The notes beneath the pieces are model-generated. The model made no database searches. It saw nothing but the letters and a program-made list of their open reading frames with translations, and was not told the DNA's origin. The position numbers and the translations under genes were made by a program. Positions 1 through 41,351 of a stretch of 41,351 nt of DNA are shown here, piece by piece. Position 1 is the first letter of the stretch. Every line of letters begins with the position of its first letter. This DNA is from a virus: IMG/VR virus record IMGVR_UViG_3300036846_000502, positions 1 through 41,351 of that record. One strand, 5' to 3'.

Positions 1-381
1 CGGTGTCGGGAATGGCTCATTGCCGCCGCCCCAAATCCCAGGCGGTGAACCTCCAGGCGCGATTGGATGCGCAGGGTGACCAGGCGATGGCCAGATGCCT
101 GGAGGCGGTCCACCCGGTGCGATGGGATGCGCCGGATGACCAGGTGACGGCCAGATCTGTGGCGGTGGACCGCCTGGCGCAATCGGGTGTGTTGGTACTC
201 CCGGCGACGGCCAAATTCCTGGTGGATTGTAGATCGGATGCGTGGGAACACCTGGGCTCGGCCAGATGCCAGGCGGCGGACCACCGGGCGCAATCGGATG
301 CGCTGGCCAACCAGGCACGCCAAACCCCGGATCCACAGGTCCGCCGCCGCCGAGCGGCGTGATCAATGCTAGAAATGACAT
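1..381 (-). CDS. Proline/glycine-rich repeat protein, 3' end cut by window edge
   Basis: The minus-strand frame from the ATG at 379-381 stays open to base 1, giving 127 residues and no stop. An AAAGGAG Shine-Dalgarno lies 7-8 bases upstream. After a short N-terminus (MSFLALITPLGGGG) the protein is built of tandem units of about 20 residues, GIWPSPGxPxHPI followed by APGGPPP. There are four units, the first shortened, then a fragment starting GIWGGGNEPFP. Composition suggests a low-complexity or polyproline-like extended protein with no catalytic domain. Similar proline-rich proteins are, from memory, common in rhizobial phages and plasmids; their function is unknown to me. The gene has its own promoter and operator (410-439), so it looks like an independently controlled moron. 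The other frames here are shadows. Confidence 0.75.
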   Translation of the reverse strand, partial: MSFLALITPLGGGGPVDPGFGVPGWPAHPIAPGGPPPGIWPSPGVPTHPIYNPPGIWPSPGVPTHPIAPGGPPPQIWPSPGHPAHPIAPGGPPPGIWPSPGHPAHPIAPGGSPPGIWGGGNEPFPTP

Positions 382-409
382 GGTGTCTCCTTTCGGGTTG
401 CAAGCTTTT

Positions 410-439
410 GAGGTACGCGCGACGTACAAGCAAAGTCAA
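410..439 (-). promoter_or_regulatory. Promoter with 17-bp operator (412-428) for the proline-rich gene
   Basis: On the minus strand there is a -35 TTGACT (434-439), an 18-bp spacer and a -10-like TACCTC (410-415). The operator GGTACG-CGCGA-CGTACA (412-428, plus-strand reading) covers the -10 and most of the spacer, so bound repressor would block polymerase. The same geometry recurs at other promoters in this window. Confidence 0.7.
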
Positions 440-456
440 GCCAAATTTTGGAAAGG

Positions 457-921
457 CTAGCGGTCAAGCTGCCGTTTCCAGCGCATCTTCGCCGCCCGTC
501 GTGCAATCTGTGACCGTTTCGCCGGCGGAATTTTTGTCAACCGCGCCAGCGTTGCCGGCCGCGTATGTTTGCGAAACAGCACCGGCGCCGCGCGCGCCAA
601 AAAGTCTTTGCTAACGACGTGAGCATGAACGCGAACTTGTCGATGATTGCGACCTTCCCACCTCGACTTGACGATTTGTTCTTGCTGAAAATCGCGGATC
701 AACACGAGGCGAACGCCAAGCGCAGCGCAGATTATTGGCAGCGAATTTTTGCCGATCGATTTTTCCCGGCTCGGGCCGAGCATCTTGTCGACGTGACCGC
801 GGGTAAAACCGCAGAGCTCCTCAAAACCTTCGTTGGACAGACCACGAAAGTTTTTCACTGCCCAAAACGCATCGGCGAGCTCGGCAAAATCGCGGACGAT
901 CAGCACTGGAAACTGGCTCAT
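457..921 (-). CDS. Small HTH-like phage protein
   Basis: 154 residues starting MSQFPVLIV. I chose the ATG at 919-921 because it overlaps the HNH stop as ATGA; the longer frame upstream is a shadow of the HNH gene. Residues about 20-75 resemble a compact XRE-type helix-turn-helix (FRGLSNEGFEELCGFTRGHV, then an LGV-containing helix). The C-terminus is strongly basic (ARRAAKMRWKR). It is the last gene of the leftward early operon. A DNA-binding regulatory role is inferred; the family is not firmly recognised. Confidence 0.65.
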   Translation of the reverse strand: MSQFPVLIVRDFAELADAFWAVKNFRGLSNEGFEELCGFTRGHVDKMLGPSREKSIGKNSLPIICAALGVRLVLIRDFQQEQIVKSRWEGRNHRQVRVHAHVVSKDFLARAAPVLFRKHTRPATLARLTKIPPAKRSQIARRAAKMRWKRQLDR

Positions 922-1139
922 TGCATCCGTTGTGCATCCGCCGTTATATGACAATCGCAGCAGAGCAGTTCCAAATCGGCAATAAGCTCTCGGCCTAGTC
1001 GCGCATACGTTTTGTGATGCAAGCACAGCCGGCCATAGCAAATGCCGCAGCGTTCGCATTTCGGGCCGCGCAGTCGCATGAAGTCTCTGCGCATGTTGCG
1101 CCAACGCGCGCTGTGCAAATGTTTCAGATAACGGTTCAT
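918..1139 (-). CDS. Small HNH-type zinc protein
   Basis: 73 residues. Visible metal and catalytic pattern: CxxC at 28-31 (CERC), HH at 41-42 (LCLHHKTY), then CCDCH at 60-64. This is the CxxC...HH...CxxC(H) order of small HNH endonuclease-fold proteins. It overlaps both neighbours by four bases (ATGA), which is good evidence that it, and not the overlapping frame of the next gene, is translated. A nicking role in replication or recombination is possible but inferred. Confidence 0.75.
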   Translation of the reverse strand: MNRYLKHLHSARWRNMRRDFMRLRGPKCERCGICYGRLCLHHKTYARLGRELIADLELLCCDCHITADAQRMQ

Positions 1140-1909
1140 CTTGACGCCTCAAGATTGGCGAAGAATGAGTTCACCTCTTGTAAAAGCGTTTCGCTGGGCG
1201 GTTGCTTATTGTAGTTTGTTTCTTCCCACCACCGGCGCCGAAGCTCAAGCGGCAGGCTAAACCATTGTTCGCAGGTCCACCGCTGCCAATCATGGGTAGT
1301 CATGGTCTCAAATCCGACCGCAATCCGACCATCGGGCCGTACTTCCTTGAACCAGTCACGCAGCCGTATGTCATTACCCCACGTAATCTGCGGCGTGTCG
1401 TTCCATAATTCGTCATCCAAAAGCTGATTGGTGGGTTGATTGGTCGGCGCCGCCGGCACGTCAAATTCAAGATCGAACTCACCTTGCTCGGCCTTACTTC
1501 GGATTTTTTTTAGCCGCGCCTTGATCTGACCGATGATGCAATCGGCTTCGTTTTCGTTGGTTGTTACCGCTTCGAATAGCAGAGCGAGCAAAAATAAAAG
1601 GGATGCGTCATAGTACGCGCCAAAGATTAAGACGCCCGTTTGCGTCAGATCAAAACAATCCTGTTTGCGGCCATCCCGACCTTTATATTTGGAGGGGCGG
1701 CAATGTTCGTCGAACGCTTGACCCAAATTTGGGTCGAGCTTTTTACGGTAATTGTTGATGATGCGCATGAGATGGTTGCCATGTCGGTCTTCTCCGACCG
1801 CCCATGCAAAACCTAGCGTACTCATGACGACAAGTTTGCCGCTTTTACCACCCTCGATAACGTGGAAACCAAGCTCTCGATACCGCTCTGCTAATGCTAA
1901 CTGGCTCAT
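1136..1909 (-). CDS. Hypothetical early protein
   Basis: 257 residues starting MSQLALAERYREL. The start at 1907-1909 overlaps the upstream stop as ATGA; a longer upstream extension in this frame is a shadow. The N-terminus looks like a short helical region followed by a globular part with a hydrophobic stretch (SLLFLLALLFEAV) near residue 115. The C-terminus is rich in Trp and acidic residues. I do not recognise a family. Position between a loader-like gene and an HNH gene suggests a DNA-metabolism or regulatory role. Confidence 0.6.
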   Translation of the reverse strand: MSQLALAERYRELGFHVIEGGKSGKLVVMSTLGFAWAVGEDRHGNHLMRIINNYRKKLDPNLGQAFDEHCRPSKYKGRDGRKQDCFDLTQTGVLIFGAYYDASLLFLLALLFEAVTTNENEADCIIGQIKARLKKIRSKAEQGEFDLEFDVPAAPTNQPTNQLLDDELWNDTPQITWGNDIRLRDWFKEVRPDGRIAVGFETMTTHDWQRWTCEQWFSLPLELRRRWWEETNYNKQPPSETLLQEVNSFFANLEASR

Positions 1910-2367
1910 TGGGAAATCATCTTCCCATTGCGATCGAATAGCTCGTGCAACAGCTTTTGTAACCGGCCCCGCATCGTGGCGCAATGCTCATCGCTGTACG
2001 GCGCACGTTCCGGCTGCGGCGGTCCGCGGCGAACGATGGCGAGCGCCGCGGCGGTGTAGAGATCGCACCAGCGTCGCACCTCGCTCGGCGATGGCGGAAA
2101 TCTTTCGGTTGCGGCAATGCCGAAAAACACGTCGCAGCATTGCTCGACGATGCCGAGCGGATAGTGCTCGAAGATTTCCGCCAGACCGTTCAGGTAGGCT
2201 TCGGGATCCGGCGGCCTAGCGTTCGGGTAATGGCCGAGCAGGCGGGTGGCTTGCTGTAGAGCCTGCAGGCGTGAGGTCGAGTAGCGGACCTGTGCAATTG
2301 CCTGTTCGTGCCTTCTCTGCGGCGATGAGACGCGCGCCGGCGTCCACAATGCTAAGTCTTGAGCCAT
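1906..2367 (-). CDS. Putative replicative helicase loader-like protein
   Basis: 153 residues. The start at 2365-2367 is favoured by an upstream AAGGGGAAAGG and because the N-terminus MAQDLALWTPARVS reads as real protein. The core (LLGHYPNARPPDPEAYLNGL, then a motif with PLGIVEQCCD and FPPSPSEVRRWCD) resembles small helicase-loader-type proteins that follow phage replication initiators. The assignment is from pattern and position only. It overlaps the preceding replication gene by 152 bases in another frame and ends ATGA-coupled to the next gene. Confidence 0.55.
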   Translation of the reverse strand: MAQDLALWTPARVSSPQRRHEQAIAQVRYSTSRLQALQQATRLLGHYPNARPPDPEAYLNGLAEIFEHYPLGIVEQCCDVFFGIAATERFPPSPSEVRRWCDLYTAAALAIVRRGPPQPERAPYSDEHCATMRGRLQKLLHELFDRNGKMISQ

Positions 2368-3040
2368 TGCCTTTCCCCTTGTCCTCGTGCGCTTTTCTGC
2401 ACCAGTTGCGCCAGGTCGCGCTCCAATCGCGCTTGACCCCGCCAGGGCCGGCACGCGCTTTCCAATAGTCGACGAATTTGTTGGCCTCGTTGTCGACCTC
2501 GAACAGGCGGAGCCCGAGATCGGCGGCAAACTTCAAATCGGCATCGCTTGGATACCAATCGGGAGCAAGCCGCGAGCCTTTTCTTGCCTTGCTTTCTCGC
2601 GCGCCACTTTCTTTCTCTTTTGCAACTTTCTCTTTCTTTCTTTCTGTATCTGTATCTGTATCTGGTCGTAACCGCGTTACGGTGCCGTTACGGTGTGCGT
2701 TACGGTGTGCGTTACGGCGATAACGGCGCATCCGCTCGGCCGCGGTTGGATCGATCAGGTCGCTTTTGTATTGTCTTTTCTGCCAGTTATGCGGCTCGAT
2801 CGTTCCGTCTTGTTTGCGATCGAGCAACCCGGCAGCCATTAAAGCGGAAATAATCAACTGAGCCTTTAGCAGTGACACACGGAGTTTGAACGCAATGTTT
2901 TCGGGTTCCGGCAGGGTTCCATTATGTCTCGACGCGATGCACATCACGTTGAACCAGTGCTTGAACAACGCTATCGGCAAGCGTTGCAGTTTGGGATCGT
3001 CGATCGCCTCGTCGTAGGCGCGCCACCAATGGCTACTCAT
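2216..3040 (-). CDS. Putative phage replication initiator-like protein
   Basis: 274 residues starting MSSHWWRAYDEAI. The N-terminal half (to about residue 110) reads as a winged-helix domain (LRVSLLKAQLIISALMAAGL, then a KRQYKSDxxDPTAAERMRRYR motif typical of phage replisome organisers). A highly charged linker follows, containing in-frame repeats (RNAHRNAHRN and DTDTDT). The C-terminal part (WYPSDADLKFAADLGL, then FVDYWKARAG and WSATWRNWCRKA) is common in phage replication proteins. The linker DNA carries candidate origin iterons, as in the lambda O gene. It overlaps the upstream GcrA-like gene by 8 bases. Confidence 0.65.
   Translation of the reverse strand: MSSHWWRAYDEAIDDPKLQRLPIALFKHWFNVMCIASRHNGTLPEPENIAFKLRVSLLKAQLIISALMAAGLLDRKQDGTIEPHNWQKRQYKSDLIDPTAAERMRRYRRNAHRNAHRNGTVTRLRPDTDTDTERKKEKVAKEKESGARESKARKGSRLAPDWYPSDADLKFAADLGLRLFEVDNEANKFVDYWKARAGPGGVKRDWSATWRNWCRKAHEDKGKGNGSRLSIVDAGARLIAAEKARTGNCTGPLLDLTPAGSTASHPPARPLPER
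2606..2720. repeat. Candidate replication origin: pyrimidine tract plus four iterons
   Basis: Four head-to-tail copies of GTTACGG(T/C)G begin at 2676, 2687, 2699 and 2711, spaced 11-12 bases. A short inverted element GTAAC-CGC-GTTAC leads into the first. Directly alongside is a plus-strand pyrimidine-rich, AT-rich tract of about 60 bases (2606-2664) that includes three TCTGTA hexamers. Iterons plus an AT-rich tract inside an initiator gene is the lambda ori arrangement; origin function here is inferred. Confidence 0.5.
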
Positions 3041-3422
3041 GCCGCCCCCGATGATGCGCAATGACGGTGTGGTGTCGGCAATAGGACGAGCCGGCAACGG
3101 CGGCGGCGCCGCAATAGTGGTTGTCGACCGGCCAGCGGCAATGATGCGCGGCAAGTTCGGCAAAGCTCACCACCGGGCCGCTCTTCCCCTCCGCCGCTGG
3201 CTCCGGCGGCAGCGCGGTCGAGGATGGCGGTCTTTTCGGCGGTTTGCCCCGCGCCTGCTTTTTGGGCGGCGACGGCGGCCTGGCAAACATCAAGCCGCCG
3301 CGATGCACCTTGCCGATCACGGCATTGCGCGACACGCCGAGCTCATTGCCGATCTGGCTGGCAGAAAGATTTTGCGCGAGAAGTCCTTTGAGGGTTTCAA
3401 ATTTTTCGTCTGTCCAGTTCAT
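3033..3422 (-). CDS. gcrA: GcrA-family cell cycle regulator homologue
   Basis: 129 residues. The N-terminus MNWTDEKFETLKGLL, then LSASQIGNELG and VSRNAVIGKVHR, matches the GcrA helix-turn-helix (about residues 1-45). A basic proline-rich linker follows. The C-terminus keeps the CRWPV...YCG...YCRHH pattern (about residues 92-118) typical of GcrA. In Caulobacter and relatives GcrA binds sigma70 RNA polymerase and activates promoters with methylated GANTC sites. A phage copy could recruit host polymerase to phage promoters or perturb the host cycle; that is inference. It is the first gene of the leftward early operon, next to the operator at 3484-3500. No strong Shine-Dalgarno is visible. Confidence 0.85.
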   Translation of the reverse strand: MNWTDEKFETLKGLLAQNLSASQIGNELGVSRNAVIGKVHRGGLMFARPPSPPKKQARGKPPKRPPSSTALPPEPAAEGKSGPVVSFAELAAHHCRWPVDNHYCGAAAVAGSSYCRHHTVIAHHRGRHE

Positions 3423-3483
3423 TTTGGCGCCGGCGTTTTCTAAACCATTGGATAGGGGGCCCTATCGGTTGGCTAAAAAATCT

Positions 3484-3500
3484 TGTACGTTTGTCGTACA
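3484..3500. promoter_or_regulatory. 17-bp operator between divergent early genes
   Basis: TGTACG-TTTGT-CGTACA, a perfect inverted repeat with a 5-base centre. It lies between the GcrA-like gene (minus, starts 3422) and the 95-residue gene (plus, starts 3529), so it could control either or both. I could not fit clear -35/-10 boxes around it. Confidence 0.7.
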
Positions 3501-3528
3501 GGGGCGGGCCTGTAGCGTGGAGGACGTA

Positions 3529-3816
3529 ATGCACCTGATCGAGACGGTTCCGATTTCCGATACCTATTGCTCGGGAATGGCGAAAATCGAAAAACTGCCT
3601 TGCGGAAATCTGCGGCTGTGGGCCTACACCAACCAGGCCGCCGATTGCGGTGCCGGCCCCGTCGAAACTGTTCTCGTCGCCAAGCTGGTATTCCCGGCGG
3701 CAGCGATCGTGCCGCTGGTGCTGATGGCCATGAGTGTGATCGGTGCGGATCTGGATGCGGCCGGCGTGGCGGCGCTCAATGAAGCAATGGATTTGCGCAG
3801 TTTTGCCCACCATTGA
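3529..3816 (+). CDS. Hypothetical small protein
   Basis: 95 residues starting MHLIETVPISDTYC. The start at 3529 is set by GGAGG five bases upstream; the longer frame leading into it is antisense to the GcrA-like gene. Middle: GMAKIEKLPCGNLRLWAYTN; then a hydrophobic stretch (residues about 50-68, VFPAAAIVPLVLMAMSVIG). Family not recognised. It stands alone on the plus strand, faces the repressor gene ending at 3820, and has an operator just upstream, so it may be a lysogeny-regulated accessory gene. Confidence 0.6.
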   Translation: MHLIETVPISDTYCSGMAKIEKLPCGNLRLWAYTNQAADCGAGPVETVLVAKLVFPAAAIVPLVLMAMSVIGADLDAAGVAALNEAMDLRSFAHH

Positions 3817-3819
3817 CGG

Positions 3820-4017
3820 TTACTCTGCGGCTTCGATCAGCCAACTTTCGAGCGGCACCTTGCCTTTCGACCAGCGCGCAATCCGCTGCATGACGTCGAC
3901 TGACGGCCTGACCGCGCCATTGCGGTAGCGGTTCACGGTCGCGCGCTCGACGCCGATCGCGACGGCAACCTCATCATCCTTGAGCCCCTCACGGGCCATG
4001 TATTCTTTCAAGTGCAT
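3820..4017 (-). CDS. Cro/CI-like helix-turn-helix repressor
   Basis: 65 residues, the size of lambda Cro. A helix-turn-helix spans about residues 12-34 (DDEVAVAIGVERATVNRYRN), followed by a short C-terminal dimer-like helix (PLESWLIEAAE). There is no LexA/S24-type self-cleavage domain. The predicted promoter places the transcript start within a few bases of the ATG, so the mRNA may be leaderless. It is divergent from the second repressor at 4172, with three operators between. Whether this is the lysogenic repressor or the Cro-like antagonist cannot be decided from sequence. Confidence 0.8.
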   Translation of the reverse strand: MHLKEYMAREGLKDDEVAVAIGVERATVNRYRNGAVRPSVDVMQRIARWSKGKVPLESWLIEAAE

Positions 4018-4024
4018 AATCCGT

Positions 4025-4054
4025 TAGGTACGCTACACGTACCAGTTTCGTCAA
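4025..4054 (-). promoter_or_regulatory. Repressor-gene promoter with operator 4027-4043
   Basis: Minus strand: -35 TTGACG (4049-4054), 18-bp spacer, -10-like TACCTA (4025-4030). Operator GGTACG-CTACA-CGTACC (4027-4043) covers the -10 and spacer. The -10 ends only 7 bases before the ATG at 4017, which implies a leaderless or near-leaderless transcript. Confidence 0.7.
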
Positions 4055-4064
4055 CCGGCAGCAT

Positions 4065-4081
4065 CGTACGCGTCACGTACC
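4065..4081. promoter_or_regulatory. Middle operator of the immunity region
   Basis: CGTACG-CGTCA-CGTACC, with the same 6-5-6 layout as the other operators. It sits between the two divergent repressor promoters, 21 bases from the 4027-4043 site and 65 from the 4147-4163 site. That would suit cooperative binding or autoregulation. Confidence 0.7.
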
Positions 4082-4136
4082 AAAGCCAACTTATCCCAAG
4101 GTTCAAAAATGCGTCAAAAGACGTAAGTGTTTGGTC

Positions 4137-4165
4137 TTGCTTTAACTGTACGGCGGCCGTACATA
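4137..4165 (+). promoter_or_regulatory. Promoter with operator 4147-4163 for the second HTH gene
   Basis: -35 TTGCTT (4137-4142), 17-bp spacer, -10-like TACATA (4160-4165). Operator TGTACG-GCGGC-CGTACA (4147-4163) overlaps spacer and -10. The ATG at 4172 falls where transcription should start, again suggesting a leaderless message; no Shine-Dalgarno is present. Confidence 0.65.
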
Positions 4166-4171
4166 TGATTT

Positions 4172-4429
4172 ATGAGGAAAATTCACAGACGACCCCGGAG
4201 CAAGCCGCGCTACAGCGTGCATTTCTTAAAGCAATGGCGCGAGCGGCAGCGTATGGACCGCAAAGACCTGGCCGCGGCCACCGGCCTGGCGCCACAGACG
4301 ATCGGCCGGATCGAGAACCGGCTGATCCAACTGACCCAGGAGACGATCGACGCCTTTGCCCGGGCGCTGAAAATCCCCCGTGGCGCCATTTTCGACCGGC
4401 CACCCCCCCCCCCGCAAACTGACGCCTAA
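4172..4429 (+). CDS. XRE-family helix-turn-helix regulator
   Basis: 85 residues. A basic N-terminal arm (MRKIHRRPRSKPRY) precedes a canonical XRE domain at about residues 18-70: LKQWRERQRMDRKDLAAATG, then LAPQTIGRIENR and ETIDAFARALKI. The C-terminus is a poly-proline tail (RPPPPPQ). No protease or dimerisation domain follows. It is divergent from the 65-residue repressor and first on the plus strand, so by lambda logic it could be the Cro counterpart or the main repressor. Confidence 0.8.
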   Translation: MRKIHRRPRSKPRYSVHFLKQWRERQRMDRKDLAAATGLAPQTIGRIENRLIQLTQETIDAFARALKIPRGAIFDRPPPPPQTDA

Positions 4430-4447
4430 AAATTAGGTAAAATTGGT

Positions 4448-4464
4448 AGAACGTAGCGCGTACC
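4448..4464. promoter_or_regulatory. Imperfect operator upstream of the recombination operon
   Basis: AGAACG-TAGCG-CGTACC: the right arm is consensus and the left arm keeps only part of it. It lies 19 bases upstream of the perfect operator 4483-4499, so it may be a weaker, cooperatively filled site. Confidence 0.4.
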
Positions 4465-4471
4465 TGTTCGC

Positions 4472-4501
4472 TTGACCGAACGGGTACGCCTAACGTACAT
4501 T
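4472..4501 (+). promoter_or_regulatory. Promoter of the recombination operon with operator 4483-4499
   Basis: -35 TTGACC (4472-4477), 18-bp spacer, -10-like TACATT (4496-4501). Operator GGTACG-CCTAA-CGTACA (4483-4499) sits between and over the boxes. This is the clearest promoter/operator unit in the window. Confidence 0.75.
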
Positions 4502-4570
4502 GCCGCGCATTCGGCCAGGCAAGGCCAGGGAATGGCCTTGGCCGGCGCCAGGCATCGGCAAGGGTTTCAC

Positions 4571-4762
4571 ATGAAACAACGGCGTTGGATTTCCTGGGCG
4601 CAATGGCTCGCCATCCACAAGCATCCCGACTTCCGCGCCGATGAGTGGGCCGTCGATCTGCAGGACGAACGGCCCAAGAATAATCCGCGCCTGGGCGAGT
4701 TCGAGGAATACGAGGGCGAGGCCGAGAGCCGCGGGCTCGACCCGCGAGGATTTAAGAAATGA
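4571..4762 (+). CDS. Hypothetical small acidic protein
   Basis: 63 residues starting MKQRRWISWAQWLAIHKHPD. I chose the ATG at 4571 with AAGG upstream; the longer frame would start at a TTG inside the promoter. The C-terminus is acidic (EFEEYEGEAESRG). No family recognised. It is first in the rightward recombination operon and its stop overlaps the ERF start as ATGA, so the two are translationally coupled. Confidence 0.6.
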   Translation: MKQRRWISWAQWLAIHKHPDFRADEWAVDLQDERPKNNPRLGEFEEYEGEAESRGLDPRGFKK

Positions 4763-5988
4763 TCGCCCAAAAAGAACAAACCAAAGTCAGAACCCAACAA
4801 CCGATTGCCGAAACGGCACCGGCGCCGGATCTACCGGCGGTCATCAGCCCGCCCTCCCCGCCGCCCACATTCATACCCGCACCGCCGGCGGCAACTGTCC
4901 GCGACTATCCGGGTCGGCTCGCCAAGGCCATCCTGAACGTCGCCAAGGAAATCGGCTCGATCCAAAAGCAAGGCTTCAATGAGTTCCAAAGGTATCGCTA
5001 TACCCGGTGGGAGGACATCAACGAGAAACTCTCGCCGCTGCTGGCCGACTACGGTCTGATCATCACCCAGCGCGAGGTCGCCAAGACGCTGTATGAGCCG
5101 AACGACAAAGGCTCGACGCTGGCGGTGACCTACGCGTTCTCGGTGATCAACGAGCACGGCGACCAATGGCCGGAGATCGAGCTCACCGGCATGGCGCGGT
5201 TTCGCGATCAGAAAGGCATCGTCGACGACAAGGCATCGAGCAAATGCCTGACGATGGCGGAAAAAAATTTCTGCGTAAAACTGTTCAAGATCCGCACCGA
5301 CGACAGCATCGATCCCGACGACGAACGCCGGCCGCAGCGCGCCGCCGATGAACGCGTGACCTATCAAAAATATCTTGACGAGATCAAAGCCATCCACTCG
5401 CTGGCCGAGCTCGATCAATGGAAAAAAGATAATTTGGAACGGGTGCGCGCGAGCTTGCGCGATCATTGGCTCGGCTATTTCAATGTCGCGTTCACTGAGA
5501 AGCGCGCCGATCTTGCTAATGCCTACGCCACCATGCCGGATTTTGACGCCGAAACCGGCGAGGTGGTCGAGGATGCGGCACCGCAGCGGGCCTCGTCAGT
5601 CAGTGCGGCGCCGAAGGCCGCCCCACCGCGTAGCAACCCCGCGGCCGGGGCGGCCGAGAAAAACGAGCTCACCACCGACGAAGCCGACGCCAAGCTGACC
5701 GCGGCGGCAACGCAGGGCATGGAAGCCTTGCAAGCCGCCTGGACCGCACTGAGCCAAGACCACAAGACCGCATTGCGCTCGGCGTTGGAGCGTCGCCACA
5801 AGATGAACGCCATGAAAGCCGACGCGGCCGGCCGTGAATTTCACCGACACACAGAAGCTCAAGGCGGTGCAACGCGAAATCAAATGGCGCTGCAAGGTGT
5901 TTCCAAACCGCGTGCAGACCGGCCGCATGACGCCGCACGAGGCCGACTACCAGATCAAGATCATGGAAGCGATCGCCGCCGATTATGA
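4759..5988 (+). CDS. erf: ERF-family single-strand annealing recombinase
   Basis: 409 residues. A proline-rich N-terminal tail (to about residue 45) precedes the ERF domain, about residues 50-190: LAKAILNVAKEIGSIQKQGF, then FQRYRYTRWEDINEKLSPLL, GLIITQ, and DDKASSKCLTMAEKNFCVKL. ERF proteins anneal complementary single-stranded DNA in phage recombination, the role of RecT or Beta. The region after about residue 250 is low-complexity and helical. The last 50 or so residues overlap the next gene (5834-5988) in another frame and read poorly, so they are probably an unselected tail. Exonuclease partner: none seen nearby. Confidence 0.85.
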   Translation: MIAQKEQTKVRTQQPIAETAPAPDLPAVISPPSPPPTFIPAPPAATVRDYPGRLAKAILNVAKEIGSIQKQGFNEFQRYRYTRWEDINEKLSPLLADYGLIITQREVAKTLYEPNDKGSTLAVTYAFSVINEHGDQWPEIELTGMARFRDQKGIVDDKASSKCLTMAEKNFCVKLFKIRTDDSIDPDDERRPQRAADERVTYQKYLDEIKAIHSLAELDQWKKDNLERVRASLRDHWLGYFNVAFTEKRADLANAYATMPDFDAETGEVVEDAAPQRASSVSAAPKAAPPRSNPAAGAAEKNELTTDEADAKLTAAATQGMEALQAAWTALSQDHKTALRSALERRHKMNAMKADAAGREFHRHTEAQGGATRNQMALQGVSKPRADRPHDAARGRLPDQDHGSDRRRL

Positions 5989-6019
5989 GCGCGTGGCCGT
6001 CAAGGAACGCTTGCTATGA
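5834..6019 (+). CDS. Small conserved phage protein
   Basis: 61 residues from a GTG start: VNFTDTQKLKAVQREIKWRC, then GRMTPHEADYQIKIMEAIAADYE. The REI...GRM...AD..I..M.AI..DYE pattern is familiar from small proteins in rhizobial and other phage recombination or replication operons; the function is unknown to me. It overlaps the ERF gene by 155 bases in the +1 frame. Its conserved pattern makes it more believable than the ERF tail it overlaps. Confidence 0.6.
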   Translation: MNFTDTQKLKAVQREIKWRCKVFPNRVQTGRMTPHEADYQIKIMEAIAADYERVAVKERLL

Positions 6020-6035
6020 CAATGGGGTACGCCCC

Positions 6036-6064
6036 TTGTACGGGGGGCGTACTCAGGCTATATT
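6036..6064 (+). promoter_or_regulatory. xis-int promoter with operator 6037-6053
   Basis: -35 TTGTAC (6036-6041), 17-bp spacer, -10 TATATT (6059-6064). Operator TGTACG-GGGGG-CGTACT (6037-6053) overlaps the -35 and spacer. An extra GGTACG half-site starts at 6026. Transcription would begin just before the Shine-Dalgarno of the excisionase gene. Confidence 0.7.
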
Positions 6065-6078
6065 AAGGACGTGGGGAA

Positions 6079-6441
6079 ATGCCTGACATATTCACGATCG
6101 ACGAAGCCGCGAAGCAGTTACGGGTTAGCCGCCGTTGGCTGCAAAGCTGGCTTCGCAATCACCCGGTCGACGACGGCGGCCGGCCGTTCTTTTCTCCACT
6201 CGGCCGCCGCAAGACCTTTGACTACACGGATCTTGACCGGATCCGCGAAACCGCGAGGAGAGAACTATGCCGCTCAAACTTCGGAAACATAAGTCGCCGT
6301 ATTGGTCGATTCGCGGCACCTATCTCGGGCACTACGTGGATCGAAGCACTGGCACTGGCGAAAAAGCACTCGCCACGAAACACCTCAAAGAGCTCAAAGC
6401 GGAGATCGAACGTGGTGCCTTTAAGAAAAAGGACGCCGTAG
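6079..6441 (+). CDS. xis: Excisionase-like DNA-binding protein
   Basis: 120 residues. The first 65 form a MerR/HTH_17-type winged helix: MPDIFTIDEAAKQLRVSRRW, then LQSWLRNHP, FFSPLGRRKTFDYTDLDRIR. Such proteins bind att-site DNA and steer a tyrosine integrase toward excision. GTGGGG lies just before the ATG. The remaining 55 residues are read out of frame over the start of the integrase gene (175-base overlap) and look like unselected, basic sequence. Own promoter and operator directly upstream. Confidence 0.75.
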   Translation: MPDIFTIDEAAKQLRVSRRWLQSWLRNHPVDDGGRPFFSPLGRRKTFDYTDLDRIRETARRELCRSNFGNISRRIGRFAAPISGTTWIEALALAKKHSPRNTSKSSKRRSNVVPLRKRTP

Positions 6442-7259
6442 GATTTGGCGCCGCCGCCGCGGCCTACATCAACGCCGGCGGCGAGAACCGCTACCTGGCG
6501 CCGCTGATCGAGCACTTCAAAGACACCCCGCTGGCCGAGATCGATCAAGTGGCGATCGACAACGCCGCGGCTGCGCTCTATCCCGACGCCACCATGCAAA
6601 CCCGCTGCCGCGAGGTTTACACGCCGATCAGTGCGGTGATGCACCGCGCCGGCGATCTGCGCCCGATCAAGCGGCCAAAGGGCTCGAAGAGCTCGAAGCG
6701 GGTTTCCTGGCTGCGGCGCGAGCAAGCGTTCGCACTGTTCGCCGCCGCCGACGCCGAGGATACCGAGTTCGGTTTGCTCTTACGGCTGTTTGCCTACACC
6801 GGCATGCGCAAGAGTGAGGTGTTGCGGCGGATCAAGGTCGAGAACGTCGATCTGAAAAACGCCTCGATCTACGTGCCCAAGACCAAGAACACCGAGCCGC
6901 GCCAAGTCCACTTGACGCCCGAGCTCGTCGCCGGGCTGGCCAATCTATTCGCCGCCCATCCCGAGCGCGGCCCGACCGATCCGGTGTTTCGGTTCCGCAT
7001 CAACGGCTATCTGCAAGACAAGCTGGCGCGGGCGATGAAGCGGGCCGGCCTGTCGTTTCCGGTCGGGCAAAACGGTTTCCATCTGTTCCGCCACACCTGG
7101 GCGATGTGGATGCGGCGCTATGCCGGGCTGGATACCAGCGGCCTGGTCGAGACCGGCGCCTGGCGCGATCGGGCGAGCGCCGCGCGCTATGAACACCTCG
7201 ACGCCACCGAGGAAGCAAAGAAGGCTGATCTGTTGCCGACGATGAAGGTGGTGCGATGA
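6267..7259 (+). CDS. int: Tyrosine-family phage integrase
   Basis: 330 residues. N-terminal arm/core-binding region to about residue 145, catalytic domain after it. Catalytic residues are all visible: R181 in TGMRKSE, Lys 205/207 in PKTKN, H272-x-x-R275 in FHLFRHTW, W299 in GAWRD, and nucleophile Y308 in RYEHL. The start is set by GAGGAG upstream of the ATG. It catalyses recombination between phage attP and bacterial attB. Length is normal for the family. Transcribed with xis; downstream lie structured DNA and repeats that may hold attP. Confidence 0.92.
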   Translation: MPLKLRKHKSPYWSIRGTYLGHYVDRSTGTGEKALATKHLKELKAEIERGAFKKKDAVGFGAAAAAYINAGGENRYLAPLIEHFKDTPLAEIDQVAIDNAAAALYPDATMQTRCREVYTPISAVMHRAGDLRPIKRPKGSKSSKRVSWLRREQAFALFAAADAEDTEFGLLLRLFAYTGMRKSEVLRRIKVENVDLKNASIYVPKTKNTEPRQVHLTPELVAGLANLFAAHPERGPTDPVFRFRINGYLQDKLARAMKRAGLSFPVGQNGFHLFRHTWAMWMRRYAGLDTSGLVETGAWRDRASAARYEHLDATEEAKKADLLPTMKVVR

Positions 7260-7263
7260 CGAC

Positions 7264-7377
7264 GGAGAAACGTGGAGACGGTCGACGGACCGCCGCTACC
7301 GCAGATACACCGCCGCGGTAGTTTCTCCACGGGCGCGGGGTTCGATCTGCAGGACCGGACTCCGCGCCACCCTTTTT
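7264..7377 (+). ncRNA. Candidate structured RNA with terminator after int
   Basis: Just after the integrase stop, GGAGAAAC (7264-7271) pairs perfectly with GTTTCTCC (7321-7328). Inside are two perfect hairpins, CGGTC-GACG-GACCG (7279-7292) and TACCGC...GCGGTA (7297-7320), which together form a three-way junction. Next GGCGCGG (7332-7338) pairs with CCGCGCC (7362-7368), followed by ACCCTTTTT: terminator-like. It could be a 3' UTR structure, a small RNA, or arm-type inverted repeats of attP. No family recognised. Confidence 0.4.
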
Positions 7378-7390
7378 GGAGGAGAAGCAA

Positions 7391-7534
7391 ATGATCAAGC
7401 GCCGCGAGCCCCTGCTACAGCCCCGCAAAAAACCGCAATGGCGCAAAGTGAAAATAATCCCGCGGGCCCCGCGAAAATCCGGGGAAAATCCGGGGAGTAG
7501 CTCTTTGATAAAAATCAAAAACGGAAATTGTTGA
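7391..7534 (+). CDS. Very small basic protein
   Basis: 47 residues starting MIKRREPLLQPRKKPQWRK, with 13 Lys/Arg in the first 30 residues. A strong GGAGGAG lies 5-6 bases before the ATG, which is the main support. It spans one copy of the candidate att repeat (7475-7499), which encodes KSGENPGS. Possibly a small DNA-binding protein; equally the Shine-Dalgarno may be chance in a repeat-rich region. Confidence 0.35.
   Translation: MIKRREPLLQPRKKPQWRKVKIIPRAPRKSGENPGSSSLIKIKNGNC
7475..7499. repeat. Candidate att core repeat, copy 1
   Basis: AAATCCGGGG twice in tandem, followed by AGTA. It matches 7691-7715 in 24 of 25 positions. Position downstream of int is where attP usually lies. The last ten bases of the window (41342-41351) are the same 10-mer inverted. 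Confidence 0.4.
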
Positions 7535-7543
7535 ATGAAAGGA

Positions 7544-7569
7544 GGGGGATAGCCGCGAGGCCATCCCCC
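7544..7569. other. GNRA-capped stem-loop
   Basis: GGGGGATAGCC (7544-7554) and GGCCATCCCCC (7559-7569) form a stem with one A-C mismatch and a GCGA tetraloop. It lies between the two candidate att repeats, with no T-run after it. The rest of 7535-7690 shows no gene I can support. Confidence 0.35.
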
Positions 7570-7690
7570 AGGGTACGCCCGCCAGCGAGGAAGGCGCCCC
7601 AAAATGATGCTTGAAAAATCAGCGGTTTTGCAAGGGTTTCTCGGCACACGCCGGCACACACCGGCAGAACAATACGCAAACATGCCTTTC

Positions 7691-7715
7691 AAATCCGGGG
7701 GAAATCCGGGGAGTA
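7691..7715. repeat. Candidate att core repeat, copy 2
   Basis: The 25-base direct repeat of 7475-7499, 216 bases downstream and in the same orientation. The DNA between includes a stem-loop and a short CACACGCCGG/CACACACCGG repeat (near 7645). Confidence 0.4.
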
Positions 7716-7756
7716 AATCGCGCTTCGTTCTCGCGGTTTTCCACGCTTTGTTCATG

Positions 7757-7788
7757 GGTACGCCCCCCGTATGCGGCGTACCTTTTTT
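7757..7788 (+). terminator. Rho-independent terminator of the int operon
   Basis: GGTACGCC (7757-7764), a 10-base loop, GGCGTACC (7775-7782), then six T. The arms contain operator-like GGTACG/CGTACC halves, but the spacing (14 bases) differs from the 5-base operator centre. Confidence 0.7.
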
Positions 7789-7806
7789 GCGGCCCATCGA
7801 CCTGCC

Positions 7807-7839
7807 AAAGAAAAGCCGCCTGACAGGATCAGACGGCTT
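7807..7839 (-). terminator. Rho-independent terminator of the late operon
   Basis: On the minus strand AAGCCGTCTGA and TCAGGCGGCTT form an 11-bp stem with one G-T pair and a 5-base loop, followed by TTCTTT. It faces the int terminator, so the two operons converge here. Confidence 0.8.
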
Positions 7840-7890
7840 ACCAATCCCAAACACCGATGGGGTTCGGGGGATGGGGGGTCGGCGGTTGGG

Positions 7891-7919
7891 GTGGCAACTC
7901 TGCTATAGCAGAGTTCCAC
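7891..7919. other. Perfect 20-bp palindrome at the end of the late operon
   Basis: AACTCTGCTA then TAGCAGAGTT (7896-7915) is a perfect palindrome, flanked by GTGG and CCAC (one bulged base) that extend the stem. It sits 19 bases past the endolysin stop, before the terminator. It could protect the mRNA 3' end or bind a dimeric protein. Confidence 0.5.
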
Positions 7920-7937
7920 TCCATCGTCGATTTTGTT

Positions 7938-8882
7938 TTATGCCACCGCGCTAGTTGACAACAGTTCATTGGCAATGACGCGGGCGATCGCCTCGCAGAT
8001 CTCGCCGAAATTCGCCAGGTAGAGCTCGCAATCCTCCTCGGCGTCGACGAAGCAAACCTCGATCAGCACCGCCGGCATGTCGGTCGCATTGAGAAATTTC
8101 AAGTCATCGCGATATTTGGCGCCGCGGTCCTTGAGCCCGCCGGCCTCTGAGATCGCGCCCGAGATCAGTTCGGCGAGCCGTTCCTGGGTGACGTACAGGC
8201 ACTCGGTGCCGCGCGGGCCGCTGGTCGGCTCCGCCGCATTGAAATGCACCGACACGTCAAGGTCGCGATCCTGGCTGTTATGAAAATCAACAATGGCGTC
8301 GAGGTTTTCCGATTGCGTGGTCGAGGTGTTGTCATGGAAACCGATCGCCTCGACGCCGACCTCGGCCAGCATGCTAACAACCTCGTTGACGACACGCCGG
8401 GCCTCGTCGACCTCATCGATGAAGCCCGAAGCGCCACGCACCTTGGCGGAGTGACCGGACGATATGACGACGCGCAGCCCAGAGGTGTCGCGCTCGCCGA
8501 CATAGAGCACCTCGACCTCATCATCGGTGTCGATGCCGAGCGCCGCCATCAGGCCGGGCGAAATGTCGGCAACACGGCCGGTATCCTCATGCGGGCCCCA
8601 ATCGGCCGGATAGGCAAAGAATTGTTTGCCGGTGGTGGCGCGCACCAGCACCCGCATGTCGAGCAAATCCTCTTTGCTAGTGACATCGTAGTTCCAGCGG
8701 GTGGCGATATAAAATTGATCTGGATCAAGTCGGCGCGCCAGGCCGGTGGTGCCGGACGGTTGCGCCGGCAGAAACAACTCTGGCTTGTCGGAAACGCTGT
8801 CAATGAAAGCCAGCCCTTCGTCGGCGTCGACGCCCATATCCTCCGGGCCGCCGAACCAAGACACTTTGCCGGTCAATCTCAT
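7938..8882 (-). CDS. Endolysin: N-acetylmuramoyl-L-alanine amidase with N-terminal barrel domain
   Basis: 314 residues. Residues about 135-310 are an Amidase_3 domain: VVISSGHSAK (H144), EVDEARRVV (E160), VSVHFNA (H213) and LIEVCFVD (E275) supply the zinc ligands and catalytic Glu. It cleaves the MurNAc-L-Ala bond of peptidoglycan. The first 125 residues (GKVSWFGGPEDMG, RVADISPGLMAALGI) look like a double-psi barrel or similar binding domain; this is a weaker call. No signal peptide, so it needs a holin. The start overlaps the upstream stop as ATGA. Last gene of the late operon. Confidence 0.85.
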   Translation of the reverse strand: MRLTGKVSWFGGPEDMGVDADEGLAFIDSVSDKPELFLPAQPSGTTGLARRLDPDQFYIATRWNYDVTSKEDLLDMRVLVRATTGKQFFAYPADWGPHEDTGRVADISPGLMAALGIDTDDEVEVLYVGERDTSGLRVVISSGHSAKVRGASGFIDEVDEARRVVNEVVSMLAEVGVEAIGFHDNTSTTQSENLDAIVDFHNSQDRDLDVSVHFNAAEPTSGPRGTECLYVTQERLAELISGAISEAGGLKDRGAKYRDDLKFLNATDMPAVLIEVCFVDAEEDCELYLANFGEICEAIARVIANELLSTSAVA

Positions 8883-9097
8883 TTCTTTGTCTCATCTATT
8901 CTGCGGCGAACTTCGTCGGGACTTTCCATGACGCACAACGTTTGACTGCCGGTTACGATCACGGTCTTGCCGGTGCAATTGCCGAGGTGGCCGCGGATCA
9001 TGATGATGTGGCTTTCCTCGATCCAGATTTTATTGCCACCGGGTTGCGTCAGCTCGATGAAGATCTCGAACGCGAGAAGGGCAATTGCAAGCCTCAT
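8879..9097 (-). CDS. Small FlbD-like protein
   Basis: 72 residues starting MRLAIALLAFEIFIELTQ. Start at 9095-9097, ATGA-coupled to the hydrolase gene; the longer frame is a shadow. The pattern LTQPGGNKIWIEESHIIMI, then GKTVIVTG and VMESPDEVRRRID resembles the small beta-rich FlbD fold (known from flagellar loci), but here in a lysis/fibre context. The hydrophobic N-terminus is too short for a confident membrane segment. Function unknown. Confidence 0.6.
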   Translation of the reverse strand: MRLAIALLAFEIFIELTQPGGNKIWIEESHIIMIRGHLGNCTGKTVIVTGSQTLCVMESPDEVRRRIDETKK

Positions 9098-9732
9098 TCC
9101 CGCCGCCACATCACTTGGGCGTCCTGGCGATCGACATACGGCGCGCTGCGCTGCAGATGCCGATCGAGCAAATGCCGGCGCGAGGGATCGGCGACGGCGC
9201 CCACGGCAAACACCGCATCGCGCTGGTACAGCGGATCGGTGTCGGCGGCGCCGTGCGGATTGGGCCGCTCGATAAACATGGTGTAGTGCGCCGGCGGGCC
9301 TTCCGGCTGATAGCTGCCAAGGCCTAGCGTGCCCGAGCTCCATGTGTCTTGAACGTAGCGCATGTTGCTCGTCGTCGGATAACGGCCGCACCACACGGAC
9401 GGCTGCAACGCGATCACATGCGCGGTCCTGTTGTTGTGAGCGAGTGCGCCGGCGACCGCGAACGAGGCGTTGCCGCCGCAACTATAACCAACGAAGGCCA
9501 GTGAATGCTCGTGATTGGCCGCCACTGCCTCGTTGTAAGCGCGCTGTGTCTCGCGGTAGTCGTAAACGTGAACGCTGTTAACCCCGCGCAGGGTGCGCAC
9601 CCGCCGCGCGATCTGATCGATGCCGCTTGACCATCCGTTCGGGCCCCAGCCGTAAAACAACCAAACATCGGTGGCGGCGCTTGCCGGCGCCGCCACAAGC
9701 ATCAACCAAACCGCAATCAGCCAATGTTTCAT
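9094..9732 (-). CDS. Secreted serine hydrolase (alpha/beta-fold, GxSxG)
   Basis: 212 residues from MKHWLIAVWLML. I prefer the ATG at 9730-9732 over the TTG at 9744. A typical Sec signal peptide (cleavage after APASA, about residue 19) leads to a mature domain beginning TDVWLFYGWGPNGWS. The nucleophile elbow is GYSCGG with Ser 84; His and Asp partners are not certain. Such folds are esterases, lipases or thioesterases. Lying between the fibre and the endolysin genes, it may attack the outer membrane or capsule at lysis, like an esterase-type lysis protein; that is inference. Confidence 0.65.
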   Translation of the reverse strand: MKHWLIAVWLMLVAAPASAATDVWLFYGWGPNGWSSGIDQIARRVRTLRGVNSVHVYDYRETQRAYNEAVAANHEHSLAFVGYSCGGNASFAVAGALAHNNRTAHVIALQPSVWCGRYPTTSNMRYVQDTWSSGTLGLGSYQPEGPPAHYTMFIERPNPHGAADTDPLYQRDAVFAVGAVADPSRRHLLDRHLQRSAPYVDRQDAQVMWRRE

Positions 9733-9733
9733 T

Positions 9734-11833
9734 TCATTGCTCAATCGCCACTATGGTCGGATTGAATAGGCTACACGTGCCGCCGGTGACGGCGGCCTCA
9801 GAGACATCGAGCCAATAAGCGGTGCCTGGCGTCAGCCCGGTCACGTAGGCGGTAATGCCGATAGCCTGTTGTGCGCCGCCAGTAGCCGAGGTCATTGACT
9901 GACCGTTGGCATTGCCGGCCACAGTGCCGGTCAAGGCGGCTGCATTCGACGGAGCCGCCCCAGTTCCATATCGCAACTTGAACGTACAGCCATCCCCCGA
10001 GGTGCCGTTCGATGCGCTGCCATTGATATTAAGAAGCACATTGCCGCTCGCCGCTGGCGTGATCGTACCAGCGAGGCCCGCCATCACGCCGCCGGTGCTG
10101 GTTGTTCCGGTCGGATTGCCCGGCGTCGCCTGGCTACGTGCGAACGGCGAAATTTCTAGCACGCCGTTCCAGTAAACGACGTTATTCGTGCACCCGCTGC
10201 TGTTGATGACGGTCGAGCCGAGGCTGTAGGCTTGATCGGACCAAATGTGAACCTCGTTGCCACAGGCACCCGCTTCCAGTTTAAGCGTGTATCCTGTGTT
10301 AAACCCGCCGGCGTGAAGTGTGATCTGATTGTTTGTTCCCCAAATATCGGCAAAGTTTGCGGTATTGGTTGCATCGGGCGCGCCGAAAATATCAAATACA
10401 CTACTGCCTAGTATCTGCCCGGCGTGCGGGGTTGTCGTGCCGAGACAAAACGCGGTCGATCCTGACGCGAGACTATGCAACTGCTCGACTTGAACATGAA
10501 GATTTCCCATGTTCTGGCCAGCGGCGGGGCTGTCAAATCGCAATGCACAGCCAGAGGCAAGGCCGCTCGCATTCAGTTCTACGATATGAAGATTAGTGGC
10601 TGTAACATTGGCCAGGGCGTTGCCGCTCAAATCGAATCGAACGGTGCCGTTGACCGTTTGAAAGCAAATAATGGCAGGAGAAACACCGTGCGAATTATCG
10701 AGTGGCGTGCCATTTGTCGGTTTGAAGCTTACGCTCTCGGTTTGTGATCCGTGGCAAAAATCCACCGTGACCATTTCGAGCGCGTCGAAATTCACGAATT
10801 GAGTGCTAATAGCGCCGACCGTGATGCTGCCGCCCTGGATCGGCGGAAAATTCCAATCGCTGGAAAGACCGGCGGCAGCACCACCAAAATTAAGACCGGA
10901 GCCGAATGCCGGACTATCGCCGCCAATCACGCGCAAATCGTATCCGATGGCCGTTGTGCCGCTCGCGTAAGGAAACGCCGCGGCAATAGCATCGGTCACG
11001 CATTGCGAGGTTGGAGTTCCGTCGGCCATGCACAAAAGTGAGCCGTCTGCGGCGATAGCACTCCATTTGGCGCTCTGCCCGGCATAGCTGCCGGAATTGC
11101 GCTGAATAATGACCTCTTGGCGCGGTATTGGTGCCGCTAAAGCACCGCTCGGCCAGCAAGACGGTGTGCTGGTGCCGCTGCCGACCAGCGGGACATTTGT
11201 CGCACAAGTCGGAAGAACAACCGCTCCAGTTGTGACGACCTGAACACACTGCGGGTTAAACCCGGTATTGTCGAAGCCAAGAAACTTGGACTGACATTGG
11301 CTCGGCGTCGGCATTGCGCCGGCCGTAACGCCAGGCTGAAAAAACAAACCGCGGCCGGTCAGGTCATTGGTCTTGTCCCAAGTCTCGCGGTTCTGCGCGA
11401 CGAGATCGGTGATCGCCTGGTTAAAATCCCTGGCCGCGACGCCGCGATTTTCCGGAAATTGCGATGTGCGCCGCGGTCGGCGGGCGCCGACAATCTGGAT
11501 CGTTCCGGTCTGGACCTGGTTGAAAGTCAGAACCGCATCGGTGATCGGCCGCGCAATACTGTTGAGCGGTCCGCTCGGGCTGGTAATGGTCCAACCGTGA
11601 CTGCCGTTGCTCGAGAAATAGCGAACGCCGCCGATCCAGACCTCGAGCCAATTATCGATGTCACTGCCGTCGCCATAGATCTGAAAGCCAACGGCACACG
11701 CGCATGTGGTGCCGCTGATCGTGTAGGTGGTTTGCCGTTGGGCATCGGGCAGCGCCGGCACCGGCGGCGGCGCTTGCGCCAATGCCGGTGTGATGCTGAT
11801 CGCCAACAACAGGGCAAGGAGGAGCCTTCTCAC
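9734..11833 (-). CDS. T7-type tail fibre protein with N-terminal signal peptide
   Basis: 699 residues from a GTG whose TGA overlap (GTGA) couples it to the upstream gene. Residues 1-20 (VRRLLLALLLAISITPALAQ) form a clear Sec signal. Residues about 30-150 match the T7 gp17 N-terminal domain that joins fibre to tail: TTYTISGTT, YGDGSDIDNWLEVWIGG, GPLNSIARPITDAVLTFNQV, and FPENRGVAARDFNQAITDLV. The rest is Gly/Ser/Asn-rich beta structure, probably the receptor-binding shaft and tip. A signal peptide on a virion protein is unexpected. Confidence 0.8.
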   Translation of the reverse strand: MRRLLLALLLAISITPALAQAPPPVPALPDAQRQTTYTISGTTCACAVGFQIYGDGSDIDNWLEVWIGGVRYFSSNGSHGWTITSPSGPLNSIARPITDAVLTFNQVQTGTIQIVGARRPRRTSQFPENRGVAARDFNQAITDLVAQNRETWDKTNDLTGRGLFFQPGVTAGAMPTPSQCQSKFLGFDNTGFNPQCVQVVTTGAVVLPTCATNVPLVGSGTSTPSCWPSGALAAPIPRQEVIIQRNSGSYAGQSAKWSAIAADGSLLCMADGTPTSQCVTDAIAAAFPYASGTTAIGYDLRVIGGDSPAFGSGLNFGGAAAGLSSDWNFPPIQGGSITVGAISTQFVNFDALEMVTVDFCHGSQTESVSFKPTNGTPLDNSHGVSPAIICFQTVNGTVRFDLSGNALANVTATNLHIVELNASGLASGCALRFDSPAAGQNMGNLHVQVEQLHSLASGSTAFCLGTTTPHAGQILGSSVFDIFGAPDATNTANFADIWGTNNQITLHAGGFNTGYTLKLEAGACGNEVHIWSDQAYSLGSTVINSSGCTNNVVYWNGVLEISPFARSQATPGNPTGTTSTGGVMAGLAGTITPAASGNVLLNINGSASNGTSGDGCTFKLRYGTGAAPSNAAALTGTVAGNANGQSMTSATGGAQQAIGITAYVTGLTPGTAYWLDVSEAAVTGGTCSLFNPTIVAIEQ

Positions 11834-12243
11834 TGCCGAAAGCCCCAGGCCTGCACATTGACCGCAGTTGCGGTGCCGTCCGCCGTGGTGCTTACGGAAA
11901 TCGACGTGTTGATCGCGCTGGCCGGGATGCAAGGCCAATACGCATGCGTGTACGGGACGCCGCCGGCGGAGACGCCCTGATAGGTGAACGTGCCGCCAAG
12001 CAAGCCGGTAACGGTGATCGGGCTGATGGTCGCGGAGCCACCGGCGGCCGAAGCATCAAACCCGCAAAGGTAGGTGGTATCGCCGGCGGCACCGGGCAGC
12101 GTCGCCGTCACTGCTCCGGTGGTGCCAGTCGCAATTGCGTTGAGCGCGGCGACGGCCCCGCTGATCGACGGCATGTTGATTTGGGCGCCGGCCGGCAGCG
12201 CGGCGAGGAGAAGCGCAAGCAGCGTGTACGCGATGCGTTTCAT
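11830..12243 (-). CDS. Small secreted protein upstream of the fibre
   Basis: 137 residues from MKRIAYTLLALLLAALPAGA, a Sec signal cleaved near residue 20; a GTG three codons earlier is less likely. The mature part is Thr/Ala/Gly-rich with three Cys and predicted beta strands, and ends VNVQAWGFRQ. No family recognised. It is coupled to the fibre gene by a GTGA overlap and could be a fibre-tip subunit or secreted partner. Confidence 0.6.
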   Translation of the reverse strand: MKRIAYTLLALLLAALPAGAQINMPSISGAVAALNAIATGTTGAVTATLPGAAGDTTYLCGFDASAAGGSATISPITVTGLLGGTFTYQGVSAGGVPYTHAYWPCIPASAINTSISVSTTADGTATAVNVQAWGFRQ

Positions 12244-12245
12244 GG

Positions 12246-12260
12246 CCGGCACAATGCCGG
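12246..12260. other. Short hairpin upstream of the small secreted protein
   Basis: CCGGCA-CAA-TGCCGG, a perfect 6-bp stem with a 3-base loop, directly upstream of the ATG at 12243. There is no T-run, so termination is not supported; it could affect translation of this gene. Confidence 0.3.
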
Positions 12261-12285
12261 CTGGCGCTAAAGCCGCAACGCACCG

Positions 12286-14721
12286 TTATTGTGGAACGGC
12301 GGCGCCTGGCGCAAACCAATAGCCGGTGCCGCCCTTACGGCTCGCCGCCTGGTTAGCGCGATGGAAACTCTGCCGGTAATTCGGATCGACCAGCGACTGC
12401 AGGGTGTCCCACAGGAACCGGTCGACCGCGAGCTTGGTGTACCACGTGTTCGGCGTCCACCGGCGGCCGGCGGCGATCATGTCCTCGGCGGTGTTGGCAG
12501 TGGCGCGCCGGCCTTGAGCGTCAAACAATTCGTGGCGCACCGGCGCGGCCACCGCTTTGCCAATGTCGCCAACGAGGCCGCCGACTGTGCCGCCGGCGGC
12601 GCCGCCGATCGCCCCGGCATTACCGGTGAACGCTTCGGATAAAAGATCGCCATAGACGCCGCCGACGCCGCCCTTGGCAAAGGCATGCATCCAGAATTTC
12701 GGGTCGTACATGTCGAGCGGGTTCTTGCCGGCGAGGACGGCGGCAGCTTGCATGGCCACGGCACCGGCCGCTGTTGAGAGAAGCGTAAAGGCAATGCCGC
12801 GCGCGATGCGCTCGCCTGGCGTACCCTCGTAAAGGATCCGCATCAAATGCGTCGACATGCGCTCAAGCGCGAACTGCTTGTATTGGGCGAAGCCGAGTTG
12901 CGCCTCGCCGGCGAACGTGCCGGGGGTCGCACCGCCGCGGGCGATGGCGCGGGTGCGGGCGTCGGGCTGGTGTGCCATATAGCTCGAACGTTCTTGAACG
13001 GCGCGCTGCAGCCGCTCGGACAGTTCGCGGTCGGTCCGGGTGAGCTCCGGCAGATTGACGTAAGCCGCGCCATTGGCCGAAACGTCGGGCGCGATCGCTC
13101 TGATCTTATTCCACTGCGCTTCATTGATGCCGTATTGCGCCAGGAAATTGTCGCGGATATGCGGGTCGAGCTTTTGCCACGGCGTGTCGGCAACCTGGGC
13201 GAGCTTGTGAAAGTAACCCATTTGGGTGCCGAGCCTTAAGTTCTCGGTCCACCAATTGGCGCCGGTTGCCCGGATGACAAAATCTGGCACCGCCCGCGCG
13301 ATACCGGAATAGTTGATCTCGTCCTCGTAGCGGCGAACATTATTCTGCACAAAATCCTTGTAGCTGTGCGCCGCGATCTCAAGGTGCGCCGCCTCTTGCC
13401 GCGTCGTCTTGCCGTCAAAGGTGTGCCGCATGATGTCGCCGAACGACATGCCGTCGTGATGAGCGGCGATGAACGTCGCCGCCATATCGCTCGGCACGAT
13501 GTTGACCGGCAGATTGCGCAGCGCCGCGGCGCCGAGGAGTTGCCGGGTGCCCGACATGCGCCGCGCCCACACCTCATTGCCAACCTGGGTGCCCTTGCCG
13601 CTGACCTCGTTGAAGGTGTTGCGCGCAACGAGCTCGCTATCAAACCAGCGCAATCCTCTCGCCAAGGCCTCCGTTGGGTTCTTCTCTTTCGCCAGCCGCA
13701 CCGCGGCCTCGAAAGCGCCTTGCGGATTGGGGCCAAGCGTTTCGAGCGATGCAATCTCCTTTGCCATCTGGCTCATGTGTTGGGTGATCACTTGCATGAT
13801 CTCGTTGCCGGCGCCGTATTTTGCTTGCATCCGCAGCCAGGCGTCGGCACCGGCCTTGCCCGGTTGAAACTCGAACGTCCGGATTTCTTTGGAGAACGGC
13901 GTCATGGTGCCGCCCTCATATTTGATGTCGGCGTAAGCTTTTTTCAGAATGGCGTCGGTGCGCGACGCAGTCGCATAAAAGCGGCCCGGCCCGGCTTCTT
14001 TGTCGATCAGCTTGACGGCGCCGCTGTCGACCACTTCACGCCAATCTTTAACAAACTCGGCTTCGCTGAATTTCTCGACGCGGCGCGTGGACCACGGTTG
14101 TCCGATGCGCCAATTTTCGTTCGGCTCAAATTCCTTGCCGGCGAGTTTGGCGCGTTGCTCGGCGGCCAGGCGCGCATCGTTGACCCCGGCCGCCACGGCT
14201 TTCGCCGCCTTGTTGCCGGTATCGACGCCAAACAATTCATGGACAACATCGGGCGCCTGCGCGGCACCGCGGGCTTGGAATTTTTCGAGCTCGGGGCCGA
14301 GCTTGGCAAACAGCGATCGTTCAATGACGCGGGCATTGCTGTCGACGCTGCCGCGCGTAAAAATCGGATGCTCGGGATTTGAGCGGCGCAGTGCATTGAG
14401 CCGATTATCGCCGAGCAAAGTATCCTTCGACAACAGATTGACCACGCCGAGCATGCCGCCGCGCGGATCCTCGACAACCCGTTGTTCGATGTCGCGCCAG
14501 GTCCGCACCCCGGCGGCGATCTTGAGTTGCCGGCCCGCGGCCTTGTCGCGCATTTGCTTCGCCGCCTGTAGGGCCGCCGCGGCGTCGGCGCTGGCCGGTC
14601 CCATGCTGCGCGAATATTCGGCTTTGGACCGCTTGAACGCTTCGAGCGCCTCGTCGCCGATCGCGCGGGTGATGGCGCCGGTGGTTACGAGCTTGCCGAT
14701 ACAGTCTTGCACGTCGGCCAT
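12286..14721 (-). CDS. Large internal virion protein (T7 gp16-like C-terminal role)
   Basis: 811 residues starting MADVQDCIGKLVTTG. Mostly helical, with a Gly/Ala-rich hydrophobic stretch near residue 680 (FTLLSTAAGAVAMQAAAVLA) and another glycine-rich run (GAIGGAAGGTVGGLVGDIG). The C-terminus NYRQSFHRANQAASRKGGTG matches the ends of large ejected proteins of T7-like phages. Such proteins leave the head first and build the channel across the envelope. It shares one base with the upstream gene (TAATG). Confidence 0.7.
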   Translation of the reverse strand: MADVQDCIGKLVTTGAITRAIGDEALEAFKRSKAEYSRSMGPASADAAAALQAAKQMRDKAAGRQLKIAAGVRTWRDIEQRVVEDPRGGMLGVVNLLSKDTLLGDNRLNALRRSNPEHPIFTRGSVDSNARVIERSLFAKLGPELEKFQARGAAQAPDVVHELFGVDTGNKAAKAVAAGVNDARLAAEQRAKLAGKEFEPNENWRIGQPWSTRRVEKFSEAEFVKDWREVVDSGAVKLIDKEAGPGRFYATASRTDAILKKAYADIKYEGGTMTPFSKEIRTFEFQPGKAGADAWLRMQAKYGAGNEIMQVITQHMSQMAKEIASLETLGPNPQGAFEAAVRLAKEKNPTEALARGLRWFDSELVARNTFNEVSGKGTQVGNEVWARRMSGTRQLLGAAALRNLPVNIVPSDMAATFIAAHHDGMSFGDIMRHTFDGKTTRQEAAHLEIAAHSYKDFVQNNVRRYEDEINYSGIARAVPDFVIRATGANWWTENLRLGTQMGYFHKLAQVADTPWQKLDPHIRDNFLAQYGINEAQWNKIRAIAPDVSANGAAYVNLPELTRTDRELSERLQRAVQERSSYMAHQPDARTRAIARGGATPGTFAGEAQLGFAQYKQFALERMSTHLMRILYEGTPGERIARGIAFTLLSTAAGAVAMQAAAVLAGKNPLDMYDPKFWMHAFAKGGVGGVYGDLLSEAFTGNAGAIGGAAGGTVGGLVGDIGKAVAAPVRHELFDAQGRRATANTAEDMIAAGRRWTPNTWYTKLAVDRFLWDTLQSLVDPNYRQSFHRANQAASRKGGTGYWFAPGAAVPQ

Positions 14722-17261
14722 TAGGCGGCCTCCGCGGCAACCGGCGCGCCGCAGGCAGCGAGTTGCTCGGCCGCGGCTTTATAGCCGTCGACCTCGCGCA
14801 AGGCGCCCGCGAGACTGACCGGCTGTTCGTCGATGTTGGGGATTAAGTTTTCGGGGGCTCGGACGGGGGGGGCTCGTCCTTCGGCGCCGGCGATGGCGCC
14901 GGGCGATCTGAGCCCTTCTGCTTCTCCAAAGATTCTTTCAGGCCCTCCGCCAGGTCTTTGAGCCAAATATCGTCCATTTCGGACCATGTCGGCGAGCGGC
15001 CCTTCGCCGCCGCGAACAACGGGAGTTTCGCCAGATGTATCGATGTCGGCAAAATCACGGATCAAGCCTTTCTCTCTTAGTACATATGCAGTCGGGCCGG
15101 TTTTTGCAGCGGCTTCAAGCAAATAGTCCGGTTCCACAAGCCGCCCGGTGTTAATCAAGCGTTGGATATTGCGCCGCGACGCCACCTCGGCGCCGGCTGA
15201 AACATGCATCAAATCAACGGTATATCCCCACTGTTTTAAAAGTTGCATAACATTTTGCAAGTGTTCGGGAGTTGCGCCGACTGTGGGAATGACCAAATTG
15301 GCCCCGCGCGGCGCTAATTTATTGGCCGTGATTTCCCTGGCGAGGCGCGAGCTTTCGGCATGAACCTTTAAGCTGCCGAGCCCGCCCTGATATTCGGGAA
15401 TGACGAGCTTGGCCTCGTCGGGATCGGGGATCGCGGCGCGCAGCTCTCGCGCCAGCGGCTCTGCAAATGTCGATTTGCCTGATGCCGGCGGCCCGGTCAC
15501 AAGCACGGCGCGGCGCTCGTTGGCAACGCCTTCGGGCCCGGCGAAGGTTTCAAAGCGCCCCATCAGTCGATCCGCGGCGTTGTCGAACCCCTGTACCGGC
15601 ACGCCATCAAAATTATAGACCCGCTTGGCGCGCCATTCCGGGTTGGCAAAATCCTCGGCGGTGCCGGTCGGCTCTTTCGCCAATTCCTGAGCGCGGCGCA
15701 GATAGTCTTGAACAAACGGGTGATTGATAATTTGCTCGCGTGGCGCCTTTTGCTCGATCAGTTGTTGCAATTCTTCTTTTGAACCGGCTTCCGGCGCAAT
15801 CTGCGCCGCATAAGGCCGCATGTGCTCGACGGCTAATGCCTGTGCTTCCTCGGCCGTAAACCCGGCCGCGCGGTAATCGGCGACCGTTTGCAAAAGCTCG
15901 CGATCGAGATCGGCGCGCATGGCACCTTCGAACTCGGGCGTGGCTTTGGTTAGCGGCGTCACCGGCACCGGCTGCGGTTCCGCCGGCGCCTCGATCCTTC
16001 TCGGCGCGTCGGCGACCTGGCGCGGGCTCATGTGCAGATCGCGCAGCATGTCTTGCGCTTCCTCGGGCGAGGCCGCCATCAACTTGTCGGTCACGCGCGC
16101 GGCTTCCTCGGCCGGCATGGCGTAAGGCGCGGCGGCGGTGCGCGCTCTTTGCTGCACGTCGGCGCTGACAGCTTGCTTCGCCATTTCGGCTTCCGCTTCG
16201 GCGGCGGTGCGGGCAAATGGGAGCTCCGGTGCTGGCCCGGTCGGCATCGCGGCCCGCGCTTGCGCCGCCGCTGTGGCCGCGGCTTGGGCTTGCGTGCGCG
16301 CCGCTTCGGCCGGCGCCATCGTTGCGGTGGCGTCGCGCTCCGGCGTGATGAACTTCGACACGTCGACCGGATAGCTGCGCAGAATGTCGTCGCTCGCCTT
16401 CGACAAGGCCTGCGCGTGCGCGACCTCGCCTTCGGGGCCGGGATAGACATTCGTGGCGATGGTGTTGGCCTGGCCGGTGACAACATTGCCGGCCTGCTTG
16501 ACGCTTTCCGGCCAGGCGCCGGTCCGCACCCGCGACCACGCGTCGGCCACACCGCGAAAGATCAGGCCGCCGATCGCGGTCTCGCCGGTCGCCGTGGCGA
16601 TGTCGGCGATCGGCTGGCCCGATGCTACGTAGCCGGGCTCGACCTCCTCGCGGTACGGCGCTTTCAACGCGGCGCTGGCGGCGGCGCCGGCGCCGCCGAT
16701 GACACCCCAACGGATGGCGTTGGCAACGATGCCAAGGCTTTCCTCCGGCGCGACCGGCAATAGCGCCAGGTTGATTGGATCGGCAAATCCCGTAACGATG
16801 CCACCGGCGATCTTGCCAAGCGTGGCGCCCGGCCCGCGCTCGCGGGCCATCGTCGTTTGAAAATCGGCGTCAGCCTTGCGCCGCTTGGCAACAGCGTTTT
16901 GTTCGAGCTCGTCGGCCGTCATCGGCTGCACATCGAACGTCGGATTTTTTTGTTTGAACGCCGCGAGCTTGTCATTGGTTTGCGCCAACAGTGATTGCGC
17001 GGCTGGCATGATACCGATGCCGCTGGTGTCGCCATAGTCGAGCTCGGGCCCCAGGTTGGGGCCGCCCCGTTGTTTGATATTATCGAGGTAATCTTGCAGC
17101 GCGCTAAAGCGATCGTGCTCGCCAAAATAATCTTGCGAAAAAATTTCGTTTTGCGACCATTGCGCGGCGAAGGTTTCGCCGAATGTCGTCGGCAGATCCG
17201 GCCGTTCGTTCGGCTGCGGTCGCGCCGACAGATCCTCGTCCTGTCCAAACAGGTACGACAT
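14721..17261 (-). CDS. Internal virion protein with Zeta-toxin-like kinase domain
   Basis: 846 residues. The N-terminal 250 residues are typical of podovirus internal virion proteins (FGETFAAQWSQNEIFSQDYF; glycine/alanine-rich segments). A long helical, Gln/Ala-rich middle follows. Near residue 588 is a Walker A, TGPPASGKST, then LVIPEYQGGLGSLKVHAESS and RGANLVIPTVGATPEHLQ: the Zeta-toxin/kinase order. Zeta toxins phosphorylate UDP-GlcNAc and block wall synthesis. After the kinase domain, bases about 15000-14870 have poor codon use in this frame (see findings). Co-located with the transglycosylase gene. Confidence 0.75.
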   Translation of the reverse strand: MSYLFGQDEDLSARPQPNERPDLPTTFGETFAAQWSQNEIFSQDYFGEHDRFSALQDYLDNIKQRGGPNLGPELDYGDTSGIGIMPAAQSLLAQTNDKLAAFKQKNPTFDVQPMTADELEQNAVAKRRKADADFQTTMARERGPGATLGKIAGGIVTGFADPINLALLPVAPEESLGIVANAIRWGVIGGAGAAASAALKAPYREEVEPGYVASGQPIADIATATGETAIGGLIFRGVADAWSRVRTGAWPESVKQAGNVVTGQANTIATNVYPGPEGEVAHAQALSKASDDILRSYPVDVSKFITPERDATATMAPAEAARTQAQAAATAAAQARAAMPTGPAPELPFARTAAEAEAEMAKQAVSADVQQRARTAAAPYAMPAEEAARVTDKLMAASPEEAQDMLRDLHMSPRQVADAPRRIEAPAEPQPVPVTPLTKATPEFEGAMRADLDRELLQTVADYRAAGFTAEEAQALAVEHMRPYAAQIAPEAGSKEELQQLIEQKAPREQIINHPFVQDYLRRAQELAKEPTGTAEDFANPEWRAKRVYNFDGVPVQGFDNAADRLMGRFETFAGPEGVANERRAVLVTGPPASGKSTFAEPLARELRAAIPDPDEAKLVIPEYQGGLGSLKVHAESSRLAREITANKLAPRGANLVIPTVGATPEHLQNVMQLLKQWGYTVDLMHVSAGAEVASRRNIQRLINTGRLVEPDYLLEAAAKTGPTAYVLREKGLIRDFADIDTSGETPVVRGGEGPLADMVRNGRYLAQRPGGGPERIFGEAEGLRSPGAIAGAEGRAPPVRAPENLIPNIDEQPVSLAGALREVDGYKAAAEQLAACGAPVAAEAA

Positions 17262-20200
17262 CAGGGGCCGATCCCCAATGCCGGCGCTGAGTAGCTAAAC
17301 GGCGCCGGTTGCCGGCCGCGCAGATCGAGCACAAATTTGTTTGGCCGTTCGGTGTTGGTGTTCTGATAGGCATAGATCGGTGCCGCCTGGTCGCGGCCGA
17401 GCGTGACATAGTACCGGCCGGGCCCATCGGCGTTTTGCAATTGTGCCTGGCCGCGCAGATAGGCGGCGCTGATCGGCGCACCGTTGAGCGAGGTGACGCC
17501 GGCAAGATCGTTGTCGGTCAGGCTGGCAAGCACGTTGTCGAATTGCGTTTGCGGCATGCCGCGCGCCGGCGCGATGAACTTGGCGCCGTTCATCGACAGC
17601 ACGCCGCCGGTCACGTCGTCGACCGCCTTCTGTACGCGATCGGCCGAATAGTTCATGTCGCCGGATTGCGCCGACAGATAGGCATAACGCGCCCGCACCA
17701 TTTCGCCCATCGTGGCGTAGTCGCCGGTCGGGTCGGTGCGCGCGGCGCCCATCGGAAACACCGTCGCCGGCAACGCCTTGTTGAAATCGTCGGTGAAGGT
17801 TTCGCCTTGCGGGTTCTTGGTGCCGAAGGCCTTGTCGACATCAAACTTGCCGCCTTTCATCATGGCGAGCCCTTGGAATATCGACGTGGCGACTTCGGGC
17901 GAACTGCGCATCATCGAGCCGGCGGCCGCCTCGGCGGTGTCGGCCGGATCATTGCCGGCGATTTTTTTCAGCGTCGGGCCGCGCACGTCCTCCGGCAAGG
18001 TAGCGAGCGATTGATAAATCCGCGCCTTCGCCGCCGGATCGGGATTAGCGAGTTGCCCCTTGATCTGATCGACATCGGCCTGGTCGAGCGCCGCGACCGG
18101 CTGGCCTTGCCAGGTCTGATTGGCCCACCGCGCGATCGGCACGCGCTGCTGCAGGCCGGCGGTGAGTTTGGCCGGATCGGAAAAATCCAGCGGCGCCGGC
18201 GTCGCCAGCCGGCCGCGCGAATAAGAGACCGCGGTCGAGATCGGGTCTTTGTCCATGCCCTCGCGGATTTTCTGCGTGATCTCGGACAGGTTCTTGGCGA
18301 CCTCGCCGTAGCCGGCACCGAACTCGCCGGCGGCGCCGCGCGATTGGATCTCCGTGATCCGCGCTTGCTGTTGGGCGAGCGTGCCGCCGGGTTGTTGCGC
18401 CTCGATCCGCATCAGCGCCACGTCGTGAGAAATCTGCGCGTTCAAGCCAAAATCGTCATTGCGGTTGGCCCGATCGGCAACGTCGTTGATCACCTTGTCG
18501 GACGGCGGAATGCGGGTCTTTTGAAAATCCTCGTTGATGGTTTTCCATTCGGCGCGCAAATCGCGCTGGTCGGCCGAGGCATTCGCCACTTGCAGAAACA
18601 AACTCGCCGCCGGCGTCGGGATCTCGGCGTGCGCTGCCATGCCGGCATAGGCCAGCGGCGTCGTACCGTAAGCGTCGGCGACTTGGATCCGGCCGCCGGA
18701 TTGCAGCGCGACGCGGGCGCCTTGGGCGCCGGCCAGATGCATCATGGTGTAGAGCCCGGCGCGGGTGATCGGCACACCGCCGACCGTCTGGCCTTCGTAC
18801 TTGTCGAGTCCGAGCGTGGAGATCTCCTGATCCATGCGCGCGGTATGGGCGTCGTAAGCGGCCTTTTGCGCCGCCGGATTTTGCAGAAAGTCCGACAGCG
18901 TTTTGACCTCGGGATGGCCGGGAACGTTGAACGTGCCGGTCCATTTGCCCGGTTCGAATTTTGATGTTTGGTTCCACGTTTGCAGATTTTCATTCGGCCC
19001 GGGCTTGTAGATGCCGAGATCGGTGAGCCGCGGCGCGCCGAACTGATAGAGGCCAGCGAAGCCGAAATTGTTGACCGCGGTCGGGTCGCCCGAGCTTTCA
19101 TGTTGAATAAGCCGCGCCTCGGCTGCAGTGGCCGGGGTGACGCCGCCGGCGAAGGTGTTGCGTTGCGCGTCCTGGGTGTCGAGCGATTGCCGGCCGTAAT
19201 CGCCGCCGCCCTTCTCGATGATCTTGACGCGGGCGAGAAAACTCGACGCCTCGCCCGGATAGCCGGTGCGCCGTAACACATCGATCACATTGCCGGCCTG
19301 ATCTTGCACGTCCTTGGCGTTGCCGCCGAGCTTCAGATAATCGAGCACGCTCTCGCGGGCCTGCCGCGCCTCGAAAGCGTCCTGTTTGCGCAGCGCATCC
19401 TCCGAGCGGATTTCGCCAGCGACGTAGTTGTAGATCTTGTGCCGTTCGGCGTCTTTGAGGTTAAGCGTCGGGTCGGTCAGGATCGAGCGCGCGGCATTGA
19501 GCGTCGTCACCGCGGCGCTGCTCGGATTGTCCGAGTTCTTGTACATTTCGTCGATGAAATGGTGCGCAAGGCCGTTCTCCTTCAATTTCGCCGTCAACTG
19601 GTCCTGATCGTAATCCGCGGCCTGCTGAGAATACGCAAAAGACGGATTGGCAACTTTCTGATTGGTGAGTTGTCGCCACTTGTCGTTGGCGAGCTGAAAC
19701 GGCGCCGGCCAATTGTCGGGGTCTGGATCTTTGAGCGCACCGGCCCGCGCGCCGGCAACCAGCGTGTCCTGAGCGTCCTTGAGCCCGTTGTCGATGTCGC
19801 GCTCGGCCGAGCGAAGGTCGAGCTTGCGCTTGTCTTTGGCGAGCTCGCGGAAATTATAGGTCGTTGTCGCATCGATGGCGCGGCCGAGCGTCACCCCGAC
19901 CTCGGGCGCGCCGAGATCGGCATAGCGTTTCATTACGCTATCTTTATACGCGTTCGCCGCTTGCAGATAGGCTTGCGGGTTGTCGACAAATTGCTGGCGC
20001 AATTGGATGTCGGCATCCTTGGCGGCGCCCTCGGCGGACGCCAGTGCAGCCGTCTTGACCGCGTGCTCGTAAGCCAAAGACGCCGGGCCGATGATCGGCG
20101 CCTTGGCGATTTGCACGTTGCCGGCCTCGTCGGTGGTGACGGCCTGGGTGCCGGCACGCTCGGCGGTAGTGGTGGCGATGTCGGTCGCCGCCTCGCCGGT

Positions 20201-20314
20201 TTTCCTCAAGGCATTGGCGAGCTCGGTGTAGGGCTGCGCAACCTCGCCCGGCGATACGTCGCGGCTCGGGGCTCGCGAGGTGTCGAGCGAGTATTCGGCG
20301 AGAAGATCAGGCAT
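17261..20314 (-). CDS. Internal virion protein with lysozyme/transglycosylase-like domain
   Basis: 1017 residues from MPDLLAEYSLDTSRAPSRDV; the ATG at 20312-20314 is preferred because the longer frame overlaps the upstream gene. A helical first part reaches about residue 380. Around 400-560 lies a lysozyme-like region: EARLIQHESSGDPTAVNNFG, FAGLYQFGAPRLTDLGIY, then GGVPITRAGLYTMMHLAGAQ; the Glu in QHESSGD is the probable catalytic residue. This parallels T7 gp16, whose transglycosylase thins peptidoglycan during DNA entry. Overlaps neighbours by 8 bases and 1 base. Confidence 0.75.
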   Translation of the reverse strand: MPDLLAEYSLDTSRAPSRDVSPGEVAQPYTELANALRKTGEAATDIATTTAERAGTQAVTTDEAGNVQIAKAPIIGPASLAYEHAVKTAALASAEGAAKDADIQLRQQFVDNPQAYLQAANAYKDSVMKRYADLGAPEVGVTLGRAIDATTTYNFRELAKDKRKLDLRSAERDIDNGLKDAQDTLVAGARAGALKDPDPDNWPAPFQLANDKWRQLTNQKVANPSFAYSQQAADYDQDQLTAKLKENGLAHHFIDEMYKNSDNPSSAAVTTLNAARSILTDPTLNLKDAERHKIYNYVAGEIRSEDALRKQDAFEARQARESVLDYLKLGGNAKDVQDQAGNVIDVLRRTGYPGEASSFLARVKIIEKGGGDYGRQSLDTQDAQRNTFAGGVTPATAAEARLIQHESSGDPTAVNNFGFAGLYQFGAPRLTDLGIYKPGPNENLQTWNQTSKFEPGKWTGTFNVPGHPEVKTLSDFLQNPAAQKAAYDAHTARMDQEISTLGLDKYEGQTVGGVPITRAGLYTMMHLAGAQGARVALQSGGRIQVADAYGTTPLAYAGMAAHAEIPTPAASLFLQVANASADQRDLRAEWKTINEDFQKTRIPPSDKVINDVADRANRNDDFGLNAQISHDVALMRIEAQQPGGTLAQQQARITEIQSRGAAGEFGAGYGEVAKNLSEITQKIREGMDKDPISTAVSYSRGRLATPAPLDFSDPAKLTAGLQQRVPIARWANQTWQGQPVAALDQADVDQIKGQLANPDPAAKARIYQSLATLPEDVRGPTLKKIAGNDPADTAEAAAGSMMRSSPEVATSIFQGLAMMKGGKFDVDKAFGTKNPQGETFTDDFNKALPATVFPMGAARTDPTGDYATMGEMVRARYAYLSAQSGDMNYSADRVQKAVDDVTGGVLSMNGAKFIAPARGMPQTQFDNVLASLTDNDLAGVTSLNGAPISAAYLRGQAQLQNADGPGRYYVTLGRDQAAPIYAYQNTNTERPNKFVLDLRGRQPAPFSYSAPALGIGP

Positions 20315-20813
20315 TGAGAATATCCAAAGGCGGACCCACCGGGTTTGGCGAGCCGCCGAGGCCGAACAGGTTTGGATTAGTCTTGCCGATCGCGGTCGCC
20401 ACATCGGCGCCGGCGGTGAGGTAACCCATGTTCATGGCGAAATCGCCGGCGCTGCGCAGATAGGCCGCGTCGGTCAGGTCTGCGGTTTGTTGCGCATAGA
20501 TATTGCCGACCTTGATCGCGCGCTCCTGATTGGACACCTCGGTCGCCCGCGCGCGCAGCGCCATCGTCGTCGGCGAGGTTGGGTCGGTGTGGCCGGCGGC
20601 GCGGATCACGTCGATATTGCCGAGCGTGGTCGCCAGCTTGTCAGTCAGCGAGGCGTTGGTTTCGGCCGCCGCGGCGCCGGCATATTCCGCTTTGGTCTTA
20701 TCGACATTGGCTTGAAACTGATCGGCCGCCTGGGTGCCCTTGGCTTGCTCGACCGCGCTAAACGCGGTGGCGCCAGCGCCGGCGATCGCTGCCACGGCTG
20801 TTGTCACCGCCAT
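20307..20813 (-). CDS. Small internal virion protein (T7 gp14-like)
   Basis: 168 residues from MAVTTAVAAIAGAGATAFSA. A hydrophobic Ala/Gly N-terminus is followed by a helical Ala/Gln/Asn-rich body (NQERAIKVGNIYAQQTADL). Size, composition and position immediately upstream of the two giant internal proteins match gp14-type core proteins, which insert into the outer membrane during ejection. Start at 20811-20813. Confidence 0.65.
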   Translation of the reverse strand: MAVTTAVAAIAGAGATAFSAVEQAKGTQAADQFQANVDKTKAEYAGAAAAETNASLTDKLATTLGNIDVIRAAGHTDPTSPTTMALRARATEVSNQERAIKVGNIYAQQTADLTDAAYLRSAGDFAMNMGYLTAGADVATAIGKTNPNLFGLGGSPNPVGPPLDILNA

Positions 20814-20814
20814 G

Positions 20815-21282
20815 TTAGTTTCCCTTTGCCAGCGTGTAGACAATATCGGTCGCGACAAATCCCAAACGCTTCAAGATCGCCGGATGCTCGTGGCCGATCT
20901 TTTCGCGCACCGTGAGGAGCTCGGCGCCGCACTCGACCGCGGCGATGCACGCCGCTTTGATCAATTGGTAGCCGTTGAAGCCGCGCCGATAGTCCGGCAG
21001 CAAAAAATGCAAATCCTCCTCGGCGACCAGCACGTGCTGGTAGTGGGTGTGACGGACCAAAAACCACAGGAAATAACCGACCAGCTTGCCGCCATCGCGC
21101 GCCGTCACCAACAGCAACTTTTTCTGATCGGCCAATTCACCGTAAACGTCCTCGTCGGGATTGAGCCGCATCAAATGTTTGTTCTTGGCAATCTCATGCC
21201 AGTGGGCAACGAGAAGCGGCGTCGCTTCGTCGTATACTTGCCGGAACGGTTCGACCGCAAAGGCCAGGCGCGTCGTAAGCAT
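20815..21282 (-). CDS. GNAT-family acetyltransferase-like protein
   Basis: 155 residues from MLTTRLAFAVEPFRQVYDEA. GNAT features: KKLLLVTARDGGKLVGYFLW (beta4), LHFLLPDYRRGFNGYQLIKA (acetyl-CoA loop, R-G-x-N-G variant) and ERLGF-like LKRLGFVATD at the end. Similar genes lie in this slot in many podoviruses, between tubular and internal virion proteins. Substrate unknown. TAATG overlap with the upstream gene sets the start. Confidence 0.75.
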   Translation of the reverse strand: MLTTRLAFAVEPFRQVYDEATPLLVAHWHEIAKNKHLMRLNPDEDVYGELADQKKLLLVTARDGGKLVGYFLWFLVRHTHYQHVLVAEEDLHFLLPDYRRGFNGYQLIKAACIAAVECGAELLTVREKIGHEHPAILKRLGFVATDIVYTLAKGN

Positions 21283-21764
21283 TAAGCGGTCCTCCGGCTG
21301 GCCCGCTGTTCGATCGGGCTCGCCCAACGACAATTTGATGGTTTGTAATTGCCGTTGACATCAAGGCGATCAATGGTGTGCGCTGGCGATGGTTTGCGCC
21401 CCATGTCGGCAAGGAACGCCGCATAATCGCGCCAACGATCGCAAACCTTAATTCCCCGAGCGCCATAGTAAACAAAGCGATTGTTGCGGGGATTAGTGCA
21501 TCGCTGGATCATCGCGCACCAAGTCCGATATTCTGCCGTGTAGTCACGGCCGCGAGTATCTCCGTGCGATGTGTGATTGCCTCTCGCGCGTAAGCAGCCA
21601 CAGCTTTTTACTTTTCCACGGTTAAGAAGGCTGGTCTGCGCGCGGAAAACCATTCCGCAATTGCATTTGCAAAGAAGCAAACGCCGTTGCTGCTTGTCTC
21701 GCGCGCCATCATCCGCGACGACAACCAGCATTTCAAAACGTTGCCCTATCTCGATTGTTTTCAT
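21282..21764 (-). CDS. HNH-type homing endonuclease-like protein, copy 1
   Basis: 160 residues. N-terminal zinc-like motif (LLLCKCNCGMVF ... KSCGCLRARG), then EYRTWCAMIQRCTNP, YYGARGIKVCDRWRDYAAFL and SNCRWASPIEQRASRR with an IDRLD motif before it. This combination marks a family of free-standing phage HNH endonucleases thought to be mobile. A homologue lies on the opposite strand at 29589-30107. Here it is in line with the late operon, between tail-tube and acetyltransferase genes. Confidence 0.75.
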   Translation of the reverse strand: MKTIEIGQRFEMLVVVADDGARDKQQRRLLLCKCNCGMVFRAQTSLLNRGKVKSCGCLRARGNHTSHGDTRGRDYTAEYRTWCAMIQRCTNPRNNRFVYYGARGIKVCDRWRDYAAFLADMGRKPSPAHTIDRLDVNGNYKPSNCRWASPIEQRASRRTA

Positions 21765-21766
21765 GG

Positions 21767-24268
21767 CTATACGGTCACTTCAAAATCGTACTCTACTACT
21801 GTCAGCGGCCCCGGCGTGTCCTTGGACAACACCAGCCGCGGATCATAGCTGCGCCCGAGCGGGCGGATTTTGTAGCTGTCCTCGCGCAGCGGCGCCGGCT
21901 GGGTCGCGTCGTCGCCCATGAAATAAGCCGGAATGCGTCGGGTATCAAAAACAAAGCCGGTTGAGTTTTCGACCGAGACAAGACCCTTGGCGACTTTGCG
22001 CAAGCGCGTTCTTTGCTGATTGTCAGGGCCAGGCGGTGCGTGCGGCATAAACGGCTCGAACACCGCGGTCCACGGTTGGCCGGCGACAAGCTGTGATGAC
22101 GCGAGATTTTCGCCGCCGATAAATTGCGGGACGAGAAAGCCGTTGCCGTCGACCTGATAAATGCCCATGAACCGCGTGCCCTGATCGATCAGAAACACGG
22201 TCGAGTTCGGGCCGGGAAACTTATAGAGCGGGCCTTTGCCGCCGGGCGGCGTAAATGCCGATGGCAGATTGTTTACAGCTAAAGCGCCGTCGAGATATTG
22301 CGTGTTGTCGAGTTTTTCGACCACGCTGACCGCCGCGTAACTGCCGGTAAAGAACACGTCACCCTGGTTGGCGGAGAGCCATGTCAGCGTGCCGGCGCCG
22401 TTCCACGGTAGCCATCCGATCGTCGGCTTGCCTTCGGGGCCGGGCTCAATGAGGCCATTGCGCATGATGTAACGGCCGGAAACCAGATTGCCGTTTTTCA
22501 GCGCGATATAGATATAGAGCTCCTCGAACTGCGTCGGGCCGGAGGGAATGGCGATCGCAATCGGCGGCGAGCCGGTGAACAGGTGCGAGTGCATTTCCGA
22601 AATGTCGTCGATTACGTAGGGTCGGTAATAGGCGCCCGGCGCCTGCACCGCGCCGATGGTGATGCCGCCGGCCTTGACGTAGACGATACTTTGATCGGCG
22701 CGGCGCGGCTGCACGCCCGGTAGAATGCCAAAATCCGAAACCTTGTTGAACGACACCGATCCCGGTTCAAGCGGCTTTTGCTGCACGCCGCCGATCGGAA
22801 TGTAATAAATCGCCTTGTCGGAAAACACGAACTCCGAGCTTTCCATTCCAGGGATCACATAGAGCACGCTTGAGTCGTTGGGGGCGAGCTCAAAGATTGC
22901 ATCGTCGGGTTGCGCGCCGGGATAAAAATCGGAGTACAGCCCGACCGCCGACCAGGCCAGGCCCGAAGGCACCGACGCGGCGGGAAAGTTACAAAAGCCG
23001 AGCCGCGATTGATCGGCAAACACCGAAGCCGGATAGCCGCGAAAGGTGTTCATCACCTCTTCGTCCCAATCGGCGACCGCTTGCGGCGCGATAACCGAAT
23101 TGGTGGTCAGTGCAAAACTACCCGACGGACCGGCAACGTTTTCGGTGCCGGAGAACTGGATCACGTTGCTGTCGCCGACCGGAATTAGCTGCACGTTGAT
23201 CGAGTTGGTTGAAAGCGTCGACACGCTCGCCGGCGTGAAGGTGCCGAGCGGGCCAACAACGGGGCCGCCGGTGGTGAAGGCGCCGGCGCTGGTCGATACC
23301 GTCAACCAAATGCGAAACGTGCTGCCGTCAAAATAATAGTTTGATCCGATTACCAGTCCGGTCGAGCTGGTTGCCGCCTGGGTAATGGTGTCGCCAACGT
23401 GGGCGACGTTTTGATAGCCGGCCCCCGAAGCGAACAACAACTGCTGTTCAAAGGCATTGCCGGTCACGATGCCCTCGGCGCCGGTGGTGCCGCCGATCAC
23501 GATGTCGCCGACATTGATCGCGCCTTTGAGCGTCGAGTAATTCAAGGTTTGCCCCGGCGGCAACGGCTCGTTGGTGACTGCGGTGGCGTGCATGGCGTCG
23601 CTGACGCTGGTGATCGTCAACTGCCGGCCGCAAAACCGCATCCGCGTGCCGACCTCGCCGGCCGCCAGCACGGCAGCGGAAAACGTGAGATTGATGCTGC
23701 CGGTGGTGGCGCTCGGCAACATCGTCGTGCCTTGCGGCGATATGCGGTAGAACGGCGTGCGTTTCTGCCCGCTGTTGGCGAGGTTTTCGGTAAACGGGCT
23801 GATGCTCCACGTCGACACGCCGTCCCACGACAGGATTTGCGGCACGTTCTGCGGCGCGCCATCGGCGTAAGCGATATAGATCGACTTGCCGATCTGCGCC
23901 CAAACAATGCCGCCGAGCGTTGGCGCGGTCCAGGGCACGGTGTAGGTCACGCCGCCGCCGCTGACGGAAAACGTGGTCGTGGTGAATGCCGTCGTGCCAT
24001 CGACGTTGAACACGTTGAATTGGCCGGCGGAGAAATTAAGAAAGAACGTGGCGCCGCCCGGCATGACAATTTTTTCGGTACGGCCGAGCGCCTGGAATAA
24101 CGCCGACCGGCCCGGCCGGTTGGCTTTCTTGTGGGAATTGAGCGTGCGCCAATTGAGCATTTGCCGGCCGCCGAGCTTGATCAGTTGGCTACCGCTGCGC
24201 TTGAGATCGGGATCGAGCTCGCCGGCGGAGAAATCGTTGATGGCATCATCGATTTTAGGAACAGCCAT
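21767..24268 (-). CDS. Tail tubular protein B (T7 gp12-like)
   Basis: 833 residues starting MAVPKIDDAINDFSAGELDP. Near-constant N-terminus of this family (NDFSAGELDPDL, then LGGRQMLNWRTLNSHKKANR). Beta-propeller-like repeats follow, with DQSRLGFCNFPAA, FYPGAQPDDAIFELAPND and RYIMRNGLIEPG. These proteins form the tail nozzle below the tubular A ring. AAGGGTGG precedes the ATG. Length is close to T7 gp12. Confidence 0.85.
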   Translation of the reverse strand: MAVPKIDDAINDFSAGELDPDLKRSGSQLIKLGGRQMLNWRTLNSHKKANRPGRSALFQALGRTEKIVMPGGATFFLNFSAGQFNVFNVDGTTAFTTTTFSVSGGGVTYTVPWTAPTLGGIVWAQIGKSIYIAYADGAPQNVPQILSWDGVSTWSISPFTENLANSGQKRTPFYRISPQGTTMLPSATTGSINLTFSAAVLAAGEVGTRMRFCGRQLTITSVSDAMHATAVTNEPLPPGQTLNYSTLKGAINVGDIVIGGTTGAEGIVTGNAFEQQLLFASGAGYQNVAHVGDTITQAATSSTGLVIGSNYYFDGSTFRIWLTVSTSAGAFTTGGPVVGPLGTFTPASVSTLSTNSINVQLIPVGDSNVIQFSGTENVAGPSGSFALTTNSVIAPQAVADWDEEVMNTFRGYPASVFADQSRLGFCNFPAASVPSGLAWSAVGLYSDFYPGAQPDDAIFELAPNDSSVLYVIPGMESSEFVFSDKAIYYIPIGGVQQKPLEPGSVSFNKVSDFGILPGVQPRRADQSIVYVKAGGITIGAVQAPGAYYRPYVIDDISEMHSHLFTGSPPIAIAIPSGPTQFEELYIYIALKNGNLVSGRYIMRNGLIEPGPEGKPTIGWLPWNGAGTLTWLSANQGDVFFTGSYAAVSVVEKLDNTQYLDGALAVNNLPSAFTPPGGKGPLYKFPGPNSTVFLIDQGTRFMGIYQVDGNGFLVPQFIGGENLASSQLVAGQPWTAVFEPFMPHAPPGPDNQQRTRLRKVAKGLVSVENSTGFVFDTRRIPAYFMGDDATQPAPLREDSYKIRPLGRSYDPRLVLSKDTPGPLTVVEYDFEVTV

Positions 24269-24280
24269 GCGCCACCCTTT

Positions 24281-24946
24281 TTAGCTGGGAACGCTGGTGC
24301 CGCCCCAATCGAACGGCGTCTTGAGCCACGGCCGGCGCACGCGGCGGGCCGAAATGGCCGGCGAATTGAAGGTGCGGCGCTTCGGATTGTTCTGATCGGA
24401 CCGCGTGGCGGCCTGCGATAGCGCCATCAGCGCCTTGCCTTCCTCCTTGTCGGCCTGGGCGGGATCCTCGTGCAAGCCGCGGTAAACGCCGGCGCGCACC
24501 CAAAACCGGATCACCTCGGCAAACATCGGCGGCCAATTGCCGGTGCCTTGGCTGTCGATCAGATACATCGCCTGGGCGTTGTAGTTGTTGAGGTTGAGGC
24601 AAATCACCGGGGTCGCGTTGGTATCGCCCAGCGACATGATCTTGTAATCGACCGGCATTTGCTGGTTGGTGCCGATGGTTAGCCGCACCCAAACGATGTG
24701 CAGCGCATTCGCCGGCAGCGCCATTGCATCGGTATAGCTTGCATCCGGCGAGTTGCCGGCGCGCACTAGCGTTGTGACCGTCTTGAGAAACAGCCAATTG
24801 CGCGCTTGCAGCGTGTTTTCCACGGCCTTGTCATAGACCGGGCTGCACACTTTCCATTCGTTGGAACCATCATCGGCCACGGCAACCTCATTGTTGCCGG
24901 TCTCATTGAGCACGTCGTTGATGATGGACAGCTTGTCGACAATCAT
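24281..24946 (-). CDS. Tail tubular protein A (T7 gp11-like)
   Basis: 221 residues from MIVDKLSIINDVLNETGNNE; an earlier GTG (24955) is possible. Recognisable family parts: VYDKAVENTLQARNWLFLKT, then LPANALHIVWVRL, and MFAEVIRFWVRAGVYRGLHE. Tubular protein A forms the dodecameric adaptor ring between portal and nozzle. Directly precedes the tubular B gene. Confidence 0.8.
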   Translation of the reverse strand: MIVDKLSIINDVLNETGNNEVAVADDGSNEWKVCSPVYDKAVENTLQARNWLFLKTVTTLVRAGNSPDASYTDAMALPANALHIVWVRLTIGTNQQMPVDYKIMSLGDTNATPVICLNLNNYNAQAMYLIDSQGTGNWPPMFAEVIRFWVRAGVYRGLHEDPAQADKEEGKALMALSQAATRSDQNNPKRRTFNSPAISARRVRRPWLKTPFDWGGTSVPS

Positions 24947-24985
24947 GCCGCGCACGCTAGACCATGCGGTTAAACCCGCAACGCA

Positions 24986-26794
24986 CTAGAAACTTTTGAG
25001 CCGACCGAGCGTGGCGTGGAAATGAAGGTTATGCGGCACGCCCAGGGCCGGCGGCGGTGGCGTCGGCGGATAATAATTTGGATTAAAGAAGCTAAAGCCG
25101 CGATCGGGTTGTTGCGGCCCGCGGTTCGGCAGCGGCCAATCGGCCTGGCGATTGGGCAAGCGATCCTGGCCGATCAGGTTCTTGTTATACGAAGCCCCAA
25201 CAAACCGATCAGGCTGTTGAACCGCTAGTGTAAGCGGCCAGGTGTATTGATTGAATACAGAACCGAGCGGTCCTGCCGGTGTGAGCAGGCCGATGTTGAC
25301 CGACTGTATCCAAGTCTGAACAGACTGCGCAGCGGCGAGACTGAGTGGCCAATCCTGCTGACGGTTCGGCAGGCGGTCTTGGCCGATGAGGTTCTTGTTG
25401 AAGCTCGCGGCGAAGGTTTCGTCAATGCGCAGTGGCGCGACTGGGACTGGCCAATCGTACTGCGCGAACGGGGTGGTTTTGACGAAGAGAGTGGATTCGA
25501 GAAGGTTGATTGACCAATCCCGATACCATTGGAGTGGGACCGGGTTCTGCCAGTCTTGCTGACGGTTCGGGAGTTGATCCTGGCCAACAAGATTACGATT
25601 GTACGAGGCCGTGAATGATTGCGCGGGCTGGCCAGCGGCAGGCGTAAGTGGCCAGTCGAATTGGTTGAACGGCGGACGCGGGAATGTCGGTGCGGTGGTA
25701 AGCGCAAGACTGGCGTTGGTAATCCAAGTTTGGAACAGCGCCGGGGCGAGCAGGGCTGGACGGTCAGTGATAATCTCGCCAGTCGGGAGTCGGTCTTGAC
25801 CAACGAGATTGAGGTTATAAGACCACTGCCATTCCTTGTACCACTGCACTGGCTGTGGGTTGGGCCAATCGCTTTGACGGAACGGAAGGCGATCCTGACC
25901 AACGAGATTGAGGTTATAGCTCCACTGCCAGGAGCGAAGCTGAACATGATACTCGTAAGGTCGGGCCGTGAGATCGGTGACACTCTCGCCAATTGGCAAG
26001 CGGTCTTTGCCAATCAGATTGAGATTGTATGACCAAGTCCAGGCACGAAGTTGGACGTGGTACTCTGGTGCACGCTGGGTAAGGTCGGAGACTTGTTCGC
26101 CCGTCGGGAGCTTATCCTGTCCAACGAGGTTTTTGTTGTAGGAAGCGGCGACTGTGCGCTCCGGCTGAAATGCGGCTGGAGTCAACGACCAGTCGTATTG
26201 GGCGAATGGCTTTGCTACTGGCTGCGCGGTTAGCGCAATATTAGTGGCGTTGAACCAAGTAAGAACAACTTGCTGCTGCTCTGGCAGCGAGCGCAGATGG
26301 CCACGGAAAATCTTGGTAAGGTCAACCGGTGGCGTAGGTGGCGCAATGGTTAGTGCAGTAGAAGTGCTGAGCCAAGTCTGAACCGGCGGCGACGGCCCTG
26401 CTGGTGGCAATGCAGTGCTGATTTCACCAACTGGTAACTTATCCTTGCCGATCAGATTAAGATTATACGACCAGCGCCAGTCGCGAAGTTGAGCATGGTA
26501 TTCGTAAGCGCGTGGCGGTAGATCATAGATTGGCTCGCCAGGAACAACGCCAATCGGAAGTCGGTCCTTGCCGATCAGATTTTGGTTGTAGCTCCACTGC
26601 CAGGAGTGGAGTTGTATTTGTTCTGGAGGTTGCTGCGATGGAACGAGATCGTAGTTTTGCTTGCCAGCAGGAAGCTGATCCTGGCCGCGAAGATTAGCGC
26701 TTGGTTTCCACGCCCAAGTGCGCAGATCGCGCGGCCAACCTTCGAGGTACTGCCGACCCCATTTGTAGATGATTATGGGGGCGCGAATGGTCAT
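24986..26794 (-). CDS. Ten-copy repeat structural protein
   Basis: 602 residues. The motif (W/A)SYNxNL(I/V)G(Q/K)DxLP occurs ten times, first as a degenerate KPSANLRGQDQLP and last as ASYNKNLIGQDRLP near the C-terminus. Between copies recur DWPLTPAAxQP blocks, EYHVQLRxW blocks and hydrophobic strands. The DNA also repeats (for example GACCAACGAGATTGAGGTTA near 25800 and 25900). Periodic Trp/Pro/Asn-rich beta structure suggests a fibrous or scaffold-like virion part. It lies between adhesin genes and tail-tube genes. No family recognised with certainty. Confidence 0.65.
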   Translation of the reverse strand: MTIRAPIIIYKWGRQYLEGWPRDLRTWAWKPSANLRGQDQLPAGKQNYDLVPSQQPPEQIQLHSWQWSYNQNLIGKDRLPIGVVPGEPIYDLPPRAYEYHAQLRDWRWSYNLNLIGKDKLPVGEISTALPPAGPSPPVQTWLSTSTALTIAPPTPPVDLTKIFRGHLRSLPEQQQVVLTWFNATNIALTAQPVAKPFAQYDWSLTPAAFQPERTVAASYNKNLVGQDKLPTGEQVSDLTQRAPEYHVQLRAWTWSYNLNLIGKDRLPIGESVTDLTARPYEYHVQLRSWQWSYNLNLVGQDRLPFRQSDWPNPQPVQWYKEWQWSYNLNLVGQDRLPTGEIITDRPALLAPALFQTWITNASLALTTAPTFPRPPFNQFDWPLTPAAGQPAQSFTASYNRNLVGQDQLPNRQQDWQNPVPLQWYRDWSINLLESTLFVKTTPFAQYDWPVPVAPLRIDETFAASFNKNLIGQDRLPNRQQDWPLSLAAAQSVQTWIQSVNIGLLTPAGPLGSVFNQYTWPLTLAVQQPDRFVGASYNKNLIGQDRLPNRQADWPLPNRGPQQPDRGFSFFNPNYYPPTPPPPALGVPHNLHFHATLGRLKSF

Positions 26795-27864
26795 AGTAGG
26801 ATCGCCGCACTTAGAACGTCAGGACCTGCAGCAGGCGTCCAAGTCAGAACGATGATGCCTTGAGTGCCTGCGCCAGACGTGGCCTTGGTGCTGGCATTGC
26901 CGCCCGTGCCGCTGTTGCCAACACCGCCGCCCCCGGCTCCATAATTGCCGCCGGAGCCGCCAACAATCGTGCCATTAACGCCAGCGCGGCAACTGCCACC
27001 ACCGCCACCGCAGCCATGTATACTGTCGCCTAATTCCGTGCCGGCATTACCCGCTCCACCGGGAGTCGTTGTTGTCCCAGCACCGCCAGTACCGCCGGAG
27101 GTGCTATCTCCCTGCCCTCCACCGAAAGCGCCAGTTAGCGTGCTATCGGGGCCGTTAGCGCCGGCCCCATTGGGGCCGCCAGCGCCGCCGCCGCCGAAGG
27201 TGCCGCCGTTGGTGCCGCTGGACATTTGTCCGCCACGGCCCCCGGCGTTTTTGGTTTGCCCCCAAGCTGCGGTAGTCGCCCCTCCAGCCCCAGAGCTAGC
27301 GGTAGCTCCATGTGTTCCGGCCCCGCCTGCCGCGCCGCTGCATTTGGAGTTGTCAGCGCCGTTGCCTGGGTCAGTAGCATTATTAAACCAAGTGGCAGTG
27401 CCGCCTGGATTGCCGTTTATGGCCTGTGCGCCGCCGCCTGCTGTTGTTGATACCGCAGCACCACCGCTGCCAACTTGCCACTGGTAGGTCGTGGTTCCCG
27501 GTGTGGCAAAACTAAAGTTAGTGATCTTCGAATAACTGCCGCCCCCGCCGCCTGTGGCGACCGATGCCGTCGCGCTTTGCTGTTGCGTTGCACCGCCAGA
27601 ACCGCCGGGACCGACGCACTCAACTGAGTTATTGGCATTATTCCACGTCGCGTCTGATGTGCTTGTTTGCAGCGAGCCAGTGGGCGACGTAATGAACGTC
27701 TGCGAGAGAACCCACAGCGGGAACTCGCGAGGCCCGAACCGCAAGCGCACAAACCAACGCCGCGTCTTGCCATGCGCGTTCAGTTCGTCAATGTAGTAAA
27801 GCTGATCATCCCATATGATATGGCCGAGCAGATGCTTGCGTGTCCATGCGGCTGACCAAATCAT
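26791..27864 (-). CDS. Glycine-rich tail adhesin-like protein
   Basis: 357 residues. The first 75 are ordinary sequence (MIWSAAWTRKHLLGHIIWDD; WFVRLRFGPREFPLWV). From about residue 85 the chain is 40% or more Gly in GGGGG, GGAGG and GGSGG runs, ending GIIVLTWTPAAGPDVLSAAI. This is the pattern of glycine-rich phage tip adhesins with polyglycine sandwiches. Overlaps the repeat-protein gene by four bases (ATGA). Receptor binding is inferred. Confidence 0.65.
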   Translation of the reverse strand: MIWSAAWTRKHLLGHIIWDDQLYYIDELNAHGKTRRWFVRLRFGPREFPLWVLSQTFITSPTGSLQTSTSDATWNNANNSVECVGPGGSGGATQQQSATASVATGGGGGSYSKITNFSFATPGTTTYQWQVGSGGAAVSTTAGGGAQAINGNPGGTATWFNNATDPGNGADNSKCSGAAGGAGTHGATASSGAGGATTAAWGQTKNAGGRGGQMSSGTNGGTFGGGGAGGPNGAGANGPDSTLTGAFGGGQGDSTSGGTGGAGTTTTPGGAGNAGTELGDSIHGCGGGGGSCRAGVNGTIVGGSGGNYGAGGGGVGNSGTGGNASTKATSGAGTQGIIVLTWTPAAGPDVLSAAILL

Positions 27865-28605
27865 TCACGTTACTATCTGTGGCATGAGAACGTAGACTAT
27901 TCCTACTGGCGCCATCGGCTGCGGCATCCGCCGCGTGAACGGCATCAGCGGCGGGCCGAAAGCATTGGCGGTACCCGTCAAAACGCCGTTGTTCTTATTG
28001 CCGGAAAGGTCAGGCTCCGGTGACTGGATGCCGGTGAAGGGCCAATAACCAACAAGAGTGGAGGGCCTGATCTGAAATGGTCGCGCGCCAGCCCCGAGCG
28101 CGGCCGCTTCGGCCGCCGTGAGAGCAACATTCCATTCGGCACAGTCGGCTAGTTGGCCATTTAGAAAAAAGACATTACTAGGGATGTTGCTTATGCTGTA
28201 CCCAATGAAAATACCAAATGTAGTCGAGTTTATGCTGGCTATAGCAGGAGTGGCGGTGTTCTTTAGCGCGCCGTTTACATATATACTTTGCGTAGTACCA
28301 TTCCATGTACCGAGTACATGATACCAAGTGCCGGTTGAGGGGCTAAAAGTCGAATCTACACCATCCGCCGTACTCCCATCGGGGGACAAAAAATACCCAA
28401 AAGTAAAACCGCCGCCAAAATTGATGAGTGTTAAAAGCCACGCCTCGAATGCGCCATTGACATTCCAGCGACTAAAAAGATCAGCTCTGGCGGCAGTTGA
28501 GTTGAAATAGACCCAACATGCGTGACTTTGCGCCCCAGTCGGACGCTGAGCCGCTAAATCGCCAATAGTAATAATATCAGACGAGCCATTAAAACTCCGC
28601 GCCAT
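27865..28605 (-). CDS. LamG/concanavalin-like domain protein, copy 1
   Basis: 246 residues starting MARSFNGSSDIITIG. Laminin-G-like features: ARADLFSRWNVNGAF, TGTWYHVLGTWNGTTQSIYV, NGALKNT, then LADCAEWNVALTAAEAAALG and the closing VGYWPF ... PDLSGNKNNGVLTGT. Such domains bind sugars and often decorate phage heads or tails. Paralogue of the next gene. TAATG overlap upstream. Confidence 0.75.
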   Translation of the reverse strand: MARSFNGSSDIITIGDLAAQRPTGAQSHACWVYFNSTAARADLFSRWNVNGAFEAWLLTLINFGGGFTFGYFLSPDGSTADGVDSTFSPSTGTWYHVLGTWNGTTQSIYVNGALKNTATPAIASINSTTFGIFIGYSISNIPSNVFFLNGQLADCAEWNVALTAAEAAALGAGARPFQIRPSTLVGYWPFTGIQSPEPDLSGNKNNGVLTGTANAFGPPLMPFTRRMPQPMAPVGIVYVLMPQIVT

Positions 28606-29264
28606 TATGCCGAGATCCTGTAGATGACAGGGGGCGGGCCGAGGACGCGCGCAGTGCCGGTCAGCGTGCCATTATTGCCATTGCCCGACAAATCCGGCTC
28701 GGGTGAGGCGTAGCCATCGAGCGGCCAGTAGCCGACCAGATTTGCGGATTGGACGGAGGGCGGCCGGATGCCACTAACTAATGATGAGATTTGACCTGAG
28801 GACAGCGCGGTATTCCATATGGCGATGTCAGCCATATTACCGTTCCAATGCCCGCGCCCGCCAACACCATCATAGCCAATGCTTGTGGCGATTGGAGTTC
28901 CATTTAACGTGCCATTGGCTGCTGCTGTATCGCCTGCGCTCCCATTGATATAAGAGATTATGCCGTTGGTGCTGTCATAGGTAAATGCCACATGAAACCA
29001 CGACCCAATAGGCAGATTGAAAGAGCCGGTGGCGAAACTCGGGTTTCCACCTGTCGCGACTACGATGACCCCTAACCGGCCACTGCCGCCAGAATTGACT
29101 ATCGTGATATCATAATTGCCATTATTGCTAATACTCGTAAAGACACCAAGCCCCGGAAGGGCGGCGATATAAACCCAAGCCGAAAAGCTCATTGCCGCCG
29201 GATGCAATACCGCAGCACTACCGATAGTGATAAGGTCGGTACTGCCATTAAAACTGCGCGCCAT
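28605..29264 (-). CDS. LamG/concanavalin-like domain protein, copy 2
   Basis: 219 residues from MARSFNGSTDLITIGSAAVL; start at 29262-29264, overlapping the upstream stop as TGATG. Contains FSAWVYIAALPG, GSWFHVAFTYDST, DIAIWNTALSSGQISSLVSG and VGYWPLDGYASPEPDLSGNG, the same layout as the downstream paralogue. The core has diverged while the ends are conserved, which fits duplication followed by selection on the binding face. Confidence 0.75.
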   Translation of the reverse strand: MARSFNGSTDLITIGSAAVLHPAAMSFSAWVYIAALPGLGVFTSISNNGNYDITIVNSGGSGRLGVIVVATGGNPSFATGSFNLPIGSWFHVAFTYDSTNGIISYINGSAGDTAAANGTLNGTPIATSIGYDGVGGRGHWNGNMADIAIWNTALSSGQISSLVSGIRPPSVQSANLVGYWPLDGYASPEPDLSGNGNNGTLTGTARVLGPPPVIYRISA

Positions 29265-29560
29265 CAGATCAACCCCGCGCGTTTCAGCAGCACCGCGCAA
29301 GCCAGTTCGATCTTCTGTTGCAGCGTCGCGCCACTAAACGGTGCTGGAATGTTGGCGTTGAGTGCCTGGATGACCGGCATAGCCCCAAAGCCAGCCGTGA
29401 CCCCCTGGTTCAGCGTCGTGTCAAAGCCGTTGTCGATTGACGTTATGGCGGCGATAAGATCGTCCAGCGAATAGACTGCGGTGATTTGCTTGACCACAAA
29501 ATTCGACTGCGCCCAGAAGGCTGCGGTATCGCGCTTCTGTTGTGGGTTGAGAGTGGCCAT
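29264..29560 (-). CDS. Hypothetical structural-region protein
   Basis: 98 residues starting MATLNPQQKRDTAAFWAQSN. Predicted mainly helical, with TLQQKIELACAVLLKRAGLI at the end. No family recognised. It ends in a TGATG overlap with the LamG gene, so it belongs to the late operon. The HNH gene inserted on the other strand starts 29 bases upstream of its ATG. Confidence 0.6.
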   Translation of the reverse strand: MATLNPQQKRDTAAFWAQSNFVVKQITAVYSLDDLIAAITSIDNGFDTTLNQGVTAGFGAMPVIQALNANIPAPFSGATLQQKIELACAVLLKRAGLI

Positions 29561-29588
29561 TGACTTACTGACCCGCGTTCATAATGAT

Positions 29589-30107
29589 ATGGGAATGGTT
29601 CCGCCAAACAAACTCACCGGCCAGCGTTTCGGAAATCTCGTAGTAATCGGGCGATCCTTGACCCCAAGCAAGAACTTGCGATGGGACTGCCGCTGCGATT
29701 GCGGCAAGTCTATCGAAGCTAGAGGCGATGCTCTGAAGGCTGGCGACATAACATCTTGCGGTTGCTTTGGCCGAGAACGCCACCGCAAAGCCGTTACGAA
29801 ACACGGCATGGTCATGACGCCAACATGGATTTCGTGGCAAGGTATGCTGAAACGATGCCGCTACTCTAAGGACGAAAAATTCTATATGTATGGCGCAAGA
29901 GGAATAACAGTTTGCAAGAAATGGTATAGCTTTCAAAACTTTCTCGCCGATATGGGAGAACGCCCGCCAAAAAAGAGTTTGGACCGCATTGATGGCAATA
30001 AAGGATATTGTCCGCAAAACTGTCGTTGGGCGGACGTTTACACACAACGGAATAACCGAGTAACCAACAATCATCGCCTTAAACCACCACCATCATTCAA
30101 AAACTAA
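29589..30107 (+). CDS. HNH-type homing endonuclease-like protein, copy 2 (opposite strand)
   Basis: 172 residues from MGMVPPNKLTGQRFGNLVVI (ATG at 29589; 29595 also possible). Zinc-like CRCDCG ... ITSCGCFGRERH, then TWISWQGMLKRCRYS, MYGARGITVCKKWYSFQNFL, LDRIDGNKGYCPQNCRWADV. Same family as 21282-21764. It is the only plus-strand gene inside the 33-kb leftward late operon and is visibly AT-richer than its neighbours, so it looks like a recent arrival. It overlaps the 3' end of the next late gene by 15 bases. Confidence 0.8.
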   Translation: MGMVPPNKLTGQRFGNLVVIGRSLTPSKNLRWDCRCDCGKSIEARGDALKAGDITSCGCFGRERHRKAVTKHGMVMTPTWISWQGMLKRCRYSKDEKFYMYGARGITVCKKWYSFQNFLADMGERPPKKSLDRIDGNKGYCPQNCRWADVYTQRNNRVTNNHRLKPPPSFKN

Positions 30108-30578
30108 ACTGAACTGCCAAACGCTCGCTGTAGCCAAGGTCCAACTCGCCGTGTTGAACGTCGCCAGGATCGTTATGATGTCGTTGGTCACCGGCACATC
30201 GGTGAGTGTTATTTTGTTCTCGACCAAAATATCCGCTGTCGCCCAAGTCTGAGAGAGTTGGGTTTCAGTCGAGAGCGTTGTTACGCCAATGTTCGATCCG
30301 GCGCTGGTTGAGCCGTCCTTGATCGTCAGCTTGGCAACGCCCGAGGTGGCGTTGGCCATTGCCAAGATGCGCAGCTTGAGCGTGCCGGTGGGAAACACTT
30401 CCGGTGCGTTGAACTGCAACGTTACCGGAGCATCCGAGGCCAACGAGGCGACGATGCCGACGCCCTCCAAATAACCCGCAGTGTTGGTGTTGGTCGCGGG
30501 TGTATAGAAAGCGGGTGTAGCGAGACCAGAGGCTGCGCCAAAGTAGATTGAACTGGGCAGTATGGGACCGCCAGCCAT
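30093..30578 (-). CDS. Putative virion decoration protein
   Basis: 161 residues starting MAGGPILPSSIYFGAASGLA. Beta-rich, Thr/Ala-rich, ending ASVWQFSLVFE, with no Cys. Composition fits a head or tail surface protein. No family recognised. GGAGAAAC-type Shine-Dalgarno upstream. Confidence 0.55.
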   Translation of the reverse strand: MAGGPILPSSIYFGAASGLATPAFYTPATNTNTAGYLEGVGIVASLASDAPVTLQFNAPEVFPTGTLKLRILAMANATSGVAKLTIKDGSTSAGSNIGVTTLSTETQLSQTWATADILVENKITLTDVPVTNDIITILATFNTASWTLATASVWQFSLVFE

Positions 30579-30604
30579 AAACGTTTCTCCTTAAGGTTAG
30601 CTGC

Positions 30605-31123
30605 TCAGTACGGCTCGTAGATGATGTGCGCGTTAGCCAACCCGTTTGAGCCACCACCAACCGAGGAGTTGAACAGCACGGTCTCACCGGCGTTCACCGC
30701 ATTGCCGACCGAAGTCCATTGCTGCGTCGGGGCCGCGTTCCAACGAACGATGCCACCAAAGAGATTGAGGCCGAGGTTGAGCCTCGGCAATGTGGCGGCA
30801 GCATTCATGACCGGGCCAGTTGCGGCTGCGAAGTAGGTCACCACCGCATTGCCACCGAGCGTGGTTGCGTTGACCATCATCGGACCATCGAAACCGGGCG
30901 ATGCCAGAGCGGTCGGAGTAATGCCGAGGGTAGAGCTATAGGCCACTGTCATTGCCGCAACAGTAGAGGCGGTTGCCATGCCACTGACCAGAAACTCAAG
31001 AAAGTCGACAACCTGCGTCGTAGAACCGCCCTTCGCCGCCATGAACTGCGAAGTGGAGAGGGCTGTGCCAGCAGGCTGCGTACCAAACGTCAAGCTGCCA
31101 GTTTCAAATACACGCTTTGCCAT
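30605..31123 (-). CDS. Putative virion structural protein
   Basis: 172 residues starting MAKRVFETGSLTFGTQPAGT. Beta-rich, small residues dominate, ending NGLANAHIIYEPY. Similar in size and composition to the neighbouring 161-residue protein, so perhaps another surface or spike subunit. Family not recognised. Confidence 0.55.
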   Translation of the reverse strand: MAKRVFETGSLTFGTQPAGTALSTSQFMAAKGGSTTQVVDFLEFLVSGMATASTVAAMTVAYSSTLGITPTALASPGFDGPMMVNATTLGGNAVVTYFAAATGPVMNAAATLPRLNLGLNLFGGIVRWNAAPTQQWTSVGNAVNAGETVLFNSSVGGGSNGLANAHIIYEPY

Positions 31124-31124
31124 T

Positions 31125-31493
31125 TCAGAACTCCTTAGGTTTCGTGGGGATGAGTAGCGGCCGAACGCCGAGGCTTAGCGCCGTAGCCTCGCCGGTCGCT
31201 ACAAGATCGACAACCTTTTTGAATGGCAAATGTACGTAGTCTGGTTTCCTGCGCTCGCCATCGCACAGGTCACAGATGTAGCCGCCACCGCATTGCATGC
31301 AGAACGCCCGCTCGCGGGTGCGCAGCGGATTAAGCACAACGGGCTGATTGCAGTGCAGGCACATCAAGGTCGCCGCTTCCAAGACCTTGCCCTCGCCGAC
31401 CAGCGCCGGCTCATAGCCCATGCGCCGCGCCAGCTCCTCGGGAATGCCCGGTGAGGCGCGGTGATCAACAAACAAATAGCCTTCGTTTCTCAT
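31125..31493 (-). CDS. Zinc-ribbon protein
   Basis: 122 residues. Two knuckles are visible, CLHC (about residue 45) and CMQC (about 65), followed by CDLC (about 74); these could bind one or two zinc ions. The rest is not recognised. ATGA-coupled to the upstream coiled-coil gene. Role in the virion region unknown. Confidence 0.6.
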   Translation of the reverse strand: MRNEGYLFVDHRASPGIPEELARRMGYEPALVGEGKVLEAATLMCLHCNQPVVLNPLRTRERAFCMQCGGGYICDLCDGERRKPDYVHLPFKKVVDLVATGEATALSLGVRPLLIPTKPKEF

Positions 31494-31960
31494 GCGCTGA
31501 TGAATTCCTGGGCCTTGACAAGCTTCTTGTCGAGCGCGGCGCGGTCGGCCTTGAATTTGGCCTCGGCCCGATCGAGCTCGGCCTCGCGTTTGCTCACTTT
31601 TTGCTCGCGGCTATTGAGCTCGGCTGATTGCCGGCCGTGTTCCTGGCCGTGGGCCACGACCTCGGCCTGCAACTTGTCCTCGGCGGCCTTGATCTTGTTG
31701 GCGCGATCCGCCAGTGAGGCCTCGGCGGCGGCCAGCCGATCGCGCTCGCGCGCCTGCTCGGCCTCGACCCGGTTGAGCATTTCGTCGCGGTCATCGAGTT
31801 GCTTTTCGCGGCCGATGGTTTCGGCGCGGCGCTTGTTGAGATCGGCCTTAGCCTTGTCGATCGCGGCCATCTGCTCGGCCAGCTTTTCGGCGGCCTTCGG
31901 ATCGCGAATGATCGCCAGCAAGGCATCGAGCCGGTCGGGTTCTTTCTTGTCATCAGACAT
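31490..31960 (-). CDS. Coiled-coil protein
   Basis: 156 residues. From about residue 25 to 145 the chain is a continuous charged heptad-like helix (AEQMAAIDKAKADLNKRRAE ... KFKADRAALDKKLVKAQEF) with no Pro or Gly breaks of note. Probably a long parallel coiled coil, acting as a structural spacer or assembly chaperone. No family assigned. Confidence 0.6.
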   Translation of the reverse strand: MSDDKKEPDRLDALLAIIRDPKAAEKLAEQMAAIDKAKADLNKRRAETIGREKQLDDRDEMLNRVEAEQARERDRLAAAEASLADRANKIKAAEDKLQAEVVAHGQEHGRQSAELNSREQKVSKREAELDRAEAKFKADRAALDKKLVKAQEFISA

Positions 31961-32282
31961 TGGCGATCACCGCCACTTGCATCTGGCGCTCGGGCACGCC
32001 GTTGTGTTCAGGCACGCCACGAAATTCAGTCTGCCCGGCCACCATGCGTCCGCTCGCGGTCGTGGCGACCGGGCTATTGATGGCAAAGCCGAACAGCACC
32101 GAGCAAATAACGTCGCAATGCAACCGAATGCAGCGCGTTTTCGGTTGAAACACCGCGGAGAGTGCTGAACCGCCGGTAATTGCGACTGTTTGCTCGACAA
32201 TGGGTGGTTCCTCTGCAACTTGGCCTGTCGAATTGGGCATAAAGGCGATGTTGCCGTATTCGGTGATGTAAAGCGTCGCCAT
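31953..32282 (-). CDS. Hypothetical structural-region protein
   Basis: 109 residues starting MATLYITEYGNIAFMPNSTG. Predicted beta-rich; contains two Cys (RCIRLHCD), and ends RQMQVAVIANV. Resembles small head-completion or decoration proteins of podoviruses in size and position only. Confidence 0.55.
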   Translation of the reverse strand: MATLYITEYGNIAFMPNSTGQVAEEPPIVEQTVAITGGSALSAVFQPKTRCIRLHCDVICSVLFGFAINSPVATTASGRMVAGQTEFRGVPEHNGVPERQMQVAVIANV

Positions 32283-32492
32283 TTACGCCTCGATGGTTGG
32301 CGCCTCCCCGGCTTTCGCCGCTTTGCGCTTTTTTTGGTACGCCTCGGCCTCGCGGGCAGTCCAAGGTTTGTCCTTCCATTCGTCGGGATGGCGCGCCAGC
32401 GCCAGCCGGCGATCGACCTCGTACATGAACCCGCTCTCGCCGTGCAGGACGTGAAACAGGGTGCCGCCCGCGACCTTTTTTGCCTCGGCCAT
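32283..32492 (-). CDS. Hypothetical small basic protein
   Basis: 69 residues starting MAEAKKVAGGTLFHVLHGES, with a lysine-rich helix (EAEAYQKKRKAAKAGEAPTI) at the C-terminus. Immediately adjacent to the next gene, so co-transcribed with the head genes. No family recognised. Confidence 0.55.
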   Translation of the reverse strand: MAEAKKVAGGTLFHVLHGESGFMYEVDRRLALARHPDEWKDKPWTAREAEAYQKKRKAAKAGEAPTIEA

Positions 32493-32496
32493 TTAC

Positions 32497-33006
32497 TTAC
32501 CCGTAATACAGTTCCCACGGCGCCGCCCAGGCGGTGAGCGTCATCGTCGGTGTGGTGCCGGCGAGCACGGCGTACAGCCGCAAATATCGGTAGACGATGT
32601 TGCCCTGGCCGAAATTCCAAAACGGCTTGGCGATCAGCGTGCCGGCGCGGCCGGCATCCGGCACCGCGATCGAGCCGCCGACGATGGTCGGAACCAGCCG
32701 CTGCGCGGTGGCCGGCGCATAGTCAAACTCCATCAGATCCTCGACGTTGCCGTTGCCGAAGGCGACATCGTTCGAGCCGAACACATGAAACTGAAAACTC
32801 GGCGTGGTGCCGCCTTGCGCGGTGATGTCGACCACGGCAAAGAACCCGGTGCGGCCGGCGCCGACATCGAGTTGAGTATTGACGTTGTTGAGGTAGCCGG
32901 TGGCGCTGATCGCCTGCGCGGCGGCCCATTGCAAGTTGGTATCGACCGGCAGAACGGTGAACGGCGGCACAGCCGGGAGAGTGGGTTGATTGGTGGTGAG
33001 TGCCAT
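32497..33006 (-). CDS. Putative capsid decoration or head protein
   Basis: 169 residues starting MALTTNQPTLPAVPPFTVLP. Beta-rich; FFAVVDITAQGG and FQFHVFGSND alternate strands, ending TAWAAPWELYYG. It follows the major capsid gene directly, the usual slot for a head decoration protein. Inferred from position. Confidence 0.55.
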   Translation of the reverse strand: MALTTNQPTLPAVPPFTVLPVDTNLQWAAAQAISATGYLNNVNTQLDVGAGRTGFFAVVDITAQGGTTPSFQFHVFGSNDVAFGNGNVEDLMEFDYAPATAQRLVPTIVGGSIAVPDAGRAGTLIAKPFWNFGQGNIVYRYLRLYAVLAGTTPTMTLTAWAAPWELYYG

Positions 33007-33032
33007 AGTGCTTGCTCCTTTGTGCCCTGCCG

Positions 33033-33998
33033 TTACGCGGTGATGGTCGCGGCCTGGATACTGTCAAGCCGCGCGATCGAGCGCGGGTGCTCGCGCGACA
33101 CGCCCCAATCCCATTTGACGTGGGTCGACCAGAACGGCTGGCCGACGATCAGGCCCTCGTCGATCACCGACAGCGGGGTTTGCTCGATCGCGTAGAAGCC
33201 GCCGTCGCGCAGCGACACGCAATAGATCGAGCCGGTGGTGGCCGAGCCGCCGCCGAACGCCACCTCGGTCATCGGCAGCATGTCGGGGGTGTCGTCGGGC
33301 TCGTAGCCGAACAACAGCGTGAGATCCTTGTATTTGATGATGCGGCGGCCAAAATCGTCTTTGGCATAACTGACGGTTTGGTTGACCAGGGTGTTGTTGC
33401 GGGCCGCGGCGTCGAAGAACGGCATCAGGGTGCGCGGCACCACAAAGTGGGTCGGCTTGTTGACGATCCAGTACAGTTGATCGAGGTTGGCCAGCGATAG
33501 CGCGGCGCCGCCCGACGCCACCGAATTGTGCACCCAATTGTAGTTGGTGTTGGTGCAGCGCACTTGCATGCCATCCGGACCGGCCGGGTTGGAGGTGCGA
33601 TCGCCTTTGATGAGTTGCTGCGAAAACATTTGCCCGAGCGCCGTCGACATCAGTTGCTCCTGGCGGGCGCGGTGCTCGACGCCGAGCCGATCGACAATGG
33701 CGCGATCGACTTGGATATATTCGTCGATGAAGAAGGTATCTTCTTCGCGCAAGTTGAACACGCCGGCCGCGGCGGTGCCGGCGGCGTTGATCGGCCGGAA
33801 GCCGACCGATGGCAACGCCTGAATGTCGAGGAAGGCGCGCTTGCCCATGTGCGCCGGCAGCATCGGAATGGCCGCCATCAGATCGGACTCGCGCACCATG
33901 TTCTCGACAAAGACGCGGGTCGGATCGTTCTCCGGCAAGGTCTTGGCATACTCGCTCAGAAGGATCGGAGCGGTGATTTGAACGTTAATCGTCGCCAT
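33033..33998 (-). CDS. Major capsid protein
   Basis: 321 residues starting MATINVQITAPILLSEYAKT. HK97-like features: an N-terminal helix, an E-loop-like RPINAAGTAAAGVFNLREED, QLIKGDRTSNPAGPDGMQVR, a P-domain helix (NLDQLYWIVNKPTHFVVPRT) and the final strand VGQPFWSTHVKWDWGVSREH. It forms the icosahedral head. It sits between the scaffold gene upstream and a decoration-type gene downstream, the normal order. Confidence 0.8.
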   Translation of the reverse strand: MATINVQITAPILLSEYAKTLPENDPTRVFVENMVRESDLMAAIPMLPAHMGKRAFLDIQALPSVGFRPINAAGTAAAGVFNLREEDTFFIDEYIQVDRAIVDRLGVEHRARQEQLMSTALGQMFSQQLIKGDRTSNPAGPDGMQVRCTNTNYNWVHNSVASGGAALSLANLDQLYWIVNKPTHFVVPRTLMPFFDAAARNNTLVNQTVSYAKDDFGRRIIKYKDLTLLFGYEPDDTPDMLPMTEVAFGGGSATTGSIYCVSLRDGGFYAIEQTPLSVIDEGLIVGQPFWSTHVKWDWGVSREHPRSIARLDSIQAATITA

Positions 33999-34014
33999 AG
34001 CTTAGAGCTCCCCT

Positions 34015-34830
34015 TTACCTTCCGGCGGGTGGTCGTCGTTGCGCCGCCTGGGACATCTGGGCGATACGCCGTTGCACAAAACTCATGTTTTCGTAGCCGG
34101 GGATCTTGCCGCCCTCTTCGGCCTGGTCGCGGTGGCTTTGCGAAAAGTCGGCGCCGCCTTGCGACGAGAATTGCTTGATCAGGTTTTCCATCGCCTTGAC
34201 GATCGGCGCCGCCGGATAGGCGCGAATGAAATCGCCGACTTGCTTGCCATCGTCGCCGGCCTTGGCGGTGAGCCAGGTGGCGATCGCCTCGACCCGCTGC
34301 GGCCCGGCCGCCCCGAGCGCCGCTAGATTGGCCTCGCGCGCCTTGGCCTGGTTGGTTTGCTCGGTGATCTTTGAGGCGGCATAAACGCCGAGCATGTCGG
34401 AGAACGTTTCCTGATCCAGGCCGCGGGCGTGCGCGACTTTGCGGGCGGCGGCCAGATCGGGCGAATTTTTGTCGAACTCAAACGTGGTGCCGGCCGGCAG
34501 TTGAAAACTGCCCGGCAGCTTGAGTTCATAATCGGTGTCGGATTTCGGCAGCGTGTTCTTGCGAACGTCGTACTCGGCCAGCCGGGCGGTGTCTTTGTTG
34601 GCGCGCTCCCAATATTTGTCATTGGGCCGGCCGCTGCCGGCGTCCCATTCAGTTTCCAGAACCGCAGATGGTCTAGCCGGCGTCTGGTTCTGTTGTTGGG
34701 GGCTCGCCGATGCCGCGGCGCCTGGCGCCGGGCTGGCGGCGGCGCTGGTTTGGCCTGGGGAATTGGAAGATGACGGGGCGCTCGCCCCTGGCGAGCTTTG
34801 CCCGCTGTTCGTCGTTACCTCGGTCACCAA
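34015..34830 (-). CDS. Scaffolding protein
   Basis: 271 residues. A Ser/Pro/Ala/Gln-rich disordered N-terminus to about residue 60, then a charged helical body (KYWERANKDTARLAEYDV; DLAAARKVAHARGLDQETFS), ending in an Arg-rich tail (AQMSQAAQRRPPAGR). Position just upstream of the capsid gene and helix-rich, acidic-then-basic composition are typical of podovirus scaffolds. The first 158 bases overlap the preceding gene in another frame. Confidence 0.7.
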   Translation of the reverse strand: MVTEVTTNSGQSSPGASAPSSSNSPGQTSAAASPAPGAAASASPQQQNQTPARPSAVLETEWDAGSGRPNDKYWERANKDTARLAEYDVRKNTLPKSDTDYELKLPGSFQLPAGTTFEFDKNSPDLAAARKVAHARGLDQETFSDMLGVYAASKITEQTNQAKAREANLAALGAAGPQRVEAIATWLTAKAGDDGKQVGDFIRAYPAAPIVKAMENLIKQFSSQGGADFSQSHRDQAEEGGKIPGYENMSFVQRRIAQMSQAAQRRPPAGR

Positions 34831-35056
34831 TCGGCTCCGCCATCACCTCGGCCATGACGGCCATCAGTTCGGCGGCCAATTTCCTTCGTCCTAAATTCTC
34901 TCGCAACGCACCGGAAATGTCGGCGCCGGCCGCGGCGGTTGGAAATCCCAACAACACTTTTTGCAACAGCACATAAAACAGTTCGCCATCGCCCGGTTTG
35001 GCGGCGTCGCGGGCGAAGCGTTGCAAAGCTTCGTGGCACAGTTTTTCGTCAATCAT
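34673..35056 (-). CDS. Small head-region protein
   Basis: 127 residues from MIDEKLCHEALQRFARDAAK; start at 35054-35056, ATGA-coupled to the portal stop; the longer frame is a shadow. Core GDGELFYVLLQKVLLGFP and GRRKLAAELMAVMAEVMAE is familiar from small proteins between portal and scaffold genes in podoviruses. The last 50 residues overlap the scaffold start and are Arg/Pro-rich, unselected-looking sequence. Function unknown. Confidence 0.65.
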   Translation of the reverse strand: MIDEKLCHEALQRFARDAAKPGDGELFYVLLQKVLLGFPTAAAGADISGALRENLGRRKLAAELMAVMAEVMAEPIGDRGNDEQRAKLARGERPVIFQFPRPNQRRRQPGARRRGIGEPPTTEPDAG

Positions 35057-36645
35057 GGTAGCCCCGCCGCTTGCTGTGGCTGTGCGGTCGGGCCGAGCCG
35101 CGGCGACAATAGTTGCTTGATCTGTTGCACGGCGCCGGCGACCTCTTTCTCGTCGCGGAATTTGAGCATCTCGACCCGCATCTTTTTCAAAAACGCTTCC
35201 ATGGTCTGCTTGCCGTCGATGTAGGCCTTGAACTCCTCGGGGAAGGCCTGGCCGAGGATCTGGATGGCGCGCACCGCGGTGGCGATCTCTTGTTGCTCGG
35301 CGGCGCGCTGCGCCGGGTTCAAAGGCGCCAGCCGCACGTTGTGGCCGTCGACCCGCAGCGGTTTGATGGCGCCGCGCTTTTCCAAAAGATATTTGTAGCG
35401 CAAGAAAATCTGCCGCACGCCCTCTTGCCAGAACACCAGGCCCGGCGTGCCGATCCTGCGCTGGGCGCGGGCGAGCTCGTCCATCCATTGGCCGAGCGTC
35501 GGCGGGGTGTCGCCGCGCTGTTCGGGATAATCGACGTAGAACAGCTTGCGCAGGCGCCGGATCTTGTCGTCGACCGCGTAGGTGGCATCGGTCGCCGGGT
35601 GCGGCGTGTAAATCGCCTTGATCGCGTTTTCCGAGCCGACCCGGACCGGATAGCCCATGCCGGGCTCCAGCCCTTGCTCGATCGCGGCAAAGCTATCGTC
35701 GGGAAATGCGTAAGGCGGGGTGAGGTTGAGCTCGATGTGCTGGACCTTCTGCGCTTCGAGCTCGTCGATCTGGCGGATTTCCGGCAGGCCCTGGATCAGC
35801 GGGCCGAGCGCAAACGCCCAATCGGCGGTGGCATAAAACCGCATCGGCAACAGCGGGCATGAGCCCTCGCCGCGCAGCGTCGCCGAATGCACGACGCGGT
35901 TTTTGTACATGGTGACGTGCTTCCACACGATGTCGCCGGCCTCGTCGTCCCACAGCCGCCAGTAACCCCAGCGGATTTCGGTCTTGTGGTGCGGCGCGCC
36001 GTTGATGTGATCTTCGATGTCGCGCGGCAAGCTGATGCCGCGCAACAGCGATTTGACGTAGCGGTTTTTGGTGTAGCGGATGATGAAGCGATCATCGATG
36101 GTGCCATCGGGGCCGAGATTGATCTCCAATTCGCGCAACGGAACGGCTTGGGTGTTGATGGCGTCGGTGGTCGGCTTGGGATCGTTGATGAACATCGCAC
36201 AGGTGCCGCAGGCCAGATCGGGATAGGCCGCCTTGGCAAACTCGGCATAAAAGTTTGATGCCGTGATTGCCTCGAAGATGGTCTTGTCGTCGTCGCGAAC
36301 CTGGCCCTCGATCTGACCCCACTGCGCCTTGGTCAGGTTCGGGCCCTTCTCGCGGGCGCACCATTGCTCGGCTTGCGGCAGAAAGGTATTGGTGATCTCG
36401 GTGCAGAAATCGCCGACGATCTCAAAGCCGACATTGGTCTGCAGAAAGCCGTCGTCGTGAAACGGCACGGTCGGCGGCTGGCTTTGCGAATTGATGATGC
36501 GCACGCGCAGCGGCGCGGTGAAGAAATAGGCCTCGCGCATGTCGAGCTCGAACGGCACCTTTTGCACGCGGCATTCGCGAAGCCGGTCGTTGGCTTCCTC
36601 GTCGAGCTCATGCGGGACGGCACTTTGTTCGGCGGGCTCGGCCAT
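35053..36645 (-). CDS. Portal (head-tail connector) protein
   Basis: 530 residues, normal for T7-type portals. Recognisable segments: RECRVQKVPFELDMREAYFF, NVGFEIVGDFCTEITNTFLP, ITASNFYAEFAKAAYPDLAC, MRFYATADWAFALGPLIQGL, PEIRQIDELEAQKVQHIELN and GLVFWQEGVRQIFLRYKYLL. It forms the dodecameric ring for DNA packaging and tail attachment. ATGA overlap with the next gene. Confidence 0.85.
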   Translation of the reverse strand: MAEPAEQSAVPHELDEEANDRLRECRVQKVPFELDMREAYFFTAPLRVRIINSQSQPPTVPFHDDGFLQTNVGFEIVGDFCTEITNTFLPQAEQWCAREKGPNLTKAQWGQIEGQVRDDDKTIFEAITASNFYAEFAKAAYPDLACGTCAMFINDPKPTTDAINTQAVPLRELEINLGPDGTIDDRFIIRYTKNRYVKSLLRGISLPRDIEDHINGAPHHKTEIRWGYWRLWDDEAGDIVWKHVTMYKNRVVHSATLRGEGSCPLLPMRFYATADWAFALGPLIQGLPEIRQIDELEAQKVQHIELNLTPPYAFPDDSFAAIEQGLEPGMGYPVRVGSENAIKAIYTPHPATDATYAVDDKIRRLRKLFYVDYPEQRGDTPPTLGQWMDELARAQRRIGTPGLVFWQEGVRQIFLRYKYLLEKRGAIKPLRVDGHNVRLAPLNPAQRAAEQQEIATAVRAIQILGQAFPEEFKAYIDGKQTMEAFLKKMRVEMLKFRDEKEVAGAVQQIKQLLSPRLGPTAQPQQAAGLP

Positions 36646-36648
36646 GCT

Positions 36649-36858
36649 CTAGCCCTTGCCAAACAGCGCGTTGGCGATCGGCGTAGTGCCGGTCGAGCCC
36701 ATGTTCATCGCCAGCTTGCCGTAGGCCGCCATCAGCGAACCCATGTCGCCGCGGGCCTGGGTCTGCAGGCCGGCAACAAGCTGATTTTGCGCCTGCTTCT
36801 CCGCTTGCTGAGTCAGCGGATCAAGCGGCTGCGGCGGCGGTGGCGACGGTGCATCCAT
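36649..36858 (-). CDS. Hypothetical small protein upstream of portal
   Basis: 69 residues from MDAPSPPPPQPLDPLTQQAE; start at 36856-36858. Proline-rich start, then helical AEKQAQNQLVAGLQTQARGD and GSLMAAYGKLAMNMGSTGTT. It overlaps the upstream gene by 38 bases and ends three bases before the portal start. The AYGKLAMN...NALFGKG ending recalls small proteins beside podovirus portals; function unknown. Confidence 0.6.
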   Translation of the reverse strand: MDAPSPPPPQPLDPLTQQAEKQAQNQLVAGLQTQARGDMGSLMAAYGKLAMNMGSTGTTPIANALFGKG

Positions 36859-37258
36859 CGGCGAGGAGCAGTCCTCCTTGCCGCAAGCAATGCGCAAAAA
36901 GCGTATCGGGCCGCAACGCACCGCCGGAAACGCCGAGCAAATGCGCGACCGCCGGCGCACACCAGCCAAAGATCGGCGGCGTGCCGGTGCGCGCGCGTGT
37001 CGGCACCTCGATCACCGCGGCGGCATAAAGAAACTCGTGGATCAGTTGGCTGGCGGCCTCGCCGCGGGCGACGCGGATCGTGGTGCGGCTTAATGCCGGA
37101 TCAAAGAACACCCAAGTGTTGATCGGTCCCACAAAGCCGAAGGCGCGCACGTGCTTATAGGTTCCGGGCAACCACGCCGCCCATTTGGATGCCGCCTTGC
37201 GGGTAAAGCACACCGCCCATTGGGTCGGCTCGCCGGCGCCGGGGTCGAACGTGATCAT
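36821..37258 (-). CDS. Conserved hypothetical protein after terminase
   Basis: 145 residues from MITFDPGAGEPTQWAVCFTR; start at 37256-37258, ATGA-coupled to terminase. Conserved-looking features: YKHVRAFGFV (His), WVFFDPALS (Asp), FGWCAPAVAHLLGVSGGALR (Cys) and FAHCLRQGG. A Cys, a His and an Asp in a small alpha/beta protein hint at an NlpC/papain-like fold, but this is speculation. Similar genes sit next to terminase in rhizobial podoviruses (from memory). Confidence 0.6.
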   Translation of the reverse strand: MITFDPGAGEPTQWAVCFTRKAASKWAAWLPGTYKHVRAFGFVGPINTWVFFDPALSRTTIRVARGEAASQLIHEFLYAAAVIEVPTRARTGTPPIFGWCAPAVAHLLGVSGGALRPDTLFAHCLRQGGLLLADGCTVATAAAAA

Positions 37259-38802
37259 CCGGCAATCCGCCGGCCGACGCCGCGCTGGCCTTTCCACACT
37301 TTGACCGGCATCGCCGTGACGTTGCCCATCGTTACCGCTTTGCCTTCGCCGCCGCCGAGCAGCATGTTCTCGCCGGCCTCGCAAATGTGGCTGTATTGGT
37401 TTTTCTCCGGGGTGTCGGCGTAGCGTTCGCCGGAAACCCGGATCCGCCGCATGAAATATCCCCCCGCCATGCCGGTGATGTAGGTGACGCAGCGCGGATC
37501 GACGAGGAGTGAGCTCGCCCGCCCAGTCAGCGAGCGCCGCAGCATCACCGCATTGACCGCCTCGTGCCGCACCGACAATTGGTTTTGCGGGTTTGGCGCC
37601 GGGCGCACGATCAGCCCATGCTCGCGGAAAATATCGAACGGCGTCTTGTCGGTGGCCTGGCCTTTCTGGGCGCCGGCCGGATCGCCCCACAACACGAAAT
37701 TGCCGCCGGGATAGTACGCCTGCAAAAACGATTTCAGCGCCGGCGCAAACTCGACCGCCGAGACATCGCGGCCGATAAATTCTCTTTGGATAAACCAATC
37801 GCCGCGCAGGCATTGGCCGATCAACGCCGCCGGCTGGCGGCCGAAATCGAGCCCGACGATCACCGGGGTATGCTCGATCGGCGACAGCGGCCGATCGGCG
37901 ACATGCACGTCCTTGCGAAATTGCGGATAAACCGGCTGGCCGTCGACGTCGATCGCCGAGCGGTTCATCAGATTGGCGTCGATCCAGGCCTTGGTCTGAC
38001 CGCCGATTTTCTCCATGTAGAAATTGGCCGGCAGATGCTTGAGGTTCTCGGCGGCCGGGTTTTGCCGGTAGCCCATGATGCGGCCCTTGTCGTCGATGTC
38101 CTCCAATAGCCCCGGCGGCTGCACGTAGAACGTCCAGCTTGGCGGCTTGATCAGCGCCCGGCGCTGGTCCTCGGTCATCCAATCCGGCGCCGCGAGATCG
38201 CCTCTCATGATCGGGATCCAGTGATCGGCCGGCGGTGCGTTGGTGTCGAGGATCAGCCCGCCCCAGGCACAGCCGCCGTCCTTGACCGCCGGATAACGCG
38301 GCGGGGAGACGCGGCCGACCGCCTCGCGCACCACCTCGAATTGCGCGAACTGGCCCTCGTTGAACCAGATCAGCGAGGTTTCCAACGACATAAAATAACT
38401 CTTGGCGTCGGCAATATCCTCCATCGCCATGAACGTCACGTCGAGCTCGAGCGGGCCGACCCGGACCTCGTGCAGATACGGCCTGGTCTCGTAGAAGCGG
38501 CCGAATTGATTGGCCGCGGTGCCGGGCGGAAACCAATCTTTCCAAGTCTTGATCGCGGTTTCCTCCAGCTTGGAATAGGTCTCGCGAAACACGTGGGCCC
38601 GAAACCGCTGCCGGCCGTCACTTTGTTTCGGCTGCGCTAAAGCCTGTTGATAAATGTGAACGCAACAGGCGGATGATGTTCCGCTTCCCTGTGGTCCCTG
38701 AATTATTTTGACGCGAGATTTTTCGTCTCGCATGAAGGCTCTAAGTACGGGGCCATCTGGTCGAAAAATCGGATAGCCCGTTTGGGGATCTTTCTCGATC
38801 AT
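37255..38802 (-). CDS. Terminase large subunit
   Basis: 515 residues. The P-loop is KIIQGPQGSGTSS (residues 33-44), with Thr where the usual Walker A lysine stands. A Walker B-like SLIWFNE follows. The RNase H-type nuclease has VIVGLDFGRQ and VLWGDPAGAQ as its first acidic residues. The enzyme packages DNA through the portal and cuts concatemers. The start overlaps the HNH remnant stop as ATGA. Small-subunit terminase was not identified by sequence; it may be one of the short genes upstream. Confidence 0.85.
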   Translation of the reverse strand: MIEKDPQTGYPIFRPDGPVLRAFMRDEKSRVKIIQGPQGSGTSSACCVHIYQQALAQPKQSDGRQRFRAHVFRETYSKLEETAIKTWKDWFPPGTAANQFGRFYETRPYLHEVRVGPLELDVTFMAMEDIADAKSYFMSLETSLIWFNEGQFAQFEVVREAVGRVSPPRYPAVKDGGCAWGGLILDTNAPPADHWIPIMRGDLAAPDWMTEDQRRALIKPPSWTFYVQPPGLLEDIDDKGRIMGYRQNPAAENLKHLPANFYMEKIGGQTKAWIDANLMNRSAIDVDGQPVYPQFRKDVHVADRPLSPIEHTPVIVGLDFGRQPAALIGQCLRGDWFIQREFIGRDVSAVEFAPALKSFLQAYYPGGNFVLWGDPAGAQKGQATDKTPFDIFREHGLIVRPAPNPQNQLSVRHEAVNAVMLRRSLTGRASSLLVDPRCVTYITGMAGGYFMRRIRVSGERYADTPEKNQYSHICEAGENMLLGGGEGKAVTMGNVTAMPVKVWKGQRGVGRRIAG

Positions 38803-38920
38803 AAGAGAGCACCGATCTTGCGAGCAAAATCGAGAGGATCGCGGTCGCCCTTCGAATGATTACATCGCGGGCATAGCCATTGCGCGCGAGATTATCTGCG
38901 GGTTGCGCTCGATCAATCAT
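38799..38920 (-). pseudogene. Broken HNH endonuclease remnant
   Basis: From the ATG at 38918-38920 (ATGA overlap with the previous stop) the frame reads MIDRAQPADNLARNG; the next frame reads AQWLCPRCNHSKGD then RDPLDFARKIGALL and ends ATGA-coupled to terminase. Together they give the second half of a canonical HNH domain (DNLxQWLCPRCNxxKxxxDP). Deleting two bases from the CGCGCG run near 38890 would join them as DNLAQWLCPRC. The first half of the HNH domain is absent. Either a decayed gene or a dinucleotide error plus truncation. Confidence 0.6.
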
Positions 38921-39141
38921 TTCATCCGCGCGTGAGGTTCTTTCATGCGGACCGGACCCCAACTGTCATTGCGCCGATCGGATGTTTTTTGGGCGCGATA
39001 TTCCGGCTTGGTTTTGCTGGCCCGCTTCTCCGACAGCATGATCGCAATGGCCTGCTTCTGGCTCTTGACCTTCGGACCGCCTGGGCCGCCGGAGCGCAGC
39101 GTGCCGGCCTTCCATTTGTGCATAACCTCGGTGTAGGGCAT
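38917..39141 (-). CDS. DUF6496-like small protein
   Basis: 74 residues: MPYTEVMHKWKAGTLRSGGP, then PKVKSQKQAIAIMLSEKR, the conserved pattern of small phage DUF6496 proteins (VMHxFKxGxLxSG...KQAIAIxLSE). After about residue 52 it carries the tail DRRNDSWGPVRMKEPHARMK, which is also present on the next upstream gene. Function unknown. The stop overlaps the HNH remnant start. Confidence 0.7.
   Translation of the reverse strand: MPYTEVMHKWKAGTLRSGGPGGPKVKSQKQAIAIMLSEKRASKTKPEYRAQKTSDRRNDSWGPVRMKEPHARMK
38920..38980. repeat. 61-bp direct repeat, copy 1 (shared gene tail)
   Basis: Imperfect direct repeat of 39149-39209; each copy encodes the last 20 or so residues of its gene (DRRNDSWGP, then EPHARMK). 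The ends match best. It suggests duplication or recombination at a gene end. Confidence 0.7.
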
Positions 39142-39145
39142 TTTT

Positions 39146-39406
39146 TTATTTCATCCGGGCGTGCGGTTCCTGCATCATGATCGGCCCCCAACTGTCGTTG
39201 CGCCGATCGTCGGACTTGCCGATGCCGGGATATTTGCGTTTGACCGCGGCGCGGACCTTGGCCTTTTCCGCCGGCGTGCCGTGCTGCGACACTCGCGCCA
39301 GCGCGTTCCGCGCGTGCGAGGCATCCTCGATCGGATAGCGCCGGCCCGGCAGCGCAAAGTTCGAACCAGAAATCTTGTTGCGCGCCGCCGCGGTGAGCTT
39401 TGCCAT
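39146..39406 (-). CDS. DUF6582-like small protein
   Basis: 86 residues from MAKLTAAARNKISGSNFALP, then GRRYPIEDASHARNALARVS and QHGTPAEKAKVRAAVKRKYP: the pattern of phage DUF6582-type proteins (FAxPGxRxYPIxDxxHARNALARVxQ). The tail DRRNDSWGPIMMQEPHARMK is shared with the downstream gene. Start at 39404-39406, overlapping the upstream stop as TGATG. Function unknown. Confidence 0.7.
   Translation of the reverse strand: MAKLTAAARNKISGSNFALPGRRYPIEDASHARNALARVSQHGTPAEKAKVRAAVKRKYPGIGKSDDRRNDSWGPIMMQEPHARMK
39149..39209. repeat. 61-bp direct repeat, copy 2
   Basis: Partner of 38920-38980, 229 bases away in the same orientation and same gene-end position. Confidence 0.7.
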
Positions 39407-39600
39407 CACCCTTGCTCGCGCTCGCCGCTTTCCTCGCGGGTGTCGAGCGCGCGCTCGGCCTTAACGAGCCGCTCGCCCTCGGCCTTCTCGCCGCGTTTTG
39501 TCACCAACAGCACCGGGATCTTGCCGGCGGCCGGATCGACGCCGTAGCATTTGCGCCGCCCGGTCATGTGATACTGCGCCCGCGGGCTCATCTCTGCCAT
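39406..39600 (-). CDS. Hypothetical small protein
   Basis: 64 residues from MAEMSPRAQYHMTGRRKCYG (ATG at 39598-39600). GKIPVLLVTKRGEKAEGERL follows, then a charged C-terminus (ALDTREESGEREQG). Not recognised. Part of the run of short genes leading into terminase. Confidence 0.55.
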   Translation of the reverse strand: MAEMSPRAQYHMTGRRKCYGVDPAAGKIPVLLVTKRGEKAEGERLVKAERALDTREESGEREQG

Positions 39601-39604
39601 GACA

Positions 39605-39805
39605 TCACCCGTTGTTGGCGGCGGACCCGGTATAGACCCAGGTGGCGACGACAACACCCTTATCGCCGATCACGTTGCCCGAAGTCGCAACTTTCAGCGA
39701 GCGGACCTGTTGCGCGGCCAGCACGCAGGCGCGATCGATCAATTGCACTTCGGCACGCTTGGTGTCGTTCGTCAGATCATTAACGGTGAGCACAAAAAGC
39801 GACAT
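39605..39805 (-). CDS. Hypothetical small protein
   Basis: 66 residues starting MSLFVLTVNDLTNDTKRAEV, then QLIDRACVLAAQQVRSLKVA and a beta-like end (GVVVATWVYTGSA). Not recognised. Immediately adjacent to the next gene. Confidence 0.55.
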   Translation of the reverse strand: MSLFVLTVNDLTNDTKRAEVQLIDRACVLAAQQVRSLKVATSGNVIGDKGVVVATWVYTGSAANNG

Positions 39806-40060
39806 TTACCGGCTCCTACGCTTGCCGGCGGATTTTGCCGGCGCCGGTTTTTTCCGCAACACACCGCTTTTTTGCTTTTTTGTTTGCTTGGCCGCCGCCG
39901 CATATTGCCCACACCATAGATCGGCGCGCACCACCGGAAACTGACCGCCTTGCTGTTGGAGCGCCGCCGGCGGATTAAAACAACACACCAGGGCGCCGGC
40001 GTTGGCGAGATCGGCCGGCATGGTGCGGGCATAGCTGCACGTGCCGCAATTGGCCGCCAT
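39806..40060 (-). CDS. Small cysteine-containing phage protein
   Basis: 84 residues: CGTCSYART near the start, then GALVCCFNPPAA, QFPVVRADLWCGQY, and a Lys/Pro-rich tail (KKPAPAKSAGKRRSR). The spaced Cys pattern (CxxC...CC...C) suggests a small metal-binding or disulphide-linked fold seen in phage early/late boundary genes. ACAGGAGAGACG precedes the ATG. Confidence 0.6.
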   Translation of the reverse strand: MAANCGTCSYARTMPADLANAGALVCCFNPPAALQQQGGQFPVVRADLWCGQYAAAAKQTKKQKSGVLRKKPAPAKSAGKRRSR

Positions 40061-40075
40061 CGTCTCTCCTGTAGT

Positions 40076-40134
40076 GCCCCGCTCCCGCCATCACCCCTTC
40101 CCAAGGGTTACGCATTACCAAACGAGAGCGGGGC
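40076..40134. other. Long-range inverted repeat in an intergenic gap
   Basis: GCCCCGCTC (40076-40084) and GAGCGGGGC (40126-40134) pair perfectly across a 41-base loop, within a 105-base non-coding gap. It could fold in the mRNA leader of the 84-residue gene and hold back its ribosome site, or be a transcription-pausing element. Confidence 0.4.
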
Positions 40135-40165
40135 CTTCCCGGCCGTCGTGTCGCGGCGCGGGAAA

Positions 40166-40234
40166 CTAATCCCACCAAACCACAACCAGCCCGAGCGCCG
40201 CAAAGACGGCGCCGAACACCATCAGGTCAAGCAT
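40166..40234 (-). CDS. Membrane microprotein
   Basis: 22 residues: MLDLMVFGAVFAALGLVVVWWD, one hydrophobic helix with two Trp at the end. It overlaps the upstream gene by 8 bases and is the only frame that fits the gap. Size and single helix are consistent with a tiny membrane protein, for example a holin-related or lysis-control peptide; this is inference, and the reading frame could be chance. Confidence 0.35.
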   Translation of the reverse strand: MLDLMVFGAVFAALGLVVVWWD

Positions 40235-40523
40235 CCTTGTGCTCGTCCTTGGATCGCCGCAACGCCTTCGGCAAAAATTCGGCAATCTCCATCTCCACCG
40301 TGCCCGGCGACACCTCGCCACCATTGGCCTGCATGGTGTTGACCAACGCATTGCGATAGCCGGCCATGAACTCATGGGCCTTCTGCACCTCGAACGTGAC
40401 CATCGACAGCACGTCCTGAAACGCCGTTAAATGCCGCATCGACTGATTGAGGTGATACACCGCCTTGTCGAACTTCGACTCAAATTGCTGTTTCTGTCCA
40501 TTGCCGTTGTCATCATCAGCCAT
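40227..40523 (-). CDS. Hypothetical helical protein
   Basis: 98 residues from MADDDNGNGQKQQFESKFDK (ATG at 40521-40523) with GAGGAGGG upstream. Long helical body (AVYHLNQSMRHLTAFQDVLS, MVTFEVQKAHEFMAGYRNAL) and an acidic, lysine-rich end. Not recognised. A small terminase subunit is conceivable from position only. Confidence 0.5.
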   Translation of the reverse strand: MADDDNGNGQKQQFESKFDKAVYHLNQSMRHLTAFQDVLSMVTFEVQKAHEFMAGYRNALVNTMQANGGEVSPGTVEMEIAEFLPKALRRSKDEHKDA

Positions 40524-40564
40524 CACGAAACCCTCCTCTCGCGGTTAGCTTTCGGAAAAAATCG

Positions 40565-40804
40565 TCAGCCGTGCAGAAAATCCTCCAGCGCCTTGACCAC
40601 GGCCTCGGCCTGCTCCGCCGTCATCCCGGCATTGCGCAGCGCGCTAGCGAGCGCCGTGCGCTGCGGACTGGCCGGAACCGGCGGCGCCTGATGTTGGGGT
40701 TCCTCGTCGGTGGTCTCGTCAACGGGATCCATATGTTCCTTAGGCATGCGCTTGGCTCCTCTGGGTTTGGGTTTCGGTTTCGGTTTGTGTGCTGGCCGCT
40801 TCAT
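40565..40804 (-). CDS. Hypothetical protein with KP-repeat N-terminus
   Basis: 79 residues from MKRPAHKPKPKPKPRGAKRM. An alternative ATG at 40747 (MPKEHMDPVDET, 60 residues) has a better Shine-Dalgarno (AGAGGAG), so the true start is unsure. The C-terminus is a UBA-like helical motif (ASALRNAGMTAEQAEAVVKA). Not recognised. Second gene of the late operon. Confidence 0.5.
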   Translation of the reverse strand: MKRPAHKPKPKPKPRGAKRMPKEHMDPVDETTDEEPQHQAPPVPASPQRTALASALRNAGMTAEQAEAVVKALEDFLHG

Positions 40805-40819
40805 GCTCGGTGGCCGCCA

Positions 40820-40996
40820 TCAATGAAACGCCGCGCCCAGCGCGTGACTGCCGCCCAGCAAAATCGACAAGATCCAGAACGCCACCGCCAGCCAGCCAAA
40901 ATGAATGGCAATCGGCGGCCGGTTCACCTCGGTGATGAACAGCGCCGCAATCGCCGCAAACACAAACGCAAAAACCAGCAAAATCGTACCGAGCAT
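40820..40996 (-). CDS. Two-helix membrane protein, first late gene
   Basis: 58 residues from MLGTILLVFAFVFAAIAALF; the ATG at 40994-40996 is set by GGGAGG upstream, and the longer frame would start inside the operator. Hydrophobic segments at about residues 3-21 and 31-50, joined by a short turn (TEVNRPPIAI). This fits a small class II-like holin or another inner-membrane protein; it lies far from the endolysin. First gene downstream of the predicted late promoter. Confidence 0.6.
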   Translation of the reverse strand: MLGTILLVFAFVFAAIAALFITEVNRPPIAIHFGWLAVAFWILSILLGGSHALGAAFH

Positions 40997-41007
40997 CACA
41001 ACCTCCC

Positions 41008-41024
41008 TGTACGTCACGCGTTCG
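41008..41024. promoter_or_regulatory. Imperfect operator at the late promoter
   Basis: TGTACG-TCACG-CGTTCG, one mismatch in the right core arm. It adjoins the perfect site at 41023-41039 by two bases, so tandem binding is likely. Confidence 0.5.
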
Positions 41025-41061
41025 TACGTGCCACGTACCACTAACGCGCGGCCTCAGTCAA
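41023..41061 (-). promoter_or_regulatory. Late promoter with perfect operator 41023-41039
   Basis: Minus strand: -35 TTGACT (41056-41061), 18-bp spacer, -10-like TACGTG (41032-41037). Operator CGTACG-TGCCA-CGTACC (41023-41039) overlaps the -10. It leads into the 33-kb late operon. No other promoter of this quality was seen for the late genes, so the repressor may control them directly. Confidence 0.65.
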
Positions 41062-41351
41062 CCCCACCACCACAACGACCAACGCCACGACCACAACACC
41101 CAACTGCAAAAAAAATTTGTGGATGCCTCGATGGTGGAAAACAAAATCGTGGGAGGGGAAAGCGGGCGCGCGGCGGAACTCGTTTTTTCCCCCCCGGTGC
41201 CCTCGCCGGCGCGCGGACGCTCAACCATTGCGGCCGGGAGGGCCCGAACGCCTGGACCGGGAGGGCGGACCGCGGCGTTCATTCCGTATCACCTACGGGA
41301 GGGCGAACGTCGAGTTGATTGTGCTCGACTATTTGCTCTTTCCCCGGATTT
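41062..41351. other. Non-coding right end of the window
   Basis: No gene can be supported here. The plus frame from 41131 is open to the edge and a minus frame covers 41058-41282, but both are low in recognisable sequence. The last ten bases, CCCCGGATTT, are the inverse of the candidate att repeat core. Nothing else is visible. Confidence 0.4.

Follow-up and report, generated by a model that had tools for sequence, protein, structure and literature searches.

The window analyzed here (record IMGVR_UViG_3300036846_000502, the whole stretch of 41,351 bases) carries one palindrome, GTACG-N5-CGTAC, at eight dispersed positions, raising the question of which protein would recognize it and whether a single regulator could govern genes as far apart as the immunity region and the virion operon. 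The reading favored here, to which a probability of roughly 0.74 is assigned, is that the palindrome is the operator of the phage's own immunity switch, formed by the small helix-turn-helix (HTH) proteins P65 and P85, and that the repressor present in a lysogen would silence early and late transcription units directly.

The window represents a temperate phage of an alphaproteobacterial host, and ~93% of it is coding. Family searches placed a leftward early operon, a pair of HTH_3 regulators, an ERF recombinase, an excisionase-like gene, and a tyrosine integrase in the left 8 kb. The leftward early/replication operon is headed by a GcrA-family gene (3033–3422, minus strand; PF07750, E=1.7e-26) and contains a replication initiator-like gene. 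A gene at 1136–1912 has a weak Rha/Ant-like match (E about 1e-3), making it a possible candidate antirepressor, and a leftward accessory gene (1–381), cut by the window end, encodes Pro/Gly-rich repeats of GGPPPGIWPSPGHPAHPIAP. The regulator genes for P65 (65 amino acids; 3820–4017, minus strand; PF01381, 4e-8) and P85 (85 amino acids; 4172–4429, plus strand; PF01381, 2.6e-11) are followed on the plus strand by an early operon with the ORF at 4571 and the ERF recombinase, and by xis (at 6079) and int (6267–7259), both assigned by family matches. All genes between 7938 and 40996 lie on the minus strand and form a late operon of ~33 kb with a single promoter, encoding a small membrane protein, TerL, a head-tail adaptor, the major head protein, tail proteins, and an amidase endolysin. 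The right and left ends of the window are neighbors in relatives, since contig L082 continues across both. A search of the first 25 kb for near DNA matches to named phages returned none, direct protein scans of IMG/VR with the integrase, replication protein, and ERF recombinase as queries yielded no relatives, and the window TerL shares 34% identity with its counterpart in Burkholderia phage BcepC6B.

Two further features of this genome were noted. The window has about ten-fold fewer GANTC (CcrM methylation) sites than expected (14 versus 155, a ratio of 0.09); the corresponding ratios are 0.06 in L082, 0.10 in L060, 0.25–0.39 in most related phage loci, and about 0.27 in the flanks of a Bradyrhizobium prophage. 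The GANTC-depleted phage itself encodes the GcrA homologue, which may connect phage transcription to the CcrM/GcrA circuit of the host; control of the late genes by this homologue through GANTC was considered and dropped, there being no GANTC in the late promoter region. Just downstream of int, two near-identical 25-bp direct repeats (AAATCCGGGGAAAATCCGGGGAGTA; 7475–7499 and 7691–7715, 216 bp apart) look like the integrase arm sites of an attP, and the window ends in bases (TTTCCCCGGATTT) that resemble a single unit of this repeat.

All eight exact sites of the original prediction were recovered (15-bp cores starting at 413, 3485, 4028, 4066, 4148, 4484, 6038, and 41024), as were its two near matches (4449 and 41009). 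The operator, originally described as 17 bp long, has a conserved core of 15 bp, because the flanking bases show little conservation; the coordinates of the 17-bp version run one base further at either end. By the gene calls used here, all eight exact sites are intergenic in a window where wholly noncoding 15-mers account for 6.1% of positions. Their rarity by chance was confirmed, with the expected count revised from 0.04 to 0.013 under a first-order Markov model (Poisson P about 2e-20, or about 2e-16 when corrected for all arm sequences and gaps). Each of 60 simulated Markov sequences held at most one site, and the reversed control pattern had no match in the window. GTACG-N5 is the most frequent gapped palindrome with 5-bp arms in the window, followed by GC-rich coding words, and no other spacing of the GTACG and CGTAC arms recurs there. 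Chance, or a nonregulatory repeat such as an iteron or packaging site, can for practical purposes be dismissed as the source of the pattern: no point in its favor was found, and it is contradicted by these statistics, by the intergenic placement, by the conserved promoter register described below, and by the complete lack of single sites in 21 other phage records (638 kb). These records are the matches to the first late gene of the window besides L082's own, and in them that gene has no preceding site.

Scored with a matrix built from the eight exact sites, those sites reach 20.8–24.8 bits and noise stays below 5 bits. Weaker matches start at 41009 (13.9 bits), 7758 (10.6), 1996 (10.4), 6027 (8.2), and 4449 (7.8), and those at 7758, 1996, and 6027 extend the set first listed. 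An accumulation of matches inside genes, for which the original prediction was to be checked, was not observed: all eight exact sites lie outside genes, and the sole scored site within one is the weak match at 1996, which was rejected as an operator and taken as a chance match.

The placement of the sites relative to promoter elements is informative with regard to mechanism. S1 (413–427, minus strand; exact) forms the promoter-operator of the accessory gene, S3 (4028–4042, minus strand) lies within the P65 promoter, and S6 (4484–4498, plus strand; exact) is located in the promoter of the early operon containing the ERF recombinase gene. In all three, exactly 7 bp separate the end of TTGAC from the operator, whose final TAC opens the −10 element, giving an 18-bp spacer. 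S5 (4148–4162, plus strand) falls within the promoter of P85, with 9 bp between it and the ATG of that gene, and S4 (4066–4080; exact) lies upstream of the P65 promoter. The near match at 4449–4463 (plus strand) is 35 bp upstream of S6, the two forming a tandem pair. S2 (3485–3499; exact) separates the leftward GcrA/replication operon from a rightward ORF at 3529 and has no clear −35 in the early register. S7 (6038–6052, plus strand) overlaps the −35 of the xis-int promoter (TTGTAC-17-TATATT) and has one GTAC arm in common with a weak operator at 6027–6041, offset by 11 bp. S8 (41024–41038, minus strand) covers the −10 and +1 of the late promoter (TTGACT, 18-bp spacer, TACGTG); a weak second site (41009–41023, minus strand) lies between S8 and the first late gene, at a spacing not kept in relatives. 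No promoter could be tied to the weak site at 7758–7772, which has one mismatch and falls in the presumed attP region. The initial claim that most sites overlap predicted promoters held in part: a simple sigma-70 consensus scan called promoters overlapping only some of the sites, and none at the late site.

When TTGAC-plus-operator promoters from the window and its relatives were pooled (29 distinct), the distance from TTGAC to the site was 7 bp in 19, 5–6 bp in five, 2–3 bp in two (accessory genes of L081 and L082), and 17–18 bp in the remaining three of 29, which are the late promoters. Such variation in placement across the core promoter fits a repressor acting by polymerase blockage, rather than an activator or sigma element with one fixed geometry. 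It is accordingly very unlikely that the palindrome is the site of a phage activator or a phage-specific promoter element switching genes on together; overlap with −10 elements, occurrence at every transcription unit, and the weak late −10 would be compatible with such a role, but the position relative to the −35 ranges from 2–3 through 5–7 to 17–18 bp, and at xis the site lies over the −35 itself, and most sites have a good TTGAC −35.

P65 and P85 are encoded by divergent Cro/CI-type (XRE/Cro-type) HTH genes (3820–4429) that are conserved as a pair in relatives and share palindromic operators, with S3, S4, and S5 between them and the 4449/4484 pair beyond P85. The gene order mirrors that of lambda (P85, operator pair, ERF, xis, and int codirectional; P65 divergent), suggesting that P85 occupies the CI position. 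P85 would thus be CI-like by position, and P65 appears Cro-like by its Cro-like size and its C-terminal motif, which we take to resemble that of YdaS/Cro-like proteins. The structure model of P65 is a five-helix HTH (pLDDT 85) with P22 c2 among its fold matches and that of P85 is likewise an HTH, both being generic Cro/CI folds that do not distinguish the binder. P85 (85 amino acids) has only an HTH match and no LexA-type peptidase domain; as a peptidase domain is missing from both proteins, RecA-stimulated cleavage is an unlikely route to induction. Toward its 3′ end (4403–4416), the P85 gene has a stretch of about 11 C that could vary in length, altering the short P85 C-terminal tail.

As in lambda, both proteins may be binders of the operator. 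Phages whose P85 recognition helix differs but whose P65 helix is common have the same operator, and L057 and L058, which combine an L038-like P85 helix with another P65, have a changed operator, GTnACGC..GCGTnAC, with one extra base per half. This covariation leans toward P65 as the determinant of the GTAC arms. The arms track P65 better than P85 both across these helix groups and in L057/L058, as would be expected if only the Cro-like P65 bound the sites, during lytic growth, for timed shut-off of early genes, with P85 keeping lysogeny through other sites. Such a division of labor is nevertheless unlikely: S5 sits in the P85 promoter, the window contains no second palindrome family of comparable strength, and blocking of the late operon by a Cro protein in the lytic phase makes little sense. 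The reading in which the sites serve the repressor of the lysogen is preferred, with P65 and P85 probably both binding them as dimers.

The sites, their intergenic placement, the promoter registers, their conservation, and the linkage to the regulator pair are direct observations, and the last two extend beyond the window. IMG/VR was scanned at the DNA level alone, with no protein query, for pairs of operators no more than 30 bp apart, and 48 stretches were found; L022, L038, and L041 encode homologues of both P65 and P85, and L053 a homologue of P65. A P65 alignment search retrieved 22 loci and one prophage of Bradyrhizobium japonicum in8p8 (L095), in most of which TTGAC and then a GTAC-N7-GTAC site directly precede the P65 gene. 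The register of TTGAC, 7 bp, and a site whose last TAC starts the −10 recurs in more than 12 metagenomic phages that encode homologous pairs and in one such Bradyrhizobium prophage, and a tandem operator pair 33–35 bp apart beyond P85 is common to many relatives. The predicted conservation of the sites was thereby borne out, with promoter registers kept. When the immunity genes differ, the operator differs as well, being of a CTAAA type in L092 and AGGAC-N5-GTCCT in the Bradyrhizobium prophage G530. In addition, many phage contigs among loci L009–L056 carry tandem GTACG-N5-CGTAC sites in stretches with no detectable P65 or P85 homologue, from which it appears that other regulators have reached a similar operator; L012, L021, and L026 are among those in which the operators are arranged as 11-bp overlapping arrays.

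These comparisons also bear on the idea that the sites belong to a host regulator exploited by the phage. Alphaproteobacterial LexA boxes have the form GTTC-N7-GTTC, a spacing equal to that of GTAC-N7-GTAC, and some weak sites read GTAC-N7-GTTC. Ownership by the host is nonetheless highly improbable, as the sites accompany phage-encoded regulators and, among 399 genomes of the bacterial family, tandem GTACG operators occur once, as a simple repeat. A LexA box was discarded as an identity for the sites: the window has a single GTTC-N7-GTTC and a single copy of its complement, neither of them at any of the sites.

Beyond the immunity region, the operator set of the window extends to the replication operon, xis-int, the accessory gene, and the late operon promoter. 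The late-promoter site is kept in both close relatives that reach the late promoter, L082 (at 4789) and L083 (at 927); in these sites, found via TerL relatives, inner bases are changed and the distance from TTGAC is 17 or 18 bp. The late promoter is reached by these two relatives only, and their closeness means that conservation of the late site is partly by descent. More distant late-gene relatives (L092 and G530) have their own operators only near the regulators and none at the late promoter, and the P65-type records retrieved have at most three sites each, in the immunity region. Because most phages with this immunity type, like the late-gene relatives, keep their sites in the immunity region, the reach to late and accessory genes is lineage-specific. 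In two relatives, inserted accessory genes also come with an operator. L081 has a 1.2-kb insert (3239–4400) between terL and the next gene that starts with TTGAC-CCG-site, and its ORFs, of 202 amino acids (behind the insert's own operator-promoter) and 167 amino acids, have no Pfam match. Likewise, L082 carries a secreted ORF behind a TTGAC-operator promoter. These features raise the tentative possibility, held at somewhat less than even odds, that in this lineage the immunity operator spread to the late operon and to inserted accessory genes as TTGAC-operator cassettes, such that the repressor would replace or override a dedicated late switch and cargo would be silenced on arrival.

The late promoter has a good −35 and a poor −10 (TACGTG), identical in the window, L082, and L083, suggesting that an activator may still be needed after derepression. 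No Q-type family was found among the early proteins scanned, in a scan that was not exhaustive, and the operator covers the late promoter. The contrast with Q-dependent late control in lambda, as originally proposed, is plausible and likely, although the poor −10 may require an activator.

In lambda, P22, and 434, divergent Cro/CI-type HTH genes similarly have several operators between them, and in lambda-type phages an operator pair beyond the gene in the CI position likewise controls recombination and xis-int genes. The window differs in that P85 lacks a C-terminal peptidase/oligomerization domain, P65 does not head a lytic operon but has a convergent gene after it, and operators are also present at the replication, xis-int, accessory, and late promoters. 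The lambda repressor reaches late genes only indirectly, through Q. In P1, C1 recognizes an asymmetric operator and reaches late genes only indirectly, by way of lpa; P1 resembles what is proposed for the window in having one repressor for many promoters and differs in operator symmetry and in late control via Lpa. P1 C1 operators occur at many phage promoters, and the late genes are activated by Lpa (PMC8198154). In SPbeta, a single master repressor, MrpR, acts through a 15-bp element (SPBRE) at about ten dispersed intergenic prophage promoters; the element is alike in length and dispersal, whereas MrpR has a tyrosine-recombinase fold and the regulators here are of the HTH_3 family, and a search of that paper found no mention of late genes (PMC10516654). 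Mycobacteriophage L5 has many immunity-repressor sites (operators/stoperators) genome-wide that are asymmetric, oriented with transcription, and mostly off promoters (PMC6550527), in contrast to the symmetric, promoter-bound sites of the window. The Bradyrhizobium prophage L095 is alike in its P65/P85 pair, GTAC-N7-GTAC sites, register, and tandem pair (34 bp apart), and differs in that its sites were found only in the immunity region. With one site type present at several separate phage promoters, the window belongs by its anatomy with the dispersed-operator regulons already known from P1, SPbeta, and L5, and the covering of the late promoter is a variant. We know of no well-described phage, from a literature search of open-access papers, in which the immunity repressor acts directly on the promoter of a whole virion operon.

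Taken together, one operator type is present at the immunity, ERF, xis-int, GcrA/replication, accessory, and late promoters, as the single-repressor regulon of the original prediction requires, and from this arrangement we infer its remaining elements: binding, repression, and the identity of the protein that maintains lysogeny. At early promoters, the site fills the spacer behind the TTGAC −35, its last TAC starting the −10, and because the operator lies within spacer and −10, a bound dimer would exclude RNA polymerase. The site covers the −35 at xis-int, and the −10 and start at the late promoter. In a lysogen, one repressor would in this way silence immunity, recombination, replication, and excision genes, the accessory gene, and the 33-kb virion/lysis operon. 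A single small repressor could probably switch off the early and late programs directly, much as happens in a few other phages at dispersed early promoters.

With a repressor on the late promoter and accessory genes that carry their own operator, and with relatives of other immunity types that retain homologous late genes and lack the operator, the evolution of regulon reach becomes testable. The proposed network predicts that lysis and virion genes would be kept tightly off in lysogens, and that swaps of the immunity region would need the dispersed sites to be changed as well.

What the first reader, a model, noticed from the sequence alone, without database searches (positions are those of the whole stretch)
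14721..17261. Zeta-toxin-like kinase inside an ejected internal virion protein
A P-loop TGPPASGKST and following Zeta-type motifs lie near residue 588 of an 846-residue internal virion protein. Zeta enzymes phosphorylate UDP-GlcNAc and stop peptidoglycan synthesis. Delivered with the DNA, such a domain could act on the cell wall or on a nucleotide sugar at the moment of infection. No antitoxin gene is evident next to it.
Basis: partly seen in the sequence, partly recalled or inferred. Interest (0 to 1): 0.7.

Follow-up and report, generated by a model that had tools for sequence, protein, structure and literature searches.

The report
Kinase cassette in phage ejection protein
This short-tailed phage carries a Zeta-toxin-shaped kinase inside a protein predicted to be shot into the bacterium with its DNA; related phages hold the same kinase, a different nucleotide-modifying enzyme (a predicted alarmone synthetase), or nothing at that spot, so it looks like a swappable injected weapon whose target is probably not the cell-wall precursor first proposed.

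Summary
ORF 14721-17261(-), 846 aa, carries a Zeta-type P-loop kinase (Pfam Zeta_toxin 51 bits, cut-off 22.3). An AlphaFold model (pLDDT 93.6) matches zeta toxin best in the PDB (E 7.6e-10), then PezT and AvrRxo1. P-loop K596, general base D615 and R701 are intact; K596, D615, H634 and E636 are invariant in 49/49 sequences. There is no antitoxin: both flanking genes overlap it by 1 nt. The cell-wall interpretation is not supported. The UNAG-contacting residues other than the base are gone (T118->V, R120->A, E100->R, T128->V; nucleotide-binding E116->P), and relatives lie in viruses of haloarchaea. The wider finding is that the host protein occupies the epsilon15 gp16 position among ejection proteins. 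In 78 related contigs it has a conserved body, a variable cassette and a conserved tail. The cassette is this kinase (21), a Tas1-like alarmone-synthetase fold (44), or absent/short (9); 4 are unresolved. So the kinase is one alternative cargo of a probably injected protein. Zeta in polyvalent and MuF proteins is published; the ejection-protein cassette slot appears new. In passing: one cysteine near the slot protein's C-terminus (78/78 non-redundant) and one near the next protein's N-terminus. Biochemistry and injection are inferred.

The parts
14721..17261 (-). Slot protein (epsilon15 gp16 position), 846 aa, carrying the kinase cassette
16446..17201 (-). N-terminal body, residues 21-272, profile match to slot proteins of related marine viruses (group gC)
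   Evidence: hhalign probability 95.0, E 3.6e-8
15792..16445 (-). Ala/Glu/Pro-rich linker, residues 273-490, no relatives found
   Evidence: sequence; no match
14931..15791 (-). Kinase cassette, residues 491-777: helical N-terminal extension plus Zeta-type kinase
   Evidence: shared as one block with L002, 54% identity; AF2 pLDDT 93.6
15066..15512 (-). Pfam Zeta_toxin match, residues 584-732
   Evidence: 51.1 bits, E 1.5e-13
15471..15494 (-). Walker A, G590-S597, catalytic K596
   Evidence: K596 invariant 49/49
15417..15419 (-). D615, equivalent of zeta D67 (general base)
   Evidence: invariant 49/49; mapping
15273..15287 (-). P659-A663, in place of zeta E116-R120 (nucleotide- and UNAG-binding motif lost)
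   Evidence: mapping; PMC3062530, PMC6362051
15159..15161 (-). R701, equivalent of zeta R158 (48/49 conserved)
14724..14930 (-). C-terminal tail, residues 778-846, with the protein's only cysteine, C837
12286..14721 (-). Downstream pilot/ejection protein (phrog_684, epsilon15 gp17-like), only cysteine C7
   Evidence: phrog_684 E 1.5e-94
17261..20404 (-). Upstream ejection protein with weak SLT transglycosylase match (epsilon15 gp15 position); true start probably at 20314
   Evidence: phrog_27932 E 8.5e-13; SLT below cut-off; homology to phage QH protein E 3e-8

Best explanation
The ORF is the middle ejection protein of a podovirus (epsilon15 gp16 position). Between its N-terminal body and its C-terminal tail it carries an exchangeable effector cassette, here an active Zeta-superfamily small-molecule kinase. 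Shown by computation: the fold, the intact catalytic residues, the syntenic place, and replacement of the cassette in relatives by a Tas1-like alarmone-synthetase fold or by nothing. Inferred: the protein is packaged and ejected with the DNA; the kinase reaches the cytoplasm (it needs ATP) and at the start of infection phosphorylates a soluble nucleotide-type metabolite other than UDP-GlcNAc (for instance NAD-like or another nucleotide or nucleotide sugar), to alter host metabolism or blunt defence. No antitoxin is needed because the protein is made late, in cells that will lyse.
For: Zeta family score and PDB ranking zeta > PezT > AvrRxo1 > others. K596, D615, K618, H634 and E636 invariant in 49/49 divergent sequences, R701 in 48. 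Kinase module immediately upstream of a P0002 homologue in 21 contigs found through the kinase and in 21 of 78 contigs found through P0002 (a few contigs are in both sets). In relatives the body (about 720 aa) and last ~50 aa are conserved while the middle is kinase, unrelated sequence or nothing: L088 vs L089 are 68% identical over the body, 72% over the tail, with different middles. The unrelated middle is an alarmone-synthetase domain: Tas1 E 1.6e-16 by profile and E 8.2e-8 by fold, with K66/K70, D80/R83 and E135 invariant. The same kinase module sits in giant polyvalent proteins with ddrB-ParB, SNF2, LPD22 and LPD38 domains, a class argued to be injected (PMC5512222). UNAG contacts lost (PMC3062530).
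Against: No virion proteomics or injection data for any member. The substrate is a guess; the alternatives NAD, nucleotides and nucleotide sugars are not separated. P0001's body matches relatives only at profile level and over 250 residues, and its linker has no relatives. No isolated phage with kinase plus slot was found, so all slot examples are uncultivated viral contigs. The P0002-anchored sample is redundant and mostly of one lineage type.
Confidence: 0.68

Rival explanations
1. It is a true UDP-GlcNAc kinase that blocks or weakens peptidoglycan synthesis at infection, as the first reader and Iyer et al. 2017 suggest for polyvalent proteins.
For: Zeta fold and catalytic base present; an adjacent ejection protein may also act on peptidoglycan (weak SLT); published proposal (PMC5512222).
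Against: Four UNAG-contact positions changed, one to the very Thr->Val that detoxified PezT (PMC3062530); E116 replaced; family present in haloarchaeal viruses.
Confidence: 0.13
2. It is a polynucleotide-type kinase that repairs or modifies 5' ends of the incoming DNA or of host RNA.
For: Bacterial Pnkp1 is the next enzyme family by profile (E 1.1e-6); zeta and PNK share fold and base; PHROG polynucleotide kinase hit E 1e-4.
Against: Zeta, PezT and AvrRxo1 rank above PNK by fold (E 1e-9 to 1e-6 versus 2e-5), and zeta above Pnkp1 by profile.
Confidence: 0.12
3. The domain is catalytically idle and serves as a structural or ATP-binding part of the ejection machine.
For: It sits in a virion-type protein; many slot proteins do without it.
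Against: Invariance of K596, D615 and E636 across 49 sequences and replacement by another ATP-using enzyme fold argue for catalysis.
Confidence: 0.07

Closest known systems
Zeta/PezT toxins of epsilon-zeta toxin-antitoxin systems (PF06414; PDB 3q8x, 1gvn, 2p5t)
   Same: Fold, P-loop, general-base Asp, D-x-x-K, R158-equivalent
   Different: UNAG-binding residues and E116 replaced; P-x-x-G motif; no antitoxin; fused into an ejection protein with an extra ~90-residue N-terminal extension
AvrRxo1 (NAD 3'-kinase, Zeta superfamily)
   Same: Third structural match; delivered effector; zeta-like kinase with a non-UNAG substrate (papers PMC5491322, PMC5087710)
   Different: Secreted by a bacterial type III system with its own partner protein; sequence not compared here
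Polyvalent proteins (Iyer et al. 2017, PMC5512222)
   Same: Late-gene context, effector domain predicted to be injected; the same kinase module occurs in true polyvalent proteins L002, L024, L048, L054 and L064
   Different: P0001 has only one recognisable enzymatic domain; the kinase sits in a defined slot of an epsilon15-type ejection protein rather than with MuF, methylase or helicase domains
MuF polymorphic toxins of temperate phages (PMC5576092, PMC12226406)
   Same: Virion-associated carrier with variable effector, including (p)ppApp synthetases
   Different: No MuF domain; cassette is internal, followed by a conserved tail; podovirus ejection protein as carrier; no immunity gene
Tas1/Apk1 alarmone synthetase (type VI effector, PDB 6ox6)
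   Same: Best match of the alternative cassette
   Different: Only the cassette of relatives, not of this window; no immunity gene sought in those contigs

Membership tests
Zeta toxin superfamily (kinase domain) | Significant match to PF06414 and best fold match to zeta/PezT | tested here: met
   51.1 bits vs 22.3; 3q8x E 7.6e-10, TM 0.57-0.61
Zeta toxin superfamily (kinase domain) | Walker A Lys, general-base Asp, R158-equivalent | tested here: met
   K596, D615, R701
UNAG-kinase toxins (zeta/PezT proper) | GTxR(T) and E100/T128 UNAG contacts | tested here: not met
   G117->T, T118->V, R120->A, E100->R, T128->V
UNAG-kinase toxins (zeta/PezT proper) | Adjacent antitoxin gene | tested here: not met
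   flanking genes overlap by 1 nt on both sides
UNAG-kinase toxins (zeta/PezT proper) | Phosphorylates UDP-GlcNAc, toxic to cells | not testable with these tools
   needs biochemistry
Podovirus ejection proteins, epsilon15 gp16 position | Synteny: tail tube genes, transglycosylase-type protein, slot protein, phrog_684 protein | tested here: met
Podovirus ejection proteins, epsilon15 gp16 position | Sequence homology of body to other slot proteins | tested here: met
   P0001 21-272 vs group gC, prob 95, E 3.6e-8; gC vs SI2 E 1e-68; gC vs QH/K294 E 2.5e-10; no match of P0001 or gC to the phiV10 protein itself
Podovirus ejection proteins, epsilon15 gp16 position | Present in virion and ejected | not testable with these tools
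   no proteomics
Polyvalent proteins | At least two biochemically disparate effector domains in one polypeptide | tested here: inconclusive
   one enzymatic domain found in P0001
MuF polymorphic toxins | N-terminal MuF domain | tested here: not met
   no MuF match

The most novel reading that the evidence does not exclude
A broad lineage of epsilon15-like short-tailed phages uses the middle ejection protein as a polymorphic effector carrier: a conserved body, an exchangeable nucleotide-modifying enzyme (non-UNAG Zeta kinase or Tas1-like alarmone synthetase) and a conserved tail whose single cysteine forms a disulfide with the single N-terminal cysteine of the next ejection protein once in the oxidising periplasm, joining the two chains end to end while cargo is passed into the cytoplasm.
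Probability: 0.33. Interest if true: 0.88.

Novelty: new variant of a known kind. Interest (0 to 1): 0.68.

Why it matters
Injected phage effectors are known from few carriers (T4 Alt, P1 Dar proteins, MuF proteins, N4 polymerase). A swappable cassette in the ejection proteins of a common podovirus type would add a carrier with cultured, genetically tractable relatives (epsilon15, phiV10, VP2-like phages) and makes two questions testable: which host metabolites are attacked in the first minutes of infection, and how the trans-envelope channel is held together. It also warns against naming every phage Zeta domain a cell-wall toxin.

Tried and rejected
Family hit alone as proof: PF06414 rings in all 14 control genomes, so structure and profiles were added. 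ParB-like domain in the SI2 slot protein, suspected by eye: no Pfam match and hhalign probability 0.1; dropped. Homology of P0001's first 490 residues by phmmer: none; found only by profile. An earlier apparent N-terminal match probably came from including part of the cassette extension in the query. Fourteen short P-loop proteins are unrelated small kinases. Plasmid search with the P0001 module: no match; a relative in Rhodococcus plasmids was found with L044 and not followed. First genome scan found nothing; second gave 9 loci, mostly MAGs, not studied further. Zeta kinase in isolated phages with this slot: not found. Pfam on the alternative cassettes: nothing; solved with PDB profile and fold searches. 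Papers on cysteines or disulfides in podovirus ejection proteins: none relevant in the library.

Full report
What was checked. The ORF is real: 14721-17261 minus, 846 aa. Its neighbours overlap it by one base on each side, so no antitoxin gene fits beside it. Pfam calls Zeta_toxin at 51.1 bits over residues 584-732, with AAA_33 second. As PF06414 also rings in all control genomes, I built a family alignment and compared structures.

Relatives. A two-sequence profile of the kinase core found 45 viral contigs. With PSS2 and two haloarchaeal viruses, 49 sequences share the P-loop lysine, D615, K618, P622, E623, H634 and E636 without exception; R701 in 48, R697 in 46, R707 in 45. This conservation over low overall identity argues for an active enzyme. 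All 38 members scanned score as Zeta_toxin. By profile the best relevant solved proteins are zeta (E 7.9e-10) and Pnkp1 (E 1.1e-6); the top row, adenylate kinase 9, owes its score to several short P-loop matches. An AlphaFold model (pLDDT 93.6, pTM 0.90) matches zeta bound to UNAG first (3q8x, E 7.6e-10), then PezT, then AvrRxo1, with polynucleotide kinases far lower.

Substrate. In zeta, UNAG is held by D67, T118, R120, T128 and E100 (PMC3062530), and E116 and R171 are nucleotide-binding (PMC6362051). Aligning the 1gvn chain to the family profile maps D67 to D615, but T118 to V661, R120 to A663, T128 to V671, E100 to R642 and E116 to P659. Thr->Val at the T118 position made PezT non-toxic (PMC3062530). 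The family as a whole has P-x-x-G there (45/49 for P, 47/49 for G). So kinase chemistry is probable, UNAG improbable. The same pattern, base kept and UNAG residues lost, led others to propose a different substrate for a mycobacterial homologue (PMC6362051), and AvrRxo1 phosphorylates NAD (PMC5491322, PMC5087710). The kinase also sits in head-region proteins of haloarchaeal viruses, together with MuF-like, portal and protease genes; that haloarchaea lack murein is general knowledge.

Where it sits. Downstream is a phrog_684 virion protein (E 1.5e-94) with relatives in 94 phage records, including epsilon15 gp17-type pilot proteins. Upstream is a protein with a weak SLT match, like epsilon15 gp15. 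P0001 thus occupies the epsilon15 gp16 place. Its residues 21-272 match, at profile level, the body of slot proteins of marine viruses (prob 95, E 3.6e-8), which in turn match SI2 (E 1e-68) and VP2/VP5-like proteins (E 2.5e-10), both without the kinase. Epsilon15/phiV10 slot proteins correspond only by position.

Exchange. Of the kinase-found contigs, 21 have a P0002 homologue directly downstream. Starting instead from P0002, 80 contigs were fetched; 78 have a readable slot protein, 21 of them with the kinase. Against a kinase-bearing reference, the others align over about 720 residues of body and, in most, the last ~50 residues, with a gap exactly over the cassette. The replacement is one family in 44 contigs; it is absent or under 50 residues in nine, a 75-residue stretch of unknown kind in three, and one contig is cut. 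Pfam does not know the replacement, but its profile hits Tas1 at E 1.6e-16 and its AlphaFold model (pLDDT 94.7) hits Tas1 first (E 8.2e-8), then an exported alarmone synthetase and other small alarmone synthetases. Invariant K66, K70, D80, R83 and E135 fit a synthetase site. The kinase of P0001 groups with kinases of giant polyvalent proteins (L002, L024, L064; SH-aLRT 93), not with the marine slot kinases; the slot label needs 6 changes, at least 2 forced by well-supported branches (quick tree, long branches). So the cassette seems to move between carriers.

Mechanism. Ejection proteins of this class leave the head and cross the envelope (PMC8954989). A kinase needs ATP, so it can act only in the cytoplasm: of the newly infected cell, or of the cell that makes the virion. 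Because the carrier gene lies among late virion genes, and relatives swap in another nucleotide-using enzyme, I think the first is likelier: an injected small-molecule kinase. This step is inferred.

Relation to the known. Zeta-like kinases in polyvalent proteins and fused to MuF are published, with the suggestion that they weaken the wall (PMC5512222); MuF carriers with (p)ppApp synthetases are published (PMC5576092, PMC12226406). New here, as far as the searches show: an epsilon15-type ejection protein as carrier, an internal cassette with a conserved tail, alternation of the two enzymes in one slot, and the non-UNAG signature of the family.

Cysteines. Every slot protein, with or without cassette, has one cysteine within 12 residues of its C-terminus: 78 of 78 non-redundant ones; eight show further cysteines, all at the extreme N-terminal end of the stop-to-stop frame, where they may precede the real start. 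Every downstream protein with a complete N-terminus has exactly one, at residues 4-12 (18 in one) of about 800; epsilon15 gp16 has C629 of 634 and gp17 has C5, while T7 gp15/gp16 and P22 gp20/gp16/gp7 have none. In this window they are C837 of 846 and C7. A disulfide between the chain ends in the periplasm is the simplest idea; it is untested. In T7 the gp16 N-terminus stitches gp15 C-termini in a published model (PMC8954989), which fits the geometry.

Limits. No biochemistry, no proteomics, mostly uncultivated contigs of one broad lineage, redundant sampling, and a substrate that I cannot name.

Noticed in passing
window 14751-14753 (C837 of the slot protein) and 14701-14703 (C7 of the next protein): One cysteine near the C-terminus of the slot protein and one near the N-terminus of the next protein, in every related phage examined (78/78 non-redundant slot proteins), including epsilon15 and phiV10; absent from the T7 and P22 counterparts. 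Suggests an end-to-end disulfide.
   Followed up: yes
L089, L093, L094, L129 and others (middle of the slot protein): The replacement cassette is a Tas1-like alarmone-synthetase fold not recognised by Pfam.
   Followed up: yes
window 20307-20858 minus and 20314: A 183-aa frame here (likely start at its internal Met 16) looks like a small internal virion protein; the 1047-aa ORF upstream of the slot protein probably starts at 20314 rather than 20404.
   Followed up: partly
window 21282-21764 minus: HNH endonuclease gene (phrog_374, E 6e-57) between the tail-tube and ejection-protein genes.
   Followed up: no
L024 6874-18399: A 3842+ aa polyvalent protein with the same kinase, ddrB-ParB, SNF2 helicase and an intein splicing domain between helicase motifs.
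   Followed up: no
BFVD A0A6J5LTH6: Second-best viral fold match is an 1134-aa phage protein named anti-CBASS Acb1, hinting that the kinase fold may be combined with an anti-defence domain.
   Followed up: no
L084 3308-6178 (Alcaligenes phage Piluca): The slot protein of this cultured phage carries a ddrB-ParB domain (E 1e-40) and a weak SLT match: a further possible cargo type.
   Followed up: partly
L085 2587-3129 and L086 1229-1819: Epsilon15 gp14 and T7 gp14 both begin Met-Cys, the only cysteine in each.
   Followed up: no
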